Of a stretch of 64,000 nucleotides of DNA, positions 1 to 64,000 are shown in pieces. The DNA is taken from the IMG/VR virus record IMGVR_UViG_3300011189_000001, positions 1-64,000 of that record, one strand, 5' to 3'. The notes under the pieces are model-generated. The model saw nothing but the letters and a program-made list of their open reading frames with translations. It had not been told where the DNA came from and ran no database searches. The position numbers and the translations under genes are program-made. The stretch is from a virus. Numbering within the stretch: position 1 is the first letter of the stretch; every line of letters begins with the position of its first letter.

Positions 1-3000
1 AGTGAGTTCGCGCTTCCGATCGTGTACGTGATCGGGATGTACTTCAAGGGGAAGATCGGTGCGTAAAAAGCACTGACTCGAAGTACGGTCGGATCGTTAG
101 GATCCGGCTCGGCACGAACACCCTTGAAGTCTACAATGATCTGCTGCTCCATAAGGGTGTTAAGTAGTCCCGAAAGGGCCAACTCTACATCCTGCGCCCG
201 GCTGGTGAGGAACTTCAAACCGATGAAACGGTCCAAGCTCTTGCGTGCCTGTTGCTGGACGTGATCCTTAATAGCGACAATCGAAGGCGTTGACGTGAAC
301 CGGTTGGTAACGTCGGTGGTTAGACCGTCACGTACCTGTAGGAACGATCCTCGATCTTCGAGGACTGTAACACCACCGACAGCAAGCTGGTTCTTTTCGA
401 TCTCATCAAGCGATCGGTTAAGGCGTCTGAAACCGACAAGGCGACGTCGTGTTAACGGGGTTGCAACATCGAACTGCGGACTTACCAGAACACCGGCAAG
501 TGCCGCCGCTACATACGTTCCGTCGACGATGAAACTCTCATCTTCCCCAAGCTCGTTCGTCAGTGTGACGATTGCGCTATCGGGGTATACGAGAATCGAC
601 CGTCCGCTCTTGAGGCTCTTCGCGATGTTAGCCGCGTCTTCAGGACGAGTGCCCGAAGCAACACCGAAGATGCACCGGCGTTCCTGACGGAAACGCTGGC
701 TCGACTGGATCTCGGAGTGGTTAACATAGGCACCCATAACATCCGGGTCCGTCGTAAGAGGGACCAAAAGATCAGGGGTAATGCCCGAAGCCAGCGGCTT
801 TTTAAGCTCTTCCAAAGCGTCCATGAACGCCGCTGTAGGAGCTTGACTGAAGCCGGGGGTCTTTAGTACCTGCTTGCACCCGACGATGACCGCACCGTTC
901 AACACAGCGAGGTATGACGCCAAAGTAAGCGGGTTCTCAGCGGACAGCTTGCCGTAATTGCGCTGAATGTCCCGGAACCGAGTGAACAGACGGGTTGAGA
1001 AATCCGTCTTTTCGTATTCGTAAGAGATATAGTAGAAATCTCCGATTCCCGGCTCGGCACCTGACTTGTTGTAAGTCGTTACTACCGCCGTATCACCTAC
1101 TCCGATATCCGTCGTGTTGTCCACCCGAACTTCAGTGCCCGGAACGGCCTTGACGACTTTGCTGAATCCCGTAGTGAAAGTATCCGACACATTCAGTGTG
1201 AAAGACTGTCCGTCCGTATAATCGCCGGTACCAGCCTCCAAAATCGTGAACCGAAGTCCCGTGTTGGAATCCTGATACGTTTGACCAACCACACCTTCGC
1301 CGGTTGAGCCGTTGGTAGCCGAAGAGGCCACATCGAACCCATCCCGTGCATCTGTTCCCGCAACCGAATCACCGGCTTCGATCCCAATGCCCGTATCGTT
1401 AAGTGCCGAATCCGTTCCGGTACCAAACGTGAAGGATGCTGTGGAACCTTCCGCGAATGTAGTCAAGCGGAGGTAAGTCCCTTCGCCCGGCTTTACAAAC
1501 GTATCAGCAAAGGCCGATGCAATGTACTCGGTAGCAGCCGTTGGGCTGTACCAATCCGAGGCTTGACTGTTCAGAACAGCAGCGATCTCGTGGGCTTCAA
1601 CACGTCGTTGCGAGGCACTATCACCTTCGCTGAATCCAACGTACTGGTTAGCTGTTCCGGCACGAACCTCAATGCGACTCTGGTTCGTGTCCAAGTTGGA
1701 AGTGATGCGGATCTTGTCCGTATCTTCTACGGCCACCGTGGCATCTGTGAGGGCTGCATCCAAAGCGGTCTGGATTGCGCTTACCGAGGCTAGGCTCGAT
1801 AGATCCACCGTATGCTCAGTGCCATTTACCGCTACAACAAAGTCTGCGGTAGAAGCGCTATTAAGGGAAGCAAGGTCTGAGGCCGAGATCGCACCACTAA
1901 GAAGCGTAGCTCCTTTGTTAACAGCTTTCTCGGTGCCCTCGGCATACTGGAAGTCAGTGAAACCGAGAGTCCCGTTAGCGTTGCCGTCCTGCACCCTGAT
2001 ATGGGATGCATCTGCAGGTCCCGAAGGAGACACTTTCGATCGAAGGAGGAAACGCTCATCATCAGCACCCGAATCCCGGTAGCTCGCTACCAGAATGTTC
2101 TCATGCGAATCACCGTTGGTGAAACCAAGGACCGGGTTGGCTGTGCCTGTACCAATCGTAAGGCTTTCAGAAGCCAAGAGTTGGACTTTACCCGAACCAT
2201 CATCAACCGCATGTCCGTCGTTGCCAACAACTGCCGGATCACCTACCGTAAGATTTGCGTTGGTGATCTCGGTGTTAATCAACGTAGCTAATTGTGCAGC
2301 CGTTTGACCTGTCAATGTTCCAAAATCAACATTAACGGGGGTACCGTTCATGTCAAAATCGAAAAGATCATCGGACGCATCGGTGAATGCAAAGCTCTCC
2401 GTTGATGTACCAGTAATAGTAGCATCAGTCGGTACCGACCGCCAGATATCTTCGGCAATGTCAGCACCTGTTCGGCCCAACCCTGCTGTAAGAGTGACGC
2501 TATAGTCCGTACCGTCTACTTCAAACTCAAATACGTCGTTTTCGGTAGCAACGATGTCGTAAGTCGAACCATCGTCATGTCCGTCAGAAACGGTCACACC
2601 GAAAGCAGACTGGTTAAGGTCTACCGTTAGGCTGTTACCGTCTACATCCACATACAAGGTGTCAGACGCATCCGCATAGAGCGAATACGGGTCAGCCGCG
2701 TAATTCGTGAATACAGCAGGCTCGGCCCCGATCTCTTTGAACGTCACCGTCACGGTTTCGTCCACACCATCAGCGCCCGCAATGAATGCGTCCGGGTTAG
2801 TTTCCACACCGGAAGGCCACTGGATCGTTTCGTTAACTCCGGTGGTACCGAAATCAACCCCGAAAAGCTGCTCGCCTCTGCGGGAACTGTAAACGCTATA
2901 CTGGCCGGGTGTCGTAGCCGTCGACTGGCTCAAGACTTCGAAGGTTAGTTCATCATCCTGAAGCTGGTTGTACCAATACGTTGCCCACACCGTGTGACTC

Positions 3001-4550
3001 GGCGGAATAGCATCTTCAACCGTCACTTTACGGGTTTCAGGATCAACGTCCACAACCCCTACCGGGCCATTAGCCATCGCCTCGGATAGATTGTCTCCGT
3101 GGTATACTTTAACAAGATCGGCCCGGTGCGTGCTCACGCCTACCCGGCTGTTCGATACATTGCCAAAGAGCTTCGAGTCTAGAGACGTGCTCCGTCCGTT
3201 ACCCGTCGTAGGTACATTACCTAGTAGGACAGTCGTGTCGGAGGTCACAGCCGGGCTGACCGAACGATCTACAAATCGGCTGGTCTCTTCGAAATACATC
3301 CGGTTATCAACCAGCGATGCACTGATCTGAGTCTCGTCGAAAAACTCCGTGCCTGCCGTATGCAGGCCAGATTCGATCGTTGCCGCCGAACCCCAGAGAA
3401 GTCGACCGTTCTCGTCAACTACGTAATCGTTACCCTCGATATAATCGGTGCGTCCGGGGCTGATACCAACCTGTTGGACTTTCCGAATTCCCGTATTGGG
3501 GAGGTAATCGAAAGTGTCTTGCCACGTGTTGTGGAAATACTCAACGGAAACGACGGCCCCTACAATCGGAGCCTGCTTGAGCGTGACCGCTCCGTTAGTT
3601 CCATCAACCTCTTCGGGCACTACTTGGTTGCCGTCTACCTTGACCACAACATCGGAAGGATCCGTCGTGATGATCCCGCCGTTATCGCCCGTAACAATCG
3701 GAGCCTGATAGACGTAAAAGGTACGGTTGCGCGTGGTTTTTTGACCAGCACCAAAACCAAGAACCGAGTTAGCTGTTCCCGAAAGGATCTCAATCGACCC
3801 TTGGGCTTCCAACTGAATTCGGTTATTGCCTTCGTTGTCCGCAGCTACACTGGCGGTAAGACCTACAATGCCCGCAGCGTTAATGTCGTTGACCACATTG
3901 TTGGCGCTCTGAGTCGCACCTGTCGTGAGGGTCACACTTGCGTCTGCACCGTCCACGTTGAGATTCAGGACGTTAGCCCCGGATAGAATCTCATAGTCTT
4001 CGACTTGCGACGAAAGGAGGATTGCGGACTCTTCAGCCACCTGACCCGAAAGGTCATCGGTGAACTTCGTGTCGGTACGGTTGAAGAAATACGTAACACG
4101 CACATCTTCACCGGTCTGTGGCGGCACTTGCAAGGTGATAACACCCCGCGCACCGTCTACAGCAGCAGGCGACACGAGATCGCCATCTACGGTTACTGTG
4201 ATATCGGAAGTATCACTCGTCACTAACCCTTGCCCATTACCCGATACAATCGGATAATTCTGGACACGAAACTTGACTTCACTGCCAGTCTTCGCACCCA
4301 AAACAGGGTTATCAGGGTTAGCATTGTCGAGGATGAACCTGTCGTTCACGTCCTCATTGACAATACGTTGATCTACCGATGCCGAAGAACCACGCACCAG
4401 CTCAAAGTCGTCTTGGGATAGAGTCTCCCGACCGACACCAATAAGAACCGGAATCCGGTTCCCCGTTGGAGGGCCTGACGAACCTTGCTGAGTTTGTGTT
4501 TTTGTGTATACTCCGGGTGGAGCGTAACTATCGAATGGTCCAAATGCCAC
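1..4550 (-). CDS. Contractile tail sheath protein, very long, 3' end cut by window edge
   Basis: The frame is open from a GTG at 4550 (GAGG six bases upstream) to the left edge, more than 1,510 residues. The N-terminus carries the sheath hallmark YAPPGVYTKT followed by IPVLIGVGRE. The C-terminal part (about nt 1100-1) has sheath-core features: CIFGVASGTRPEDAANIAKS, a SILVYPDSAIV strand, and near the edge FPLKYIPITYTIGS, which looks like the end of the family's C-terminal domain. Usual myovirus sheaths are 400-700 residues. The excess (about nt 4300-1400) is beta-rich insertions: two modules beginning QNYPIVSGNG and YQAPIVTGDNG, and several copies of a unit ending (L/V)GFxxG. The fold and contraction role follow from the family. 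The insertions probably decorate the tail exterior, which is inference. The tube gene should lie just beyond the edge. Confidence 0.93.
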   Translation of the reverse strand, partial: MAFGPFDSYAPPGVYTKTQTQQGSSGPPTGNRIPVLIGVGRETLSQDDFELVRGSSASVDQRIVNEDVNDRFILDNANPDNPVLGAKTGSEVKFRVQNYPIVSGNGQGLVTSDTSDITVTVDGDLVSPAAVDGARGVITLQVPPQTGEDVRVTYFFNRTDTKFTDDLSGQVAEESAILLSSQVEDYEILSGANVLNLNVDGADASVTLTTGATQSANNVVNDINAAGIVGLTASVAADNEGNNRIQLEAQGSIEILSGTANSVLGFGAGQKTTRNRTFYVYQAPIVTGDNGGIITTDPSDVVVKVDGNQVVPEEVDGTNGAVTLKQAPIVGAVVSVEYFHNTWQDTFDYLPNTGIRKVQQVGISPGRTDYIEGNDYVVDENGRLLWGSAATIESGLHTAGTEFFDETQISASLVDNRMYFEETSRFVDRSVSPAVTSDTTVLLGNVPTTGNGRSTSLDSKLFGNVSNSRVGVSTHRADLVKVYHGDNLSEAMANGPVGVVDVDPETRKVTVEDAIPPSHTVWATYWYNQLQDDELTFEVLSQSTATTPGQYSVYSSRRGEQLFGVDFGTTGVNETIQWPSGVETNPDAFIAGADGVDETVTVTFKEIGAEPAVFTNYAADPYSLYADASDTLYVDVDGNSLTVDLNQSAFGVTVSDGHDDGSTYDIVATENDVFEFEVDGTDYSVTLTAGLGRTGADIAEDIWRSVPTDATITGTSTESFAFTDASDDLFDFDMNGTPVNVDFGTLTGQTAAQLATLINTEITNANLTVGDPAVVGNDGHAVDDGSGKVQLLASESLTIGTGTANPVLGFTNGDSHENILVASYRDSGADDERFLLRSKVSPSGPADASHIRVQDGNANGTLGFTDFQYAEGTEKAVNKGATLLSGAISASDLASLNSASTADFVVAVNGTEHTVDLSSLASVSAIQTALDAALTDATVAVEDTDKIRITSNLDTNQSRIEVRAGTANQYVGFSEGDSASQRRVEAHEIAAVLNSQASDWYSPTAATEYIASAFADTFVKPGEGTYLRLTTFAEGSTASFTFGTGTDSALNDTGIGIEAGDSVAGTDARDGFDVASSATNGSTGEGVVGQTYQDSNTGLRFTILEAGTGDYTDGQSFTLNVSDTFTTGFSKVVKAVPGTEVRVDNTTDIGVGDTAVVTTYNKSGAEPGIGDFYYISYEYEKTDFSTRLFTRFRDIQRNYGKLSAENPLTLASYLAVLNGAVIVGCKQVLKTPGFSQAPTAAFMDALEELKKPLASGITPDLLVPLTTDPDVMGAYVNHSEIQSSQRFRQERRCIFGVASGTRPEDAANIAKSLKSGRSILVYPDSAIVTLTNELGEDESFIVDGTYVAAALAGVLVSPQFDVATPLTRRRLVGFRRLNRSLDEIEKNQLAVGGVTVLEDRGSFLQVRDGLTTDVTNRFTSTPSIVAIKDHVQQQARKSLDRFIGLKFLTSRAQDVELALSGLLNTLMEQQIIVDFKGVRAEPDPNDPTVLRVSAFYAPIFPLKYIPITYTIGSANS

Positions 4551-4622
4551 GACGAACCTCACTTATCGCTTAAATGATATGCGATCAACCACTGAAGGCA
4601 AATATCAATAAAATACCGGGCG

Positions 4623-5060
4623 TCACTGATCAGACGATTCCGATTCACGTTTCTTGTGCTCTCGGATTACCCGATCATTCTCTTTATGAAGACGCTGGAA
4701 CCGTTGCACGTCCTTGTTGGGCATCGGTTCGTAATTGCCTTCCGAGTTGAGACGAAGCGGTACTTGACCTTCGTCTCCGTATTCTCGTTGAACTTTTCTT
4801 TTTCGACTAGTGCGATCCTTAACGTGTTCCCACCTAACTTCCGCATCCCGACCAATTCGCTTATCATGATCTCGGTCAAGCGAATCAACCCCGGTGTTTC
4901 CCGGAACTTTTCCGTCTCCGAAAGCAAAACCAAAGTCAGAAATCAACCGTTCAGCCTCGGCCCCACAAGAGGAGCACGAAAGCGTTTTGGGGGGCTCTTT
5001 TCTAAAGAGCTTTTCTTGGCGGAGTCCGCAAGAATCACAACCATACTCAAATACTGCCAT
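4623..5060 (-). CDS. FmdB-like zinc ribbon protein
   Basis: 145 residues. It begins MAVFEYGCDSCGLRQEK and has a second pair CSSCG about 20 residues on, giving the two CxxC knuckles of the FmdB/regulatory-protein zinc ribbon family. The rest is charged, basic and acidic alternating, with no recognised domain, and ends in a helical Lys/Arg/Glu-rich tail. It sits between a tail protein and the sheath gene. A second zinc ribbon of the same kind lies at 21322-21723. In phages such small ribbons are common but functionally unassigned. An AT-rich element (GTTTATATACC on the minus strand, 5084-5094) lies 25-35 bases upstream and may be a promoter. Confidence 0.8.
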   Translation of the reverse strand: MAVFEYGCDSCGLRQEKLFRKEPPKTLSCSSCGAEAERLISDFGFAFGDGKVPGNTGVDSLDRDHDKRIGRDAEVRWEHVKDRTSRKRKVQREYGDEGQVPLRLNSEGNYEPMPNKDVQRFQRLHKENDRVIREHKKRESESSDQ

Positions 5061-5097
5061 AAGGACCCTCTACTAACCGATACGGTATATAAACACT

Positions 5098-6894
5098 TTA
5101 GCGGATCTTCTCTAAATCACCCTTGGAATCTACCACGTATACCAAACCGAACCCGTTGAGGTTGTTTTCCCCACGTGAGTCCATGTTATCGGGCCTTTCA
5201 AGAAGGATCCCATCGTCAGCTACGGCCCCTCTTGCATCTTGATCAAAGGATTCTGGAGTGATTCTCTTAATAAAGAGCGGCTTCGCTATGTAAATCTCCC
5301 AATCGGTCATAAGGGAAAGTGAGATATTGGCGAGGTAGTAATAGTCGTCACCCGTATCGTCATAAGGCTCTTCGGACTCGCCACCAAACGACACACTGTT
5401 CAGGATGAGGCCCTCTTCGGCCAACCGTTCACGTCGCCATTGCCAGAGGTACATAACTACAAGATCAGCCAACTCGCCCCGCGTCATTGAATCACGAGCA
5501 ATGATATCGAAATCAATCGACATATCGATCTTGCCCCCATACACATCCGCCACATCCGAACGTTTCTCTTCGACAACGACGGCCATCGCATCACCGCCCT
5601 CTAGCTCTTTTCCGAAAGCCAAAACGACGCCGGGGATCGCTTCATTATTCGAAACCTCCCCGCCACCAATATAATAAGGCCCCCGAGAAGCAACGGGATA
5701 ACGATAGTCCGCAATGACCTGTGTTCCCGGCGTAAAGGAACGAAGGAAAGTTATTTCGCCAGTGGAAGCGTCAAGAGTGTAATCCCCTGCGTCTTCCGTA
5801 CCCACTGCAAGCGAAGTCACAGCGAACCCGTTCTCAAGCTCTAAGGCAATATCTTCAACGGGGCGTGTGCCTTCCCTCAGATCGTATTCGATAGCCGTAC
5901 CATCCACTTCCAGACGAATGGTGGAACCCTTCGGCACATGGGGCTGAACCATGAGGCCCGTTACTTCCGGTGCTACATACCCGGAGGTAAAACCAAGCGT
6001 TGGGTTGGCTGTGCTGGTTGCATCATCCTCGATGCGCAAACTCTGGGAGGCCGTGATCTCAACCGCATTTGAAACGACGTCTACCGAATAGAGCGTCCCG
6101 TCCAAACCCGTAGCTACGATAGCCGCTTCGATTTCATCCGCCACATCGGCTGCCCCAAAGTTGCCCGCCGTCAGTGTTACGGAGACAGACATGCCGTTGA
6201 TCTCGAAAGCAAAGACGTCGTTGGAACCGCTGATAATCGTGTAGGGCTGTGTATTCGATCCCTTAACCGACACTGGCACATAGCCTTCGTCGAACCCGAA
6301 AAGGATGTTCGTGTTTCCGCCGCCGATGTACAGCGATTGGGCCGCTGTAAGGCGTAGGGCTTTCCCTGTGTGGAGCAAATGGTCGGGGTAAGCATAGAGG
6401 CGGACGCTACCCTCCAGCACCGGAGCATACGCTAGGATAGCCGACGTCTCGGTTCCGGTTTGAAACTCAATGATCGGTTCCTCTAGAACCGAAAGGAGGG
6501 GGTCCACCCAAAACTGAAATTCAGGTACATCACCCGTTGGGGTAATGTCTTCGATCTGGACATAATAGACGCCCGGCTCGGAGGGGAAATTACCACCATA
6601 CTCTTCGACGGCGGCAGTGTCCTCACGTACCCATTCAAGGGCGGTACCCCGGTGGTCGTCTACTTTAGCCAACATGATGTACGAATACATCGTGCCGATG
6701 TAATTGTCGGCGGCCAGTGACATGGGGTTGGCGCTGGCGCTCTGTAGAACGATCCCCTTCTGGGGACGCTCTGAAAACTCATACTTTTCCCGAATGTGCT
6801 TGACAACATCCCGATGCCGTGGGTTTGCATCGAAGCAAAACCTGAGCGTCTCCATAAGACGCTTTTTCACGGCACGTGATAGATAGTGATACAT
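5098..6894 (-). CDS. Large beta-rich virion (tail-associated) protein
   Basis: 598 residues, start ATG at 6894. The N-terminal 100 residues are helical and basic, then an extracellular-type beta-rich stretch. The middle holds two units of the same type as the sheath insertions: one ends ILFGFDEGY, the next begins NDVFAFEINGMSVSVTLTAG and ends PTLGFTSGY. A third unit with DASTGEITFLRSFTPGTQV resembles the VDG...GxVxL modules of the sheath and of the protein at 13852-15177. The C-terminal half contains a mixed alpha/beta segment with DMSIDFDIIARDSMTRGELA. Location next to the sheath and shared modules suggest a tail or baseplate-proximal structural protein. No enzyme motif was seen. Confidence 0.75.
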   Translation of the reverse strand: MYHYLSRAVKKRLMETLRFCFDANPRHRDVVKHIREKYEFSERPQKGIVLQSASANPMSLAADNYIGTMYSYIMLAKVDDHRGTALEWVREDTAAVEEYGGNFPSEPGVYYVQIEDITPTGDVPEFQFWVDPLLSVLEEPIIEFQTGTETSAILAYAPVLEGSVRLYAYPDHLLHTGKALRLTAAQSLYIGGGNTNILFGFDEGYVPVSVKGSNTQPYTIISGSNDVFAFEINGMSVSVTLTAGNFGAADVADEIEAAIVATGLDGTLYSVDVVSNAVEITASQSLRIEDDATSTANPTLGFTSGYVAPEVTGLMVQPHVPKGSTIRLEVDGTAIEYDLREGTRPVEDIALELENGFAVTSLAVGTEDAGDYTLDASTGEITFLRSFTPGTQVIADYRYPVASRGPYYIGGGEVSNNEAIPGVVLAFGKELEGGDAMAVVVEEKRSDVADVYGGKIDMSIDFDIIARDSMTRGELADLVVMYLWQWRRERLAEEGLILNSVSFGGESEEPYDDTGDDYYYLANISLSLMTDWEIYIAKPLFIKRITPESFDQDARGAVADDGILLERPDNMDSRGENNLNGFGLVYVVDSKGDLEKIR

Positions 6895-6944
6895 AGCACA
6901 TCGGCAATATTAGGGTGTCCATTAACTGCCCCCACGAATTCGCT

Positions 6945-7370
6945 TTAAGCTACGAAATCATGGAGATCGTACATCTGGATGATATCTTCCACCGCTTTCT
7001 CAAGGAGGCGCTTGTCAAGGCCCTGTGCGAACTCGTCAGCCAATTTATCGGTGTCCCGGAAATGGCGTTCAAATTTGCGCAAAAGAGTACCCGCCCGATC
7101 ACGAGACTCGACCTCTACGGGAAGATCCCACATACGGGCGATTTGTTCGAACTGCTCACGACTTTCACGGTCCCCCACGTATCCCATCAAATTGCTGAGA
7201 GCTTCTGTGGCACCGAGCATTTCCCGGACTTGCGACCACTTGCCCCACGGCCCTGATCGGTAGGCTTCACGGGTATTACTTTCCAGTGCCTTGAGGATAG
7301 GTTGGAGGTGTGTGCGAAGCCCCTTTTTCTTGTTCCCCAACTTGATCAACTGGTCTTTAAGGTCGGTCAT
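6945..7370 (-). CDS. Class A leader protein, helical, unknown function
   Basis: 141 residues. It starts MTDLKDQLIKLG and continues with LRTHLQPILKAL, the class A leader shared by about 13 proteins in this window. The remainder (residues 35-141) is predicted all-helical and charged, with no cysteine and no recognised domain. It lies immediately downstream of the actin-like gene and upstream of the 598-residue virion protein, all on the same strand. Function is unknown; the leader suggests sorting into the virion (inference). Confidence 0.75.
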   Translation of the reverse strand: MTDLKDQLIKLGNKKKGLRTHLQPILKALESNTREAYRSGPWGKWSQVREMLGATEALSNLMGYVGDRESREQFEQIARMWDLPVEVESRDRAGTLLRKFERHFRDTDKLADEFAQGLDKRLLEKAVEDIIQMYDLHDFVA

Positions 7371-7400
7371 AAGATACTCTCACACGGTTAGAGGGATTAA

Positions 7401-9674
7401 TTAAACATATTCTTGCATGGATTGGACCAACAGTCCCTGAGCCACGGAGGTCATGGGGTCGTCGGCTTGTCGAATTTCACTGATCTCAATTGGAAAACGC
7501 TTGCGCTGTTTTTCGAATACTTCCTTGAACAAGTCGAGGAATCCACCGGCCAACGATGTTCCCCCGGACACGATGATGGGGATAGCTTCTTTGAGTTCCG
7601 TGTCATTCTGTGTGTTCTTGAACTGCTTGCCGATATTGTCGAGGGCGTATTTGATCAGTGACTTGTAATAGACAACCAGCGCTTCCTCTTCGCGGCTTTG
7701 AGGGTTCGTGAGGTCTATCCCTTTCTCTTTGATGGAACAGAGGCGGGAAGCGGTCGAACCCACAGCCTTCGAAGCGTTCTGGTCAATCCAGTCGCCGCAG
7801 TTGTGTACGACAGCACCCCACGTCGCGAAAGCATGATGGGATTCTCCAATGGAAATATCATACACATCATCGTCATAGGGGATAGTCTCAACGGAAAGCA
7901 CTTTCCTTTCCGCAAAATGCCCAGAGGGGTACCGCAAAGAGTTGCCCTCCTTGGAAATAAGGGCTCCCAACACGGAAACCGCTACCGCATCTCTGATACG
8001 AACTGTGTAAGAATCCTTACGGCCCTCGATCTGAACTCCTCTTGAGTTTACACCACCTTGCCTTGGATCTCGTTTCTCGATTGTATGCCAGATGCCAAAT
8101 CTATTCAGAAGGTGACTCATGCTGCGGACAAGAGTCTCAGACGTGTTATAAAACTCGAAACCTTTTTCCGTCCGTGACCCGTCACTATCTAATAGACCCT
8201 CTAGTACCCCTACTGCCATCTGATCGGGAATTTCGTGTACAGGAAGCGGGAGGATCTTATCCCCCACCCCATTATAACATTTACTCTTGAGATGGTCTGC
8301 AATCTTATGGTATTCAAGGTTGATAAGATCCATTTCAACCTCAGTCCTAGACACCACAGATGGAAACCGACCAAAGAGGTCGTTAATAACATCTTGGTAT
8401 TTCTGGACCAGTTGTGCATCCTTCCGGTTAAACGCCAAACGAACTCGACCCCCAGAATTGCCCTGTCCGTTCTTATAAAGACAGGTGCTGCCATCCCCTA
8501 AGAACATCCCCAAAAATCTACCCAAGTTGCGAGACTTCGTAACCGTGACATTTTGACCATCTTCCCGGCAAAAATAGTACGAGCTGTGGTTCCCACGGTA
8601 GGGGATACGAGGTACCCCTACGATGTCCCCCTCCCGAGCATCCTGTGCTGCTACCCACTCCCACTGAGCGCCACGGCGAACACTAATTTTGTGATCACCT
8701 GTAACATCAACCGGTGCAAAGGGCAGACCTTCTAGTTGGAGTTGATAAAGTTCTTCACGATGCCCGTTGTTAAATACTTCTAGGACTTCGGTATATGCTC
8801 CGTCCTGACCTAATACCAAGTCACCGGGTCGGATTCCCGAAACTGGTTTCATACCAGAAGGCGTATCAATCGGGAAATCTTTAGACAGGCATCGGGCCAA
8901 CGAAAACTCCATGATCGGCATGGTCATGTACGAAAGGGCGCAGTTGACCATCCCGGAACCGAAGCTAATGCCGATTCCGCTAAAATTGTCGCTAGCGCAT
9001 TCCGAATAAATGATCGCCATCGCCTCGTTGCCCGAAATAGGGTCGTATCCTAGCTCGTCGAGGATCTTTGCGAACACAGCCTCGTGGTACACGACGTCTT
9101 GACCCGGCATATCCAGAGGGGCTGCAGGGATCGAATAGTAGCAAACTTCACCCTCCTCTTGGGGCTTGCCTACCACCTGTTCGATCAAAATCGACAGGAC
9201 TTCGAGCGCATCAATTTCCGAAGAGGAAATCAGACCCTGTGACAAGGGACGCCGAGCTTCCCGCTTAAACAGGTTGGCTGTTTCGATTGCGGGGTCGCCC
9301 AAAATCAGAATGCGATCATCATATTCGATGAAACTAACACCCGACAGCTTGAGCATCTTCTTGGCGTCGATATCGAGGTCAAGGAAAGCATCACGCACAC
9401 GTTTCGTCTCAACCGACGTACCGATCTTACGAGCGGACACAAGGTTCATCGTACCAATGTCCAACCCGATACCCATCTCTGGCTTTTTATCTTCACTCAT
9501 ATCGTCACTCCGATTTTCACTTGACTCCAAAGGTTTATCCAAACCGTACTCCTTTGCCCGTTTACTAATCGTGGATGCGCTGCACCCATACTTGTCGGCA
9601 ATATCAGCATACGACAAACCGGCTTCGAGGTGATATCGAAGGTCGTCACGTGGTATGTCTATGCGCTTTGCCAT
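7401..9674 (-). CDS. HTH-actin-like ATPase (ParM/MreB-type fold) interrupted by an intein
   Basis: 757 residues, made of four parts. Residues 1-48 form a helix-turn-helix (YADIADKYGCSASTISKRAK). Residues 66-261 are the first half of an actin/Hsp70-fold ATPase, with phosphate-1 motif GIGLDIGTMNLVSA and a second Gly-rich motif GIGISFGSGMVN. Residues 262-625 are an intein. Residues 626-757 finish the actin fold, with CGDWIDQNASKAV and the adenosine motif IIVSGGTSLAGGF. Excising the intein restores SLAR-CGDWID, the phosphate-2 loop. No clear ribosome binding site precedes 9674, whereas an internal ATG at 9500 (residue 59) has GGAG seven bases upstream, so an actin-only product from 9500 is likely and the HTH form may be a second product. 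Phage actin-like proteins segregate or position DNA or build cytoskeletons; which applies here is unknown. Confidence 0.88.
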   Translation of the reverse strand: MAKRIDIPRDDLRYHLEAGLSYADIADKYGCSASTISKRAKEYGLDKPLESSENRSDDMSEDKKPEMGIGLDIGTMNLVSARKIGTSVETKRVRDAFLDLDIDAKKMLKLSGVSFIEYDDRILILGDPAIETANLFKREARRPLSQGLISSSEIDALEVLSILIEQVVGKPQEEGEVCYYSIPAAPLDMPGQDVVYHEAVFAKILDELGYDPISGNEAMAIIYSECASDNFSGIGISFGSGMVNCALSYMTMPIMEFSLARCLSKDFPIDTPSGMKPVSGIRPGDLVLGQDGAYTEVLEVFNNGHREELYQLQLEGLPFAPVDVTGDHKISVRRGAQWEWVAAQDAREGDIVGVPRIPYRGNHSSYYFCREDGQNVTVTKSRNLGRFLGMFLGDGSTCLYKNGQGNSGGRVRLAFNRKDAQLVQKYQDVINDLFGRFPSVVSRTEVEMDLINLEYHKIADHLKSKCYNGVGDKILPLPVHEIPDQMAVGVLEGLLDSDGSRTEKGFEFYNTSETLVRSMSHLLNRFGIWHTIEKRDPRQGGVNSRGVQIEGRKDSYTVRIRDAVAVSVLGALISKEGNSLRYPSGHFAERKVLSVETIPYDDDVYDISIGESHHAFATWGAVVHNCGDWIDQNASKAVGSTASRLCSIKEKGIDLTNPQSREEEALVVYYKSLIKYALDNIGKQFKNTQNDTELKEAIPIIVSGGTSLAGGFLDLFKEVFEKQRKRFPIEISEIRQADDPMTSVAQGLLVQSMQEYV
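7800..8891 (-). mobile_element. Intein with LAGLIDADG homing endonuclease
   Basis: 364-residue in-frame insertion, from Cys262 to Asn625 of the actin-like protein. Splicing blocks are visible: block A CLSKDFPIDTPSG...GDLVLG, block B VTGDHKI with the conserved TxxH, and C-terminal blocks VYDISIGESHHAF and GAVVHN followed by the +1 Cys. Both dodecapeptide motifs of a LAGLIDADG endonuclease are present (LGRFLGMFLGDGS with D394, and VGVLEGLLDSDGS with D498), each keeping its acidic residue, so the endonuclease may be active. The boundaries were placed at Cys1, at the terminal HN and at the +1 Cys, and each was checked at codon level. Confidence 0.92.
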
Positions 9675-9680
9675 GATTGG

Positions 9681-10052
9681 TTAAAAGTTGACCGGGGTCT
9701 TGATACCTAGAAGGTCCGCAATCTTAGCTACCTGATTGCGCAACATGTTCGCATCGCTAGGCGGGCGTCCCAGCATATTGTTGAGCCTGTTGAACGCTTT
9801 CTCTTCGCCACCGTCCAACTGAAGCCGATCGGAAAAATGCTTAAAAATGTCTTTGAGCATATCCGCCGTCTGTTCATCCCCACCCTTACGAGCCTGTGAT
9901 CTGAGCTTCCCAAAAGCCCGGAGATCCACGATATCCCGCATCAGATTGAGTTTGGATGTTCGCTGTAGTTCGGCCAAAACCGGACGGATATGTGGGCGAA
10001 GTTCCGGGTTGGTGGACCCGAGGCGAATGAGTTGATCTTTAAGGTCTGCCAT
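9681..10052 (-). CDS. Class A leader protein, short helical
   Basis: 123 residues from an ATG preceded by GGAG (8 bases). It begins MADLKDQLIRLGSTNPELRP and continues HIRPVLAELQRTS, the best example of the class A leader. The body is helical and charged (for example FNRLNNMLGRPPSDANMLRN) without recognised domain, metal site or membrane segment. It lies just upstream of the actin-like gene. Function unknown. Confidence 0.75.
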   Translation of the reverse strand: MADLKDQLIRLGSTNPELRPHIRPVLAELQRTSKLNLMRDIVDLRAFGKLRSQARKGGDEQTADMLKDIFKHFSDRLQLDGGEEKAFNRLNNMLGRPPSDANMLRNQVAKIADLLGIKTPVNF

Positions 10053-10120
10053 CGGCGCAGCTCCGTATATGATTTAGGTACAGATAGGCGTCACAGTAAA
10101 CGGAGCATATAAGTAGATTC

Positions 10121-11554
10121 TCACCGCTTGCGATACAGAACCTTGACTGCTTCGGTAAGGTTCCGAGGGCTTTTCCGCAGGCCCGGCTGCCGAAGCAAAA
10201 CGTCGCGAGCCACTTCCATGAGGTTGCGGATTTCCCGGCCTTGGAGGTCAAATTCACCAATCAACGCTTGGGTATCCATCTGGCGGCCCGGCTGTTTCAG
10301 GAGGTCAACGAACTTGTCCGCCTCCCGTGCTTCCATCTCTAGGGCAACCGTGCGCAACCGGGCCATCTGAGCGTCGTCTAGGAAACGAAGCCGTGTGTTC
10401 AACGGGAGGCCGATATCCATCATGTCGAAAAGGAACAGGACCTTCGCATCCCGACCCGCCCAATTCACAAGGGTTTTACGGAAAGGCTTATTGCTTTCGA
10501 GCATCTCTTTGACCACATCGAGCAGGCCCAGATTCTTGAGCACTTTCAGGGTGGTCTTCGACTGGCTCATCTGTAAAATGTCATTGACGAGGATCTCGCT
10601 AATGGCATTTTGCGGGGCCTTCTTGAGCTTATCAGCGTTTCGACGAATAGCCTTGGCGACAGGTGGATCAATCTTGAAGCCGTACTTGACCAAGAACTTC
10701 ACCGCCCGCAACATCCGGGTGGGGTCATCCGAAAATGTCTTGTCCGGGTCGCTAGGACACTTCATAACGCCTTCTTGAAGGTCATCCACGCCACAACCCG
10801 TGAGGTCAATAATCTCTGCCTTATCCGGCCCGTGAGCAAGCTCTGAGAGCTGCCACAGCAACGTATTGAACGTGAACTCACGCCGTTTGATATCCTCTTC
10901 GATAGTCGAAGGCTCTACCATGTGTGGCTTGTATCCTTTCCCCTCGTCACCGCCGTAGGACTCTTTGCGGGCATTGGCGATTTCGATAACTTCGCCTTGG
11001 AGGTCCGCGCCGTCCACTACCCACGATTCATTGACGGACAGGATAGCTACGCCGTACTGATTCGTCTGGAGGCTGGTCTTAGCCGGAATCGCCCCCTGTA
11101 ACTTCTTGGCGAACCATGCCGAGTCCTTTCCCCCAAGCGCTACCGAATCTATCACGACGTCGATATCTTTGATGGGCCGGTCGATGATGAAATTGCGCAC
11201 AGCACCGCCTACTACATATACGTGTTCCCCAACCCCTAGCCGCTTGGCGACTTTGGATAGAAACCGCATCAGGGCGATCGACTGTTCATGTGCTTGTTCG
11301 GAAATCACGGTACGTCTCGAAGCTAAACGGGTCTGTTCCCGGTAAAAGAACGACCCATCACGGAACGTTAAATCACCCATGTTAACGAGGGATTCGATAA
11401 TATCCCCCATCAGGTCAGGTGCATCGGTCATAGCTTCTACCAAATCATCATATTGGTTGAAAGCCTGTTCCATAACATTCGATGCGGTACGATTACGTCC
11501 CGAGGCTAGAGATAGGAGGTAGCGTCGTGCGACCTTTTTAGATAGATCAATCAT
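10121..11554 (-). CDS. tRNA CCA-adding enzyme / poly(A) polymerase-type nucleotidyltransferase with class B leader
   Basis: 477 residues. Residues 1-25 form a class B leader (MIDLSKKVARRYLLSLASGR), followed by about 80 residues not found in bacterial CCA enzymes. The class II nucleotidyltransferase core then appears: VYVVGGAVRNFIIDR (112-126) with catalytic D130-x-D132, the base-selection region EDIKRREFTFNTLL (220-233), and the DDPTRMLRAVKFLVKYGF motif (276-293). The C-terminus is all-helical, as in the family. Known family members add CCA or A to tRNA 3' ends using CTP/ATP. Specificity (CCA, A or poly(A)) cannot be read here. A leader on such an enzyme is odd and suggests delivery with the virion (inference). 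It overlaps the upstream gene by 8 bases. Confidence 0.88.
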   Translation of the reverse strand: MIDLSKKVARRYLLSLASGRNRTASNVMEQAFNQYDDLVEAMTDAPDLMGDIIESLVNMGDLTFRDGSFFYREQTRLASRRTVISEQAHEQSIALMRFLSKVAKRLGVGEHVYVVGGAVRNFIIDRPIKDIDVVIDSVALGGKDSAWFAKKLQGAIPAKTSLQTNQYGVAILSVNESWVVDGADLQGEVIEIANARKESYGGDEGKGYKPHMVEPSTIEEDIKRREFTFNTLLWQLSELAHGPDKAEIIDLTGCGVDDLQEGVMKCPSDPDKTFSDDPTRMLRAVKFLVKYGFKIDPPVAKAIRRNADKLKKAPQNAISEILVNDILQMSQSKTTLKVLKNLGLLDVVKEMLESNKPFRKTLVNWAGRDAKVLFLFDMMDIGLPLNTRLRFLDDAQMARLRTVALEMEAREADKFVDLLKQPGRQMDTQALIGEFDLQGREIRNLMEVARDVLLRQPGLRKSPRNLTEAVKVLYRKR

Positions 11555-12245
11555 CGCTATCCTCCTGTTTCTTCTTACCTTTCTTAGACCCCCGGAGCGC
11601 TTTGAGTGCTTCGGCGGCTTTATTTAATTGGTCACTACCCTCTTTGGCTTCGGACTGAATTTCGACCGCCGAAGAGGTTTTGGCTTTTCCCGACCGAATT
11701 TTCGACGGGATGAACGTAGGAGTGTCATCCACAACACCACTATCCGAAGTCGGTACGGGCGCTGTGCCTGTGGAGGGTACACCTTCGATCTTGATGGGGC
11801 GTTCCATGTACTCGGAAAACTTTTCCATCATAAGCTGTTGCTGTTGCATGAGCTTTTCAAGATTGCCCCGCAGCTTTGCGTTCTCTTCGAGGGTTTGCTC
11901 AAGCATCTTTTCCGACTTGGAGTCGGACTTTTTATCGTCAGTGGCGGAAACCTTCTTGGTAGTAGTGGAAGGCGGAGGTGCAGGTGCGGGTGTCGTGTGT
12001 TTTTGGACGGGCTTCGACCGAGGTTTAGACTTTTTAGGTACAGGCGAAGCCGTATTAAGGTCATGCCCGCTGATTACCTTCTTCTTGACTACCAAACCCT
12101 GTTGGAGGGCATGGTTAAGATCACGGCTCCAGTTGGCACGCTCGTAGTTGAGGACCTCTTCCTTCTGGTACGCCACATCCAACCCCAAATCTTGGATTGT
12201 ATGTCCCCCGAGGACGCGCCCTTCTATGACGAGAAACTTTTCCAC
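11547..12245 (-). CDS. Unknown protein with Pro/Lys-rich linker and coiled coil
   Basis: 232 residues from a GTG at 12245 with AGAGG upstream. An N-terminal globular segment (about 1-55, FLVIEGRVLGGHTIQDLG) is followed by a low-complexity Pro/Thr/Lys linker (about 65-105). A Glu/Leu-rich coiled coil follows (about 106-150, MLEQTLEENAKLRGNLEKLM), then a Ser/Thr-rich tail ending in a highly basic KKGKKKQEDSDD segment. Organised like a structural or adaptor protein. It lies between a gp10-like tail-completion protein and the CCA-adding enzyme. Function unknown. Confidence 0.7.
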   Translation of the reverse strand: MEKFLVIEGRVLGGHTIQDLGLDVAYQKEEVLNYERANWSRDLNHALQQGLVVKKKVISGHDLNTASPVPKKSKPRSKPVQKHTTPAPAPPPSTTTKKVSATDDKKSDSKSEKMLEQTLEENAKLRGNLEKLMQQQQLMMEKFSEYMERPIKIEGVPSTGTAPVPTSDSGVVDDTPTFIPSKIRSGKAKTSSAVEIQSEAKEGSDQLNKAAEALKALRGSKKGKKKQEDSDD

Positions 12246-12257
12246 TCAACACCTCTG

Positions 12258-12764
12258 TTACTTGCCTTGCAACCGGCTCTTGATGCGATCTTTAATGCTC
12301 TGGGCAATACGTTCCTTGACCTTTTCACGGGCCTTTTCTACGCCCCGCTCAATGAAATTCTTTCCCTTGATTCCGGGGTGCTGCCATTTGCCCTCTTGCA
12401 TGGATTTCGGTGTGGCACTACGGAAAATCACGTCGCCCTCATCCGTGAGGATAGGGATCGGCTTATCCGATTTCGACAAATAAGTCATCTGGTGCGCTTT
12501 GACCCCTTTGTCGAGATACTTTGCAGCCGGGTGGTCGGACTCCAGTACCAAGGTACTTTTGCCTTCGACCCGATAACTGAACGAATCCAGAAGATCCTTG
12601 GGCTGCCCTTTGAAAGACGTGCGCCGGATCTCTTTCTGGACCGCTTTGATCGCCTCCTTGCCCGTCTCTTCAAGCAAATCGGAACGGTCCTCATCGTCTT
12701 TGAGGGGTGTCCCTTTGACGAGGGGTTTACCGTATACGCCTCTGAGTCTGTATTTACCGGCCAT
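12258..12764 (-). CDS. HK97 gp10-like tail completion / neck protein
   Basis: 168 residues. The C-terminal half has the pattern seen in HK97 gp10 and related tail completion proteins: an AAKYLDKGVKAHQM segment, then WQHPGIKGKNFIERGVEKARE, followed by a long amphipathic helix. The N-terminal part has the expected helix (EEAIKAVQKEIRR-like) with a beta-hairpin. Members of this family cap the tail or join it to the head. Position among neck genes (12754-17864) agrees. The start overlaps the preceding gene by 11 bases, implying translational coupling. Confidence 0.75.
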   Translation of the reverse strand: MAGKYRLRGVYGKPLVKGTPLKDDEDRSDLLEETGKEAIKAVQKEIRRTSFKGQPKDLLDSFSYRVEGKSTLVLESDHPAAKYLDKGVKAHQMTYLSKSDKPIPILTDEGDVIFRSATPKSMQEGKWQHPGIKGKNFIERGVEKAREKVKERIAQSIKDRIKSRLQGK

Positions 12765-12990
12765 AGGTCTTTAAGATGGCTTTAGACGCCCAACGGTTAC
12801 GGGCAGCGGTACGCTCCCGAACCGTGCCCACACATTTCGCATGGGCCTCCTGCTGGTTGATGAAAATGCGATACAATGGTCCCTTAACTTTGGAACTCAC
12901 CCGAACCTTTAGCCGCACACCGTCTTCGGCAGCAACACGTTCGAGCCGTTCACTGCCCAGAAGTTTTGAGTTGTGATCTCGCAATGTCAT
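12754..12990 (-). CDS. Small basic protein of the neck cluster
   Basis: 78 residues, basic. It begins MTLRDHNSKLLGSERLERVA, with a central beta-like stretch VRLKVRVSSKVKGPLYRIF, and ends RWASKAILKTYGR. No recognised domain. It overlaps both neighbours (about 41 bases with the upstream P-loop-like gene and 11 with the gp10-like gene), so it belongs to the same translationally coupled run. Coding status is supported by the overlap pattern rather than homology. Confidence 0.6.
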   Translation of the reverse strand: MTLRDHNSKLLGSERLERVAAEDGVRLKVRVSSKVKGPLYRIFINQQEAHAKCVGTVRERTAARNRWASKAILKTYGR

Positions 12991-13543
12991 AGTCCACGCA
13001 TTTGAGTGACGACAGTAGTTCAGCGTTCGCTTCGATCTCTATATCAACGGGATGTACCCATTTTTCGGTATCCAACCCGTCGCTCATAACCGAAATGATC
13101 TTAGTGCCATGTGCGGTATAAGGTGAAATCGTCTGTAACAGTTGGCCCATGCTATCCGCAAATTGACGGAAACCTAGATCTAAAAAAATCACATCCGGTG
13201 CTAGCCGCCCACGTAAAAAACCAAGTGACGACACAGTGAGATAAGTCCCACCACCGTTAGGGTAATTGCGCTGAAACTCATCCAACATACTACGGTTTCC
13301 CGCAATTACGGCATGGTCCAAATCAGGTCGTATGTCCCGAAGGAACCTGACGATTGAAGTGGTGTGCCCGCGCTGTCTTCCAAACGAAACATGGAGTACA
13401 TTTTCGTATTCGTAAATGACTCGTTGATCCGTATGGATATTGCTACCCTGTAAATATGCCGAATACGCGGCAATCATTATGTCGGTGGCGTAAGTGCCCG
13501 GAATCCAAGAGGCACGGCCCACCAATCCTCGTTGGATGATCAC
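12950..13543 (-). CDS. P-loop-like protein of the head-tail region
   Basis: 197 residues from a GTG at 13543 that overlaps the stop of the upstream gene (GTGA). A strand-loop HVSFGRQRGHTTS (residues 51-63) has the layout of a Walker A motif, with His in place of the invariant Lys, and DVIFLDLGF (117-125) resembles a Walker B strand. The order, spacing and a middle strand AVIAGN suggest a RecA/terminase-like ATPase fold. Whether it binds nucleotide is doubtful because of the Lys-to-His change. The neighbours are neck and tail-completion proteins, so a role in head-tail joining is possible (inference). Confidence 0.65.
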   Translation of the reverse strand: MIIQRGLVGRASWIPGTYATDIMIAAYSAYLQGSNIHTDQRVIYEYENVLHVSFGRQRGHTTSIVRFLRDIRPDLDHAVIAGNRSMLDEFQRNYPNGGGTYLTVSSLGFLRGRLAPDVIFLDLGFRQFADSMGQLLQTISPYTAHGTKIISVMSDGLDTEKWVHPVDIEIEANAELLSSLKCVDYDIARSQLKTSGQ

Positions 13544-13821
13544 TTTATCATATCCATATCATCGGCTGTTTCCAGAACATTCCTACGGAGGTAAGGATAC
13601 ACGTCCGTATCATCCATGTCGAGATCAAGGCCCGCTTCGTCAAGGGCCTTTTTGAGATTCTCTTTGGCTTTCGTGAAAAACTCTTTAGGGGCATCGTCAA
13701 TGCCGAGTTCTTCGCCAAGGATTTCACCCATCATCTTTTCAACGTCACCGGACGCCTTGTAAGACAAGCGGCGGCCAAAGGCACGAAACGCTACGAGTTT
13801 TGCTAGCTTCAAATTTGTCAT
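13540..13821 (-). CDS. Small class B leader protein, acidic body
   Basis: 93 residues, ATG preceded by GGAG. The N-terminus MTNLKLAKLVAFRAFGRRLS is a divergent class B leader, directly followed by YKASGD, a possible processing site of the [KR]xA[SA] type seen after other leaders. The body is acidic and helical (KALDEAGLDLDMDDTDVYPY). No known domain. It lies between the 440-residue virion protein and the P-loop-like protein. Confidence 0.65.
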   Translation of the reverse strand: MTNLKLAKLVAFRAFGRRLSYKASGDVEKMMGEILGEELGIDDAPKEFFTKAKENLKKALDEAGLDLDMDDTDVYPYLRRNVLETADDMDMIK

Positions 13822-13851
13822 CTGTTACTCCGTTGCAGCATAAAGCTACGA

Positions 13852-15177
13852 TCAATAGTTGATGTTTTCCCATACCGGGGTACGACCACGTTCTTCAATC
13901 CCGTCCGGGGCACCCTCTTTATCTGTGATCTGAGGGTAGCGTAATTCATCGGGATCATCATCCCAATCCGCAGTACGGGTTTCCGGGAAAGCCAATGAAT
14001 CAGTTCCTAGAATGGGCACCTTACTTCGGATATCCTGACTGTCGAAAAGCGCCACATTGAAATGCTGCTGTAAAATGTTCCCACGGTTGTTCGGCATACG
14101 AACCGGACCCAGAGAATACCGATCGCCGTTCAGCTTGACGATAAAATCACGTTGCGAAAGCAACGGGTGAGGTCCCGTCCAAGCATCGTAGACCATCTCG
14201 TAGGCGCGACCTTTATCGCTCTGGCGAATCGTCCGTTCGGCGTCCGCAGGTGCAAGCAAGATATCATAAGGGCCTTCGTAACCGCCCTTGATTCCCGTGC
14301 CGAAACATGTCGTACACTGGTTGTACGGCTGAGGATCATCAAACTGCCTGAAACACGTACACTGGACGCCCCGGTACTTGTGGATAAAGGCTTTGACCCG
14401 TTCACCACCTTGGTCAAGGATCCAGCGGTTACGTCTGATCGCTTCCCGCCAGATGTAATCAAGGTTTTCCATCTGGTGGATATGCTTGGCTTCGGCCCAA
14501 TCCAATGGGGTCTCTTTAAGCTCCCCATCCCACTGGTCGTAACCAACAGTCGTGATCCGGTAAAAGGTGCGCTTGTATAGATCGGACTCAAGCAAATTCG
14601 TGTTATACTCGTAGGAACACAACACCACAGAATCCGCGTGTGGTAAGATGGGGTCCATCTGTTCATTGGTTGCAGGGTCATACCGGTAAGACGTCTGCAA
14701 CACGACTTCGCCGGTCTCACCGTACACACGGGCGGCCTTTACCTCTTGCCCGTCGATGAAAATGGTCACATCTTCCAGACTGTTGGCAATCGTTTTCGGG
14801 TCGTTGATCTTGACGATCGGGTAGTTCTGGACCTTGAAAATCCATTGCCCGGCTTCATCATTGCGAGACACGAAACGGCTGGACACATCTTCAAGGTTAA
14901 CCGAAGCCGTCGAAGTGATATCTTGGTAATACGTCGCACCGATCGGGTTCGTGTTCAGGCGATGATAAGGACCAAACTCCGAATCGAACGAGCGATACAC
15001 GTTCACACCGAGGATATCGAAACTACTATTATTCGGCACTAGGGCCGGGTCGTCCCAATACAAATCCACCGCATTGCGCGTCGTGGCAAACGACCACTGC
15101 GCATTTGCGTTCAGAGGCGGCAAGGGGTGCGTCGGGTTTTGCCGCTCTTTGGTTGTGGTTTTGCGGTCGCGAGCCAT
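13852..15177 (-). CDS. Virion protein with Fn3-like N-terminus and Cys-rich zinc site
   Basis: 441 residues from ATG 15177 (a GTG three codons earlier is possible). Residues about 25-85 look like a fibronectin III-type domain (VDLYWDDPALVPNN then LGVNVYRSFDSEFGPYHRL). Next comes a module starting VQNYPIVKIND with DVTIFIDGQEV and GEVVLQTSY, the same type as the sheath insertions. A Cys cluster CTCF...CTTCFGTG follows, probably zinc-binding. The C-terminal beta-rich part begins YDILLAPADAERTIRQSDKG. Gene position between neck genes and size suggest a neck, whisker or tail-terminator structural protein. No exact family is assigned. Confidence 0.75.
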   Translation of the reverse strand: MARDRKTTTKERQNPTHPLPPLNANAQWSFATTRNAVDLYWDDPALVPNNSSFDILGVNVYRSFDSEFGPYHRLNTNPIGATYYQDITSTASVNLEDVSSRFVSRNDEAGQWIFKVQNYPIVKINDPKTIANSLEDVTIFIDGQEVKAARVYGETGEVVLQTSYRYDPATNEQMDPILPHADSVVLCSYEYNTNLLESDLYKRTFYRITTVGYDQWDGELKETPLDWAEAKHIHQMENLDYIWREAIRRNRWILDQGGERVKAFIHKYRGVQCTCFRQFDDPQPYNQCTTCFGTGIKGGYEGPYDILLAPADAERTIRQSDKGRAYEMVYDAWTGPHPLLSQRDFIVKLNGDRYSLGPVRMPNNRGNILQQHFNVALFDSQDIRSKVPILGTDSLAFPETRTADWDDDPDELRYPQITDKEGAPDGIEERGRTPVWENINY

Positions 15178-15196
15178 AAAGATCACATGAAACGGT

Positions 15197-15505
15197 TCAC
15201 TTGTTCGAGCAAATCAAGCACCCTTCCCAGATCATTGGCGTTGCCCCAATCGGGGTCACGGCCATTTTTCTGGTCGTAGCGGTGTAGGCTTTTTTCCAGT
15301 CCGCAGGCAACCGGCCTCGCCAAAAACGTTCTTTTTTGGCATGTACATTGTCAGAAGCACCGATTATCCCACCACCCACTTTTTGATCAACAACCGCATA
15401 AAGGGTAGAGCTTGCCAATCTAATTAGAGCAAGGATAGGACGGATATGTGGACGGAGGTCTTTCCGGGAGGCCCCCAATTTTATCAAGCGACTTTCGAGA
15501 TCCAT
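15197..15505 (-). CDS. Class A leader protein, small basic body
   Basis: 102 residues from ATG 15505, chosen over a TTG four codons upstream because GGAG sits six bases before this ATG and the leader then starts at residue 1: MDLESRLIKLGASRKDLRPH, then IRPILALIRLASS. The body is basic and Gly-rich (VGGGIIGASDNVHAKKERFW) and ends CLICSNK. No domain recognised. A strong hairpin terminator lies just upstream (15521-15558), so this gene may start a new transcript or depend on read-through. Confidence 0.7.
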   Translation of the reverse strand: MDLESRLIKLGASRKDLRPHIRPILALIRLASSTLYAVVDQKVGGGIIGASDNVHAKKERFWRGRLPADWKKAYTATTRKMAVTPIGATPMIWEGCLICSNK

Positions 15506-15520
15506 CGGGAACTCCAAGAA

Positions 15521-15558
15521 ATAAAACGAGGTACGGCATTGTGTCTACCGTACCTCGT
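15521..15558 (-). terminator. Rho-independent terminator (minus strand)
   Basis: Perfect 11-bp inverted repeat (ACGAGGTACGG / CCGTACCTCGT on the minus strand; arms 15548-15558 and 15526-15536) with an 11-base loop, followed on the minus strand by TTTATTTC. It lies 25 bases after the stop of the gene at 15583-15960 and before the class A leader gene at 15197-15505. Confidence 0.8.
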
Positions 15559-15582
15559 ATATAAGCGAATAACCGATGGAAC

Positions 15583-15960
15583 TTAGAGGAGGGCCTCCTT
15601 CAAGTCGCCCACGACACGCTCCATAAAGACATTGGCTTCTTCATTATCCGCACGCATCCAACCGAGGATAACAGCACCTAGCTCGATCACAAGACCTTTC
15701 GGCAACCGGCCAATAAGGTGATCTTGCATATCCTCCTCATCGGGCCATTCATATCGAAAGACCCGGTGGTCGGATTTCTCTTCCATGAGAATCAGGCGGC
15801 TTCGAACGAGATCATCCATGAACTCGAAGGTGTTCATAAACTGATTGTACCGCTGACGAAACCTCTTCTGTTCATATTTGGGAAGCGGCAGGTAAAAGAA
15901 AGCAAACTCTGGATAGGAGGGTGAACGATACTGATACAACGCATTAGTCTTGGCCCACAT
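15583..15960 (-). CDS. Unknown protein of the neck/accessory cluster
   Basis: 125 residues from ATG 15960, preceded by GAGAGG; an upstream GTG at 16008 would add 16 residues but has weaker support. It begins MWAKTNALYQYRSPSYPEFA and has a charged helical middle (YEQKRFRQRYNQFMNTFEF) and a hydrophobic segment GLVIELGAVILGWMRA that is too polar at its edges to be a clear membrane span. No family recognised. Transcription probably ends at the terminator just downstream. Confidence 0.6.
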   Translation of the reverse strand: MWAKTNALYQYRSPSYPEFAFFYLPLPKYEQKRFRQRYNQFMNTFEFMDDLVRSRLILMEEKSDHRVFRYEWPDEEDMQDHLIGRLPKGLVIELGAVILGWMRADNEEANVFMERVVGDLKEALL

Positions 15961-16052
15961 AAGCCCCTCTCGGCGAAGTGTTGGAAATGAAACACTCAAC
16001 TCCACCAAACACAGAACATAAGTGGATTTTCAATGGAAAGTCGGACCGCGTG

Positions 16053-16496
16053 TCAAGCACCACTCTGGTAAAAGTGGAAATAGACGGGCAACTCTTTAAG
16101 CCCTGCCTTTTCAGCGGCAACGACGCGGTGGTTTCCCTCCCCGATCTTAGCCTTGCCGTCCTTACCCACAATCACCTGAATGGCCGTGTTGAAGCCTTCG
16201 CTCTGGATGGAATCAACAAGCTCATCAACCACGGGGCGTTTGTACTCACGGTACTTTAGGAGTTCCCGAATAGGGATAGTGCCGTGGGCGTACATGCTGT
16301 TTGACTTACCCCCGGCCCGGAACGTTATTTTGTCCGGGTCGTAAAGTTTCTGTCCGTCCTCAGACCACCGATCAAGGACGTCCTTAATCGACATGCCCCT
16401 CTTGAAATCGTAATACGTCTTTTTGCGTTCTGGAGGCCATGAAGCCGCCATATAGAGGCGGGCCACCCGTCGAGCTAGTTTTGAATTATGCGACAT
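16053..16496 (-). CDS. ParB/sulfiredoxin-like domain protein with class B leader
   Basis: 147 residues, ATG with AAGGAG upstream. Residues 1-18 are a class B leader, MSHNSKLARRVARLYMAA. The C-terminal half is a ParB/Srx-type domain: a strand-helix GTIPIRELLKYREYKRP, then DELVDSIQSEGFNTAIQVIV, then the signature IGEGNHRVVAAEKAG (GxGxHR). In this superfamily the fold binds or hydrolyses nucleotides (CTP in ParB, ATP in Srx); phage members are often standalone. There is no HTH for DNA binding, so this is not a partition protein proper. The leader suggests packaging (inference). Confidence 0.78.
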   Translation of the reverse strand: MSHNSKLARRVARLYMAASWPPERKKTYYDFKRGMSIKDVLDRWSEDGQKLYDPDKITFRAGGKSNSMYAHGTIPIRELLKYREYKRPVVDELVDSIQSEGFNTAIQVIVGKDGKAKIGEGNHRVVAAEKAGLKELPVYFHFYQSGA

Positions 16497-16506
16497 CAGG
16501 GTCTCC

Positions 16507-16974
16507 TTACTTGTACTGAACGACCGAACCTTCCGGCACCTTTTCTGGGGTCCGAAGTAACATCTTCACCCCTTTGAATATGTGCAGGACTTTGGGCCTG
16601 ACAAGGCGTACATCGGATTTCCAGATTACCTCTTCCGGGTATCCGATATCAGGCACATCCGGGGTTTGAAACACGATTGCAACCTTGTCCCCACCTTTGA
16701 GGTGCGTGACCTGTACGCCGGAGCTATAGTGACCCCACACGGTAGATACCGCCTGTACGCCCGCAAGTCCAAACTTTTTGTACGGAGGATCAGCCAAGAG
16801 CTTACCCGAATCAAGTATCTCTTGCGCCCGGTCTGCATAGGTGAAATGCACGAACTCATCGTCCCGTACATTCATCCGGTAAATGGGGCCACCGTAAAAG
16901 GATTCTTCGCCGGTGTCCTTTAACTTTTCCGCCAAGAAAACCCGTGCGACGTGGTTGGCAATTCGTTCTGACAT
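16507..16974 (-). CDS. Possible ADP-ribosyltransferase-like protein with class B leader
   Basis: 155 residues. The N-terminus MSERIANHVARVFLAEKLKD is a class B leader. Residues 41-60 read FVHFTYADRAQEILDSGKLL, matching the opening strand-helix seen in several ADP-ribosyltransferase-like folds (DarT, Tpt1-like, where an H-x-T contacts NAD). The conserved H43 and T45 are present. The rest is beta-rich (VAIVFQTPDVPDIGY, RLVRPKVLHIFKG), compatible with that fold, but no catalytic Glu can be fixed by eye. T4 packages ADP-ribosyltransferases (Alt), so a tagged member would fit. The assignment is tentative. Confidence 0.5.
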   Translation of the reverse strand: MSERIANHVARVFLAEKLKDTGEESFYGGPIYRMNVRDDEFVHFTYADRAQEILDSGKLLADPPYKKFGLAGVQAVSTVWGHYSSGVQVTHLKGGDKVAIVFQTPDVPDIGYPEEVIWKSDVRLVRPKVLHIFKGVKMLLRTPEKVPEGSVVQYK

Positions 16975-17864
16975 TAGAGGCCCATGAATTTGCGGGGAGT
17001 CATAACGCCTTTACCCGTAACAGGGCCGAAGCTGGAGCGTACACCAAGTCCGTAACGACTCTGACGCAAACCACGCATGATTTTCACCGTGCGGCTCTTG
17101 TTTTCCATCATCTTATCGAAACGGCCTTCGGCGTTTTGCTTGATAGACTCGTATTTAGAAGACTTCTCGATGGACAAGGAAATGCCGCCGATACTGTAAT
17201 CGAATTCGTCGGCGATCCAGTTGAGGGCTAGAGCGATGCAAGCATGAACAGTCGCACCGGTCATAACCCACGGGATCCAATCACGTTTAGTGTTGACCAA
17301 CTGAGTCAAGTCCCGGAAATGTGTTTCGGGAGGCGAAGCGTTGATCGCGAACATGGCCTGTTCCATGTATTCGATCAATTCGTTGTCTTCCCAAATATAA
17401 GCGAAGACCCTGTTGTATTCGTTGACCGTACCCGAGGAAGTGGGCGGCCTGAAATGATAATGCTTATCGGGATTATTATCCCGGAGCAAAGTACGCAACC
17501 GTCTAATCAGGTCCGCCTGTACGGGCGTCCATAGCTGGGCTTGGATTTTGGACTCCTGTACGACCTCGAACTCTTGCATCACCGTGTACTGTGGTGAGGT
17601 GGTCGTCTCTTGTAGGGTCCAGCGGATCCTGTAAAGACCGTAGGCGGCATTCTCTGGGATCTGGAAGTGGGCGTAATAATGGCCCAACTCGATACGCACA
17701 GGGAGGCGATCAGACGGCCCTATAAGGACTTCGACGCCTGTCGTCACATCGTAAAGGGCGTAACTGATTGTATGAGGGTCGATCGGGGAGTTGCCGGAAT
17801 CAACTACCTGAATATCAAGATCATCGGGTTCCGTAATCGAACCGCGTGTCAATTCCAAGGGCAT
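16974..17864 (-). CDS. Head-tail connector / neck protein with Ig-like N-terminus
   Basis: 296 residues, ATG preceded by GGAG. Residues 1-110 form a beta-rich domain (VLIGPSDRLPVRIELGHYYA, AAYGLYRIRWTLQE) like the invasin/Ig-type domains of phage neck proteins. Residues 110-250 are helical with a conserved-looking FAYIWEDNELIEYMEQAMF and PWVMTGATVHACIALALNWI, the pattern of head-tail adaptor proteins of large myoviruses. The C-terminus is basic. It is grouped with a gp10-like completion protein and the Fn3-like virion protein, so a neck role is likely. The family assignment comes from layout, not a signature. Confidence 0.65.
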   Translation of the reverse strand: MPLELTRGSITEPDDLDIQVVDSGNSPIDPHTISYALYDVTTGVEVLIGPSDRLPVRIELGHYYAHFQIPENAAYGLYRIRWTLQETTTSPQYTVMQEFEVVQESKIQAQLWTPVQADLIRRLRTLLRDNNPDKHYHFRPPTSSGTVNEYNRVFAYIWEDNELIEYMEQAMFAINASPPETHFRDLTQLVNTKRDWIPWVMTGATVHACIALALNWIADEFDYSIGGISLSIEKSSKYESIKQNAEGRFDKMMENKSRTVKIMRGLRQSRYGLGVRSSFGPVTGKGVMTPRKFMGL

Positions 17865-17879
17865 AACTTGTATCTCCGA

Positions 17880-18116
17880 TCAAGGCATGTGGCATAATCG
17901 CTTGAGGTTGCGGATCTCATTGGCATGTCGAAGGGCGGACACTTGTGCCGTTCCCGCAAAATACCCGTCACGCATCCCCCGCATCTCATCGTCATTTTCA
18001 AAAATGAAATAGGTCTTGCGACCCACTTTCGATGAACCCGTGAACACGATGCCCGCCGCCTTTAGGAAAGCGGCGAAATACAGATCGCATGTTCGAAAAT
18101 CCTTTTTAACACTCAT
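17880..18116 (-). CDS. DUF5659-type small protein
   Basis: 78 residues. The pattern DLYFAAFLKAAGIVFTGSSK, then KTYFIFENDDEMRGMRDGYF and a C-terminal helix RHANEIRNLKRL matches the short DUF5659 family (CD-L-AAFL-G...FxFe...yfnG...), found in phages and metagenomic prokaryotes with no known function. No leader. It is just downstream of two class A leader genes and upstream of the neck protein. Confidence 0.6.
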   Translation of the reverse strand: MSVKKDFRTCDLYFAAFLKAAGIVFTGSSKVGRKTYFIFENDDEMRGMRDGYFAGTAQVSALRHANEIRNLKRLCHMP

Positions 18117-18142
18117 ATAACTTCATCAACTTAGGGTTCCGA

Positions 18143-18421
18143 TTAGCCCCCCAAGTCACTAACGTGTCGCTTGAGGTTTCGGATGTGATCTTTAAGCTCG
18201 TCTTTCAGACGCCGGGCGTTTTGGAGGTCGCCTTCGGTGTTAATCTCACCGACCACGCCTCTGATTTCAGCATCCACGTCCTGAAGGGTCTTGATCAACT
18301 TCTTGACCCGGCCCGGAGTTACCGCTTCCCTATCCAATTCAGCTAGGATAGGACGGAGGTGGGGACGTGATTCTTCACGGTACACGTTCAATCCAATAAG
18401 TGCGTCTTTTAGATCAGACAT
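18143..18421 (-). CDS. Class A leader protein, small helical
   Basis: 92 residues. It begins MSDLKDALIGLNVYREESRP and continues HLRPILAELDREA, a clear but divergent class A leader (G and L kept, RPHLRPILAEL kept). The body is a charged helical segment (RVKKLIKTLQDVDAEIRG; DELKDHIRNLKRHVSDL), probably a coiled coil. It follows the next class A gene by only three bases. Function unknown. Confidence 0.7.
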   Translation of the reverse strand: MSDLKDALIGLNVYREESRPHLRPILAELDREAVTPGRVKKLIKTLQDVDAEIRGVVGEINTEGDLQNARRLKDELKDHIRNLKRHVSDLGG

Positions 18422-18424
18422 GAA

Positions 18425-18748
18425 TTAGACCCCGTAATTGTTTTTCAGGTACCGCAAAGACTCTTTGGTATCCTTCAGGACCAGTTCCAACTGATCACGG
18501 AGGGTTTCCGCTGCTAAGTCTTTGCTGGGTCCGTCGTCCTCACGGATAAGCCCCTGAACAGCATCATCAAACGTACCGTCCAGTTCCTGTGATGCCCGAT
18601 CCATCTTGGATAGGAGGCGATCCATTTTACGGGAAATGGCTGCTTCCTTTTGAAGCTGTGCCAAGACCGGTCGGATATGATCCCGAAGGTCCGGGCGGTC
18701 CGTCCCTAGTTTGATTAAGTCATCCCGAAAGGAATTCTTATCGCTCAT
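18425..18748 (-). CDS. Class A leader protein, coiled coil (alternative upstream start at 18877)
   Basis: 107 residues from ATG 18748, which has GAGGA eight bases upstream and places the leader at the N-terminus (SFRDDLIKLGTDRPDLRDH, then IRPVLAQLQKEA). The same frame stays open to an ATG at 18877, adding 43 residues with two Cys and many Pro (ECHGPVEDQPSYCPALPRG); that start has only a weak ribosome binding site. The body is a charged coiled coil (SRKMDRLLSKMDRASQEL). Another class A gene with an upstream in-frame extension lies at 28878-29276. Confidence 0.7.
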   Translation of the reverse strand: MSDKNSFRDDLIKLGTDRPDLRDHIRPVLAQLQKEAAISRKMDRLLSKMDRASQELDGTFDDAVQGLIREDDGPSKDLAAETLRDQLELVLKDTKESLRYLKNNYGV

Positions 18749-18891
18749 GGTATCGTCCTCAGATTCAGCACCCCGAGGGAGTGCCGGGCAGTAAGAAGGT
18801 TGATCTTCCACTGGCCCGTGACACTCCCCATAATCGGAACGAGTCCGCAAGGGTTGGGTTGGATCGTAATTACGCATAGACTACACCCATC

Positions 18892-19311
18892 TTACAGGGT
18901 GAAAAGTGCGTCACCTGCATCGGTGAATACTTTGATCCATCCCTTGTCGACGAGGCCCTTCAGGACACCACCGTCGAAAGACAGAAGGAAATGTCCCGTC
19001 TCTACGAACGAATAAGACAACAGATCCTGTACATCCTGCTGCTCATCAGCCGTAAGACCTTCAGTAGTTACAGTGTCGATGTTGGCCAACGAAATGTCAC
19101 CCGCATCAACCGTACCTGCGATCACTGCAGCCGCATCTTCGGTAACCCCAAGGCTATCAAGCAATGCGTCCAGTGCCTCTACGTCCACGGGATGAATGTA
19201 ACGCTCCTGTCCGGGAGGGTTAATTGTGTGCTCTCGAAGGGATTGCTTCTTGTCGAGATCCTGCAAGAGGACCTTATCGAAGGGCGTACCCACTACGCTA
19301 ATTCTTGCCAT
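18892..19311 (-). CDS. Small virion-type protein with GVxKGL motif
   Basis: 139 residues from ATG 19311 with AGGAG upstream. It contains YIHPVDVEALDALLDSLGVT, a DIDTV-like beta segment, and near the C-terminus LSFDGGVLKGLVDKGWIKVF. The last motif recurs in the neighbour at 19695-20300 (SADSGVIKGLSDNGFLTV), so the two share a C-terminal or internal domain. Acidic and beta-rich, suggestive of a decoration or tail-associated protein. No family recognised. Confidence 0.6.
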   Translation of the reverse strand: MARISVVGTPFDKVLLQDLDKKQSLREHTINPPGQERYIHPVDVEALDALLDSLGVTEDAAAVIAGTVDAGDISLANIDTVTTEGLTADEQQDVQDLLSYSFVETGHFLLSFDGGVLKGLVDKGWIKVFTDAGDALFTL

Positions 19312-19312
19312 G

Positions 19313-19687
19313 TCAATTCTCCTGTGCAATGTTGGGGTCGAAATAACCCATGCGTTCTAGCCGTGCCAACTCCTCAAAAACCTTGCTCGCCAGATTGAAC
19401 ACTACTCCAACCTGCGCAAAGAACTCGGCCTGATTATACAAACGATCCCTCTTGACCTTCTCATACGCAATCGTCACATCGTGCTGATAGCGCCGCAATT
19501 TACTCGACGTGGGAAGGTCATCGAGGGGTAAACCTTTAACTTCTGAAACAAGACCTTTTACGACTTCCATGATCAAGGCTACCGTGTTCGTCTGTGCTAG
19601 ACGACGCGGCTGCCATAGGACGCCTCGAAAGTCCGCCCTATGCCGGGAAAGTGCTTCCCGGATCTGTTTAGCCTGTGTCTCATCCAT
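19313..19687 (-). CDS. Unknown helical protein
   Basis: 124 residues. Entirely helical by composition: MDETQAKQIREALSRHRADF, then VALIMEVVKGLVSEVKGLP, then LYNQAEFFAQVGVVFNLASK. No Cys, no membrane span, no leader. It lies between two related GVxKGL proteins and overlaps none of them beyond a few bases. It could be a chaperone or adaptor of the neighbours, but nothing in the sequence shows this. Confidence 0.6.
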   Translation of the reverse strand: MDETQAKQIREALSRHRADFRGVLWQPRRLAQTNTVALIMEVVKGLVSEVKGLPLDDLPTSSKLRRYQHDVTIAYEKVKRDRLYNQAEFFAQVGVVFNLASKVFEELARLERMGYFDPNIAQEN

Positions 19688-19694
19688 TTAATGA

Positions 19695-20300
19695 TTAGAC
19701 AGTTGCCGTTACAGTGCTGGTCACATCCTGACTGTTAGCCGTAACCGTTACTTCCGTAACCGTCGCAGCAAAGCCATGAGCGTTACCCGTGATGGTGATC
19801 TGCGTATCCGAAACAGATACTCCAGTATCAGCATCGGTAAGCTCAACCGAAGTAGCCCCATCCGTCACTGAAATGGAAGTTACATCGGGAGCGTAAGACG
19901 TGAAATTAGTACCGTCGATGGTGAGCGATCCATCATCCACAGTACCAATACTATCATCCCCACCCGTCGCATCGTCCATCGTGACTGCAGAAATCGTCGG
20001 AGCTGCAAGAGCACCGGTCGGAATCTCAGTGACCGTAAGAAAACCGTTATCCGACAGACCTTTGATAACGCCGCTATCCGCAGATAGACGAGCCTTATCG
20101 CTAGGGACGAGATCAACAAAGCCAGCCTTGGTCTGGTCAACCTTGACTAGATTGTCGCTGCCGAAATACGTGCGGTGATACGGCACGTAAACAGGCTGCT
20201 TGCGGTAAAAGCCGAACTCCTCATTGGGAAGCCCGGAATCAATATCTGTCACCAGAAGCGCACCATCGGTGCTCTGGGTATGTACAAGTCGAATGAGCAT
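19695..20300 (-). CDS. Virion-type protein with GVxKGL motif and IPT/TIG-like C-terminal domain
   Basis: 201 residues, ATG with GGAGG upstream. The N-terminal half has PVYVPYHRTYFGSDNLVKV and SADSGVIKGLSDNGFLTV, related to the gene at 18892-19311. The C-terminal half (from about residue 105) is a Thr/Ser/Asp-rich beta sandwich with GGDDSIGTVDDGSLTIDGTN and DTQITITGNAHGFAATVTEV, resembling IPT/TIG or Ig-like surface domains. Such sandwiches commonly mediate surface binding. A head or tail decoration role is inferred. Confidence 0.65.
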   Translation of the reverse strand: MLIRLVHTQSTDGALLVTDIDSGLPNEEFGFYRKQPVYVPYHRTYFGSDNLVKVDQTKAGFVDLVPSDKARLSADSGVIKGLSDNGFLTVTEIPTGALAAPTISAVTMDDATGGDDSIGTVDDGSLTIDGTNFTSYAPDVTSISVTDGATSVELTDADTGVSVSDTQITITGNAHGFAATVTEVTVTANSQDVTSTVTATV

Positions 20301-20365
20301 GGAAGCCTCCGAAGCGTTAAGTAGATCCTTTGACCTACTATATCAAAACTTTATCGACGCCCCGT

Positions 20366-21319
20366 TTACAAGCTGGGGCTGTGAGAAAGTACCAAGTAAA
20401 TTTCAACATCAACATCAATCCCATCGCTCCGAACGCTAAAGCGCTCGAAACCCGGTCGGTTATCACTAAACTTTTCGTTCGATCCGACCGAGATCTCCGA
20501 AGATCCAGTGCCAAAGGAAACAAACACGTTATCACCAGCCGACACATTTCGGATTGAAAAGTCAATAGCTTTGCGCGGCAACTCAAAGGTCAAAGCATCA
20601 TCTTGCGAAGCACCTGCGGGGGCCGTCCCCGTAAGAAGCAACGGAGTCCTTTGATCCCTATACTGTTGCGTGGACATGACTATTTCGATCGGTTTCGTAT
20701 GTACTTCCACACCGCCAAACACCGGCGACGTCTGGAAAAACAAAACGTCTTTATCGTCCAACGAATAGTCTGCCGGATCAAAAAGGAACCGGGTTCGGTT
20801 CTGTAGCTGGTTGGCGTAAACCTGATTCGCCATCATAGCGTTTGACGACTGGTATTTGTCCGACCGCGCCCCGCTCACAAAAGAAACTGTTTCCATTGCA
20901 GCAAATGCCCCGTCCCAATTGGCGGCGTTCTTGACCGCATAGGATTCAGGTCTAACGGGAACCAATGTAATGGTGCCACCGTCGTCTGTAGTCGACGCTG
21001 CGTAATTGTAAATCTGATTGTAAGTATCCACCGGCGTCTGGCCAAACTTATCGAACCGGATGTATAGCTCGCTTGCTGTGGGACCGTCGAAAGCTGTTAC
21101 TGCTTGTGACGAAGCATTGATCTGCGCTTTGAAATCAGCGACAATCGTTGCCGAATCGTCCGCACCTGCAGTCGTATCCTCGGAGCCGAAAAGGCCATCA
21201 AAGATAGAAACGGTGTAGGTGCCCGTGCCAGTTGTGCCGTCGTTGACTGTGAGCTTCAACCAAAAATGGTCTTCGATCAGAGCGTCTACGAGGTGGTCTT
21301 CTCGCCGATGGATATACAT
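20366..21319 (-). CDS. Beta-rich virion protein
   Basis: 317 residues, ATG with GAGGTAA upstream. It begins MYIHRREDHLVDALIEDHFW, has a Gly/Thr/Asp-rich beta domain (GTYTVSIFDGLFGSEDTTAG), a central DKYQSSNAMMANQVYANQLQ helix, and a C-terminal beta half with VFVSFGTGSSEISVGSNEKF. The composition is typical of capsid or tail surface proteins. It is separated by only two bases from the zinc ribbon gene. Specific family not recognised. Confidence 0.65.
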   Translation of the reverse strand: MYIHRREDHLVDALIEDHFWLKLTVNDGTTGTGTYTVSIFDGLFGSEDTTAGADDSATIVADFKAQINASSQAVTAFDGPTASELYIRFDKFGQTPVDTYNQIYNYAASTTDDGGTITLVPVRPESYAVKNAANWDGAFAAMETVSFVSGARSDKYQSSNAMMANQVYANQLQNRTRFLFDPADYSLDDKDVLFFQTSPVFGGVEVHTKPIEIVMSTQQYRDQRTPLLLTGTAPAGASQDDALTFELPRKAIDFSIRNVSAGDNVFVSFGTGSSEISVGSNEKFSDNRPGFERFSVRSDGIDVDVEIYLVLSHSPSL

Positions 21320-21321
21320 GA

Positions 21322-21723
21322 TCAGTTACCTCGCTGTTTTGCCCGTTCACGATGGATCAACGGCTCATAAGACAAGGTGCTCTTGCCATCGGCCCTTGCC
21401 GCATCTTGAGCCTCTTCCCAACTCTGGGCTTCTTCGCCTTTGTAGTTGGGCTTGAGGGTTGGGCGGATATGGTTTTTCTCTTGACGCCGGGCCATATACT
21501 TCGACCGTCGCTTGCGGTACTTCTTCTCCGCGTAGTTCTTATCGGCCCACGCATCGCCTTTGAAACTGAACATCATGCCTTCCGCATCGAATACGAAATC
21601 GGCTGTTCCGTCACATTCGGTGCAATCAATGCCCGCCTCTTTCGTGTCGTCAAAATCGTCGACCGAAAGTTTCACTGTCTGGACGTGATCACATTCGTTG
21701 CACTTGAAATCGTACTTTCTCAT
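21322..21723 (-). CDS. FmdB-like zinc ribbon protein
   Basis: 133 residues, ATG after GGGAG. It begins MRKYDFKCNECDHVQTVKLS and has a second pair CTECDGTADF, the FmdB-type ribbon with YxFxCxxCxH. The middle is strongly basic (YRKRRSKYMARRQEKNHI) and the C-terminus has QSWEEAQDAARADG. Same architecture as 4623-5060: N-terminal ribbon plus long basic tail. It overlaps the upstream gene by four bases. Possible nucleic-acid or zinc binding; no specific role visible. Confidence 0.75.
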   Translation of the reverse strand: MRKYDFKCNECDHVQTVKLSVDDFDDTKEAGIDCTECDGTADFVFDAEGMMFSFKGDAWADKNYAEKKYRKRRSKYMARRQEKNHIRPTLKPNYKGEEAQSWEEAQDAARADGKSTLSYEPLIHRERAKQRGN

Positions 21724-22148
21724 TTGACTCCCTTCTTTTGCCGTAACTTCTGAATATATCGTGCGGTAACTTTGCCTGCGGTCAAGAGCATCTCCGGGGA
21801 AAAGACCCCTTTGTGTGGGTTCACCACATCCCGGCCCAGAAACGGCCCGAAATAGCGATCACCTAAAATCTCTTTAGCAAGCGCTTCTGCCCTATTCTTA
21901 CATTCGATCGCTTGTTGTGCAATCGCCTCCGCCTCCGCCTTGAATTTATAAAAGCGCATGGCAGCATCGAAAAGTTCCTCTTCGGTACAATCCAACTCTT
22001 GCAAAAGGAAAGGCAAGTCCTCTGTACGACTGAGCAAGGAGGCCACCACGTGCTGGACCGAATCCAGATGCTCCGCCGTCAAGCGGATGTTCCTTGCCAA
22101 CTCGTAAACCTTGTTGGCAAAGGGGCTTATGCCTCCTTTCTTGTCCAC
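21720..22148 (-). CDS. Unknown helical protein
   Basis: 142 residues from a GTG at 22148, whose first base is shared with the TAG stop of the upstream gene, so translation is coupled. Mostly helical: ANKVYELARNIRLTAEHLDS, a central FDAAMRFYKFKAEAEAIAQ, and a basic end KVTARYIQKLRQKKGVK. No leader at the N-terminus, although the C-terminal KVTARYIQ resembles the class B core; this may be coincidence. Function unknown. Confidence 0.6.
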   Translation of the reverse strand: MDKKGGISPFANKVYELARNIRLTAEHLDSVQHVVASLLSRTEDLPFLLQELDCTEEELFDAAMRFYKFKAEAEAIAQQAIECKNRAEALAKEILGDRYFGPFLGRDVVNPHKGVFSPEMLLTAGKVTARYIQKLRQKKGVK

Positions 22149-23224
22149 TATATCACCTGTGGCTTGCGATCGAAATAAATCCGCTTCGACTCTAACAGCG
22201 CCTTGTACATGTGCTTACATACAAAGTTGTTGTTTTCAGGATCTCGGATCTGCGGGGTGTCCAAGGTGCCCCGTGGGTTCTTCGGCGAATAAAGGTAGTC
22301 ACCCTTGTATGCGTGGTATTCACTACCCCCGTATCGCCAATGTGGACATGAACAAGACAGCTTCACGTCCGCTTCCCAATAGTGTCGCTGATCCTCGTCC
22401 TCTGGAGGGACCGCCCGAATCTTAACCGTGTAGGTCTTGTTCCCGCTGGTCGCCTTGTACGTAAGGGTGTTCGTTATCTGGTTGTGATCGCTTTGAAGAA
22501 GGCTAACGTCGTTAGCGCGCCGTTCAATGTCACCATCCAACCCTTGGATGATTTCAGTAATCTTCTTGGCCTGTTTAAGCCTCGAAAACGAAACGCGCAC
22601 GGGACGGTACTTTAACAGGTACCCCGCAATCACCTCGTGGATCAAAGACTTATCCATTAGTGGGGTGCTGACCTCAACTTCCGGCAACATATCTTGCGTG
22701 ATTTCAGGCTTAGTCACGTCCACAGATAGGTCCGAGAAGTCTGTCTCAGCGGGTGGAGGTACTTCGGAGTTAAGCCCCTCGTCGTCCACCACTTTATCAT
22801 TGTCGTCGATATAGGTAGGGAGGCCCTGCATCTCTTGGACGTCAACCGTAAGTTCCGCCAAGCGACTCATGTGCTCCAAAGCCACACGACGTGCAACCTT
22901 TTCACCCTTGAGGGCCTTATCCAATTCTTTGCGAACAGCCGGGTTAAGGTCGTCAGCGGCGCTCGTAAGCCCGAGCTTCTCTACGATGTATGATATCACC
23001 GCCATCTGATCCTGCATGTCCTCTAGAGCCGCCTGATAGAGGAAAATCATGTCCCCGGCTTCCTTGTAGATGTGGTCCTTTTTCTCGGACTCATCCACTA
23101 GCGAAATAGCCCGCTCAGTGAGATCTCCTAGTTTGGAGAGATCAATGCGGGCTTCGGAGACGGCCTTTTGCAAATGATCGCAAAGGACACGGGACAGGTA
23201 TTTTTTGGCGACCTTACGGTGCAT
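22148..23224 (-). CDS. SWIM zinc finger protein with class B leader
   Basis: 358 residues, ATG with AAGGA upstream. The N-terminus MHRKVAKKYLSRVLCDHLQK is a class B leader. A helical region (about 20-180) is followed by an alpha/beta segment (FSRLKQAKKITEIIQGLD; TLTYKATSGNKTYTVKI) and a C-terminal SWIM-type finger: C291-S-C293-PHW ... C336-K-H338 (CxCx(n)CxH). SWIM domains bind DNA or protein partners. The combination with a leader suggests a packaged nucleic-acid binding protein (inference). It is separated from the upstream structural gene by a UUCG hairpin. Confidence 0.75.
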   Translation of the reverse strand: MHRKVAKKYLSRVLCDHLQKAVSEARIDLSKLGDLTERAISLVDESEKKDHIYKEAGDMIFLYQAALEDMQDQMAVISYIVEKLGLTSAADDLNPAVRKELDKALKGEKVARRVALEHMSRLAELTVDVQEMQGLPTYIDDNDKVVDDEGLNSEVPPPAETDFSDLSVDVTKPEITQDMLPEVEVSTPLMDKSLIHEVIAGYLLKYRPVRVSFSRLKQAKKITEIIQGLDGDIERRANDVSLLQSDHNQITNTLTYKATSGNKTYTVKIRAVPPEDEDQRHYWEADVKLSCSCPHWRYGGSEYHAYKGDYLYSPKNPRGTLDTPQIRDPENNNFVCKHMYKALLESKRIYFDRKPQVI

Positions 23225-23237
23225 TAAAACATCCTTG

Positions 23238-23265
23238 ATGGGGGACCCCCGAAGGAGCCCCCCAT
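23238..23265 (-). terminator. Strong UUCG-capped hairpin, attenuator or terminator
   Basis: On the minus strand the 28 bases form a 12-bp stem (ATGGGGGGCTCC with GGGGTCCCCCAT, two G-T wobbles) closed by a TTCG tetraloop. It starts seven bases after the stop of 23272-24255. No uninterrupted T tract follows directly, though GTTTT occurs nine bases later, just before the next start. It may attenuate transcription, stabilise the upstream mRNA end or be a processing site. Confidence 0.65.
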
Positions 23266-23271
23266 GTTTAA

Positions 23272-24255
23272 TTAGTCACCAAGGTTCAGATTCGGGAACT
23301 GCTTGGCAATATGCTTTTTCATCGCGCTCGACTCAACCGCATATACCGTGCAAACGAAAAGCGGGTTACCGTTCTCGTCAAGGTTCTTGAGCTTGGTTTT
23401 CCAGTGCTGACCGAAATCCCAATCAAAGTTCGGCATCATCTGACGTGCAAAGGCCAGACGGGAATCCTTGTTGGTAACGTTGAAATCCTCTTCCGTCGCC
23501 TCAACCTCTTGCGAAGTGTTGGCTACGACCGGAGCATCGTTACCGTCCCAGACACCTTCGGGAAGGCTGTCTTGGGTTGAAGAATTCGTGGTATCAGCGG
23601 CGGTCTGAGAAACGCCGTCCGTGCTGAACTGAATGCCTTCACGAATTTGCTTTTGCTGTTGCTTGGCAGCAACCTGCTTCTTCAAGTCGGCAATCTCACG
23701 CGCCATCTTACGGCGCTCAAGCTCCTTGAAATGGGCTGCCTTGTCGTTGCGCTGGGGGCCTTCTTCCATCTGACGAATAGCGTTGTGACTCAGCTTATCG
23801 ATCCGGGTTGATTCCGACTTCGAGGCTTCACCTGCTTTCGTCTTGAAAGCAACGCCACCAACTTCTTCGCCACCCTGCGCGCTCACCACACCGCTACCTT
23901 GACGGTGGTTGCCTTCGCGGAAATTCTCAATCGTGCTAACCTCACGCTCCTCATCGGCCATAGTCGCCGTGCTGGCTACTACATCTTCGCCTTGAGGGGT
24001 TGCGGCACGCATGTTGATATTGGCTGCTACGGGCTTGAAATCAGATCCACCACCAATACCCAACTCCTCAGCCGAGATCAACCACTTGGCTTCGATAGCG
24101 GATACAAGACGTGGGAAATTATACTCTCGACCCTCGATCTTGGCGATACTTCCATCGTATTCTACGACGGTGCCTTTAGCGACGACGATGTTGTTTTCCT
24201 TGTCCTGCCCGATGTTGAACTTCGTTGCAGCAATGTACTCTTCGAACTCAGCCAT
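23272..24255 (-). CDS. Large structural-type protein of tagged cluster
   Basis: 327 residues from ATG 24255 with AAGGAG seven bases upstream. The N-terminal third has IVVAKGTVVEYDGSIAKIEG followed by YNFPRLVSAIEAKWL, a beta-strand plus helix module that recurs in large phage virion proteins. The middle is hydrophilic with many Glu, Gln and Lys (KKQVAAKQQQKQIREG), probably disordered or coiled. The C-terminus is compact, with MMPNFDWDFGQHWKTKLKNL and LFVCTVYAVESSAMKKHIAK. Its function is unknown; abundance in the virion is plausible. Confidence 0.65.
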   Translation of the reverse strand: MAEFEEYIAATKFNIGQDKENNIVVAKGTVVEYDGSIAKIEGREYNFPRLVSAIEAKWLISAEELGIGGGSDFKPVAANINMRAATPQGEDVVASTATMADEEREVSTIENFREGNHRQGSGVVSAQGGEEVGGVAFKTKAGEASKSESTRIDKLSHNAIRQMEEGPQRNDKAAHFKELERRKMAREIADLKKQVAAKQQQKQIREGIQFSTDGVSQTAADTTNSSTQDSLPEGVWDGNDAPVVANTSQEVEATEEDFNVTNKDSRLAFARQMMPNFDWDFGQHWKTKLKNLDENGNPLFVCTVYAVESSAMKKHIAKQFPNLNLGD

Positions 24256-24348
24256 GATGTACTCCTTCAACTCGAAAGTAGTTCCGTTGCGGAAATCGCA
24301 CTTACATTTTCTATAAAACGATTACCGCTTTTGGAGGGTACCGAGCCG

Positions 24349-25359
24349 TCAGGAGATCATGTGAGCGCAGTTGTAAAGACCATCGGCTACAGAATCATAG
24401 CCTAATGCCTTAACTGTGTGTCCAAGCCAACCTATAGAATTAGCCGCTGTCGGGACGAGATCTTGGGGGTTTTCATCAAAGGCGGCCCTAAAGACTTCAC
24501 ACGCATTGATGAGTTCGCGGGCGTCCACCATCGCTTCAACCCACTTGATCGTTTTTTGGGGAACACCGTTGACCAGTAAAAGCAATTTTTGACGCACCAA
24601 GGAAGCTACGTCGTGGAGTCCAGCATGATCTAGGAAAGTTGCTAGTGTGTGGGTTCCAAAAGTGAACAGCGCCCACCGCACGTCCTCCGAATCCGGCATG
24701 GTATCGGAGATCGTGTATAGAAGGGTGCGGGCGTCTTCAGCGAGGTCCATGTCCTTTACGGCAGCCGTCACCGAAGAGTGCATGGTGCCCATATCCAGAT
24801 CACCGTTACCAAATGGCCGAACCAAACGACGGGCCTTCAAAAAGTCACCGTCTAGGTATTCGATCCAACCAAACACGTTGGTAGGGTTCTTGAGCTTTTC
24901 CTCGGCGAAACCCTCTTGGGTAAATTTGGCGTGCCGCATTCCGATCGCATTCACGAAACCGGCATTCAGAGTGAGTGTGATATCACTTTCGAATTCATCG
25001 TCACTTGGGGCTACGCGCACGTCCATATAGAAACGCGGGGCAAGGGGTTCCGTGGTGTCTTTCAGGACAATGTATTTAGAAACCACATTGTACTGGACCC
25101 CATCCCCACGTTCCAACGCCGACTCTTCGAAATCGACCTTCCGTCCAATTGCTTGATAGAGGTACATTTCGTATTCACGACGAAACCCTCTGATCTTTTT
25201 GCTCAGACGCTCCGCCTGTTTTTGCAAGGCGTTCATGCGTCTACGGCTATCACCCTGCAGGTTGCAATTAGACATAGCACGGCGCACACACCCCTCAAGC
25301 TCCTTGCGAAGTTGGGGGTGCGAATACGCCTGTTGTGCTAGCTGGTCAAGATCACTCAT
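24349..25359 (-). CDS. Unknown protein with degenerate class A leader
   Basis: 336 residues. MSDLDQLAQQAYSHPQLRKE follows the class A layout (helix, then P-x-L-R) but lacks the LIRLG core. A basic helical stretch follows (RRRMNALQKQAERLSKKIR), then a beta-rich region (FYMDVRVAPSDDEFESDITL) and a helical C-terminal half (LLYTISDTMPDSEDVRWALF; HTLATFLDHAGLHDVASLVR). It overlaps the upstream gene by one base. No known domain; possibly a packaged protein. Confidence 0.65.
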   Translation of the reverse strand: MSDLDQLAQQAYSHPQLRKELEGCVRRAMSNCNLQGDSRRRMNALQKQAERLSKKIRGFRREYEMYLYQAIGRKVDFEESALERGDGVQYNVVSKYIVLKDTTEPLAPRFYMDVRVAPSDDEFESDITLTLNAGFVNAIGMRHAKFTQEGFAEEKLKNPTNVFGWIEYLDGDFLKARRLVRPFGNGDLDMGTMHSSVTAAVKDMDLAEDARTLLYTISDTMPDSEDVRWALFTFGTHTLATFLDHAGLHDVASLVRQKLLLLVNGVPQKTIKWVEAMVDARELINACEVFRAAFDENPQDLVPTAANSIGWLGHTVKALGYDSVADGLYNCAHMIS

Positions 25360-26237
25360 TAAGCGGTCTCGTGCATTAGTTTCTCGTACTCACGCTCCCA
25401 ACCGGACGGGCGGCTACCCATCACGCCGAGATAAAGGAGGGTACCCTTTTTCGGGCTGTAAGCACGCCACTTCGAAGTCCGCTGTTGCGGGTTGATCTTG
25501 AAGTAGAAGTTGCCTTGCTTGCTGTAGGCAGCCATCTGGGGAACACCGGAGTAGTAATAAGGTACTCGGTCTTCACCAACCTGATCACCGCGCTCGATGT
25601 AGTTCTCTACCTCTTGCATCGCTTCTTGTGTGGGCGGACGCTCCTTGGAACTGAAATAAATCATCTCCAACATCCGGCCACTGCTTTTCATGTCGTAGCT
25701 GGAATCATCCTTGTAAATACCCACGCCTCGGGCTTTCATCGCATCTGGAATGCGCACAGGTGCTCCGCTCCCGAATTGAACAAGCGCATCTCCGTGATCA
25801 CTATCATCGCTCAGAGACGAATCTTCACGGGGCGTCTTTACGACGGTACCAACCTTCTGGTCAAACTTCTTGTAGATATCCATCGTATGGCCGATCTTGT
25901 GCTTCTTCGCTTTGATCTTGACCATATCGCCCACCTGAAAACGGGGGCCGCCACGCGATTGCGACGCAGGAGCCCGAGTTTCCAGATTGAAAGTACGCTC
26001 CAGCATATCCTGTGCATCCTTTTCCGACACTGGACTACGTTTCTGGGTCAGCGTAACCCAGTTGATGAAACGCACCGTATCTTCCGAATATGCAATCTTG
26101 TTCCGGGAAGCTACACGGGTTTGGCGCATCTCCGCATAGATGGAATCCAGAACAGGACCCCAATCTTCACGGAGATCCGGGTTCTTAGAAGCGAATTTCA
26201 ACAGACCGTCATACATGTTAGGCAGGTAAAGCGACAT
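25359..26237 (-). CDS. Unknown protein with class A-like leader and SH3-like middle
   Basis: 292 residues, ATG with AAAGGAG upstream. MYDGLLKFASKNPDLREDWG (from residue 8) is a class A-type leader followed by PVLDSIYAEMRQTRVASRNK, where TRVASR could be a processing site. Residues about 100-165 (FQVGDMVKIKAKKHKIGHTM) resemble an SH3/KOW-like beta barrel. The C-terminal half is alpha/beta, with AYSKQGNFYFKINPQQRTSK. It lies between the Dps-like gene and another leader protein. No enzyme motif. Confidence 0.65.
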   Translation of the reverse strand: MSLYLPNMYDGLLKFASKNPDLREDWGPVLDSIYAEMRQTRVASRNKIAYSEDTVRFINWVTLTQKRSPVSEKDAQDMLERTFNLETRAPASQSRGGPRFQVGDMVKIKAKKHKIGHTMDIYKKFDQKVGTVVKTPREDSSLSDDSDHGDALVQFGSGAPVRIPDAMKARGVGIYKDDSSYDMKSSGRMLEMIYFSSKERPPTQEAMQEVENYIERGDQVGEDRVPYYYSGVPQMAAYSKQGNFYFKINPQQRTSKWRAYSPKKGTLLYLGVMGSRPSGWEREYEKLMHETA

Positions 26238-26248
26238 CGTGATCTCCT

Positions 26249-26809
26249 TTATTGGGTTCTTTGTCTCAGAAGGTAAACAGCGGTTTCATGGTCGCTGGCT
26301 AGGGCCATAATAAAATCGTCCATCCCAAGGGAAAGCGTACCCATTTCATCTAAGAAAGTGTACAGGTCCTTGAGCATGATCTGGAAGTCCTCTTCGGCGG
26401 CCAATGATCGGGTAAGGTAATGGTCACTTCGCTTTTCCCAATCGTTGATATAAAAAGACATGTGGGCTAGTTGGCTTGCAGGGTCAATCGACCCGGCCCC
26501 ATACATAGACGTAATCTTTTCAGCCAGAGTATCCATCTCATCATCCACGGCTTCGTACAGACGCTGCAGCAACAGATGATCACCGTAGTAAGGATCACCA
26601 TGCGCGTTCCAATGTCCGTTTTGATGCACCACCTGAAGGGCACGGAGCATCGCCAAGGTATCCAATAAGGCTTCCAAGGATTCGTGGCTAGGTTCCGGCT
26701 GAGTCTCAGAGCGGAAATCGAGCTTGAGGACCTTCAGGAGATCCTCTTGTAGCTTGGGATTTTCGTAAGCGAACCGAATGATTCGCTCACGCAAAGGGTG
26801 TTCCGACAT
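26249..26809 (-). CDS. Dps-like ferritin with class A-like leader
   Basis: 186 residues, ATG with GGAG upstream. Residues 1-32 are a leader (HPLRERIIRFAYENPKLQED then LLKVLKL). The body is a four-helix ferritin-like domain. The Dps ferroxidase ligands appear at canonical spacing: H66 (in NGHWNAHG), H78 (GDHLL), D93 and E97 (DDEMDTLAEKI), i.e. offsets 12, 15 and 4. In Dps the site lies at a subunit interface and oxidises Fe(II) with peroxide while the dodecamer protects DNA. The leader replaces the usual basic N-terminal tail. It may protect or compact packaged DNA, or be delivered to the host; both are inference. Confidence 0.85.
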   Translation of the reverse strand: MSEHPLRERIIRFAYENPKLQEDLLKVLKLDFRSETQPEPSHESLEALLDTLAMLRALQVVHQNGHWNAHGDPYYGDHLLLQRLYEAVDDEMDTLAEKITSMYGAGSIDPASQLAHMSFYINDWEKRSDHYLTRSLAAEEDFQIMLKDLYTFLDEMGTLSLGMDDFIMALASDHETAVYLLRQRTQ

Positions 26810-26875
26810 TTCAGCACTCCAACGGATGGTGCAACGTTACCACTCAAGCCAGAGGACAAAAACATTATCGGATTT

Positions 26876-26904
26876 TTGACAGCGCGGGATCTCTAGGGTA
26901 TAGT
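26876..26904 (+). promoter_or_regulatory. Sigma70-type promoter of the plus-strand operon
   Basis: TTGACA at 26876-26881, a 17-base spacer, and TATAGT at 26899-26904. The -35 is a perfect consensus and the -10 differs at one base. It lies about 42 bases upstream of the plus-strand start at 26946, which also has AAGGAG. This is the best promoter in the window and drives the only genes on the plus strand. Confidence 0.85.
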
Positions 26905-26945
26905 CTAGTGGAAGAGGGAAACAACACGAACCAAGGAGACACAAC

Positions 26946-27254
26946 ATGGCTATCGAGTTTTTCGTTGGCAAGACCTTTGATCGCATCCCTAACCCGGAAG
27001 GTCGAGATCGTATGGTACGCATCTTCAAAGTAGTCGGTTACGATCTCGAGGATGATACGGTCGAGTTCATTCACGAACACGATTTCGATTGTGAAGAGGT
27101 CGCCGAAGATTTTTTGGAAGATGTGGAAACCGCCGATCTGGATCGGGACCACGTGGAAAAGTCCCCACATTGGGAAGTGGGTAAGCGTGATACCCGTTCA
27201 ACCGAAGAGAAGTTTCAAGAGACGGCTCAGTGGGAACGCCGACAGCAAGGTTAA
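26946..27254 (+). CDS. Small acidic protein, first gene of plus-strand operon
   Basis: 102 residues, ATG preceded by AAGGAGACACAAC. Acidic (many Asp/Glu), starting MAIEFFVGKTFDRIPNPEGR with YDLEDDTVEFIHEHDFDCEE in the middle and a helical, charged end (RSTEEKFQETAQWERRQQG). No recognised domain. It is the first of three plus-strand ORFs behind a consensus sigma70 promoter, so it is probably expressed early by host polymerase (inference). Small acidic early phage proteins often inhibit host enzymes, but nothing specific is visible. Confidence 0.75.
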   Translation: MAIEFFVGKTFDRIPNPEGRDRMVRIFKVVGYDLEDDTVEFIHEHDFDCEEVAEDFLEDVETADLDRDHVEKSPHWEVGKRDTRSTEEKFQETAQWERRQQG

Positions 27255-27255
27255 T

Positions 27256-27297
27256 TTGACGGACCACGTACCCTTTGGTATAGAGGATACGTGGTCC
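27256..27297 (+). promoter_or_regulatory. Second sigma70-type promoter overlapped by a 10-bp palindrome
   Basis: TTGACG at 27256-27261, 17-base spacer, TATAGA at 27279-27284, directly after the stop of the first plus-strand gene. A perfect inverted repeat GGACCACGTA / TACGTGGTCC (27261-27270 and 27288-27297) flanks the -10. The arms could form an operator for a dimeric repressor or, as RNA, a 10-bp hairpin; no T tract follows, so it is unlikely to be a terminator. Confidence 0.65.
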
Positions 27298-27322
27298 AAT
27301 ACTACTAGCTACCGGAAAGGCA

Positions 27323-27598
27323 ATGACCAACAAAGAGAAAGTCCAGCAAGTTCGTAGTACCCTCGAATCGCTTTGTAGCGATAACATGCAGATAAAGCAC
27401 ACGAGTTCATCGGGTTTTTCGTTTTATCGCACCTATGAAAATGAACAACTCGACGACGAACTGGTTGCATTTACGCATTTCACGAGCGACTATGGGCTGC
27501 ACGTAATTATCGAAGGGTCACATTCTTTCGATATGGACGTGGAACTGGTAGCTATGGCGTGCCGTAGTGCTAAATGTCCACACCTGACCCGCTATTGA
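27323..27598 (+). CDS. Small unknown protein of plus-strand operon
   Basis: 91 residues, ATG with GGAAAGG upstream. A helix (MTNKEKVQQVRSTLESLCSD) is followed by a beta-rich body (GFSFYRTYENEQLDDELVAF; YGLHVIIEGSHSFDMDVELV) and a short tail with two Cys and one His (MACRSAKCPHLTRY). The sheet-like body suggests a small compact domain. It overlaps the next gene by 25 bases. No family recognised. Confidence 0.7.
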   Translation: MTNKEKVQQVRSTLESLCSDNMQIKHTSSSGFSFYRTYENEQLDDELVAFTHFTSDYGLHVIIEGSHSFDMDVELVAMACRSAKCPHLTRY

Positions 27599-28188
27599 AC
27601 ATGCCCAAAAAATACAAGCGTAAGATGGCCAAAAAACGCAAACTTCCCAACCGCGTGAACTTCGGTGTAGGATGCTACAACCCGAGTAATAAAGTGCGGC
27701 TGGAACTGAAACCGGAATGGGACGAACCCAAGGCATCTAAAAAGTGCCCCGGTTGCGACGGGAAAGGCCGCTACGCAGGTTTGCGTGTACTCGAAGACCC
27801 CTGCAAACAATGTGGCGGGTCCGGGAAAGTAGCCAACAAAAGTAGCCGACTTCCCGACGACATACGCACATCCCTCTACACCGGGAAAGATATGATGGTG
27901 CGGTGGTTCAGGGATATCAACAAATACATGCGCTCGGGTACCGGTAGAAACATCCGGCTGGTTTTCGAACTACCAAAGAACGGCGAAAAGCATCCCCTCA
28001 TGGTTTGTGTGGGGGATGCTCCCGACCAAGACTTTCCGTTGGGTTGGGCGGCCCCTTACCGCAAGTACACCAAAGATGAAAGCCCTCGGATCTTGTCCGA
28101 AAAAATACTCAACTCCAGCGAACGTCACAGGATGGTAAAGCAAATTACCCGTGACGACTTGCCTCCAGAGCTTAGAGACCTGCTTTAG
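27574..28188 (+). CDS. DnaJ-type zinc finger protein without J domain
   Basis: 204 residues (an alternative ATG at 27601 would remove nine). After a basic N-terminus (MPKKYKRKMAKKRKLPNR) come paired knuckles CPGCDGKGRYAG and CKQCGGSGKVAN, the CxxCxGxG pattern of the DnaJ central zinc domain, here one zinc unit. The C-terminal part is alpha/beta and basic (LYTGKDMMVRWFRDINKYMR). There is no HPD J-domain, so chaperone activation is unlikely; RNA or protein binding is more plausible. It ends convergently with 28185-28874, overlapping it by four bases, with no terminator between. Confidence 0.75.
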   Translation: MSTPDPLLNMPKKYKRKMAKKRKLPNRVNFGVGCYNPSNKVRLELKPEWDEPKASKKCPGCDGKGRYAGLRVLEDPCKQCGGSGKVANKSSRLPDDIRTSLYTGKDMMVRWFRDINKYMRSGTGRNIRLVFELPKNGEKHPLMVCVGDAPDQDFPLGWAAPYRKYTKDESPRILSEKILNSSERHRMVKQITRDDLPPELRDLL

Positions 28189-28874
28189 TAGCCCATCTCG
28201 CTAATCATGATGGATGCAACCTTCTTGGCGAGGGCTTGCGTCCCTTGATTATCTTTGAGCTTACCCACCACTTTCGTGTCGCTTTGTAAAATCAACCGTG
28301 CGCCGTCGTAGTACAGCGTAAAGAACCCTGCGCGGAAACCGTTGCCCGTACTAGGGTCTTCTTCGTAAAAGACTACGGACGCCTCGTGGTAGCCGTCACG
28401 GCGTCTGGAGGTGTCTACACCATCGTCCTGTACGTTCGCATCCTGCGAAACCTTTTTCACGACCTCTTTGGCTGCGACATACAGTACGTCGTGTAGGTAC
28501 TCCGCGATCAGCGAAGCCGGTCCTCCGGGCATGGCTGTCTTGACCGAAGCGTTTCGTTGCTTTGCAAGAGGGCGTACAGAATCTTCACGCACGATGCGAT
28601 AGGGGCTATCCGCATCGAACTGTACGGGAACCTTGCCGCTGTTCAGGGAATCAACCCCGTGCATACCCCACAGATCAGCGGGAGGTACCCATGCCGACAT
28701 CCAAGTACCTCGGGTGATCTCCGCTTCTGCCCAACCACCACGCCAAGAACGACTTGGACCTTCCCAATACGGAAGGCCGTTTACTCTTTTGGCGGCCAGC
28801 AACTGTCGGATATGCGGGCGTAGGGCTTTGTTAGATGCCCCCAAACGAATCAACTTGGTATACAGATCAGCCAT
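28185..28874 (-). CDS. Class A leader protein with Trp-rich middle
   Basis: 229 residues. It begins MADLYTKLIRLGASNKALRP, HIRQLLAAKRV, a class A leader. The middle is rich in Trp and Gly (PYWEGPSRSWRGGWAEAEIT, TRGTWMSAWVPPADLWG). The C-terminal part has a helix (AEYLHDVLYVAAKEVVKKV) and a beta segment (RAGFFTLYYDGARLILQSDT). No known domain. The terminal beta/alpha part resembles in layout those of other class A proteins (28878, 35451). It converges with the plus-strand operon. Confidence 0.7.
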   Translation of the reverse strand: MADLYTKLIRLGASNKALRPHIRQLLAAKRVNGLPYWEGPSRSWRGGWAEAEITRGTWMSAWVPPADLWGMHGVDSLNSGKVPVQFDADSPYRIVREDSVRPLAKQRNASVKTAMPGGPASLIAEYLHDVLYVAAKEVVKKVSQDANVQDDGVDTSRRRDGYHEASVVFYEEDPSTGNGFRAGFFTLYYDGARLILQSDTKVVGKLKDNQGTQALAKKVASIMISEMGY

Positions 28875-28877
28875 AGG

Positions 28878-29276
28878 TTATCCTAATTTCTTTACGGTTT
28901 TGACAATGCCTTGCACCACGTGGGCATCCCGGTGCGTATCCAAATAGTAATCACCCCAACTCTCGTCCTTCATATACCGATCCCGATCATCTCTGTATTC
29001 GGCCATGAGGTCCCCTTTACGATCGAGGAAAAGATGGACCGTAAAGGTTTCGGGGCCAGAACCACTAATCGTGTGGACCAGTAAATGATCCTCATGTCGG
29101 TTAACGAAAAAGCCGATACGATCAAGGGCTGTCCACACCTCTTTAAGGATACCTTCGATGCGCCGTGCATCCATTCCAGAACCTGTACGCTCCAGTGCAT
29201 GGATGATGGACTTCAGGTGGGGTCGTAGGTCTTCGTGAGAGGCCCCCAGCTTGATTAATTGGTCTTTTAGGGACAC
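28878..29276 (-). CDS. Class A leader protein (alternative upstream start at 29408)
   Basis: 132 residues from a GTG at 29276, preceded by AAGGAGG, which places the leader at the start: SLKDQLIKLGASHEDLRPH, then LKSIIHALERTGS. The same frame extends to an ATG at 29408 that also has AGGAG, adding 44 residues with two Cys (CLLDTRRNKRDDCPQYEEH). Both starts look usable, so two products are possible. The body is alpha/beta, with RIEGILKEVWTALDRIGFFV and FTVHLFLDRKGDLMAEYRDD. No domain recognised. Confidence 0.7.
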   Translation of the reverse strand: MSLKDQLIKLGASHEDLRPHLKSIIHALERTGSGMDARRIEGILKEVWTALDRIGFFVNRHEDHLLVHTISGSGPETFTVHLFLDRKGDLMAEYRDDRDRYMKDESWGDYYLDTHRDAHVVQGIVKTVKKLG

Positions 29277-29457
29277 GGACGCCTCCTTGTTCTCGTAACG
29301 CGGCTCCGCGTATTCTGGATGCTCCTCGTACTGAGGACAATCGTCACGTTTGTTACGACGGGTATCCAGCAAACATCGCAATTTTGCCGACTCAAATGCT
29401 TCGGACATTAGGATCTCCTACGGTATAGTCTTCCATAGGACGAAGGCGACAAGTAAA

Positions 29458-30030
29458 TTATTGGCTTACTAAGACTTCCACAGCGGAGATCACATCTTCG
29501 GGTTGATCCGGGTCTTTACCTACTAGTTCGGCAATCGCCACATAGGCTTTACGCTTGGCGGCTTTCAGAGCGGGGCGTTCGATACCAGCCAATTCGCATA
29601 CCTTATCGGAAAGGGGTTCCCCCACTTTACGAAATACACCGCGAAGAGCGCCCTCCAGTGTAGAAGCCACCTCGGGCTTCGCGGACTCACCACCATCTAT
29701 ATGATCTATGTTCCACCAATAGGTCGCTTTCCAGTTGCCCTTTACCTCACGAATTTCCACGCACTCCATACCCGCATCGAAATAGGTCATGTATTTACCG
29801 TACTCCTCGTACCATTCGAGATCGGTAAGGGCTTCCAAACGTTCATGCGTCGTCATACCTATGACGCCCGATTCCAAGCACTGTTCCATGAGGCCATTTT
29901 CTTCGATGATCTCCATTAGATCGGCACTGGACAGCTTGTTAAACTGTTTGATGGTTTTGTCACGGGCTTCACCTCTAATCGCGGGGTCTACAGCTAGCTC
30001 GACGATTGTTTCCCGGTCTTTGATTTCCAT
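29458..30030 (-). CDS. Unknown acidic protein, probably own promoter
   Basis: 190 residues, ATG with AGGAG upstream. Helical N-terminus (MEIKDRETIVELAVDPAIRG; SADLMEIIEENGLMEQCLES), central beta-like part (CVEIREVKGNWKATYWWNID), and a helical C-terminus with a KRKAYVAIAELVGKD segment. No leader and no recognised family. It lies after the capsid terminator and has a possible sigma70-like promoter at 30063-30091, so it may be expressed separately from the capsid genes. Confidence 0.65.
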   Translation of the reverse strand: MEIKDRETIVELAVDPAIRGEARDKTIKQFNKLSSADLMEIIEENGLMEQCLESGVIGMTTHERLEALTDLEWYEEYGKYMTYFDAGMECVEIREVKGNWKATYWWNIDHIDGGESAKPEVASTLEGALRGVFRKVGEPLSDKVCELAGIERPALKAAKRKAYVAIAELVGKDPDQPEDVISAVEVLVSQ

Positions 30031-30062
30031 ACGTACTCCTATAGCTAAATTAGGTAGACCAC

Positions 30063-30091
30063 ACTGTACGAGATCTGGAGGGATACATCAA
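30063..30091 (-). promoter_or_regulatory. Possible sigma70-like promoter (minus strand)
   Basis: Reading the minus strand: TTGATG (30091-30086), 17 bases, TACAGT (30068-30063). Four of six bases match in each hexamer. It lies between the capsid terminator and the gene at 29458-30030, about 33 bases upstream of its start. The match is moderate, but the location after a terminator makes a promoter necessary. Confidence 0.45.
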
Positions 30092-30138
30092 GAGGGGTAA
30101 AGGTTTGGAGATCTAGGATCTGAGAATACACCCAGACA

Positions 30139-30172
30139 TAAAAAATCCCCGGCTGGAATTAACCAGCCGGGG
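30139..30172 (-). terminator. Rho-independent terminator after the major capsid gene
   Basis: On the minus strand: perfect 10-bp stem CCCCGGCTGG / CCAGCCGGGG (arms 30163-30172 and 30147-30156), loop TTAATT, then ATTTTTTAT. It lies 43 bases after the stop of the major capsid gene and is the strongest terminator in the window, as expected for a highly transcribed capsid gene. Confidence 0.92.
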
Positions 30173-30214
30173 TCGGTAGTGGCCCTAGACGGGCCTCATA
30201 CAGGGAACATCAGC

Positions 30215-31102
30215 TTATCGCTGGACAACCAAGCGGACGAGGCCGCGTGGGTTGAATGCTCCGATACCGAGGTTCTCGAATACAGAGAAACCGATCGTGC
30301 GGGCACGAGGGTTGTCTGCGGAGAGCACGGTAAGCTCAGTACGGACGGGGATACGTCCGAACATCTCAGGCTCGCAACATACGTATACGAAACCTGCGGG
30401 GACGAGGCGGCTCAGGATGATCTGGGCTCCCCAAAGGGTAGCCTGAAGACCGGTCTTGAGCAGGGTAGCCTGCGTCTCGATGTCGAGGATCTCACGACCG
30501 AACTTACGGATGTCCGCATAGTCCTTGGCGTGCATGTAGATTCGAGCAACACGAAGGTCGTGCTTTTCGATCTCGGCGAAGGCATCGGCCAGAACAGCGG
30601 AACTGATCGGGGCAATAACCTGAAGGTCAGGGTTGACCTGTCCGGGGATCGAATCGAATCCGTTCGTAGCAATCGAATCCAGAACGGCGAAGACACGCTC
30701 GTCTTCCGCTGCCTGAATCTGAGCTTTTGCAAGCTGCTGTGAACGCTCGATGAGGTCGAAGCGACGTTCCTTGATCTGCGTGATCGGAATCTCCGGGTTC
30801 GAAGCAATCTCGAACAAGGGGAAGATCACACGACGAGGCTTGGTGATAGCGAGAATGTTCTCGCCTTCTTCACCGACCACATAAGCGGTCACGTCGGGGT
30901 CTTTATCGTAGATCGGCAACGCTCCGTCAGGAAGTTGCTCGACTAAGAATGTGCGGCGTCCAACTGCCGAATAATCTCGGCGGCTGCGAAGCGGTTGGAT
31001 CATCGAAGCAGCAAGTCTAGCTCGCCCTGCGGCGGTCTTGATGTGCCGACTAATGATCTCTTGCTTGGCCGCGTTATCCAATTGCGTGGTGTTGTCAGAC
31101 AT
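30215..31102 (-). CDS. Major capsid protein (HK97 fold)
   Basis: 295 residues, ATG with AAGGAG upstream. The N-terminal region contains a helix with IISRHIKTAAGRARLAASMI then QPLRSRRDYSAVGRRTF, followed by LPDGALPIYDKDPDVTAYVV, the pattern of major head proteins of large myoviruses. The A-domain-like C-terminus has VARIYMHAKDYADIRKFGRE and ENLGIGAFNPRGLVRLVVQ. Length agrees with compact HK97-type subunits. It is flanked by a decoration candidate, an acidic scaffold and the prohead protease, in standard capsid order, and is followed by a strong terminator. N-terminal cleavage near KTAAG is possible but unproven. Confidence 0.9.
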   Translation of the reverse strand: MSDNTTQLDNAAKQEIISRHIKTAAGRARLAASMIQPLRSRRDYSAVGRRTFLVEQLPDGALPIYDKDPDVTAYVVGEEGENILAITKPRRVIFPLFEIASNPEIPITQIKERRFDLIERSQQLAKAQIQAAEDERVFAVLDSIATNGFDSIPGQVNPDLQVIAPISSAVLADAFAEIEKHDLRVARIYMHAKDYADIRKFGREILDIETQATLLKTGLQATLWGAQIILSRLVPAGFVYVCCEPEMFGRIPVRTELTVLSADNPRARTIGFSVFENLGIGAFNPRGLVRLVVQR

Positions 31103-31119
31103 AAGTCTGGCTCCTTAGC

Positions 31120-31749
31120 TTAGATACGCTGGTCAATGACGATTTCTGCATGTACCGAATCCGGTACTATCTTCACGACACCCATAGCAAGGGGTGTACC
31201 ACCGCCACCGGGCGTGCTTGCCTCAAAGGCATTTGCAGCATCGGTGAGATTGGTCAGGTAACCGTTGACAGAGGCGTAAACCTTGTCTCCAGACTGCCAA
31301 TCAAGGGGTACATTGCCGTTGGCGGTAGCCAGATCATACGTCTCATAGAGACGAAGACCGTAGGTGCCTTGGCCGGACAGGTACGGAGCCTGACCGGATG
31401 CCGCTGCCGGGGTGTTTTCGTATGCGTTGCCCGCCGCGTCGTTAATAAACAGACCGAGGGGGGTTACCGAACCACCAGCAGGTGCTGCGGATACGGGTCC
31501 ACCGACCATGCCGTTACCAGCATCGGGTCGAGTGAAACATACGGAACCACCAAGTACACCGCGCTTGGGTGCAGTCGGTAGTGTGTCAGATTTAGTCGCG
31601 CCAGCCGTACCAGAATCGACGGGAGGGTTCGTCTGTGTGAACCCGTCAGTGGTAAGCTGTGCGAACGAATTGCGGTTTCCTACATACAGGATACGTAGGG
31701 CGCTGCTGCTTTCGGTGAAATCACCGCTCGCTTGTCCGGGAAGTGCCAT
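31120..31749 (-). CDS. Candidate capsid decoration protein
   Basis: 209 residues, ATG with GGAGAGG upstream, 17 bases before the capsid gene start region. Gly/Ala/Thr-rich and beta-rich: ILYVGNRNSFAQLTTDGFTQ, GDKVYASVNGYLTNLTDAAN, and a C-terminal PLAMGVVKIVPDSVHAEIVI that resembles the ends of trimeric decoration proteins. Gene order (protease, scaffold, this, capsid) is that of phages with a decoration protein. There is no direct motif proof. Confidence 0.65.
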   Translation of the reverse strand: MALPGQASGDFTESSSALRILYVGNRNSFAQLTTDGFTQTNPPVDSGTAGATKSDTLPTAPKRGVLGGSVCFTRPDAGNGMVGGPVSAAPAGGSVTPLGLFINDAAGNAYENTPAAASGQAPYLSGQGTYGLRLYETYDLATANGNVPLDWQSGDKVYASVNGYLTNLTDAANAFEASTPGGGGTPLAMGVVKIVPDSVHAEIVIDQRI

Positions 31750-31825
31750 TTTAGACCTCTCCTAACGTTAGTTGATTGCTACGAACTTTATATCAGTGAA
31801 AGCGGACGTCGTGTCCGTGATCTTC

Positions 31826-33379
31826 TTAGTTTCCGAAGACCTTGGATACGTCGGGAGCACTATCCCACAGCTTCGACAAACCATCGTCGCCCGTGGAAGA
31901 AGCCTCTTTCACCCGCCCGAGTTGTGATACTCCTTTACTACCTTTTGAAGCCTTTTTGCCCTGCTGTCCGTCTACCGAATAGTGACGGTTCATAAGGGCC
32001 TGAAGCGTAGCATCGTCCTCTTCGAGGAGAGCTTCTGCATCCAGATTGTCAAGGGAAGGCTCAAGATCAATACCGATCTCAGAAGCTTCGCTTGCACCTG
32101 CTCCGTGGTCCATGTCGTTAAGCATGGCGTCGAGATCTTCATCAAGCATCTCGTCGGCGGCGATATCATCGCCCATGTCCATACCCATGTCGCCACAAGC
32201 ATCAGCATCCATGTCCTCATCGTCTTCGTCCTCTTCGGACCGACGCTGCATGTCACGGAGTGTTTGCTGTAGAACCGGGTTGGCTTGAAGATCGATGCCT
32301 GCTTCCGCCATTAGATCGGCGAGCATGGACTCCTTGTCGGCGTCCTCATCATCCTCATCGGCGTCCTCGTCGTCCGAAGCATCCTTCGCTTCGTCTTCTT
32401 CGGCGTCGTCCTCATCTTCCTCGTCGTCTTCGGCAACCTTGGGCTGCTGTCCGAACATACGAGCAAGTTCTTGGGCGATCGCTTCGCGAACGCTGGACTC
32501 TTTGGACTCTTCTTCGTCCTCATCGTCCTCATCATCCGAAGCGTCCTTCGCTTCGTCTTCTTCATCATCATCCGAAGCATCCTTCGCTTCGTCTTCTTCC
32601 TCGTCCTCATCTTCTTCGGCAACTTTGGGCTGTCCGAAAAGTTTGGCGAGTTCTTCGGCGACCATCTGACGAACGCTGGCTTCTTTTCCTTCGCCTTCGT
32701 CGTCTTCATCGTCGTCGTCATCATCCGAGGCGTCTTTAGCCTCATCTTCGTCAGCATCCTCATCGTCCCCTTCTTCTTCGGCCATCATGACGCGAAGCAT
32801 TTCATCGGGACTCAGGGAAGCTTCTTTATCCTCGCCACCTTCGTCGTCGCCTTCCTCGGCGTCTTCTTCAGCGATGCGTTCCAGTAGCTCAGAAAGCCGA
32901 AGGGAAGTTGCAACCACTGCGTCGTCGGGAAGAGGCATAAGGTCAAGGGCCTGCTCGGCGATCACATCGTCACCAGCTTGCGGAAGAATAGCCTGTGCGA
33001 TACGAACGCACTGAAAGGCTTTCTTATCGAAGTAACGCTGCATCTTGGCGAGACGAACCTTGGCCTCACGTCCGTCCAGCTTATCGCCGGGACCAAACGT
33101 GTCGCCGTTGTCGTATGCATCACCGCTATTCCACGCATCCACGTCCTTATGGTCGTGTGTGGTGTCTAGCATGTCAGGCATACCAAGTTCATTACGTTCT
33201 GTTCCGTCGAGATCCTCAAGATCATCAACGGGTTCCTCTGCCCATACTGCCGGATCGCCAATCATGTAGTCCTCTGTGGGTACATGAGTACGATCTTGGT
33301 TCATTGTGTACGGATCGGCGTTCTTACGACGTTCCGCTTGACGGCGGCGGGCTTTCCACGAGAGTCGATCTCTACTCAT
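31826..33379 (-). CDS. Highly acidic internal scaffold / core protein candidate with repeats
   Basis: 517 residues, ATG after TGGAGG. N-terminal basic region (SWKARRRQAERRKNADPYTM), then a helical part, then a long Asp/Glu-rich region with repeated units: KEASVRQMVAEELAKLFGQP, its near copy KESSVREAIAQELARMFGQ, and KDASDDxE/D blocks repeated five times. The C-terminus has a Met/Asp-rich stretch (ACGDMGMDMGDDIAADEM) and a basic linker GKKASKGSKG. Extreme acidity, repeats and location between protease and capsid fit an assembly scaffold removed by proteolysis. The repeated KEAS/KDAS sites could be protease sites (inference). Confidence 0.75.
   Translation of the reverse strand: MSRDRLSWKARRRQAERRKNADPYTMNQDRTHVPTEDYMIGDPAVWAEEPVDDLEDLDGTERNELGMPDMLDTTHDHKDVDAWNSGDAYDNGDTFGPGDKLDGREAKVRLAKMQRYFDKKAFQCVRIAQAILPQAGDDVIAEQALDLMPLPDDAVVATSLRLSELLERIAEEDAEEGDDEGGEDKEASLSPDEMLRVMMAEEEGDDEDADEDEAKDASDDDDDDEDDEGEGKEASVRQMVAEELAKLFGQPKVAEEDEDEEEDEAKDASDDDEEDEAKDASDDEDDEDEEESKESSVREAIAQELARMFGQQPKVAEDDEEDEDDAEEDEAKDASDDEDADEDDEDADKESMLADLMAEAGIDLQANPVLQQTLRDMQRRSEEDEDDEDMDADACGDMGMDMGDDIAADEMLDEDLDAMLNDMDHGAGASEASEIGIDLEPSLDNLDAEALLEEDDATLQALMNRHYSVDGQQGKKASKGSKGVSQLGRVKEASSTGDDGLSKLWDSAPDVSKVFGN
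32374..32750. repeat. Degenerate in-frame repeats inside the acidic scaffold gene
   Basis: A 27-base unit (ccgaagcatccttcgcttcg followed by tcttctt) occurs at 32374-32400, 32536-32562 and 32572-32598, with a diverged copy from 32724. It encodes the KDASDD element. The intervening sequence holds two copies of the longer KE(A/S)SVR..A.ELA..FGQ unit. Low-complexity GAC/GAA-rich DNA surrounds it, so slippage is likely. Confidence 0.8.
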
Positions 33380-33433
33380 TGGGTAACCTCCAGAAAACTG
33401 ATATCACGGTACCGTGCTTACGAATAATGCGAA

Positions 33434-33514
33434 GTACGAAGCCGGAGCCTTAACTTGAATTACGAAGCACTGCGCACCCCACCTAGAGATGGGTATACTA
33501 AAGACGCTTCGTAC
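33434..33514. promoter_or_regulatory. Inverted and direct repeats in gap between protease and scaffold
   Basis: In the 161-base gap 33380-33540: GTACGAAGC at 33434-33442, ATTACGAAGC at 33459-33468, and the inverted copy GCTTCGTAC at 33506-33514. The outer pair is a perfect 9-bp inverted repeat 63 bases apart, with a diverged third arm. A TATACC-like element (minus strand) lies beside the right arm. Could be an operator set or an mRNA structure controlling scaffold and capsid expression. Nothing else is seen in this gap. Confidence 0.4.
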
Positions 33515-33540
33515 AAATGAATAACCGGAAAAAACTCGTA

Positions 33541-35061
33541 TTAGTTAAGAAATTTAGCCCTTTCGAGCAAAATTCCTGCTTCTCGGCGGTTTATCTTACG
33601 GCCAAGCGACCGTATACATGCCTTCAAAAACTGTCGAAGATCACCATAATTGCTGGCGCTTCCGACCTTTTGAAGACTCAGATAAAACTCTGGGGGTAGG
33701 GATTCTCGTTTACCGTCTCGGTCGTGCAGGTACATTGCTGTTACAATGTCTGTATTCGCGAACCGGTGCTTGTGTTTGAAAAAGGTGTTTGGATCTTGAA
33801 GCATGTAAAGAATGCGGAACGCATTTTTGGTACGGCCACCCAACTCATTAGCGTACCTTTCCGCAAAAATCATATATGAATGGTGTACCGAATCGTTGGG
33901 TGCGCGTTCAGCTTCGGGCATTGCATTGGGTTCTTCTTGCTCGCGAAGCTCTTCTTTCAACTCTTTTTCAATACGCTTTTTGATCTTTTCTTTCAGCTTG
34001 TCCGACACATCGTCGATCAAACCCACTTCTTCCTCGACCTCCTCTTCGACCTCTTCCTCTTCGAAGTCGTCAAACGCTTGACGCTGAGCAAAGCTATTGA
34101 ATGCCGACGATACGGCCTCGTTCACTTCGGTCCTGATCTGAGCGCTTGCGGTCTTTAGGAAATACTTGGTCCAATCCTCAGTGGGATTGACCGTGGATTT
34201 AGTGTGTGCCTCTTGGATCAAGCTCTGTAGCTTATCTTCTTCATACGGCGTCGGCTCTTTGGTCGACGGCTTGTTCAGATCAAGGATGTTGCGCATGACC
34301 GCCCCTTTGAATGCGGGGTTGCCTACCCAAGATGCCTCGATGAACTTAACAGACTCAGGGTCCGTGTGGTGGCCGCACAGTTCAGCGACAACGCGGATCT
34401 TACCTTCCGGGCCGATGAACTTGTTACCCTTCTCATACTTGACGTGGTGGCAAAGCTGTGGCTCGTCAATGGCTACGTTGCCGCACTTGGTGCAAGCCGA
34501 AAAAGCAATCGTGCATCCCATCGAAAGGGTGTTAAGCTCCCCCGATTCGATCTTAGCTACCAGATCCTTGTGCTTGCGGTCCGTAGCGACGAGAATGTCG
34601 ACGTACACGCTGTCCCCGAGATCACGGGCAACGGCGTCGATAATTTTGCCCTTGCTTAGTTCCGGGATCTGGATATGCTCTACATAGTTCTCGGCTCCCA
34701 CAAACGTCTTGTATGTAGACAAGAGTAGTTTGCGCTCCCAAGCATCGCCGTTCTGGTTGATGTACTTGGAGCAGCCGGGCTTGATCAGATAGTCCGTATA
34801 CGGTCTATTGATCGTATGCCCATCATCGGTCGTAACCTCACCCGTCTTGCTGTTAGGGGCCTCGTCAACGTCCACAGAGGCGATAATAGTGCAGTGGGTA
34901 AGGAGGTACTTATCCGGGCTGTAGTTCTCGATCGAAATGGCAGATGTACGGCTACCAAAGTCAACCCCCGCAAGGAGCTTGCTTTGCCGATACGTGTTCC
35001 ACCCCTCAAGTCCTACACGGGGCGACTGAACAACTGCGTTAGCGTATTTTACAAAAGCCAT
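33541..35061 (-). CDS. Prohead maturation protease with zinc site and C-terminal extension
   Basis: 506 residues. The protease domain spans about 100-260: His129 in ENYVEHIQIPELSKGKI, with IDAVARDL after it, and Ser180 in ESGELNTLSMGC, the His/Ser pair of the T4 gp21/herpes-type maturation protease clan. A Cys/His set (C190, C193, C204, H205) follows the Ser and probably binds zinc. After a Glu-rich linker (EEEEVEEEVEEEV) a C-terminal helical domain ends in KINRREAGILLERAKFLN. Such proteases cleave scaffold and capsid proteins. Position before the scaffold and capsid agrees. The KTASAQ site (about 309) may be an autocleavage point. Confidence 0.85.
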   Translation of the reverse strand: MAFVKYANAVVQSPRVGLEGWNTYRQSKLLAGVDFGSRTSAISIENYSPDKYLLTHCTIIASVDVDEAPNSKTGEVTTDDGHTINRPYTDYLIKPGCSKYINQNGDAWERKLLLSTYKTFVGAENYVEHIQIPELSKGKIIDAVARDLGDSVYVDILVATDRKHKDLVAKIESGELNTLSMGCTIAFSACTKCGNVAIDEPQLCHHVKYEKGNKFIGPEGKIRVVAELCGHHTDPESVKFIEASWVGNPAFKGAVMRNILDLNKPSTKEPTPYEEDKLQSLIQEAHTKSTVNPTEDWTKYFLKTASAQIRTEVNEAVSSAFNSFAQRQAFDDFEEEEVEEEVEEEVGLIDDVSDKLKEKIKKRIEKELKEELREQEEPNAMPEAERAPNDSVHHSYMIFAERYANELGGRTKNAFRILYMLQDPNTFFKHKHRFANTDIVTAMYLHDRDGKRESLPPEFYLSLQKVGSASNYGDLRQFLKACIRSLGRKINRREAGILLERAKFLN

Positions 35062-35091
35062 TGGATCACCAATTTGGTTTAAGCCTGTCTA

Positions 35092-35454
35092 TTAGCGGCC
35101 TGTCTTATCAAGAAGATCGTAAAAAGCGCCTTTTAAGGCATTCTTGCGGATCCCCGCCAATTCCTCACCGCCACGTAGATTATCAAAATGGATAGACATG
35201 GTTAGCGCATCGGGGGGATCTACATCTTCCTCCAACCGGACCTCTACCCATTTTGCATTAAGATCTTCGTGCGAAACACGAACGTGATCCCAACCAACGC
35301 TTTGAATGTACCAGCCGTCCCTTTTCAAATCGGAGGCAAGTTTTTTATACGTCGAATGATCAACAGCGGCGAGCAGGTACCGGAGGTGCTTACGCAATTT
35401 CGGCTTAGATTTGCCCAACTTGACCAGTTGATCTTTCAGGTCCATAGTGGTCAC
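35092..35454 (-). CDS. Class A leader protein
   Basis: 120 residues from a GTG at 35454, or 117 from ATG 35445 where the leader begins exactly: MDLKDQLVKLGKSKPKLRKH, then LRYLLAAVDHS. The body is alpha/beta: YIQSVGWDHVRVSHEDLNAK, VEVRLEEDV, and ends IRKNALKGAFYDLLDKTGR. The start overlaps the stop of the upstream class A gene by four bases. Similar beta segments in 28878 and 35451 suggest the bodies may be remote relatives (inference). Confidence 0.7.
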   Translation of the reverse strand: MTTMDLKDQLVKLGKSKPKLRKHLRYLLAAVDHSTYKKLASDLKRDGWYIQSVGWDHVRVSHEDLNAKWVEVRLEEDVDPPDALTMSIHFDNLRGGEELAGIRKNALKGAFYDLLDKTGR

Positions 35455-35867
35455 GTCATGAAATTGGAAAGCGAATCGTTGATCTTGTCGAAAAGGTCTT
35501 CGAGCGACTCGTGTTGACCGGTTTCGAACTTAATAAACTGTGCGTCCTGAAAAGACGTCCCTGCATGAAGCGTCGTTTCGATCTCGTAAGCACTGCCTCG
35601 ATGAACAATGTCAAATTTTAGCCGCCACGTGAAATGGCTCCGACTGCCTTCGATGTACCCTAGATCCTTTTTCGTAATCGTAGTTTTATAGTCAAAGCTC
35701 TCGACGAAATTATCGGTCAATTCCTGCAGGAATTGGTTCCTGACGAAATCGAAAATCCGCACATCGAGCGTGCTAAGGTTGGTAGCTAGTTTAACTAGTG
35801 GTAGTAGGCGTGATCGTCTGGAAGGGCTTCTATAGGCCAGTCGGATGATACTGTCGCGTAAACTCAT
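35451..35867 (-). CDS. Class A leader protein
   Basis: 138 residues from ATG 35867 (GAGG seven bases upstream), preferred over a GTG 15 bases earlier. The leader is more divergent: MSLRDSIIRLAYRSPSRRSR, LLPLVKLATN. The body is alpha/beta with IFDFVRNQFLQELTDNFVES, FTWRLKFDIVHRGSAYEIET and a C-terminal helix EDLFDKINDSLSN. Adjacent to two more class A genes (35092 and 36646), forming a cluster. Function unknown. Confidence 0.7.
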   Translation of the reverse strand: MSLRDSIIRLAYRSPSRRSRLLPLVKLATNLSTLDVRIFDFVRNQFLQELTDNFVESFDYKTTITKKDLGYIEGSRSHFTWRLKFDIVHRGSAYEIETTLHAGTSFQDAQFIKFETGQHESLEDLFDKINDSLSNFMT

Positions 35868-35885
35868 CCGTCTGCCTCGCAATCA

Positions 35886-36656
35886 TTATAGCCACTCGTT
35901 AAATGCTTTCGCCGGGTCCGATACACTAGGACTCCATCCAAGCTGTTCCTCCGCCTCTTCACGGGCTGCATCATCGAGCGAGTCGAGGATGTCCGCTGGC
36001 TTAATCAAGAACAGGCATTCCCGGCACGCATAGAGCTTCGTCCACTTTTTGTAGATCGTTTGCTCTAGCTCAACGCTCTTGCACCGGGGACAATGAAAAC
36101 ATCCGGTATCCAACTCCTGTTGCGTAGGCACGTACTGGCGTCCTTTCTCTTTCCAGTACATTGCTTTACGAATTTGTTCAGGAGCTTCGAAAGCCGTCTT
36201 CACGGCATGTTTGATCTCGAAATCCGAAAACTCGCCCATATACCGCTTGTAAATCGTGTGGTACGTATCCATCTGCTCAATGCCTTGCTCACAAAAGTGA
36301 TTGGCAGTGAGATAAAGGTGGGATACGCGCTGGCGGTAATGGCGGGCTAGGCTTTTAGCTAAGTCGTGTGAACACATGGCGGTTCTTTGATCTTGATCAT
36401 CCATGAATTCTACCGGGTCATCGGGACCGTCTTCAGCACCCGGTGTTTCAGCCGGTGCCAACTCTTCGGGGGTGATACGTTCGTTACCCCACCCGAAATC
36501 TACATCGACAAACCCAATGCCTCGGTGGACTTTCGTCACTACGCCAACATGGGGGGATCTCCGCATCCGGTGCGGATCCACATAATACACCCGGTCCCCA
36601 ACTTCGAATCGGGTAGCCAGTTGCTGGTGGTCTATGAAAGATCGCTTACCGGTCAT
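35886..36656 (-). CDS. SH3-like and zinc ribbon protein
   Basis: 256 residues from ATG 36656 (AGGGA upstream; a TTG 12 codons earlier is less likely). Residues about 15-65 form an SH3/KOW-like barrel (FEVGDRVYYVDPHRMRRSP, VGVVTKVHRGIGFVDVDFGW). A helical middle follows, then a zinc ribbon with C-F-H-C-P-R-C and YACRECLFLI. The combination resembles small nucleic-acid binding adaptors. It overlaps the tail of the upstream class A gene by 11 bases. Family not recognised. Confidence 0.65.
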   Translation of the reverse strand: MTGKRSFIDHQQLATRFEVGDRVYYVDPHRMRRSPHVGVVTKVHRGIGFVDVDFGWGNERITPEELAPAETPGAEDGPDDPVEFMDDQDQRTAMCSHDLAKSLARHYRQRVSHLYLTANHFCEQGIEQMDTYHTIYKRYMGEFSDFEIKHAVKTAFEAPEQIRKAMYWKEKGRQYVPTQQELDTGCFHCPRCKSVELEQTIYKKWTKLYACRECLFLIKPADILDSLDDAAREEAEEQLGWSPSVSDPAKAFNEWL

Positions 36657-37308
36657 TGAGAAGTCCCTGTCGTCGTTGACGCCATCGACCAAAATCCTTA
36701 TCCTTCAGGTGACGGAAAGGGGACATCGACTGGATGAACATGTCAGCAGCCGATAATGTCGAATCCCTTCCCCCGGAAGCCATAAAGTTGATATCGTTGA
36801 CCGTATCCGTCACAGATAGAGGGTTTCGAACAACCACTCGGTAACGCATTTTCGAAGACGAACTGCCCACATGATCTTTAACCATCACATCAACAGCGAA
36901 TTCGGACGCTACCCATTCTTCCGGGTCGGTCGAAAAGTATTCTGGCTTCCCGACCTTGACCGTTAGGCCATACGACCCAAGCTCTTTGCCGCCTCCTTCG
37001 AGGAAAACATAGAACTCACGTGCCGCTTTTCGCACATGCGTCAAGATACGTTCGTTCAGGGATACGAATTCGGCAAAAGCCTCATCGTACCTTTCCGTCC
37101 CGATCGCATCTTTCCACCGTGGATCACGAGTATCCGTAACCCAATCAACCTCCATACGCTCATTGATGAGCGTACCGACCATTTTCGCCTCTTGTGTAGC
37201 AACGGACCCCAGCGCCTTAATGGCCAGCTTCCGAAGAAGCAGGCGCAAATGCGGGCGCAAATTAGGGTTCGCCGATCCAAGGCGAATAAGTCGGTCACGA
37301 AGGTTCAT
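36646..37308 (-). CDS. Class A leader protein, larger body
   Basis: 220 residues from ATG 37308 (AGGTGG upstream). Upstream in-frame extension to 37419 is rejected because it overlaps the next gene. Leader: MNLRDRLIRLGSANPNLRPH, LRLLLRKLAIKALG. The body is alpha/beta: FAEFVSLNERILTHVRKAAR, SYGLTVKVGKPEYFSTDPEE, KMRYRVVVRNPLSVTDTVND, with a Ser/Gly-rich ASGGRDSTLSAAD and a basic end. No known domain. Located in the run between portal-proximal genes and the protease. Confidence 0.7.
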   Translation of the reverse strand: MNLRDRLIRLGSANPNLRPHLRLLLRKLAIKALGSVATQEAKMVGTLINERMEVDWVTDTRDPRWKDAIGTERYDEAFAEFVSLNERILTHVRKAAREFYVFLEGGGKELGSYGLTVKVGKPEYFSTDPEEWVASEFAVDVMVKDHVGSSSSKMRYRVVVRNPLSVTDTVNDINFMASGGRDSTLSAADMFIQSMSPFRHLKDKDFGRWRQRRQGLLNDR

Positions 37309-37333
37309 GCTGGCCACCTGAAACAAAACGGAA

Positions 37334-37750
37334 TTACAGGTCGAGGTGCCAGTCGTCTTCGCCCGCTTCGGTGTACCAATCGTCTTCGTCACCGGCGTCG
37401 ACTTCCCAATCTCCGTCATTCATCGGAGCGATCTGGTCGTCTTCCACGACTTGAGAATCGTCGTCATTCTCATACTCGTTCATGTACTGCTCGTCCGGGT
37501 CGATTTTGACCGGCCCTTTCGGCGAGTTGAACGAGTCCATGTACTCTTCATCCGGCGCACGCTGAAGCGTCTTGGCACTACGCTCAACACCAGCAGCCTT
37601 TTCAAGACCGTCAGCCGTTTGATCCAGATACAGACAAAAGTCGTATGCAGCCTTTTTGGAAAGGCCCATCTGGTCGAAATTGCCTTGGACATGATTCGCG
37701 ATCTTGTCAAGACGCTTTGTGAGGGCAATTGCCTCTTTCTTAGTCAGCAT
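37334..37750 (-). CDS. Acidic small protein of capsid region
   Basis: 138 residues, ATG after GGGAG. The N-terminal half is a helical bundle (TKKEAIALTKRLDKIANHVQ; DQMGLSKKAAYDFCLYLDQT) and the C-terminal half is very acidic with DEExYMDxF-like repeats (DEEYMDSFNSPKGP, DEQYMNEYENDDD). The tail ends TEAGEDDWHLDL. The composition resembles a scaffold or core protein. Position between the portal-associated protein and the protease is consistent, but there is no firm assignment. Confidence 0.6.
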   Translation of the reverse strand: MLTKKEAIALTKRLDKIANHVQGNFDQMGLSKKAAYDFCLYLDQTADGLEKAAGVERSAKTLQRAPDEEYMDSFNSPKGPVKIDPDEQYMNEYENDDDSQVVEDDQIAPMNDGDWEVDAGDEDDWYTEAGEDDWHLDL

Positions 37751-37824
37751 ATCAAATCTCCCTTGATCGGGGGGTTACTTATGGTACAGTTGATCCACGC
37801 TATCAATCCGTAGGTATAAAAGGA

Positions 37825-39933
37825 TTAGTGATCGCCTTTGCCTTCGATCCTAAGCAGGATATCGAGCAAGCGATCGTACTCAGGTGCCCCTACCGCACCG
37901 TTATACTTGTAATCAGACGCTGTATAGATGGAATAGTCGAGAGCCAAGCTGCACGCCATTCGAAAGTCTTTTTCTACAAGTTCGTGCGTTAGGTACGAAT
38001 CCTTGAGCCAGACACGGGCCTCTTTGACGATCTCCATGTAATCGTCGAGGTCTAAATCCCGTCTGGATTTAGGCAAACGCCACTTAGGTGCCTGCGGCTT
38101 GTACGGATCATCTTCCGCAAGTGGACCGGGCAATCCGCGATACTGAGCGGTCTTTAGCCCGGCCTTCTTGAATGCGGATGCGATACCCGCCTGCACGGAC
38201 CGCCCTTCCACGGCTGATTTCTTATTGGTGTCTTTTACCATGTCGTCCATCCAATCTAAGAACATGCCCCAGAAACTGCGGTGCTTCGTCTTCTTGTTGC
38301 CCTTACTTTCTTCGAGGCTGTGCCCCGAATTCTGCAAGTCTTTTATAGCCTGATCACGGTATGCGAGGAGTGAGCCTTTATTAAAGACGTTGTTATCCTC
38401 GTCATTATGGAACCGAAGCTGCTCGTAAAAGCCGCGCACCTTCAGATCCTCGTGCAAACTATCCATGAACTCGCTCTTCTCTCTATCAGTTATAGATACA
38501 TTCTCGGGATCTTCCGACTCATCAAAACTGAAATACATCCGGTAAATAGGCTCATCCTTGACCAATCTAGCTATATCTGCCGACCCCAGATTGCGGACCT
38601 TGCCCAAAAAATTGTTAATGTCTTCATCATCTGTGAAATCGTAAGAACCGGGATCCAAATCCTTGATAGCCTCACTTTCACTTTCATCCCGGACCGTCAT
38701 CAAAAAGCGATCCGCGCTTGAGTTCTTATCGAACATCTTGCGGTCACGGACTTCTTGAAGGAGCCCTTGCATCTCCTTGAGATAGACCTCTTTCTTCGAC
38801 CCCTCTTCCACCGTGTCCGGTTCGCTGTGGTCGATCACCTTTTTATTGCCGTCGTTGTCTATCTGGACTTCAAGGTTTTTACCGCCCCCACCCTCTTCCT
38901 GCGCTTCCCCATTTAGCTGGGCCTCTACCTTCTCAAGCATATCCTGCACGGAGTTCAGCGGCGAAAACATCGCCGACTGGTACCAAGCATTACGCTTACG
39001 CTGCAGGCCCTTTTTGTCCGCATCCGTGAAAGGCTCATTCAGATCCTCTTCACCTTCCATAAGGTCTTCGGGACTTTCCGCATCCCGAAGCGTTTTGCTT
39101 CGGATAGCTCCCGCAGAGTTTTCGTAAGTGTCCATCACCTCTTGAAAGTAATCCATCTCCCGGTCGTTCCCGGACATGTTGGCTTCCAACCAATTCTCTT
39201 TCAGGGACTTCATGTTCGTGTTGTAATCCATCAAGTCCCAGTTCTTGATCTGCTCCTTCAACTGTGATACTTGCTGGCCCGATAGGGTGCCCTTGAAACT
39301 ACTAGGTTCGGGGAAACCTGTGGGAAGTGGCTTTTTGCGCTCCTTGATAACCTTCAAGGCCGCCTCTTGTTCGGAGGGGTCAGAGCTTTCAGCAAGGTCG
39401 TACAGTTCATCTGTACCCGCCTCTTGCAACTCATCCATACGATCTTCAGAAACGCCGCTATCGTCCTGTGGTGGCCTCTTAGGCTTAGACTTGGGCTTGG
39501 TCTTCTTCTTTTTCTTCTTGGACTTACCCTCGTCGTCTTTTTTAGCCTTCTCCCACTTCTTGCGTTCCTGTTCGTATTTCTTGCGGCCCGGAGATCCCTC
39601 CGGTTTTTTCTGGAGTGACTTGAGCTTAACGTTGTCTTTGCCCTCCGAATTAGGGTTCTTGACCTCTGTGTTCAGGAACTCCTCTTCGGAAGCTGTTGCC
39701 ACACGCGACGCATGTTCAGACGCAACCCACCGGGCAAGAATGACGGACCCTCCGATGTCCTTATAGTTCATCGAAAGGTCCTCATCCTTCTTGTCCAGAT
39801 CAGGGTCGTCTTTTTTAATACGACCCCGCTCCTTATCCCGGCGTGGAGGCTTTTTCTTAGGTGACTTACGGACGAGGCGCTCTGCCTCTTCCTCCTCCTT
39901 TTCAGCCTCATCTTTTGTAGCGTGTTTTACCAT
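37825..39933 (-). CDS. Large charged portal-adjacent protein, possible internal core protein
   Basis: 702 residues, starting ATG 39933, overlapping the portal stop by 7 bases. N-terminal 1-60 and 100-160 are very basic Lys-rich (AERLVRKSPKKKPPRRDKER; KSKKKKKKTKPKSKPKRPP). Between them is SVILARWVASEHASRVATAS, reminiscent of a class B segment. The middle is acidic and helical (residues 170-470), and the C-terminus is compact, with WLKDSYLTHELVEKDFRMAC. A large Lys-rich, low-complexity protein encoded next to the portal could be a DNA-associated core protein (inference). No enzyme motifs. Confidence 0.65.
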   Translation of the reverse strand: MVKHATKDEAEKEEEEAERLVRKSPKKKPPRRDKERGRIKKDDPDLDKKDEDLSMNYKDIGGSVILARWVASEHASRVATASEEEFLNTEVKNPNSEGKDNVKLKSLQKKPEGSPGRKKYEQERKKWEKAKKDDEGKSKKKKKKTKPKSKPKRPPQDDSGVSEDRMDELQEAGTDELYDLAESSDPSEQEAALKVIKERKKPLPTGFPEPSSFKGTLSGQQVSQLKEQIKNWDLMDYNTNMKSLKENWLEANMSGNDREMDYFQEVMDTYENSAGAIRSKTLRDAESPEDLMEGEEDLNEPFTDADKKGLQRKRNAWYQSAMFSPLNSVQDMLEKVEAQLNGEAQEEGGGGKNLEVQIDNDGNKKVIDHSEPDTVEEGSKKEVYLKEMQGLLQEVRDRKMFDKNSSADRFLMTVRDESESEAIKDLDPGSYDFTDDEDINNFLGKVRNLGSADIARLVKDEPIYRMYFSFDESEDPENVSITDREKSEFMDSLHEDLKVRGFYEQLRFHNDEDNNVFNKGSLLAYRDQAIKDLQNSGHSLEESKGNKKTKHRSFWGMFLDWMDDMVKDTNKKSAVEGRSVQAGIASAFKKAGLKTAQYRGLPGPLAEDDPYKPQAPKWRLPKSRRDLDLDDYMEIVKEARVWLKDSYLTHELVEKDFRMACSLALDYSIYTASDYKYNGAVGAPEYDRLLDILLRIEGKGDH

Positions 39934-41672
39934 CTATCATTTTCGTCCTCGGGCGGACGATACTCCAGATTAAGGTAATCAATCAGACGCTCTACCAAGT
40001 CTGACTGCTTGGGTAGCGCACGGCCCACTTCGGAATATGCGCTTCGGACAATCTCATTGAACATGGCGTCGTTGACGGTCATCAAATCGTCCATCAAGCG
40101 CTCTTCGACGGATTGCGGATCCAAGTTGAACAACTCCAAAATGTACCCGACCGATAGCGATCCCTTCTGATACAGATTGAACATCGCATCGAAAGTGTCT
40201 CGGTTGTCCCGAAGCGCCAATCGTGTGAAGCTCAACTGAGGGTACAATAGAACTTTGTTATCGAACTCGTCGTACTCCCAAAAACCTTTCTTCTCAGCGA
40301 CCGGTTTGAAGATGGACTCTTCCACATAGGTCTGAATACGTTCCCTATAAAGCATATACCGAGTGTTGATCACCTCGATGTTGATTCGCTCGCCGCTGTA
40401 CGAACTTTCACCGGTCAACATAGATTCAGTTACGCCAAGACCAGCAAATAGCTGCCGATCTGTAATGTCGTATTCGCTGTTGAGATCCAACAGACGGTCA
40501 CGGGCGCTGATCTCTTCCCAATTGACTTGGAAGTTCGTGATGATGCTGTAGTCCGGGTCAAGCAACGCCAAGTCTACCTGTTCGCGTAGGTCTTCCACAT
40601 CCCACTCATCCATGTCCTCGGCCCAGATAAGGCGCTTAGGAGTCATTGCACGGGATGCAATAGACGTCTGTGTCTGTCGCAACTTGTCCCGGTAAACCAA
40701 GGTGCGCAAACACCTCTGCAAGATGCTGACGCCGTGATCGTCACCGGGCGGCTTTTTACGGGCCAAATGGAATACGAACGAACCCTCATAAGGGTCGGAA
40801 CCCAAGGGAAGGTTCTCTTCATTCGAAATGTAATCGATGATCTCTTCAGGCACATCCTCTAGGGCTTCCGCTGCTGCGGGATCACCATTGAGTGCCGACT
40901 TGACCATGTTCTTGGTCTTAGCGTCCGGGACCAGTTCGATTCGTACCTTGCTTGAATACTGGAACGTCTCGATTTCCACCTGATCAGGCGGCAATAGAAT
41001 GACGCGATCCCACCCTTTGTAATTCTGTTGCTTGTAAGTCTCGATCAACTTTTCAGCGTTGTCCCGGCGTTCAAGCGACGTCGAGATTTCCCCGGTCTCG
41101 GGGTCAAGGCGGTTAACCCGTTCAAGATACACGTATTCCGGTACCTCGATATCGGTGTCTTCGGCGAAAAGGAATGCCTCGCCTACGACGTAATACTCAC
41201 GGGTAGCATCAATCAGGGCGTTAAGAAGGTCCGTGCGTGCAACCATGTCCTCAAAAAACTTGAGGATTTCCCTGTTTTTGTCCGGGTCCCGGCCTTTCGG
41301 CAACGTAAGGCGCAACTTGGAAAGCGGCAATTCCGTATGGAGATCAATCGCCTGCCCCACATACGGATCGTTGTTGTAGAAAAAACGGTAATAGGACCGC
41401 ATCTCTACAAGGTTCTGAGGCAACTCCAAGAAGTCGGTTGACAGGTGCGGCGAATAGATATTCGTCGCCGTACCCATTGCCATGCCACCGTTACCGAAGG
41501 CACCCCCACCGCTCCCGATACCACCACCACCAAACATACCCACCGCATTCGATGAGATCTTCTTGGTTCGTGGTTGGATCTCGTTCACCTCGGCCTTCTT
41601 TTGGCTACCCAAAAGGGACTGGACTTGTGAGACACTCGACACAACTACTGAATCTTTATTTTGATCTCTCAT
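39927..41672 (-). CDS. Portal protein
   Basis: 581 residues from ATG 41672 (GAGGA upstream; a further ATG at 41690 would add six). A Gly-rich N-terminus (GGGGIGSGGGAFGNGG) precedes the portal core: LVEMRSYYRFFYNNDPYVGQ, AIDLHTELPLSKLRL, IDATREYYVVGEAFLFAEDT, YLERVNRLDPETGEIS and a stem-like PKRLIWAEDMDEWDVEDLRE. A long C-terminal helical region ends in YLNLEYRPPEDENDR. The portal forms the dodecameric DNA gate at the head vertex. It sits directly downstream of the terminase block, as usual. Confidence 0.88.
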   Translation of the reverse strand: MRDQNKDSVVVSSVSQVQSLLGSQKKAEVNEIQPRTKKISSNAVGMFGGGGIGSGGGAFGNGGMAMGTATNIYSPHLSTDFLELPQNLVEMRSYYRFFYNNDPYVGQAIDLHTELPLSKLRLTLPKGRDPDKNREILKFFEDMVARTDLLNALIDATREYYVVGEAFLFAEDTDIEVPEYVYLERVNRLDPETGEISTSLERRDNAEKLIETYKQQNYKGWDRVILLPPDQVEIETFQYSSKVRIELVPDAKTKNMVKSALNGDPAAAEALEDVPEEIIDYISNEENLPLGSDPYEGSFVFHLARKKPPGDDHGVSILQRCLRTLVYRDKLRQTQTSIASRAMTPKRLIWAEDMDEWDVEDLREQVDLALLDPDYSIITNFQVNWEEISARDRLLDLNSEYDITDRQLFAGLGVTESMLTGESSYSGERINIEVINTRYMLYRERIQTYVEESIFKPVAEKKGFWEYDEFDNKVLLYPQLSFTRLALRDNRDTFDAMFNLYQKGSLSVGYILELFNLDPQSVEERLMDDLMTVNDAMFNEIVRSAYSEVGRALPKQSDLVERLIDYLNLEYRPPEDENDRW

Positions 41673-41707
41673 TTTACTTCCTCTAGGCATAGATCACCCC
41701 GTCGCCT

Positions 41708-42067
41708 TTACCGAAGGAAACGCCGAAGAACATCTTCAAGGGAATTACGGACGTCTTCAGCCTGACGCTGCACTGACTGGTCCTCTTCCCGCTGCTGTCC
41801 CTCGTTCCTACGTAATCGGGCCTCCACAACAGGGAGGCGTCTACGCATCTGGCGGATAATCGGAAAATCGTCGATCATTCCTCGCAAGGCACGAAAATAC
41901 CGCCGCTCCCGGTTCATCACCTCAAGGAGTTCAGGCTCGTCCTCGCAAGTTTTCGCTATCCGCTGCAGGATCTCGCCAAGGCTATTCACCTCGGAGCGTA
42001 TCTGTCGTAAGGCTTCATCTAATTCGCCCAAGTGATCTTGGACCTTTGGTATGTCACTGCTTTTCAT
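41708..42067 (-). CDS. Coiled-coil protein between terminase and portal
   Basis: 119 residues, ATG with AGGA upstream. Continuous amphipathic helices (DHLGELDEALRQIRSEVNSL; GEILQRIAKTCEDEPELLEV; VVEARLRRNEGQQREEDQSV) with no beta content, ending in basic DVLRRFLR. Coiled-coil proteins of this size next to the terminase could be adaptors of the packaging motor, but no evidence shows it. It overlaps the upstream gene by 14 bases. Confidence 0.65.
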   Translation of the reverse strand: MKSSDIPKVQDHLGELDEALRQIRSEVNSLGEILQRIAKTCEDEPELLEVMNRERRYFRALRGMIDDFPIIRQMRRRLPVVEARLRRNEGQQREEDQSVQRQAEDVRNSLEDVLRRFLR

Positions 42068-42296
42068 CTTCGTCCTTCTTTTTTAACTTCCGTTTCAAAT
42101 AGACTTTGCACGCTCTTCGGAGGAGATCCCACTGGTCGGTATCGCCAGCGGCTAGCCCCTCCCATAAACCACCTGCATGTTCGAACAGCCAGCCAATGGT
42201 ATTGAGGTCTTTTTGCTTGGGATTTTTATCCCCCAGCTTCCCAAGCACCTGCACCACACAGGTTTCCCAGAACCGATCTGGTGTGTCGTCACTCAT
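42054..42296 (-). CDS. Small helical protein downstream of large terminase
   Basis: 80 residues from ATG 42296 (GGTGG upstream), overlapping the terminase stop by four bases. MSDDTPDRFWETCVVQVLGK, then DLNTIGWLFEHAGGLWEGLA and a lysine-rich tail LKRKLKKKDEDEKQ. All helical; no recognised domain. Translational coupling to the large terminase suggests a related assembly role (inference). Confidence 0.6.
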   Translation of the reverse strand: MSDDTPDRFWETCVVQVLGKLGDKNPKQKDLNTIGWLFEHAGGLWEGLAAGDTDQWDLLRRACKVYLKRKLKKKDEDEKQ

Positions 42297-44302
42297 CGCT
42301 TTTTCCACCCCGGAGGCATACGGTCGCCCCGCTTGTTAGAATAGTTGTGACGCCGCTGACGCCTGCGCTGGTACTGTTGTGAGGACATGGACTTGTAGTG
42401 ATCTGCGCCCATCTCTTCGGCGATCTCACGCATACGACTCTTTGAACCAGAAATGTATTTGGGGTTCCCGACCCGGTGGAGTGTCAACCATACCGATCTT
42501 ACAAGCGCATCCGCGAAGTCATCGTGTTTGTTAGGACCGTTGGGTGCTTCAACAAGTACGACCTTCTTAGACTTCCGCTCGGCGCGTAGCTCCAACAGTT
42601 GCTTGATATAGGGTGCGTGTTTAACGTGGCCCGTACCCTCATCGAGTGCGGAATTGACGACACCGAAATCCTCATCCTCGTCCTCATCCACATCACGGAG
42701 CATATAATCGTAAAGCATGAGACGCCCGTGATACATCAAGGTCTTGAACGCATCGAACATCTGGGAGGACTCGTCCCGTGTGAACTGTTTCGATTCAAGC
42801 TGTTTCATATCCATCTTGTCGAGGGTCTGCTTGAAACTAATGCCCTGCCATTGGTCAAAAACACCGTCGACGATATAGAACCGCCGCGAAAGCTCTTTGA
42901 TCCATTCAGCCAGTGCATCGAAATCGAGAATATCAACCGTGTGCAGTTCCTTAGCGTAAGGGACAATCGGCTCTTCAAGGTGCGGGTTAAGATCGTACCA
43001 GCTTTTCCCCGCCTGCCACTCCTCGTGGTACACAAGGCGGATCTTGTCTCCGTCCGGGCGTGTCAGAGCAACGGAAGTACGGTCGCCTTTAACAGCAAGG
43101 TCAAGTCCGAGGCTGTGGGGTGTACGCGGTTTCCCACGAGGGGAAGGTCGAAGGTCACGGTCGAGGCAAACCATGAGGTCCTTTTCACGTTCGATCCACG
43201 CCATAACGCGGTCGGTGAATTCGGCCCCGAACTCCGTAGCAAACGCTACCGGATCTTTACCGTGAGCATTCTCGAGGAAACCAACAGGTACTTGAGGGTT
43301 AACTTCCCATGTGGGAGCCTGCACCATCAAGATATCACGCGATGCGGACCCTCCCACTTTAGACTGCTCATACTTATTATAGAACAATCCGTCCTTATTG
43401 AAAGGGGACGAGATCATAATGATACGTCCTTCCGAATCACGATTCAAGGTCTCCTGCTGACCATTCGGATCTGCGGGAGCGAAAGTCGCAACGGAAGGCG
43501 AGGCAGCTTGGTACACAGCATTGGCCGAAGAGTTGCCCTTCTCCTTGAAGAAAGCGACCTCATCAAGGATGATAACGATGTTGGCCAGACCACGAATACC
43601 GCTGGAAACAGACGAAAAGAACTTAATCTGTACGCTGGCACGACCACCATCGTCAGCTTCACCCGTCTGATCGATGTCATAGGGAGTCTGGAAACGGACG
43701 TAGCTTTGCGTGTCGTGGCTCAGGTACGGGGCGTAGAATTCGCAACTCTGGAAGTGGTTACGTACACCGTTGTAAAGGATCTGTGACTGATCTTTGGTGG
43801 TAGCAATGGTGGAGATTGTGATCTCGGCACCATCTTGAATCCCGTAATAGCGTTGGGGGTTGGCTTTACGTAGGAGGCGGTACACCTCGTATGCCGCGAT
43901 CATCGAAGAAATTGTGGACTTACCACTACGACGACCGATGGGTAGGACAAGTTCGTGTCGGTCGTGGTCTTGTTCTTTGATGTTACACCGGCCCTCATTA
44001 TAGAGGTACCGCATGTATTCGACTTCGGTGAACCTGTAATAGTCGTCGGGCTTGGCGCTCTGTGCTTGACGCCACGTCTTAGGTACCTTGATGTTGCGGG
44101 TTGAGTCGTCGAGCGGGAGGTTGTAGAACGCTTTTAGGAGAAACTTCTGGACAGGGAATAGCGACATGCCGCAGATCTCTTGGGAAAACCCCAGACCAAA
44201 CGGCGATTCAACGAACTCAATAATATTGAGTACTTTTTGGGTGTCGTAATCCCCTTCAGAGGATTTGCGTCCGACTTGACGAAAGAGATCTGCCATCGAC
44301 AT
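42293..44302 (-). CDS. terL: Terminase large subunit (ATPase and nuclease)
   Basis: 669 residues. ATPase domain: Walker A PIGRRSGKST (121-130), Walker B NIVIILDEVAFF (241-252) with catalytic Glu, and coupling motif MISSPFNKDG (296-305). Nuclease domain: first acidic residue D401 in LGLDLAVKGD, second D479 in YIVDGVFDQW, third D594/D595 in KHDDFADAL, the RNase H-like arrangement of large terminases. Drives DNA translocation into the prohead through the portal and cuts the concatemer. The upstream gene is the small-subunit candidate. Length is near that of large-myovirus subunits. Confidence 0.95.
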   Translation of the reverse strand: MSMADLFRQVGRKSSEGDYDTQKVLNIIEFVESPFGLGFSQEICGMSLFPVQKFLLKAFYNLPLDDSTRNIKVPKTWRQAQSAKPDDYYRFTEVEYMRYLYNEGRCNIKEQDHDRHELVLPIGRRSGKSTISSMIAAYEVYRLLRKANPQRYYGIQDGAEITISTIATTKDQSQILYNGVRNHFQSCEFYAPYLSHDTQSYVRFQTPYDIDQTGEADDGGRASVQIKFFSSVSSGIRGLANIVIILDEVAFFKEKGNSSANAVYQAASPSVATFAPADPNGQQETLNRDSEGRIIMISSPFNKDGLFYNKYEQSKVGGSASRDILMVQAPTWEVNPQVPVGFLENAHGKDPVAFATEFGAEFTDRVMAWIEREKDLMVCLDRDLRPSPRGKPRTPHSLGLDLAVKGDRTSVALTRPDGDKIRLVYHEEWQAGKSWYDLNPHLEEPIVPYAKELHTVDILDFDALAEWIKELSRRFYIVDGVFDQWQGISFKQTLDKMDMKQLESKQFTRDESSQMFDAFKTLMYHGRLMLYDYMLRDVDEDEDEDFGVVNSALDEGTGHVKHAPYIKQLLELRAERKSKKVVLVEAPNGPNKHDDFADALVRSVWLTLHRVGNPKYISGSKSRMREIAEEMGADHYKSMSSQQYQRRRQRRHNYSNKRGDRMPPGWKKR

Positions 44303-44358
44303 GAGTGATCACCTTTTCCATAGAGCCTCAATCGTAGGTAGTAATAGTAGTCGCTAGC

Positions 44359-44919
44359 TCAAACCTCAGATTTGATATAGCGGAGTGCTTCGTCTTCCCA
44401 ATCTTCGAATTCTTCACCGGCGACCTGAAAGAGGCGCTGAATTTGCTCCTCTGACATGCCCGCCCCTTCACAACACCTTCTGAATTTCATCGCCCAAAAT
44501 TCAAAGAGCTTCTGGAACTTCTTGCTCTTGAAATCGAACGTGTCTTTGACTACCGAATCCCGCTTTCGCAGGTACGTGTCAATGATAGCTTTCGTGGCGT
44601 TGATTTTCTTCGAAGAGATCCCGGTAGTGTCGTTACCTTTGCGCTCCGCTTCACCACGCTCAAAATCAAGACTCGAAGCCTCTTTAGCAAGTTCAAGCAT
44701 CGCCACATCGAGAACGTCCAAGCTATCCGCATCTTGAGTAATCTGCTGGATAAGCGGGTCGCTTTCCCGGTGCTTTTGCTTGTTCTTCATGAGTTGGGCA
44801 ACTTCAGGCGTCGTCGGCTTGATAGGAATCTTAGGTGGACGCCCCCGCCCTCGCTTCTTCTCTTTCTTTTCGAGCGTAACGACTTGCACCTGTAGCTCTT
44901 TGGTCCGATCGTCGCTCAT
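44359..44919 (-). CDS. Probable terminase small subunit, AT-hook-like motif
   Basis: 186 residues, ATG with AAAGGGAG upstream, located directly before the large terminase. An AT-hook-like KKRGRGRPPKIPIK lies near residue 25. The remainder is helical: LDVAMLELAKEASSLDFERG, SSKKINATKAIIDTYLRKRD and SEEQIQRLFQVAGEEFEDWE. Small terminases bind pac or cos DNA and are coded before the large subunit. Position and DNA-binding motif support this, but no family signature was found. Confidence 0.55.
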   Translation of the reverse strand: MSDDRTKELQVQVVTLEKKEKKRGRGRPPKIPIKPTTPEVAQLMKNKQKHRESDPLIQQITQDADSLDVLDVAMLELAKEASSLDFERGEAERKGNDTTGISSKKINATKAIIDTYLRKRDSVVKDTFDFKSKKFQKLFEFWAMKFRRCCEGAGMSEEQIQRLFQVAGEEFEDWEDEALRYIKSEV

Positions 44920-44931
44920 ACGTAACTCCCT

Positions 44932-47901
44932 TTATTCGATATTGAAACCGTCACCGAATTCCACATCAAGTGTCGGTGATGGGCCTCCGTGAAACTCAAT
45001 CTCGTTGATCGAACCATCGGAAGCAACGCCTCCAAGTTCGAACTCGGACATTTGGTCTTTACCGTCGATGCCGCCTTCGGATGGCGTATCAATCTGTTCG
45101 AGGGCCTTTTTCTCGGCGGCCTTTTTCTTTTCGACGATTTCGCGGACAGCGGCATGGTTAACCTGCTTTTCGCTTTGATCACCATAAAATGCCTGTAGAC
45201 CCGTCTCGTGCATCTGAACCTCGTTAGCGGGTTCGGACGTATAAGCAATCCGGGTCTTGGTCCGGGGATCTACATCCATCATACGGATACGCTTGGCGTC
45301 CCGCTCCGTAAGCTGGCCATTGCTGACCCGATATTGGAGGGCCGCGTTTACCGTTTCATCCGTATAGACCGGATCGTCTACGAGCTTCTTGCTGTAAAGC
45401 AAGCATCGGCCAATTTTGTTGTAAATACACCCTTGGCACTTGGACCCTTTTACGATCTGCTGCACCGAAGCGCTGATATCTTGCGTACCTTCGTTGCAAG
45501 AGTCGTAGCTGTCCGCCGTGCTGTAGGCACGACCGTAAAGCCCTTCCTCTTCGCGGAAAGCAATAATGACCGGCGCATCTTCAAGGAGGTCCGTATACGG
45601 GAAAGCCAACTTCAGGGCATCGGCCAATGCCGAACCGTACTTGCCCTTCATCATTTGATCCCGAAGCCACTTGCCCATCTTAGTGCGGGCCATGCGACGA
45701 GACGGAGGCTTGAGTCCGTTCGGTTTGTAGTTGTCGTCCAGAACCGCCGATAGAATTTCCAAAGCATCGGATTTCGCCGTCTTGGATGTATCGAGGTTGG
45801 ATGCAACCTTACCGTCGTTTTGCATATACAGACGCTTGATACGATCAAGGCCAATACGCTTTTGCAGGGAAGCCAACAGGTGCGCGCCGCCTTCCTCTTT
45901 GAGGTAATCCTCAAGGGTTTCGAACGCCCGCGCCTGTTTCTTGCTCTTGAGCGAATCCATAAAGTCGTTGACTTGCTCGTCGCTGACTTCAACCTGTGGA
46001 TTAATCTGGTACGGTGTATTGTGGACCGCAGCTTTGCCCTTCACAGGCATTGAGAACGCTTTCCGGGCGAAGGCCATTACCTTGCCTTCGGAAGTTTGCG
46101 AAAGCCGGGAGACGACGTTTCGTAGCGTCTGAGTGTATGCTGGGTCGGTATCAATCCCTTTAATTTTCGCAACACGCTTCGCAATCAAAGCGTGGACCTC
46201 GGGCTTCTTGAAAAAGCCCTTCCGGTTGTTCGGGGTGAGGAGTGGCAATTCTTTGACTGCCGGATTCGCCGCTGCAGCCGCCTCTACTTCCCGAGGGGTA
46301 GCAAGAGACGTGTCGACGTACAGGCGGCCCAGCAAGTGCAAGTGCTTACTTAGCTTGGAAAGCCGGTCGTCCTGCTTAATAAGGGTCGCGACCTTGTTTC
46401 CGTGATCACCACGAAGCATCCGCCCAACGAGATCTTTAGTGTTGGAAATTTTCGTCGGGTTTTCGACGACCACCCGCTTACGATCTGCTTTCCGAAGCTG
46501 GCTATCAGCCTGTTCGGAAGAGATACCGTGTGTCGGGTCGTAAATAACCGTTGCCTGATACTTGCTTACTTCCTTCGGCACCGGCTTCTTGTAGACCTTC
46601 TGAGCGAAGGCACGAACATCCGCTTCGTCGGATTTCTTGAGGCGAGCGAACAGCTTCTTGAACAGGGCCTTTTTCGTATTGTCTAGCTTGCGGCCTTGCT
46701 TCGTAAGGAAAAACCGACTGATCGTATGCAAAAGCGCCTTGTCCGAACGAATGTCCAGAGACGGTGCATGTGCATAACGCTTATCCAACTCGGACTCTTC
46801 GAAAGGGATTCCCACGATCAGTGGAGGCAGATTATCTGCGGCCCCTTGCTTTTCGAAAAGGTCGATGAATTGCGAAGCCACCTTGTACGTCGGGAAATAC
46901 GATAGGTCGAGGTACAGTTGCCCGAGGACATATAGCTCATCCTTCAACGAAGCAACTGCGGGGTCCGAGGCAAGAAGATCACGAACAGCGGGTCCGTGGT
47001 TGCCGCGCATCATGTCCACAGCGAGGCGAAGCACCTTCTTTCGGTTGACAGTATTAGCTACGATCTCACGCTTGATATCAGCGGACCGCAACTGATCCAT
47101 CGCATCTTCGTAGGTTACGCCAGCCGTGGGGTCCGGTACGATGGGCTTACCATCGAGTGCGTCGGACTCCGGGATGGGCGAAGCTAGAAGTGCTTTTTGC
47201 AACCGGGCCTTGACCGGGAGGTTCTGGATACCATCAAGATCCTTGCGCTCCATGTGGATACCATCGAGGTACTCTTCCCACAGGTCTTTGGTGTAATCGA
47301 CTTCAAGGACGATTTCCTTTTGGAATACCGAACAGCGACCTTTACGGTTGTGGATGCAATCACCACACTGGCTCTTTGCCAGAACGTACTTGGCGTTCCG
47401 TGTGTTCGCCGTCAGACCCTTCTGAGGGCCGCCCTTGTAACAGTCTTCGAAAAGCTCGGAATCAATATAAACCGAACCGAGGAGGCCCCTTTCACTGAGG
47501 ACGCCACGGACGGCTTTTTTCGACATGGAAAGGACTTCCGCATCGAAATTACTCTTGAGGATCTGAATTACATCGGGACCGGAGACGCCCGCCTGAACGT
47601 GGCGCTTGGCGAATTTTTCGACGATAGCAACCGCATCATCACCAGAGATTTCACCGGGAATGCTCCGCTCACTCCAGAAAGGGGTACGAGCGTTTGCGGG
47701 TTCGCGGTTTTCTGGCGACAGCCGATACTTATCGGCCTCCGTCAAATCTTTCCACTGTGCCTCAAGCTCAGGAACAGCATCCAAGTTTTGCTTCGGTAGC
47801 GCCTCAGTAGCGCGGTACTCATCTTCATCAACATCAAGCCAATCAAGATCCGATACCGGCTCATCCTCAAGGATAGCTCCGATGTCTCCTAAATCTGCCA
47901 T
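44932..47901 (-). CDS. Large repeat protein with two Cys modules
   Basis: 989 residues, ATG with AAAGGAG upstream. Two Cys modules, CGDCIHNRKGRCSVFQKEI (about 178-196) and CQGCIYNKIGRCLLYSKKL (about 832-850), share the pattern CxxCxxNxxGRC and probably bind zinc. Between them is a tandem pair of helical units: KREIVANTVNRKKVLRLAVD ... LGQLYLDLSYF and KRVVVENPTKISNTKDLVGR ... LGRLYVDTSLA. The N- and C-terminal parts are acidic. It lies just upstream of the terminase genes. The size and modular repeats suggest a structural or packaging scaffold, but no family was recognised. Confidence 0.65.
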   Translation of the reverse strand: MADLGDIGAILEDEPVSDLDWLDVDEDEYRATEALPKQNLDAVPELEAQWKDLTEADKYRLSPENREPANARTPFWSERSIPGEISGDDAVAIVEKFAKRHVQAGVSGPDVIQILKSNFDAEVLSMSKKAVRGVLSERGLLGSVYIDSELFEDCYKGGPQKGLTANTRNAKYVLAKSQCGDCIHNRKGRCSVFQKEIVLEVDYTKDLWEEYLDGIHMERKDLDGIQNLPVKARLQKALLASPIPESDALDGKPIVPDPTAGVTYEDAMDQLRSADIKREIVANTVNRKKVLRLAVDMMRGNHGPAVRDLLASDPAVASLKDELYVLGQLYLDLSYFPTYKVASQFIDLFEKQGAADNLPPLIVGIPFEESELDKRYAHAPSLDIRSDKALLHTISRFFLTKQGRKLDNTKKALFKKLFARLKKSDEADVRAFAQKVYKKPVPKEVSKYQATVIYDPTHGISSEQADSQLRKADRKRVVVENPTKISNTKDLVGRMLRGDHGNKVATLIKQDDRLSKLSKHLHLLGRLYVDTSLATPREVEAAAAANPAVKELPLLTPNNRKGFFKKPEVHALIAKRVAKIKGIDTDPAYTQTLRNVVSRLSQTSEGKVMAFARKAFSMPVKGKAAVHNTPYQINPQVEVSDEQVNDFMDSLKSKKQARAFETLEDYLKEEGGAHLLASLQKRIGLDRIKRLYMQNDGKVASNLDTSKTAKSDALEILSAVLDDNYKPNGLKPPSRRMARTKMGKWLRDQMMKGKYGSALADALKLAFPYTDLLEDAPVIIAFREEEGLYGRAYSTADSYDSCNEGTQDISASVQQIVKGSKCQGCIYNKIGRCLLYSKKLVDDPVYTDETVNAALQYRVSNGQLTERDAKRIRMMDVDPRTKTRIAYTSEPANEVQMHETGLQAFYGDQSEKQVNHAAVREIVEKKKAAEKKALEQIDTPSEGGIDGKDQMSEFELGGVASDGSINEIEFHGGPSPTLDVEFGDGFNIE

Positions 47902-47913
47902 GTGTGATCTCCT

Positions 47914-47997
47914 TTAGGATTCGGCGTCGACCAGACAAACCAGCAAAGCCATTCCCTTATCTACAAAGTCCAGATTCTTTAACGCACGCTCGAACAT
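47914..47997 (-). CDS. Possible very small ORF in gap
   Basis: 27 residues from ATG 47997 to TAA at 47914, MFERALKNLDFVDKGMALLV CLVDAES, with AGAAGG three bases upstream. The gap 47902-48057 is AT-richer than the surrounding sequence and holds nothing else recognisable. The short length and suboptimal spacing make this uncertain. Confidence 0.25.
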   Translation of the reverse strand: MFERALKNLDFVDKGMALLVCLVDAES

Positions 47998-48057
47998 CAA
48001 CCTTCTGAACTCCGAAAATATGCGAGGATCACCCGGTACGACGTTCGTTTCCTAACC

Positions 48058-48621
48058 TCATTTCCCTTGCTTTTCAGCAACGTCGTCTTCAACATGCTCT
48101 TCGTACTCCTCTTCGAAAAACCCTTCCGGGTCGTCAGTAATCTCTTGGGAGTCAGAAAGCATCTCTTCGACTTCGGCCTCATCATCCTCGTCTACATCGA
48201 CAGCATCTGGCTGCCAGTGAGGGCCGCGAAGTTCGTCATTGATCGTATCTTGAATACCGGAAAGGGTTTCAAGCGAAGTGTTGAGGTCGGACCGCATATC
48301 TTTGATATCTTGGATGTAGCCCTTTCCACCCAACTTACCATCCGGGCTGATCGACACGGCTTTGATCTTTGTGAAACTGCTGTACGCCGAAACCATGTGC
48401 CCCAGAGCACACGAAATGGACCACAAGACTTTTGCCAGAGGCTTCTTAGCCTTTGGATCAAAGTCGTAGTTCCTCGGCATAGCACGACCATCAGGACCTG
48501 TGTCCTTGATGAATCGGACTTCGCCCGCAGTGCGAACCATGCCGGTCTTCTCAAAGAGATACTGAGAAGCCACACGCTCCGCAATCCGCTTTTCCCTATT
48601 GCTGTATGGCTTGTTGCTCAT
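48058..48621 (-). CDS. Class B leader protein, acidic C-terminus
   Basis: 187 residues from ATG 48621 (AAGG upstream; nine earlier residues are rejected for lack of a binding site). Leader: NREKRIAERVASQYLFEKTG then MVRTAGEVRF, with a possible processing site RTAG. The body has VLWSISCALGHMVSAYSSFT and a helical NTSLETLSGIQDTINDELR, then a strongly acidic tail (AVDVDEDDEAEVEEMLSDSQ). It overlaps no neighbour by more than a few bases. Unknown function. Confidence 0.7.
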   Translation of the reverse strand: MSNKPYSNREKRIAERVASQYLFEKTGMVRTAGEVRFIKDTGPDGRAMPRNYDFDPKAKKPLAKVLWSISCALGHMVSAYSSFTKIKAVSISPDGKLGGKGYIQDIKDMRSDLNTSLETLSGIQDTINDELRGPHWQPDAVDVDEDDEAEVEEMLSDSQEITDDPEGFFEEEYEEHVEDDVAEKQGK

Positions 48622-48622
48622 A

Positions 48623-48919
48623 TCAGACCTTGAGGGGATTGCCTTCATCGTCGAAAAGGCGCTCGATTACCCAATCGCCCTCTTCGCTCTGCTTGAGCGA
48701 CCAGAGATCACGCTCCGATTTACGGATCAGCGTATCACTTGCGACCCGACTGAAGCCCTGAAGTTGCTCTACGTTGGCAATGCGAATTCGCTTAGGCTCT
48801 TCAATCTCCGCCCCCACCAATTCACGAATGTCAACGGCTTCAGCATCGTCCCCAAGGTATGCATCCATCCCCGAGGATTGCATCATTACTTCGCCGAGAT
48901 CAAAATCTTTATAGTCCAT
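48623..48919 (-). CDS. Small phage structural-type protein
   Basis: 98 residues from ATG 48919, AAGGGG upstream. It begins MDYKDFDLGEVMMQSSGMDA and ends with a compact motif: FSRVASDTLIRKSERDLWSL, KQSEEGDWVIERLFDDEG. The LIxKSxxDLWxL...W.I.RL.D..G end recurs in many phage virion-associated proteins and probably forms a small beta domain. It starts one base from the upstream gene's stop region. Function unknown. Confidence 0.65.
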   Translation of the reverse strand: MDYKDFDLGEVMMQSSGMDAYLGDDAEAVDIRELVGAEIEEPKRIRIANVEQLQGFSRVASDTLIRKSERDLWSLKQSEEGDWVIERLFDDEGNPLKV

Positions 48920-48929
48920 TGTGTGCCCC

Positions 48930-49175
48930 TTAAAAGCCCGAAAAGTCGAGTCCCTTCTTTCTGGCCCGCTCTTGAATCTTCTGGACCACTTCATGGTCCG
49001 TCGACAGAAAGGTCACGTAATCAAAACCACGACTACATGAGAGCTTTTTGCCGAAGCTAGACTTGGCGGTGCTCATGAATCCGGTAAGCCCCTGCTCATC
49101 TAGGAAGTAAACCGTAACGGTCGAAGCGACCTTGGAAACCTCATCCAGATAAGCTGCGGCAACCTTCTTCGACAT
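48930..49175 (-). CDS. Small class B leader protein
   Basis: 81 residues from ATG 49175. Longer frames start at 49202 or 49211 but have no better binding site; the leader begins at this ATG: MSKKVAAAYLDEVSKVASTV. The body is a small alpha/beta domain (VTVYFLDEQGLTGFMSTAKS, FDYVTFLSTDHEVVQKIQER) ending RARKKGLDFSGF. Start choice is uncertain. An AT-rich element CTGTTTATATGT (minus strand, 49248-49259) precedes it. Confidence 0.6.
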   Translation of the reverse strand: MSKKVAAAYLDEVSKVASTVTVYFLDEQGLTGFMSTAKSSFGKKLSCSRGFDYVTFLSTDHEVVQKIQERARKKGLDFSGF

Positions 49176-49271
49176 AATGACTTTTCGAAGGCTACTTTTC
49201 ATCGCATACACGCAGGGGCAATAGACGTACCAGTTCTAACCTAGAAAACATATAAACAGATTACTGATTGG

Positions 49272-50063
49272 TTAGGTGATCGTCTTCTTGCTACGGTTGG
49301 ACCATTTCGGTAGCTTGATTTCGCGGAGGATGTTGAAATTGTAGCGGATCTTGACGAACGTTTTATAGTAACGAGCGAAGAGGGTTAGGTCCTCATCTTC
49401 AAGATCGTCGGGGAGGTCAACGAGGAGGTCAACAATCTCCTTTAAGCCGTCTTCGAATTCTTCGATTTCCAACTCTTTCTGACGTTGCGCTTCCATTAAG
49501 GTGTCGAGTTTGCCTTTGACGACAGCCACCTCTTGGAGGTCCTCATCATTACGGCGCACCCACGCATACACGCGGTCCACAAGCACTTGACCCATCCGGG
49601 CAAGGTTCGCAATGAATCGGTGGCGCACACGCCCTTGACTGATATCGAGAATGTCAGCAACTTCACTTTGGCAAGTGGACTCAAACATCTCGGCAAAGAT
49701 GCGAGCGTCTAGCTTGGTAGGCATGACGGGAAGGAGGTCGTCGTAAATTTCGTCTTTTGTCACCTCGGGGATTTCGATCAAAAATCGAATCCTATCAAGG
49801 GCACGCTTTAGCCGGTAGGACACGGCGGCTTGAGTGATGTTGAAAATCTCCGCAATGTCCGTTTGGCGCTTGTTCAAGAAAAAGTAAAGACGGATCAAGT
49901 CCTCCTCACGGTCTGGCAACCTATCTAAAACGGCCTTGATCTTATCTAGGTGCAGCTCCTTCCATTGTTCGTCTTGCCGGGGAAGGGGCTCAAGCGTATC
50001 ATCGGTCGAAAATCTACTCGCCAGTTCCTGCGGATCCAGCGGTTGGATGTAATGTACTGACAT
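49272..50063 (-). CDS. Sigma70 region 4-like protein with two HTHs
   Basis: 263 residues, ATG with AGGAG upstream. Residues 43-95 match sigma region 4: VLDRLPDREEDLIRLYFFLN, QTDIAEIFNITQAAVSYRLK, RALDRIRFL. A second, weaker HTH follows at about 115-158 (MPTKLDARIFAEMFESTCQS, EVADILDISQGRVRHRFIAN). The C-terminus is a charged helical tail. No region 2 (-10 binding) is seen, so this could be a partial sigma factor or a regulator of RNA polymerase. It overlaps the start of the exonuclease gene's downstream end by 50 bases. Possibly the late-transcription factor (inference). Confidence 0.75.
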   Translation of the reverse strand: MSVHYIQPLDPQELASRFSTDDTLEPLPRQDEQWKELHLDKIKAVLDRLPDREEDLIRLYFFLNKRQTDIAEIFNITQAAVSYRLKRALDRIRFLIEIPEVTKDEIYDDLLPVMPTKLDARIFAEMFESTCQSEVADILDISQGRVRHRFIANLARMGQVLVDRVYAWVRRNDEDLQEVAVVKGKLDTLMEAQRQKELEIEEFEDGLKEIVDLLVDLPDDLEDEDLTLFARYYKTFVKIRYNFNILREIKLPKWSNRSKKTIT

Positions 50064-50976
50064 TTGTATCTCCTGTCTTGACGAACCCTGTCTTGGCCGT
50101 AAAAGAAAGCAAGTCGGCGCGGATGGATTCGATATCTAGCTGATCACAAAAACGCTCAATGACTTCTTCGTCATGACGTCCTTCGCGTTCGTCGTAATCC
50201 TCGATCGACCGGAGGTACATGATGTCCCGGTTGACGTAGGCTTGGTCCTCAAAATCGGTGAGGGTGTTTTCTTGGAACTCGGTTAGCTTCACTTCACAGT
50301 CATTATAAATAGATTCCAGATCGCCGTCGTGTTCTTGGACGATGGTGGCAATCTTTTTGCGGGGGAAACGATACATGCCCGGCATGTTATCGCTCTTGTC
50401 CCCATCGAACACCCGGTAAGACAAAAGGAGACGGGGCGGCACACCGTATTCCTCTTCGACTTTAAGGGCGTCAAAAAACTTTTCCGGGTGCGGCGTCATT
50501 TGCACAGTCCCGTCGCCCACCAACTGAAGTAGGTCACGGTCGCTGCTTATAATGACGTTCTTGTATTCGTCGTCACTGAAACGGTCACGCACAAGTGTCG
50601 CAATCATATCGTCGGCTTCGTAGCCTGCAGCGCTCACTTGGTGGATACCCGTGGCTTCAAGCAAATCCTGCAGCACAGACACTTGGTCAAATACCAACTG
50701 ACGTGTCTCAGACGGCCCCTCCGACGTTTCATCTTTCCGGTTGCCTTTGTAGTCGGCATAGATAGCTCGACGTTCCTCGCGGCTTCCAGCGCCTTCCCAC
50801 GCTACCCAGATATCAGCACCGGGGAAACGATCACGCAACTTGACCATGTGACGGGCAAAGCCATAGATAGTTCCAGTAGGCAACCCTTCGGAGTTCTGTA
50901 GCCCCTGCTTCTTGTCGTAAATGTAAGAGCAGCGAAAGGCGATGTTCATCCCGTCCACGATCACGTTGGTTTTCAT
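50014..50976 (-). CDS. 5'-3' exonuclease (FEN / RNase H type)
   Basis: 320 residues. The N-terminal acidic metal-binding sites are visible: VIVDGMNIAFRC, WVAWEGAGSREERRAIYADY, EADDMIATLVRDRF, VIISSDRDLLQLVG (paired Asp). A helix-hairpin-helix-like segment follows (RVFDGDKSDNMPGMYRFPRK). This is the 5'-nuclease (Pol I N-terminal, T5 exonuclease, T4 RNase H) family, removing RNA primers and flaps in replication. It is encoded between the NusG-like protein and the sigma-like gene and overlaps both. Confidence 0.88.
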   Translation of the reverse strand: MKTNVIVDGMNIAFRCSYIYDKKQGLQNSEGLPTGTIYGFARHMVKLRDRFPGADIWVAWEGAGSREERRAIYADYKGNRKDETSEGPSETRQLVFDQVSVLQDLLEATGIHQVSAAGYEADDMIATLVRDRFSDDEYKNVIISSDRDLLQLVGDGTVQMTPHPEKFFDALKVEEEYGVPPRLLLSYRVFDGDKSDNMPGMYRFPRKKIATIVQEHDGDLESIYNDCEVKLTEFQENTLTDFEDQAYVNRDIMYLRSIEDYDEREGRHDEEVIERFCDQLDIESIRADLLSFTAKTGFVKTGDTNVSTLHPTAGSAGTGE

Positions 50977-51524
50977 AGTTCGTAGTCCTCATCGGAGTTA
51001 GCTGGTATTCGTTCGAAAAATTGGAAAGGTAATTCCACAATCACTTCCATGCTCTTCAGATCCACGATATGGACTGAAGCCCGTTCCTTGTCGGCGAACA
51101 CGTTAAGGATCTTACCCCTAAGTGACGAGTACGCCCCTTCGCAAACCTTCACATAGTCTCCTACACAAATATCACGGGCCGCTTGACGGTGGAGCTTTTC
51201 CTTTAGTTCGTCTACGGTGTCCTGTTCCACATAGCAAATGAACCGTCCATTCGGTTCATCGTGGGTTAAGACACGACGCACATAAGGAAGCTCTTCAAGC
51301 GTGAAGAACGTCGATGGGGGTATCACCGCTTCGACGAAAAAATAACCCTCCATCAAACAGATGGTAACATTACTTTCCCGTCTTGAAAAGGTGATAGAAG
51401 GGACGAAAATCTCGACCCCCTCCCCGATCTCGGGTTGTAAAAGGCTTTGAAGCTCAGGCGGGGTTTTCTTTTCCCCTTGGTGACTAAGCTCCAAGATGAC
51501 CCACTTTCTTTTTTGATCACTCAT
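50973..51524 (-). CDS. NusG-like transcription elongation factor
   Basis: 183 residues from ATG 51524, overlapping the clamp loader stop (ATGAGTGA), so translation is coupled; earlier in-frame codons lie within the clamp loader gene. The N-terminal part KWVILELSHQGEKKTPPELQ, then VEIFVPSITFSRRESNVTIC, and MEGYFFVEA resembles the NusG N-terminal domain that binds the RNA polymerase clamp. The C-terminal KOW-type segment is ICVGDYVKVCEGAYSSLRGK, ILNVFADKERASVHIVDL. Could act as phage antiterminator (inference). Confidence 0.75.
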   Translation of the reverse strand: MSDQKRKWVILELSHQGEKKTPPELQSLLQPEIGEGVEIFVPSITFSRRESNVTICLMEGYFFVEAVIPPSTFFTLEELPYVRRVLTHDEPNGRFICYVEQDTVDELKEKLHRQAARDICVGDYVKVCEGAYSSLRGKILNVFADKERASVHIVDLKSMEVIVELPFQFFERIPANSDEDYEL

Positions 51525-52938
51525 CAGGCGATTCGAATAGCTTCTTTTGCTCCGAGTAATCTGTTCCGGTGGGTGCTTTGGGGGTAATAGGGCGCGGCGC
51601 AGCTTTGACTGAGCTACGTTTCTTCCGGTAAGCGTCCATAGGATCTTCAACAGCATCTGCCGTCGCTGACGGTGTTCCACGTGCGGCTTTACCACCGTAG
51701 GGCATAGCTTTCTCAGCCATTTCCCTGTTTTCACGTTCTACGTCGCGTTTCGACTTGGGCTTGGACCCTGTGGGTGCTTTATCTTCGGTAACTTCTTGCG
51801 AAGGTTCCGAGGGGACCGGGACGGTGATCGTTTGTGGCTGGGAAGCCATCTGTACGGTACCGTTTTCAAGCTGGTTCTGTAGCATTAAAAGCTCGCAGAC
51901 CAACGCATTCCGATCCATCTTCCGGTTCGCATTCAAGATGCGATGCGCTAGAGTAAGTAGTGTTTCTTCTTCATAGCATGAAGAAATCTGTTCTGCAAGC
52001 GATTTCTCCACGTAACTCAGACCAATAGTTATGCCTTTTGCCAACCTATATGATGCCATAGCCGCGTCGGCAATACCCTCGTAGATCGAGTCAGGATCTG
52101 TCTGGGTCAAGGCTTCCATTAGAGCGGCCATGCTTTTGTCTGGATCATCCCGAAGATGTAAGAGCATTTCATACTCCTTCGAAATTACATCCAATCCTAA
52201 TTGCTGCCGAACGGTATCCTCTGTAACGGGACCAACCCGGCTTACTCGTTCAAGGGCGTTCACCATGTCTCGGATATGCCCTTTGCCATAACCGAAGATG
52301 AGATCAAGCGCGTCGTCGTCTTCGACAGCGATCTCTTCCTGTTCAGCTATGTAACGCAGGCGACGGACAACTTCATCCCTCGATGGCTCTTTAATACCAA
52401 AGACCATACAACGGCCTTTGATCGTACCCCGTAGCTTTTGCGGCTCGGTAGTACAGAACAAACACACGAGGCGCTTGTCTTTGGTGCCGGGGACATTATC
52501 CTCCATAGGCTTCAGGAGGGCGTCCATCGCCTGCGATGATAGCCGGTGGCATTCATCAATAAGATAAATCTTACGGTCGCCACCGTCCAATGTGTAATAG
52601 TTCAACCCTTCGACGATCTTGCGAATGTTGTCCGCACCCGTATGATTGGCCGCGTCCATCTCCTTGAATGAGGGACTATCCCCACGATCAAGGATTTCCC
52701 TGCAGGAGTTGCATTCGTTACAAGGTTCCGCCACATCAGGATCGAAATTATCACACAGCATTGCCCGTGCTAGAATACGGGCGGTCGTCGTCTTACCTGT
52801 GCCCGAAGGCCCAGAAAAGACATACGATTTTTGAAAAATGTCACCCCTTCGAAGTAGCTCTTGGAGCACATGAATCGTGCTCTGCTGGCCGATTACATCT
52901 TCGAAAAGGTCTGGTCGGTATTTCGTATCGAAAGACAT
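51517..52938 (-). CDS. DnaX-like clamp loader ATPase
   Basis: 473 residues. KYRPDLFEDVIGQQ at the N-terminus, Walker A FSGPSGTGKTTTA (41-53), a four-Cys zinc module (C62, C73, C76, C79; EPCNECNSCREIL), Walker B IYLIDECHRLSS (124-135, DExx variant DECH), sensor-1 FCTTEPQKLR and a GRC in place of SRC. These define the gamma/tau-type subunit that loads the sliding clamp. A C-terminal extension is Pro/Lys-rich. No separate delta subunits are seen in the window. Confidence 0.92.
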   Translation of the reverse strand: MSFDTKYRPDLFEDVIGQQSTIHVLQELLRRGDIFQKSYVFSGPSGTGKTTTARILARAMLCDNFDPDVAEPCNECNSCREILDRGDSPSFKEMDAANHTGADNIRKIVEGLNYYTLDGGDRKIYLIDECHRLSSQAMDALLKPMEDNVPGTKDKRLVCLFCTTEPQKLRGTIKGRCMVFGIKEPSRDEVVRRLRYIAEQEEIAVEDDDALDLIFGYGKGHIRDMVNALERVSRVGPVTEDTVRQQLGLDVISKEYEMLLHLRDDPDKSMAALMEALTQTDPDSIYEGIADAAMASYRLAKGITIGLSYVEKSLAEQISSCYEEETLLTLAHRILNANRKMDRNALVCELLMLQNQLENGTVQMASQPQTITVPVPSEPSQEVTEDKAPTGSKPKSKRDVERENREMAEKAMPYGGKAARGTPSATADAVEDPMDAYRKKRSSVKAAPRPITPKAPTGTDYSEQKKLFESPDE

Positions 52939-52960
52939 GTGGCAGTGTGATCCTCAAGGT

Positions 52961-52980
52961 GGAGGGGCAAAAGCCCCTCC
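52961..52980 (-). terminator. Stem-loop after the metallopeptidase-like gene
   Basis: On the minus strand GGAGGGGC-TTTT-GCCCCTCC, a perfect 8-bp stem with a four-base loop, 10 bases after the stop of 52991-53524 and before the clamp loader start. No T tract follows, so it may be an attenuator or an mRNA-end stabiliser rather than a full terminator. Confidence 0.5.
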
Positions 52981-52990
52981 GGTGATTCTA

Positions 52991-53524
52991 TTACGAATTG
53001 ACCGAAACGTCGCTTTCGGTGTCCGTGTCAGCATCCGTATCTTGCGACCGGACCGTAGGTTCTTGCACCTTCGTCTGCTTGCGGCCAATGTCGATCACAG
53101 ACAGCTTGTTGACCCCTTGATCCCAATTGGTTCCGTGACGGGCAAGGATAACCGGGAAGGCTTGAACTTCCGGCTTGCGGGTCTTCCACTTCATGTTCCC
53201 TTGCTTGTCCTCTTCACCGTAACATTGCTCAAGCAGGAAATCGACCCATGCTTCCTTGTTGTCGTTGTTCAGTTCGGTCCAAATATCGGCCCCGAGCACA
53301 ATCATGAAATCGTAACCGCGTGTGCCGTCGTCATTCTCTTCCATCAACGGCTGATATTTGGCGGGCACCTTGAAAGACTTCCCTACGATCGGGCGTCCAT
53401 CGCTCTTGGTCGCTTTCTCTTTGAAAACGAAAGCGATATTAGCGCCCACGAGGTCCGGGTGGTACCTGAGATAGTCGTTTGCGATATCTTCGGCTTCTGC
53501 TGCTTTCCAATACATCTGAGCCAT
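52991..53524 (-). CDS. Phage metallopeptidase-like protein lacking the HExxH site
   Basis: 177 residues from ATG 53524 with AAGGAG upstream. It matches the putative phage metallopeptidase family: a helix-strand YHPDLVGANIAFVFKEKATK, then IVGKSFKVPAKYQPL, then DFMIVLGADIWTELNNDNKE and AWVDFLLEQCYGEED. In active members the last segment is DHELCH-type (HExxH); here it reads FLLEQC, so both His are lost. The C-terminus is acidic and Thr/Ser-rich. It likely retains the fold but not the hydrolytic chemistry; possible roles are adaptor or regulator. Confidence 0.7.
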   Translation of the reverse strand: MAQMYWKAAEAEDIANDYLRYHPDLVGANIAFVFKEKATKSDGRPIVGKSFKVPAKYQPLMEENDDGTRGYDFMIVLGADIWTELNNDNKEAWVDFLLEQCYGEEDKQGNMKWKTRKPEVQAFPVILARHGTNWDQGVNKLSVIDIGRKQTKVQEPTVRSQDTDADTDTESDVSVNS

Positions 53525-53609
53525 TACGGTCTCCTTAGTGTTTCGTAGTAAAAAGGGGCTTTGATCACACCCTACGGATTGATACCACAATCCGATACGT
53601 AAAGCAACC

Positions 53610-54314
53610 TCAGAAAAGAAGTCGCCGTGTTAACAGTTCATTGAGTCCATCGTCACCGATAGATTCCCACACCTCCGACACATCCTTACCTCGGAGTTCG
53701 ATGCGGCGTAGGGATTTGAAGGAGTCTTTATACTCACCTTCAAAGCGTTGCCAGAAATGGTTGCCGCCCCAATCCATGTCGAAAACCACGTTAACGTGAT
53801 CTACAAACCGGGTGAGAAATGCAATCTGGCGCTTACTCACATTCGCCGTACCAGTACATATCGTATTAGGAAAGATACGTTGCAACGGGAAATAGTCAAA
53901 CAACCCTTCGCATATATACACTTCGCGGGTATCCCAAATCCGGGGCATCGCAAGCTCCGCCCCGAAAAAGATCGCATCCACGCGAGAACGATTCAAGTAA
54001 AATTTCGAATAGTCCTTTTTTGTTTGGATCGGGGACCGCAACTGAAGACCCCGCAAAACACCTAGCGGGTTCCGCATAGGGAAAACCAACTTGCCCCGGA
54101 GGCGGTAACCCTTAGACGACCATTCCAGATAGCTCTGGATATCCTCGTCGTCGCCGGAAAAGTACGGGGGCCACACATCCTCTGGAAAATACCCAATGCC
54201 AATCTGTTCGATCTGTGCGTCTGAAACGCCCCTCGCTCGAAGGTAATCAATCGCTGGGCTCTTCCGCACGTGTTTCTGTGCTGCTGTCAAGATCCGGTTC
54301 AGGAACATCGTCAT
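53610..54314 (-). CDS. Toprim primase-like protein (DnaG core without zinc domain)
   Basis: 234 residues. The N-terminal helix AIDYLRARGVSDAQIEQIGI resembles the DnaG region before the catalytic core, then RGKLVFPMRNPLGVLRGLQL (basic RNA-polymerase subdomain). The Toprim part follows: EVYICEGLFDYFPLQ with E137, and VNVVFDMDWGGNHF with D179xD181. No N-terminal zinc-binding domain and no C-terminal helicase-binding domain are present, so this is a minimal primase or a Toprim nuclease-like derivative. Encoded near the clamp loader. Confidence 0.8.
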   Translation of the reverse strand: MTMFLNRILTAAQKHVRKSPAIDYLRARGVSDAQIEQIGIGYFPEDVWPPYFSGDDEDIQSYLEWSSKGYRLRGKLVFPMRNPLGVLRGLQLRSPIQTKKDYSKFYLNRSRVDAIFFGAELAMPRIWDTREVYICEGLFDYFPLQRIFPNTICTGTANVSKRQIAFLTRFVDHVNVVFDMDWGGNHFWQRFEGEYKDSFKSLRRIELRGKDVSEVWESIGDDGLNELLTRRLLF

Positions 54315-54984
54315 GGTCGTTTAATCCTACTCGTAGTATGATCATGCTTCGCTCCGCATTGTGGACCAAAATGCTAGCAAAATCCCCCACTCTAGTCATC
54401 AAGCCTACCGACTTTGGTTCGCCCGAAAATACGATATGCTCTGACATGTGGGGATTGAAATAGACGGGAACCTCGCCCACTTTACCCACGTGTAAATGCT
54501 CGGCCATCCACTCGTTAAGAAGGTCACTGGTTATGTCGCTAATGCTATCGACCTTTTCCGGCAAATCAATAAGATCGGCGGTTACAAGAGCCGCAAAACC
54601 TACCAAGCCTACAAAGCCGTGCTGGGGTTCCAGATCATACGACTTCAAATAGGTTGCTACCGTGTCCAGCAAAGTTTCGTCAGGGAGTGCTATTTCAGCC
54701 ACACCACCCCACTGCCGTTTGGACCCGTGGTCGTAAAGGAAATCAATGAGGTCAGCGTGCTGTGCCTCCTCATCATCGAAATCCAAATCGAAAAATCCGG
54801 TGCGGGTTTCACGCTGTGGGGCCACACGCACCATGTGAAAGTCACCGGACCGAAGACTGATACACGCCTCTTCAAAGTCTCCCGACACAGGATAAGACAT
54901 AATCATGGGCGTTTTAAGGCCGCCTTGATCAGCCATATCACGCCGGTGGCGGTCCACAAATAGCAATTTAGTCAAAGAGGACAT
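54247..54984 (-). CDS. Unknown replication-region protein
   Basis: 245 residues from ATG 54984 (GGGG upstream), overlapping the primase-like gene by 68 bases at its 3' end. MSSLTKLLFVDRHRRDMADQ, FHMVRVAPQRETRTGFFDLD, a beta-rich middle (GGVAEIALPDETLLDTVATY, HGFVGLVGFAALVTADLIDL) and an acidic end with many Asp/Glu. No domain recognised. Position suggests a role in DNA metabolism. Confidence 0.65.
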   Translation of the reverse strand: MSSLTKLLFVDRHRRDMADQGGLKTPMIMSYPVSGDFEEACISLRSGDFHMVRVAPQRETRTGFFDLDFDDEEAQHADLIDFLYDHGSKRQWGGVAEIALPDETLLDTVATYLKSYDLEPQHGFVGLVGFAALVTADLIDLPEKVDSISDITSDLLNEWMAEHLHVGKVGEVPVYFNPHMSEHIVFSGEPKSVGLMTRVGDFASILVHNAERSMIILRVGLNDHDDVPEPDLDSSTETRAEEPSD

Positions 54985-54985
54985 A

Positions 54986-55402
54986 TCAACCCCGCGTAAA
55001 CCATAGCTTAATCCTTTGCCACCACGACAAGTTCGTAGTGACCTCTTCAGGGGCCTCACCTAAAGTCCACTGAAGCATCGCCACATCGCGATACTCAGTG
55101 AAAAGTATCTCCGGGTCCTGAAGTTGCCCGTCGAATTCCTTTTTGAGCGTCGCCTTGTCGTGCTGGTTATCAAAAAACGGGCACGTCTGAGCGTTCTCAT
55201 CGGTGTCACAAATATTGCCCGGCCAATTTTCCGGGTCTTCCGCACCAAGCATACATAGCCGGAGGGGGCCGTCTTCCTTTACATGCTCATGGTTATGAAC
55301 ACAGTTACACGGCCTAACGCTCAATCGATCATCAAGGTAACGCGCTAAATAGCGGTACCTGAGATCACGAAGCTTCTTATTAATCTCTGACGCATCTTTC
55401 AT
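54986..55402 (-). CDS. Small Cys-rich protein of replication region
   Basis: 138 residues, ATG after AGGA. A basic N-terminal helix (INKKLRDLRYRYLARYLDDR) is followed by Cys-containing CNCVHNHEHVKEDGPLRLCM and CDTDENAQTCPFFDNQHDK, which could form a metal site (five Cys and several His). The end is helical and hydrophobic-aromatic (LSWWQRIKLWFTRG). No known family. It lies two bases from the next gene. Confidence 0.65.
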   Translation of the reverse strand: MKDASEINKKLRDLRYRYLARYLDDRLSVRPCNCVHNHEHVKEDGPLRLCMLGAEDPENWPGNICDTDENAQTCPFFDNQHDKATLKKEFDGQLQDPEILFTEYRDVAMLQWTLGEAPEEVTTNLSWWQRIKLWFTRG

Positions 55403-55406
55403 AAGC

Positions 55407-56609
55407 TTATCCTAAAAGATCGTCAAAGCTCATTTCTTCTATCACAGAATCCTCTTCAATCTCTTTAGGTATATACCCATCTTCCCAAGGAGCTTTCGTA
55501 TTACGTGAATACTCAGCAAGTCGCTCACTAGCTATAACAGCATATTCTGGATTTAACTCTATACCTATGGATCTTCGGCCTAACTTTTCTGCTACCAGAA
55601 GCGTTGTGGCCGCCCCTGCAAAAAGATCAAGTACCGTACAGGGTACGGGGTCCGAAGATGCAACAAAAAAAGGGTCGTTGTTACAAGCGCAACTCGTTTT
55701 GCACTCTGAATTTTTCCTCACATAAGGAGCTTCACATCCGGGACAACACCCCGCCTCGGAAGTACCTGCCTTGATGCACGGTGCCACCAAAGCCTCGGGA
55801 GCCGTCGCGAAATGAGCACCCCTAAAGGGTTTTGTGGGGATGCACCACACATCACGACGGTTACGTCCTGCAGGATGCAATGCACGAGAAAGATCATTAG
55901 CAATGGTCTGATTTCCGGGACCATCTCCCCATTTGTGACCTTTTCGGTGGTGCCCCCTCTGTACACGTGCTACGGACTCAGCACTCACAGGTTCTCGAAT
56001 AGCAATATGATCGTAAAAGTACCGCTTGTTTTTGGAAAAGAGGAAAATATGTTCATGAGCAGAAGATGGACGATCTTTCACTGACTCTGGCATGGGATTA
56101 CCCACGTACAGATCAAGATCCTCTACAATCGCCTTGGCAACTGAAGTACTCACCCCGTTCTTTACCGCCGATTGATATACCCTTTTGGACACACCCTCAT
56201 GACCACTGATACCTTTTGCCCAGATAATATCTGACCTCAAATACCATCCGTCATCTTGGAGAGCCTTAGCCACACGCCAAGGAATACCGATTAGATCCTT
56301 GGGTTTAAGACCAGTTTTTGTGGTGTCCGAACCTGTGGATGACGACGCATAACTGTCCCCAAGGTTCAACCAAAGAGTACCATCATCCCGCAAAACACGC
56401 CGTGCTTCTGCAAACACAGTAACCAATGCCTCGACGAATTCATCGGGGGTGAGCTCAAGCCCTATTTGATCCTTTTCACCATAATCACGAAGTCCGAAAT
56501 AAGGAGGACTCGTCCAGATCATGTGAACCGATTCATCAGGAAGCCCCTCTAAACGTTCACGACAATCCCCCACCAATATCTTCCAGTTATTGTGTTCTAT
56601 GTCTGTCAT
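55407..56609 (-). CDS. DNA methyltransferase (N4-C or N6-A, beta class)
   Basis: 400 residues. Catalytic motif IV TSPPYFGLRDYGE is at 33-45 and AdoMet-binding motif I FAGAATTLLVAEKL at 330-343, in the order (IV before I) of beta-class amino-methyltransferases. A Cys cluster CCPGCEAP...CKTSCACN lies before motif I and probably binds zinc. GIELNPEYAVIASERL follows motif I. No restriction partner is seen; in phages solitary methyltransferases usually protect DNA from host restriction or serve regulation. The target sequence cannot be inferred. Confidence 0.85.
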   Translation of the reverse strand: MTDIEHNNWKILVGDCRERLEGLPDESVHMIWTSPPYFGLRDYGEKDQIGLELTPDEFVEALVTVFAEARRVLRDDGTLWLNLGDSYASSSTGSDTTKTGLKPKDLIGIPWRVAKALQDDGWYLRSDIIWAKGISGHEGVSKRVYQSAVKNGVSTSVAKAIVEDLDLYVGNPMPESVKDRPSSAHEHIFLFSKNKRYFYDHIAIREPVSAESVARVQRGHHRKGHKWGDGPGNQTIANDLSRALHPAGRNRRDVWCIPTKPFRGAHFATAPEALVAPCIKAGTSEAGCCPGCEAPYVRKNSECKTSCACNNDPFFVASSDPVPCTVLDLFAGAATTLLVAEKLGRRSIGIELNPEYAVIASERLAEYSRNTKAPWEDGYIPKEIEEDSVIEEMSFDDLLG

Positions 56610-57235
56610 CGTATTTTCTTTAGTTGTAGACGCTCATTGGCGTCAGAGGATCCCATGTATGCGTTATCACTTTGATCTACAAAGTCGGCGTTATGCGTCA
56701 CCAACAAAATGTTCACGTCCAGTTCGTCACACAGCTTGCGCAAAAAATCGCCGCAAGTCTCTACGTACTCCGTGGACAGAGCGCCCAACGCCTCGTCCAA
56801 AACCAGGTACCTAGCTAGGTCCGCCTTCAAGAGGACTAGAATACGCAACAGAAGGCTTACAACAGACGCTACGCCGCCGCCGAAAGATTCAAGGGGGTTA
56901 GCCCGGACACCGTTCTGCTCGGTCACAAAATTGGCGTAGACCTTCCCACGCTTTTGCTCAACCTCGATATCGAACTTGACGTCTTGGTCGAAATAAATCG
57001 ACTGCAAACCTTCCGTAACGATCCGGCTAAAGGACTCAGCGTATTCGTACACGTACTTGTTCAGGAGGTGCTTGAATAGCTCGCCCACCTTTTCCAAAAG
57101 AACGTCCTCTTGGTTAAGATGCTCGATCTGTCCCGTAAGTTCCGTTTGCCGCTCTTGGAGCATGGCGTAAGACGTCTCCACTTTACGCGCTTGATCCATC
57201 ACGGATTCGTATCTCGCTTCAAAATCAGGCGTCAT
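56606..57235 (-). CDS. Rad50/SbcC C-terminal half (ABC signature and Walker B)
   Basis: 209 residues from ATG 57235 (GGAGG six bases upstream). Coiled coil at the start (VMDQARKVETSYAMLQERQT; GQIEHLNQEDVLLEKVGELF). The ABC signature is ESFGGGVASVVSLLLRI (116-132), Walker B RYLVLDEALGAL (142-153) and the H-loop LLVTHN (177-182). There is no Walker A, so this is the C-terminal half of an SbcC/Rad50-type ATPase. The N-terminal half is a separate gene at 60889-62061. The overlap with the downstream methyltransferase is four bases. Confidence 0.88.
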   Translation of the reverse strand: MTPDFEARYESVMDQARKVETSYAMLQERQTELTGQIEHLNQEDVLLEKVGELFKHLLNKYVYEYAESFSRIVTEGLQSIYFDQDVKFDIEVEQKRGKVYANFVTEQNGVRANPLESFGGGVASVVSLLLRILVLLKADLARYLVLDEALGALSTEYVETCGDFLRKLCDELDVNILLVTHNADFVDQSDNAYMGSSDANERLQLKKIR

Positions 57236-57509
57236 CAGAAACCTCCACGGTCGTGTAACCCCAATCTTCACAAGATTCACACGGTACGAAATTCCCATCA
57301 ACTTCAAGCTCACCATAGCCTTCACAGGTACTACAAAAAGTTTGGATCACGTAACGCCCATCCCCAAACTCAATGTCCTGAGCTACCTTTTTACCCTTTT
57401 TCACAAGGTAAGGACTACCACAACACCCACAACCCCCTACCACAAAACCGTGCTTATCCGTGAGATCTTGAAGATCGGATAAAAATTCCGCTACTCTATC
57501 CTTCATCAT
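57225..57509 (-). CDS. Small Cys-rich protein, DnaJ-like knuckles
   Basis: 94 residues from ATG 57509, overlapping the clamp stop (ATGATGA; the next ATG at 57506 is equally possible). CGCCGSPYLVKKGKK, then CSTCEGYGELE and CESCEDWGYTTVE give three CxxC pairs of the kind seen in DnaJ zinc domains. No J domain. It sits between the clamp and Rad50 C-half. Function unknown. Confidence 0.7.
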   Translation of the reverse strand: MMKDRVAEFLSDLQDLTDKHGFVVGGCGCCGSPYLVKKGKKVAQDIEFGDGRYVIQTFCSTCEGYGELEVDGNFVPCESCEDWGYTTVEVSDDA

Positions 57510-58690
57510 AGATCGACTCGTAAGGTCACGAGGCAAATGCGAATATTGTCGTCTTCGGTCTTTTCGTAGAGCTTGACGTATTTGGTCTGAGCACCGTCAT
57601 GGGCGCTAACACCGATCGTCACCTCATCATCGTCATACAACGACAGAGGGTTCGTCAAGAAGTGCCGGTTGACTTTGAGTGATACCGACTCGCCCGAAGA
57701 CTTCACACGAACGACCGGGATCTTAACCACCGAATCATGCTTTTCTAAGGCGTCTTTCATCTTCAAGGTCAATACGCCCTCAGCACCCTCGGGGCCAGCG
57801 ACACCGATTTCAAGCACCACGTCGTCCGGGTCTGCCGTAGCTCCCAGCGCCTTAACGGCACTCTGGAGCTTCGTCTTATCTACCGACCACACTTCCGGCT
57901 CGGAAAGGTCAACCGGGATACCGGGAATGTTCGGGAGCGCCAGATGCGTATCGGGATAACCGAAAAGGGATCCGTCGTCGGATTCGACCACGAAAAGGTC
58001 GGACTTCGACACGGTGCAGGAAAGGTCACACGTCTTGCTGAGGAACGAAATCAGCTTTTTGATTTCATCCTTTGTGATCTTAAACCGCTCTTCGCTATCC
58101 ACATACTCAGCCAGCGCATCGTCTTCATCGGCCTCAGCCAACTTGAACATGGCCAGTGAACAGGTATCGGTCGCCAGCATATCCCGGCCCCGCAACTCCG
58201 TCACTTGCAAATTGTTCGCAAGCTCGTTGTTCGTCGTAGCTTCCCCAATGAAAGGGCGCACGAATTTCAGGGAATCCACGAATGCGTTGGGGTTGATATC
58301 GAAGAGCTTGGTTTTGTCTTCGAGGCGCTTGGAAAAGTCCGGGAAAGAGGCTGCATCGAGCGATGCAAAATGGCCCTTAGCTTCGCCGCATTCCATAACC
58401 ACGCCGTTAGCGTCGGCTTCCACGTCAACCACATCGTCAAACACGCTACCGACCCACTGAGAAAGCCGTGCGGCCTCTACGGTGAAACTACCCTCACCAT
58501 GAAGGGAATCTTCCACGATTGTAGTAGGTACCTTGACCATGATTCGGCGGTCGGTAGCCCACAAGACGAGACTATCCTCCTCGACCTTGAAAAGAATCGA
58601 AGAAGTGATCACACCCGCATCGTTGGTAACAGCGAGGCTTGCTACATCGAGGGCCGCCTTCAAAGCGTCCTTTTGAATACTAAATCTCAT
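57506..58690 (-). CDS. DNA polymerase sliding clamp (DnaN/beta-like)
   Basis: 394 residues from ATG 58690 (AGGAG seven bases upstream). It begins MRFSIQKDALKAALDVASLA, with ITSSILFKVEEDSLVLWATD, the N-terminal domain start of DnaN; a third of the protein resembles each of the three clamp domains (for example GSFTVEAARLSQWVGSVFDD; FKITKDEIKKLISFLSKTCD; WSVDKTKLQSAVKALGATA). The length is near the 366-residue bacterial clamp. Acts with the DnaX-type loader at 51517-52938. Confidence 0.8.
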   Translation of the reverse strand: MRFSIQKDALKAALDVASLAVTNDAGVITSSILFKVEEDSLVLWATDRRIMVKVPTTIVEDSLHGEGSFTVEAARLSQWVGSVFDDVVDVEADANGVVMECGEAKGHFASLDAASFPDFSKRLEDKTKLFDINPNAFVDSLKFVRPFIGEATTNNELANNLQVTELRGRDMLATDTCSLAMFKLAEADEDDALAEYVDSEERFKITKDEIKKLISFLSKTCDLSCTVSKSDLFVVESDDGSLFGYPDTHLALPNIPGIPVDLSEPEVWSVDKTKLQSAVKALGATADPDDVVLEIGVAGPEGAEGVLTLKMKDALEKHDSVVKIPVVRVKSSGESVSLKVNRHFLTNPLSLYDDDEVTIGVSAHDGAQTKYVKLYEKTEDDNIRICLVTLRVDL

Positions 58691-58709
58691 ACCGTAACTC
58701 CTAATAATT

Positions 58710-58982
58710 TCAATCGTCATACTTGGCGAGTTTCTCTTCCACCTCTTCCAAAGCGGACTCAGCCAAGGCAACCTTGCCGTTTAGCTCTTTACGCTTCTGG
58801 GGAAGAAGGTCCGGGATCTCTTTAAGATCGTAACCCTTTTCGGCGGCCTCCTCCTTGAGGTTGCGCAATTCTTCTTGCGCATTTTTAAGGCGGGCCACCT
58901 TTTCCGCCTTTTGACTCACTAACTGCTCACGCTGTGATTTGATCTTCTTGATGCGAGCTTCAAGATCGGTCATGTCGCTCAT
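58710..58982 (-). CDS. Coiled-coil protein in recombination operon
   Basis: 90 residues, ATG with AAGGAG upstream. Uninterrupted heptad-like sequence: DLEARIKKIKSQREQLVSQK, AEKVARLKNAQEELRNLKEE, KGYDLKEIPDLLPQKRKELN, then VALAESALEEVEEKLAKYDD. It resembles a piece of Rad50 coil and lies between the clamp and the PD-(D/E)XK nuclease. Because Rad50 is split here, it could be a further fragment or an accessory coil (inference). Confidence 0.65.
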   Translation of the reverse strand: MSDMTDLEARIKKIKSQREQLVSQKAEKVARLKNAQEELRNLKEEAAEKGYDLKEIPDLLPQKRKELNGKVALAESALEEVEEKLAKYDD

Positions 58983-58999
58983 AGTGATACTCCTTCGTA

Positions 59000-59920
59000 T
59001 TAATCCGAATCTTCGATCTTACCGCCAAAGCCTATCATAACAGATCCCTCGTTACTTTGCGAGAGGCTTGGGAGCGTTTCTTCACCACGCTCGGCGCGGT
59101 TCCATCGACGCTTTTCACGGCGGGTCGCTTTCTGTTGTTGTCGCTCAACGCATACCGCTTCCCACGGGCACCACTTACAGTGGGACGGTTCCGGGTTTGC
59201 CTTGAAACGTTTCTTCTGGATGTTGGTAAACGCAGCTACCAGATCGTTGCGCAATTTCGCAATACTTTCCGGGTCAGGCTTGATCCAGTCAAACGCTTTC
59301 TCGGGGTCATCGGCGAAACGGTAGTAATAAAAGCCCAGACGGTCTGGCAAACGATTGTGCAATAGCTTGAATGCCAAGGCATAGAACAAGAGCTGCTCTT
59401 CGTCTACGTACTTTTCACGGTGCTTAGACGACTTGCCGTCAATCAACAGCACTTCGTCGTTTTTCTTGCGGATCAAGAAGTCGGCGATCCCGTACAAAAA
59501 ATAGCTCGACTGTAGCTGCGTGCGAAGAACCACCTCGCTTCGCGCATACGGCCCTAAGAGCTTTTCACGCTTAATACCTTCCAGCACCTTGGGTACGATC
59601 TCCAAACACGTCTCAAGCAATTCTAGCGGCTCGTACCGGCACTTGATATCGTTGAAGTCAACGTGCTCCTCGTCGAGGAACTCGTAAAAATACTTCGGCA
59701 CCAAATCAAGTAGCTTTTGCGAAGTCCCTTTGCCGGATCGCCACAACTCATCGTTGTAGAAATCTTCGTAAACACGCTGGACCACACTACCAACAACCGC
59801 ATTATGCTTCGAATCCGGTTCGGGTGGTTCCTCTTTATCTACACGTGTGAGGCGGTACCTCTTAGGACACTCGCGGTACGTCTTGTACCCTGAGTACGAT
59901 AACCAGTATTGCTTTCCCAT
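59000..59920 (-). CDS. PD-(D/E)XK nuclease, RecB/Cas4-like with Fe-S cysteines
   Basis: 306 residues. Catalytic residues: E129 (RSEVVL), D147 (YGIADFLI), D161-G-K163 (LLIDGKSSKHREKY), and Q176xxxY180 (QLLFYALA), the core of the RecB nuclease family. Four cysteines, C18 (RECPKRYR) and C248, C251, C257 (CKWCPWEAVC), match the iron-sulfur cluster of AddB/Cas4-type nucleases. Cleaves DNA, probably ends; located between Mre11 and the clamp, in the recombination operon. Confidence 0.88.
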   Translation of the reverse strand: MGKQYWLSYSGYKTYRECPKRYRLTRVDKEEPPEPDSKHNAVVGSVVQRVYEDFYNDELWRSGKGTSQKLLDLVPKYFYEFLDEEHVDFNDIKCRYEPLELLETCLEIVPKVLEGIKREKLLGPYARSEVVLRTQLQSSYFLYGIADFLIRKKNDEVLLIDGKSSKHREKYVDEEQLLFYALAFKLLHNRLPDRLGFYYYRFADDPEKAFDWIKPDPESIAKLRNDLVAAFTNIQKKRFKANPEPSHCKWCPWEAVCVERQQQKATRREKRRWNRAERGEETLPSLSQSNEGSVMIGFGGKIEDSD

Positions 59921-59923
59921 ACT

Positions 59924-60892
59924 TTATCCTGACGCTGCTGCTTCTAAGTAGCGGAGCGCCCGGTTTCGTACCTCGTGATCGAAATCCTCCAAGCCTTCGA
60001 TAGCTTGGCGGATGTTATCTTCTTCGTTCACGGACGCAGACTCTGATAGCGTTTTAATGAAATGGTCGATATCTTTCCGTTCCTGTTTGATACGCTCATG
60101 CTTCTCTAGATCAAACACTTCGGAAGCCGGTTTTACTTCGATTTCAATCGGTTCGGTGTGGATTTTTACCTCACCCTCCACTTTTTCCACGCGGATATAA
60201 CCGATCCGGGGGATGCGCTTCAGATTGTCATTGGTAAGCGACCCCCTGCTGAGGGAACCCAAGTTGATAAAGGGCTTCCCCAACACCTCTTGAATGCCTT
60301 GATCAATGTGGTAGTGCCCGAAAATGAAAACGTCCGGGGAGCATTCAGCTAGTTGCTGGTATGACAAAAATTGCTCACGCCCGAAACTTTCCGTCCCGGT
60401 AGGTGAAGCATACGTATGGGCGGCCACGATCAATACGTCTTCGTCCCCGCGCTCAATTTCAAAGTCAAACACATCGAAATCGATCTTGTAAGGCAAACCC
60501 ACGACGCGGACCACAAGACCATCGTCGTCTTCGAACCGGACGTCTCCCATACGTTCAAAAACCCCGGTTGCGAATAAAACGCCAAGGGGTTGCTTTTCTA
60601 CGTAATCGACGTTGGCATACGGAAAGTCATGATTGCCGGGGTTTTCATAAACCGGACAGGGATAGGACCGGTGCAGATCAGCTACCTTACGTACCAACAA
60701 ATGGCTGTTTCGTGACGCCGCCTTGTTGTGAAAAAAGTCGCCGTTATCCAACACGGCATTCACTTTCTTTTCACGGGCCATGTCGCCGATCTGTCGGAGC
60801 TTACCAAGTAGCGTTTCCATGTAATCGTCGCACCTAGACTCCGGTGGACGATCGTTAATATGGACGTCGGTTCTAACCAAAAATGAAATCAT
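59924..60892 (-). CDS. Mre11/SbcD-type nuclease
   Basis: 322 residues. Metallophosphoesterase motifs in order: RTDVHINDR (D9xH11), NGDFFHNK (D52), NPGNHDF (86-90), IVAAHTYAS, and FGHYHIDQG. Longer Mre11-like C-terminal helices follow. Works with Rad50 at DNA ends. The start overlaps the stop of the Rad50 N-half by four bases (coupling). This is the SbcD/gp47 partner of the split Rad50. Confidence 0.9.
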   Translation of the reverse strand: MISFLVRTDVHINDRPPESRCDDYMETLLGKLRQIGDMAREKKVNAVLDNGDFFHNKAASRNSHLLVRKVADLHRSYPCPVYENPGNHDFPYANVDYVEKQPLGVLFATGVFERMGDVRFEDDDGLVVRVVGLPYKIDFDVFDFEIERGDEDVLIVAAHTYASPTGTESFGREQFLSYQQLAECSPDVFIFGHYHIDQGIQEVLGKPFINLGSLSRGSLTNDNLKRIPRIGYIRVEKVEGEVKIHTEPIEIEVKPASEVFDLEKHERIKQERKDIDHFIKTLSESASVNEEDNIRQAIEGLEDFDHEVRNRALRYLEAAASG

Positions 60893-62061
60893 GGGGACAC
60901 ATCCCGTTCACAAGTAGGACAGGTACCTGCCTCGTGCAGGGTTACATGCAACTCATCCTTATTGGCCTCGATCTGCTTGTCAAGGTCGCCGATCTCAGCC
61001 TTAGTGGCGGGGATAAGCGAAAGGATACTGTCCAGACGGGTTGCTATTTTGTCAAGGTCTTTACATTCGATATAGGCATCTTCAAGGTCGCCTAGCGTCG
61101 GCAATTCCAAACTGCCAAGATCCTTGAAACGCCTTACCACACTTCCGATGCGGCGGGTCTTGGCGGCTAGGGATTCTAGCTCCCTGATCTCACCAAGCAA
61201 CCCATCGTCATCCCATTCAGGAATATCGACCTTTTCTACACCCGCGAACTTCTTGAGTTCGGTGCGACCACGATCGAAACGCCGGGCATACCGCGCCAGC
61301 GTTTCAACCTCTTTAACAGCATCGTCGCCATCCCATGAGGGAACGGAAAGAGCTTCGACCCCATCCAAATGTTGGAGTGTAGTGCCCAAAGTGGAACGCT
61401 TCTTTTCGAACCCATCGAGGACTTCGATCTCCTTGTTAAGAGCCGTAATGCCTCGGTAGTAGGTCCGTACTTCCTCTACCTGTGCCATATCGTCGTCGTA
61501 ATTCTCGTAGCGATTTAGTTCTTCTTTTACAGCATCGAGGTCCGTGCGTCGGACCTTCCGCGTGCTCCGCACTTCCCGACGTTCCTTATCGCAATTTCTA
61601 AGTGCGGTCTGGACGTCAGTAAGGCGGCCCACATCGGAAATGGCTTCGGCTGCAAGGCTGCCAACCTCATTCAAAAGGAATAGGGGGTGGAACTGATCGG
61701 AGATCTGAACGTTGATGGAATCACGTCCCACCTTCATCTCACCGAATCCGGCCTCGGCCACGTGGGGAAGGCTGCCCCTCCCCACGCTTTCAAGAACCTC
61801 TCCGTTGATCACGTAACCATTGTGACCGCCGCCCTTTTTCCAAATGAGATTGAACTCCGGGCAATCCAATTCGACCTCGGCGTGATCAGCGGTTCCGCCT
61901 TTCGTTACGAAATCATCGCCCTCTCGGTTAACGAGGGCTCCTTGAATTGCCCGGACCATCGCCGACTTACCGATGTTGGACTTACCAACTACTACGGTAA
62001 AGCCGTCGATTTCGATCTCAGCGTCCTCAACGGACTGGAAGTTCTGGATTCGAACTTTCAC
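60889..62061 (-). CDS. Rad50/SbcC N-terminal half ending at a zinc hook
   Basis: 390 residues from GTG 62061, overlapping the RecA stop by four bases. Walker A VVVGKSNIGKSAMVRAIQ (23-40) follows an N-terminal strand MKVRIQNFQSVEDAEIEID. The rest is a coiled coil that ends exactly at a Zn-hook C381-P-T-C384 followed by six residues. No signature motif or Walker B is present. These lie in the gene at 56606-57235, so the ATPase would be formed from two chains. Compare SbcC, usually one chain. Confidence 0.88.
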   Translation of the reverse strand: MKVRIQNFQSVEDAEIEIDGFTVVVGKSNIGKSAMVRAIQGALVNREGDDFVTKGGTADHAEVELDCPEFNLIWKKGGGHNGYVINGEVLESVGRGSLPHVAEAGFGEMKVGRDSINVQISDQFHPLFLLNEVGSLAAEAISDVGRLTDVQTALRNCDKERREVRSTRKVRRTDLDAVKEELNRYENYDDDMAQVEEVRTYYRGITALNKEIEVLDGFEKKRSTLGTTLQHLDGVEALSVPSWDGDDAVKEVETLARYARRFDRGRTELKKFAGVEKVDIPEWDDDGLLGEIRELESLAAKTRRIGSVVRRFKDLGSLELPTLGDLEDAYIECKDLDKIATRLDSILSLIPATKAEIGDLDKQIEANKDELHVTLHEAGTCPTCERDVSP

Positions 62062-63392
62062 GTATCATCCATCTCGTTTTCGAGGAATACGGCTGTGGCC
62101 GGGTTTTCGTCGAGGTAATCAATAGCGGCATCTCTGCCCCGTACTGATTGCTCTTCACCATCTTCATCGGTGAATTTATACCACGGACCGGCTTGGTCGA
62201 TCAATCCCTCTTCAAGAGCTAGATCAACTAGCGCTTCGATAGCAGGGTCCACGACCTTTTCAGACGTAGTTTCACCCGTAGCTTCGGAGGTATCATCCTC
62301 GTTCTCGCCGATCTTAGTGACGCCGCCCAACGCTGAGAAAGACGAAATCTGATTGACGAGGTGCATGAACTGCGAGGTGTTTTCAAGCAAGTAATCCCGA
62401 AGGTTCTCCTTGCCCTGCAAGCTCTGCTCTTCACCTTGCTGGTCCACGAACTTGTACCACGCGCCCGCACGTTGAATCAGATTGCGATTCTCAGCAATGT
62501 CCATGATAGAACGCACGTTGTCGATTCCTTCGCCGTAGCGTAGCACAAAATCAGTGCTGTGGCCTTGGTGCATCGACACTTTGTTCTTGGTGCATTGGGC
62601 GCGAACGATGTTGCAAATCGGCTGCTTTTCGCTATCGCCAGTGAGATCGTTTTCGATCTTGGAGTATTCGGTTTTCACCCGCTTGATCTTCAAACGGAGC
62701 GAAGCGTAATACTTCAAAGCGCGGCCACCCGACGTATCCTCGTCCGGTCCCGTATCGTACTTGCTCGTCTTGATCCGGCAGCGAAGCTGGTTCAAGTAAA
62801 TAAGCGACGTTCCCGAATGGCGGAGGTCGTGAACAAGGTTCGGCAAAAAGCTCGATTGAAGTCGAGCAAGCAAACCGATCTGTCCCGTTTCAGACACATC
62901 CTTTTCGAAAGTCGCCTGCGGTACCATAGCCGACACTGAGTCAATGATGATCAGGTCGACTTTAGCGTTGACCATGATCTTGATGATCTCGGCACCCTCT
63001 TCCCATGTGATCGGGGAATACAGGTCCCATTTGTCGTCGCTAAAATCCACACCCAAGGCTTGGGCATAGGCGGGAGCAATGGCGTTCTCATAATCAAGGA
63101 AGCAAACACTGCCTCCTTCGCTCTGGCACTTCACAGCCGCTTCAAGCGCAAGCGTCGTCTTACCGGACCCTTCGGGACCGTAGATTTCTGTCATGCGCCC
63201 ACGGGGAAGTCCGGGGCATTGTCGTTGACCGTTAGGGAGCTTGTTGCCCCCGATCAAGAAATCAATAACAAGCGAACCGGTCGAAATTGCATCAACCGGC
63301 GTCGTGTTATTGGGGTCGAGTTCGACTCGGTTCTTGAAGTCGATCTTCTTGTTCTTCTTTAAGGCCGCTCGGGCCTTTGCTAGATTGGACAT
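62058..63392 (-). CDS. recA: RecA-type recombinase with duplicated C-terminal domain
   Basis: 444 residues, ATG with AAGGGG upstream. Walker A GPEGSGKTT (72-80), CFLDYENA, Walker B VDLIIIDSVSAMVP, and the L2-like region TSGGRALKYYASLRLKI. Compared with bacterial RecA (about 350 residues), the C-terminal domain is present twice: residues 305-349 (LIQRAGAWYKFVDQQGEEQS, LQGKENLRDYLLEN) and 397-441 (LIDQAGPWYKFTDEDGEEQS, VRGRDAAIDYLDEN). Strand exchange in phage replication and repair; first gene of the recombination run. Confidence 0.94.
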   Translation of the reverse strand: MSNLAKARAALKKNKKIDFKNRVELDPNNTTPVDAISTGSLVIDFLIGGNKLPNGQRQCPGLPRGRMTEIYGPEGSGKTTLALEAAVKCQSEGGSVCFLDYENAIAPAYAQALGVDFSDDKWDLYSPITWEEGAEIIKIMVNAKVDLIIIDSVSAMVPQATFEKDVSETGQIGLLARLQSSFLPNLVHDLRHSGTSLIYLNQLRCRIKTSKYDTGPDEDTSGGRALKYYASLRLKIKRVKTEYSKIENDLTGDSEKQPICNIVRAQCTKNKVSMHQGHSTDFVLRYGEGIDNVRSIMDIAENRNLIQRAGAWYKFVDQQGEEQSLQGKENLRDYLLENTSQFMHLVNQISSFSALGGVTKIGENEDDTSEATGETTSEKVVDPAIEALVDLALEEGLIDQAGPWYKFTDEDGEEQSVRGRDAAIDYLDENPATAVFLENEMDDT

Positions 63393-63441
63393 GTGGGTTG
63401 TCCCCTTGTCGTCGTAATCGTTTCATTCGACTTAACTTCCA

Positions 63442-64000
63442 TTATTCTTCGTAGAGGTAGTCGTACTTTTCGTCTTTCAACAAATAGTATTTTTCATCCT
63501 CTTGATAGATCAAGCCTTTGTACTCGATCTTCCCCGTTTTACGCTTTTTGACTGTCTTGGTGAACGCCTGTGCCTCTTTCGAGGATAGATCATCTTCGGT
63601 GATATCACCGTCGAGGAGCGACTTGAATCGGGCAGCAAAGTACCCGATCAAATAGGCGTCAGCCACGTTGTTATTGAGGCGACCTTCCCACTCACCATCG
63701 AGTAGATCCTTCATCGCATCTTTCATGTCGCTCTTGAACATCTTGCCTTTATCGTCCAAAACGTCTCGGACAAAAGCCTTCAGTTGCGTCGGCATGAAAT
63801 ATACGAAAGGGAGCCGGTGATTCATCAAGATCTCGATCGTATACATATAGAGGGCATAAAGCCCCATAGCATAGCTCGCCCGGTAAGGCGGATGCTCGAT
63901 CCCAACGAAATCAATGTCGTGTCCGCAGTCTTTAATGATCTCATCAAGACCATCAGCTAACATGCGGTAGCGACGTGGCATAAAGGTTTTGGCGGTCGTC
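63442..64000 (-). CDS. RuvC-like Holliday junction resolvase, 5' end outside window
   Basis: The frame is open to the right edge, so the start lies outside. Residues include VGIEHPPYRASYAMGLYALY, the acidic/helical RuvC signature area, PTQLKAFVRDVLDDKGKMFK, SDMKDAMKDLLDG and NNNVADAYLIGYFAARF with the late catalytic Asp. RuvC family members cut four-way DNA junctions using RNase H-like chemistry. The tail is charged with YEG-like repeats (YQEDEKYYLLKDEKYDYLYE). The N-terminal catalytic Asp is not visible. Confidence 0.75.
   Translation of the reverse strand, partial: TTAKTFMPRRYRMLADGLDEIIKDCGHDIDFVGIEHPPYRASYAMGLYALYMYTIEILMNHRLPFVYFMPTQLKAFVRDVLDDKGKMFKSDMKDAMKDLLDGEWEGRLNNNVADAYLIGYFAARFKSLLDGDITEDDLSSKEAQAFTKTVKKRKTGKIEYKGLIYQEDEKYYLLKDEKYDYLYEE

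Follow-up and report, generated by a model that had tools for sequence, protein, structure and literature searches.

A protein segment of about 30 residues was found to recur on otherwise unrelated proteins of a probable huge phage and its relatives, in which it occupies either end of a protein or lies between its domains and is often bordered by a K-x-A|[SAG] signature (the bar marks the putative cut) shared with head proteins. Within the collections searched, this tag was confirmed solely in viral records. Judging from its sequence context and by analogy with bacteriophage T4, we consider it fairly probable that the tag is a capsid-loading module that the prohead protease cuts off, resembling the T4 capsid-targeting sequence (CTS) but larger and position-independent. 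The window analyzed here comprises bases 1–64,000 of a virus record of 120,529 bases (120.5 kb).

The record is likely to be part of a huge-phage genome, because relatives of its major capsid protein (MCP) are found in such phages. It matched the MCP of LR745208, a 485-kb uncultured phage, at 82%, that of Tunturi_5 at 47% and that of Bacillus phage G at 39%. An MCP scan of IMG/VR gave 518 pattern matches, relatives were encoded in 506, and the best 80 of these 506 were used. The tags of the record are surrounded by genes for the portal, head maturation protease, an acidic scaffold-position protein, a decoration-position protein, the MCP and the large terminase (TerL), the scaffold and decoration proteins being named by gene position alone. 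On the minus strand of the window are located the MCP (30215..31102; phrog_2522, E 8e-51), whose N-arm reads IKTA|AGRARLAA|S, and, between the protease and the decoration/MCP genes, the acidic protein (31826..33379), a probable scaffold by position, with 8 K-x-A|[SAG] sites where 0.67 were expected. These are followed by the head maturation (prohead) protease (33541..35061; phrog_18299, E 1.8e-13), which carries an FLKTA|S site (34144..34155, residue 303) between its catalytic domain and C-terminal part, in a single-site pattern seen in near relatives. A large portal-adjacent protein is encoded at 37825..39933 on the same strand; comparison with relatives showed that this copy has no tag-like C-terminal segment.

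The initial annotation had claimed the segment for at least 13 genes of the window. A profile built from these 13 N-termini was run against 947 ORFs (at least 40 aa, four pieces of the record) and recovered the 13 seeds and, in addition, four ORFs not used as seeds; none of these 17 matches was weaker than E 3.5e-12, and the next match was at E 1.1. A second profile, consisting of 140 tags that all came from other phages, was run on the same 947 ORFs; these tags were independent in sequence but not wholly in selection, as they had been gathered via an alignment of 25 tags (A1) that included nine from the window. It detected 15 ORFs at E≤1e-3, namely 11 of the 13 claimed leaders and four new ORFs, and the best match in a shuffled control (20 ORF sets) was 0.038. 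Both profiles thus extended the tag to the rest of the record, at positions 78218–78913, 89027–89449 and 89470–90183 on the minus strand and 104011–104457 on the plus strand.

All tags of the window are on the minus strand, and E values given here are those of the profile from other phages. Tags were located at 7278..7370 (gene 6945–7370, E 1.6e-9), 9960..10052 (gene 9681–10052, E 6e-14, modeled as helix-break-helix), 15419..15505 (gene 15197–15505, E 1.7e-8, followed by RLA|S), 18644..18733 (gene 18425–18748, E 7e-9, followed by KEA|A), 28791..28874 (gene 28185–28874, E 1.5e-6), 35356..35448 (gene 35092–35454, E 4.9e-6, followed by KKLA|S), 35778..35867 (gene 35451–35867, E 4e-8, followed by KLA|T) and 37222..37308 (gene 36646–37308, E 5e-11), as well as at 26711..26800 in the Dps-like gene 26249–26809 (E 4.5e-6). 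Gene 28878–29276 has a GTG start and a tag at 29187..29273 (E 2.6e-6), and a longer ORF, extending to 29408, contains NKEA|S just upstream. The weakest confirmed tag was that of gene 18143–18421 (18326..18421, E 9e-4); in DNA, A1 matched only its second half, and at the protein level it matched the tag in full (E 4e-4). Two claimed leaders were not recovered by this profile. For gene 25359–26237, with a diverged tag at 26130..26219 (E 0.36), aligned homologues in loci L033 and L106 bear a clear tag at the same place. The claimed diverged tag of gene 24349–25359 (25270..25359, E 1.8) was not confirmed, its four listed matches being an identical copy in L005, a protein with a marginal tag in L007 (E 6e-2) and two proteins without a tag. 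Twelve of the 13 claimed genes therefore stand, 11 by the profile and one by its homologues. By a very loose test, a Shine-Dalgarno-like purine-rich triplet precedes 11 of the 13 starts and is missing at 18421 and 35454.

For analysis across phages, ORFs without an upstream stop inside their locus were removed before counting, and tagged proteins were merged at 70% identity (179 proteins, 171 clusters). The resulting 187 copies comprised 149 N-terminal, 27 internal and 11 C-terminal ones, with up to three per protein, so that the earlier description as an N-terminal leader is too narrow. The consensus is LRSKLIRLAHxNPELRPHLLPLLKxA, with a conserved run of L4-R5, I9-R10-L11-A12, P16-x-L18-R19 and L22-L23-P24-L25-L26; conservation ends with K27-x-A29-[AG]30 (47%, 40% and 40%, respectively), and none was seen beyond. 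The segment had been described as one helix of about 32 residues, but was modeled as helix-break-helix: a 45-residue window peptide, modeled with 61 tags, showed helices at residues 4–14 and 16–44 with a break at 15 (mean pLDDT 88.7). In a model of protein 26237 based on seven sequences (whole-model mean pLDDT 72.8), the tag forms helices 4–18 and 20–44, and residues 40–49, which hold K-I-A, are of low confidence. Alignment A2 was composed of 90 of the 98 proteins found, eight being left out, plus gene 24349–25359. Of 91 tagged proteins, at most 3 matched any one family of Pfam, PHROG or NCBIfam (E≤0.001), and when PDB sequences were searched with the tag profile, the only hits were short helices that looked like chance matches (best E 0.031 over 15 residues). 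Thus, neither curated families nor solved structures provided a good match that would make the motif one known functional domain.

The idea of a K-x-A site came from viewing these sequences, and the following counts are therefore post hoc, the sets being separate and all examined afterwards. K-x-A-[SAG] occurred within 11 residues after 51 of 147 N-terminal tags, compared with 40 of 2980 control windows in the same proteins; with K or R allowed, the figure was 62 of 147. This test needs at least 8 residues in the window, which leaves 147 of the 149 N-terminal and 2 of the 11 C-terminal copies. Internal copies had the site after the tag in 9 of 27 cases and before it in 9 of 27 (control 1–2%), and C-terminal copies before the tag in 4 of 11 (control 0). 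When all X.Y[SAG] patterns were ranked, K.A came first after tags (60 seen, 6.1 expected), before internal and C-terminal tags (15 and 2.1) and in the scaffold-position family (90 and 14.4–14.6), also when the window lineage was removed from the latter (75 and 12.3), while in the bodies it held rank 73 of 173. The second-ranked pattern after tags was L.E[SAG] (31 seen, 4.1 expected), and a T4-like L-x-E|A cut may therefore serve some tags; S.E, A.E and G.E were absent from the top patterns listed for the scaffold-position, after-tag and before-tag sets. Part of the after-tag K-x-A signal may reflect helix structure. Among the 17 copies of the window lineage, 9 had [KR].A[SAGT] no more than 24 residues after the tag (control 4%), and no [KR].A was present over that distance in 10052, 28874, 29276 and 26809 (4 of 17). 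The family of 26237 had K-x-A at the N-terminal junction in all six homologues that span it (L007 begins later and was left out), even where the tag is at the other end; the C-terminal tags of L038 and L040 are preceded by HSA|S and HAA|S, with no K.

The same signature was observed in other head proteins. The MCP family had 62 K-x-A[SAG] sites where 10.4 were expected, an excess put down to the N-arm; 56 of 65 members carry [ILV]KT[AP] within their first 60 residues. In the protease, FLKTA|S or a similar sequence at residues 299–307 was the only site in L004, L006, L007, L008, L009 and L034, and the linker site was missing in L011 and many distant members. No excess was detected in the decoration-position family (2 seen, 8.6 expected), TerL (0 and 2.7) or the portal-adjacent family (30 and 32.9). 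A few other families were also above shuffles, namely 35886 (33 seen, 9.7 expected), 44932 (25 and 9.3), 21322 (19 and 9.0), 37334 (42 and 25.7) and 20366 (4 and 0.6). For the isolate Tunturi_5, the scaffold-position gp332 had 8 K-x-A sites where 1.5 were expected, and the annotated 'DNA ejection protein' gp328 had 12 (2.2 expected). Phage G showed zero sites in gp20, gp21, gp24 and gp25, which lie between the protease and the MCP, one site in gp26 (capsid decoration) and an MCP without K-T-A. The sharing of K-x-A|[SAG] by tags, the scaffold-position family, the MCP N-arm and the linker of near-relative proteases fits processing by the prohead protease. Several features of these data count against a capsid-loading module: the strict site accompanies only about a third of the copies, four copies of the window lineage have not even [KR].A, K is missing before the C-terminal tags of L038 and L040, L.E[SAG] ranks second after tags, other families have a K-x-A excess, many distant proteases are without the linker site, and gp20, gp21, gp24 and gp25 of phage G are without sites.

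A possible source of the tag was suggested by the portal-adjacent protein, which ends in a tag-like segment in 10 of 26 relatives (the 10 rows of alignment A6, chosen by eye), some of them from tag-poor phages. The tag profile matched this terminal segment with 97.9% probability, and K-x-A directly precedes it in 9 of the 10. The module may thus derive from the C-terminal tail of a portal-adjacent core protein. The same resemblance, together with the confident two-helix model, would suit a permanent docking or oligomerization domain of an inner-virion body, in which core proteins are joined by helix packing and the tag is kept. Such a domain would easily account for internal and C-terminal copies; however, it leaves unexplained why K-x-A|[SAG] lies on the body side of every tag class and likewise in the scaffold-position family, or before most of the portal-adjacent segments, and why some bodies match enzyme-like or DNA-binding families. 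We regard a permanent domain as unlikely.

With regard to location, 13 of the 17 copies in the record (12 of 16 without 25359) are at 7–37 kb, around the head genes. In several other records tagged genes were scattered, which counts against a capsid-loading module, and we dropped the head cluster as general evidence. Scattering would be expected if the tag worked in the infected cell, by localization or partner binding, rather than in packaging. Yet the clustering in the window phage and the signature common to the scaffold-position family, the MCP N-arm and the near-relative protease linker speak against such a role, which appears quite improbable.

Whole-record searches with A1, which reached the source records of 57 among the 80 MCP loci, gave matches in 11 records of one set of 20 and in 17 of another set of 40, several of the 17 having one weak match each. 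Up to 22 matches per record were seen, and huge-phage relatives with the same MCP were among the tagged. The same search gave zero matches in phage G and Tunturi_5 and none in four records of 286–416 kb with this MCP. Two records, G009 and G011, resemble one phage type in different permutations, and records therefore are not lineages. When IMG/VR was scanned for the tag only, blind to the capsid, 82 of 102 stretches were confirmed (75 loci). Among the matches listed, 12 of the 30 records searched in full behind these loci had an MCP match, including all four of at least 200 kb; eleven of these matches were at 80–84% identity and one was weak and partial. The other 18 of the 30 had no MCP match among the matches listed, and four of the 18 were 100–181 kb long. 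A pattern-limited scan of 84,980 prokaryote species genomes yielded 86 pattern-matching stretches, none of which was confirmed. When 50,697 named phage records were searched by tblastn with two tag peptides, one record, LR745208.1, gave convincing matches; two Achromobacter rows at E 2 were judged to be due to chance. Tagged genes are accessory: the MCP, decoration-position, protease and 35886 genes were present in 30 of 30 tag-poor loci (at least 17 kb), a label itself defined by tag counts, and of eight tagged window genes (25359 included), seven were found in 0 of 30 and the Dps gene in 1 of 30.

The statement that the bodies behind the tag differ, one being Dps-like, was upheld. The body of 26249–26809 matched phrog_3636 (E 8e-13) and NCBIfam Dps (E 1e-8, below its cut-off), and other bodies matched different families or none; together with the 171 clusters, this argues for a modular tag on unrelated proteins. 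In the 26237 family, the tag is N-terminal in L033 and L106 (diverged in the window) and at the very C-terminus in L038 and L040. Dps bodies have an N-terminal tag in the window and tags behind the Dps part in L012, and are untagged in L006, L034, L060, L096 and L111 and, as a short body, in L007, some of them near the MCP. These untagged relatives count against a capsid-loading module. Divergence of one gene family beyond recognition save at the N-terminus might explain why several tagged genes are adjacent, e.g., 28185/28878 and 35092/35451, but it was rejected as very improbable because the tag swaps ends in the 26237 family and Dps bodies vary in tagging, besides the several tags per protein and the unrelated families matched by bodies.

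Most tagged bodies examined matched no known family in Pfam, PHROG or NCBIfam, and a fold search of the 26237 body returned nothing at E≤0.001, with weak SH3/Tudor-like and nitrile-hydratase-beta similarities only. Among the exceptions, a tagged protein of L114 matched WGR, and one of L101 matched DUF3293 and, below the Pfam cut-off, SAM lyase, a family with an anti-restriction role. Matches under Pfam cut-offs were also found to ParBc_2 in L109 and to LPD1 in L107, LPD domains being linked to polyvalent proteins. ParB domains are found in polyvalent proteins as well (PMC5512222). These bodies (Dps, WGR and, more weakly, SAM lyase, ParB and LPD1) would fit injected cargo.

If the tag is a capsid-loading module, the helical segment would dock on the inner core or scaffold during prohead assembly, and the protein attached to it would thereby enter the head. 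Once the prohead has closed, the head protease encoded by the phage would, as its candidate sites suggest, cut K-x-A|small sites at the tags and in the scaffold, so that both are shed and the mature cargo is left alongside the DNA. To judge from T4 and P1, this cargo would then be ejected into the host along with the genome. Such a scheme would call for a site after an N-terminal tag, before a C-terminal tag and on both sides of an internal one, and internal tags in multidomain proteins would allow one precursor to be cut into several effectors. Tentatively, we extend this to a position-independent, self-removing cargo code, possible though doubtful, in which modules at either end of or between effector domains would mark some 10–20 proteins per virion, the protease would divide multidomain precursors at K-x-A| while they are in the head, giving separate effectors for injection, and the module may stem from the portal-adjacent tail. 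Were this code real, precursor cutting in the head would be a phage counterpart of polyprotein maturation. Loading by the tag would in itself give a sequence handle for huge-phage proteins that are carried by the particle and are the first to enter the host, predict the protease specificity of this lineage, and offer both a code that can be reused to load viral effector proteins and a portable module for protein delivery by phage particles. As most of the tagged bodies examined are without a known family, it would also lead to a large reservoir of injected effectors that have yet to be studied.

Our literature search, whose reach excluded most subscription papers, retrieved no description of this tag. 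The predicted cut at K-x-A| differs from the consensus of the T4 prohead protease (L/I-x-E|), and the cleavage motif of phiKZ and SPN3US is S/A/G-x-E. Like these two phages, the window phage encodes a head maturation protease (33541–35061). In the phiKZ-like phage SPN3US, several head proteins have protease-removed propeptides of 20–254 residues and head proteins are ejected; the accessible text describes eight N-terminal substrates and a C-terminal propeptide of the protease, and does not mention a shared module on unrelated cargo (PMC10052503). Polyvalent proteins contain several domains and are predicted to be carried in the virion and injected (Iyer et al. 2017; PMC5512222), and two tagged proteins resemble them through their weak ParBc_2 and LPD1 matches; their processing is ascribed there to built-in metallopeptidases, whereas the K-x-A borders here suggest the prohead protease. 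The N-terminal signal of P1 DarB brings both an anti-restriction protein and a reporter into the capsid, and at least one protein is described as its user (PMC9024508). The CTS of T4 IPIII is described as sufficient for targeting foreign proteins (PMC9024508). The T4 CTS is a short leader common to different internal proteins, and the tag likewise is one short sequence found on unrelated proteins of one phage (15 ORFs in the record), with predicted removal by the head maturation protease. In contrast to the CTS as described, it is modeled as a helix-break-helix of about 30 residues, with up to 22 matches per record, and 38 of 187 copies are at internal or C-terminal positions (27 and 11, respectively). 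The tag would thus work like a capsid-targeting sequence without being bound to the N-terminus, and is best viewed as a probable variant of that kind rather than a member of the T4 family.

Besides the tag, the helical module of about 30 residues carried by unrelated proteins, a second N-terminal motif, roughly (L)ARRVAxxYLxxAS, was common to unrelated proteins in the window, where seven genes were listed, all on the minus strand (10121-11554, 13540-13821, 16053-16496, 16507-16974, 22148-23224, 48058-48648 and, as a weak match, 48930-49211). Its bearers included an enzyme of the poly(A)-polymerase type and a protein with weak resemblance to ParB, and, as judged by eye, [KR]-x-A-[SG] followed the motif in 3 of the 7 proteins. 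Another small module, resembling FPTQEALDKYLKEHPDADKSKHxV, was present in 9 ORFs, of which 5 also carried the tag, and sometimes it lay immediately after the tag; it was found in the viral loci L012 (17358-19100), L106 (14451-14876), L188 (2690-5284), L160 (5801-6616) and L099 (3495-4559).

Among the virus records searched with the tag profile, G009 and G011, from which loci L066 and L075 derive, had largely identical tag sets in different order, and apparently represent one phage type with differing ends. In record G063, the match to one tag copy (C1:69417-69509) read through a single in-frame TAA, reflecting either decay of this copy or another cause.

DEAKDASDD blocks recurred in the acidic scaffold-position protein (31826-33379, minus strand), and part of its count of K-x-A-[SAG] sites is due to this repeat itself. 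Also on the minus strand, the product of 7401-9674, whose N-terminus matched a helix-turn-helix, is apparently split by a LAGLIDADG intein and is an actin-like protein (Pfam Volactin, E 1e-70).
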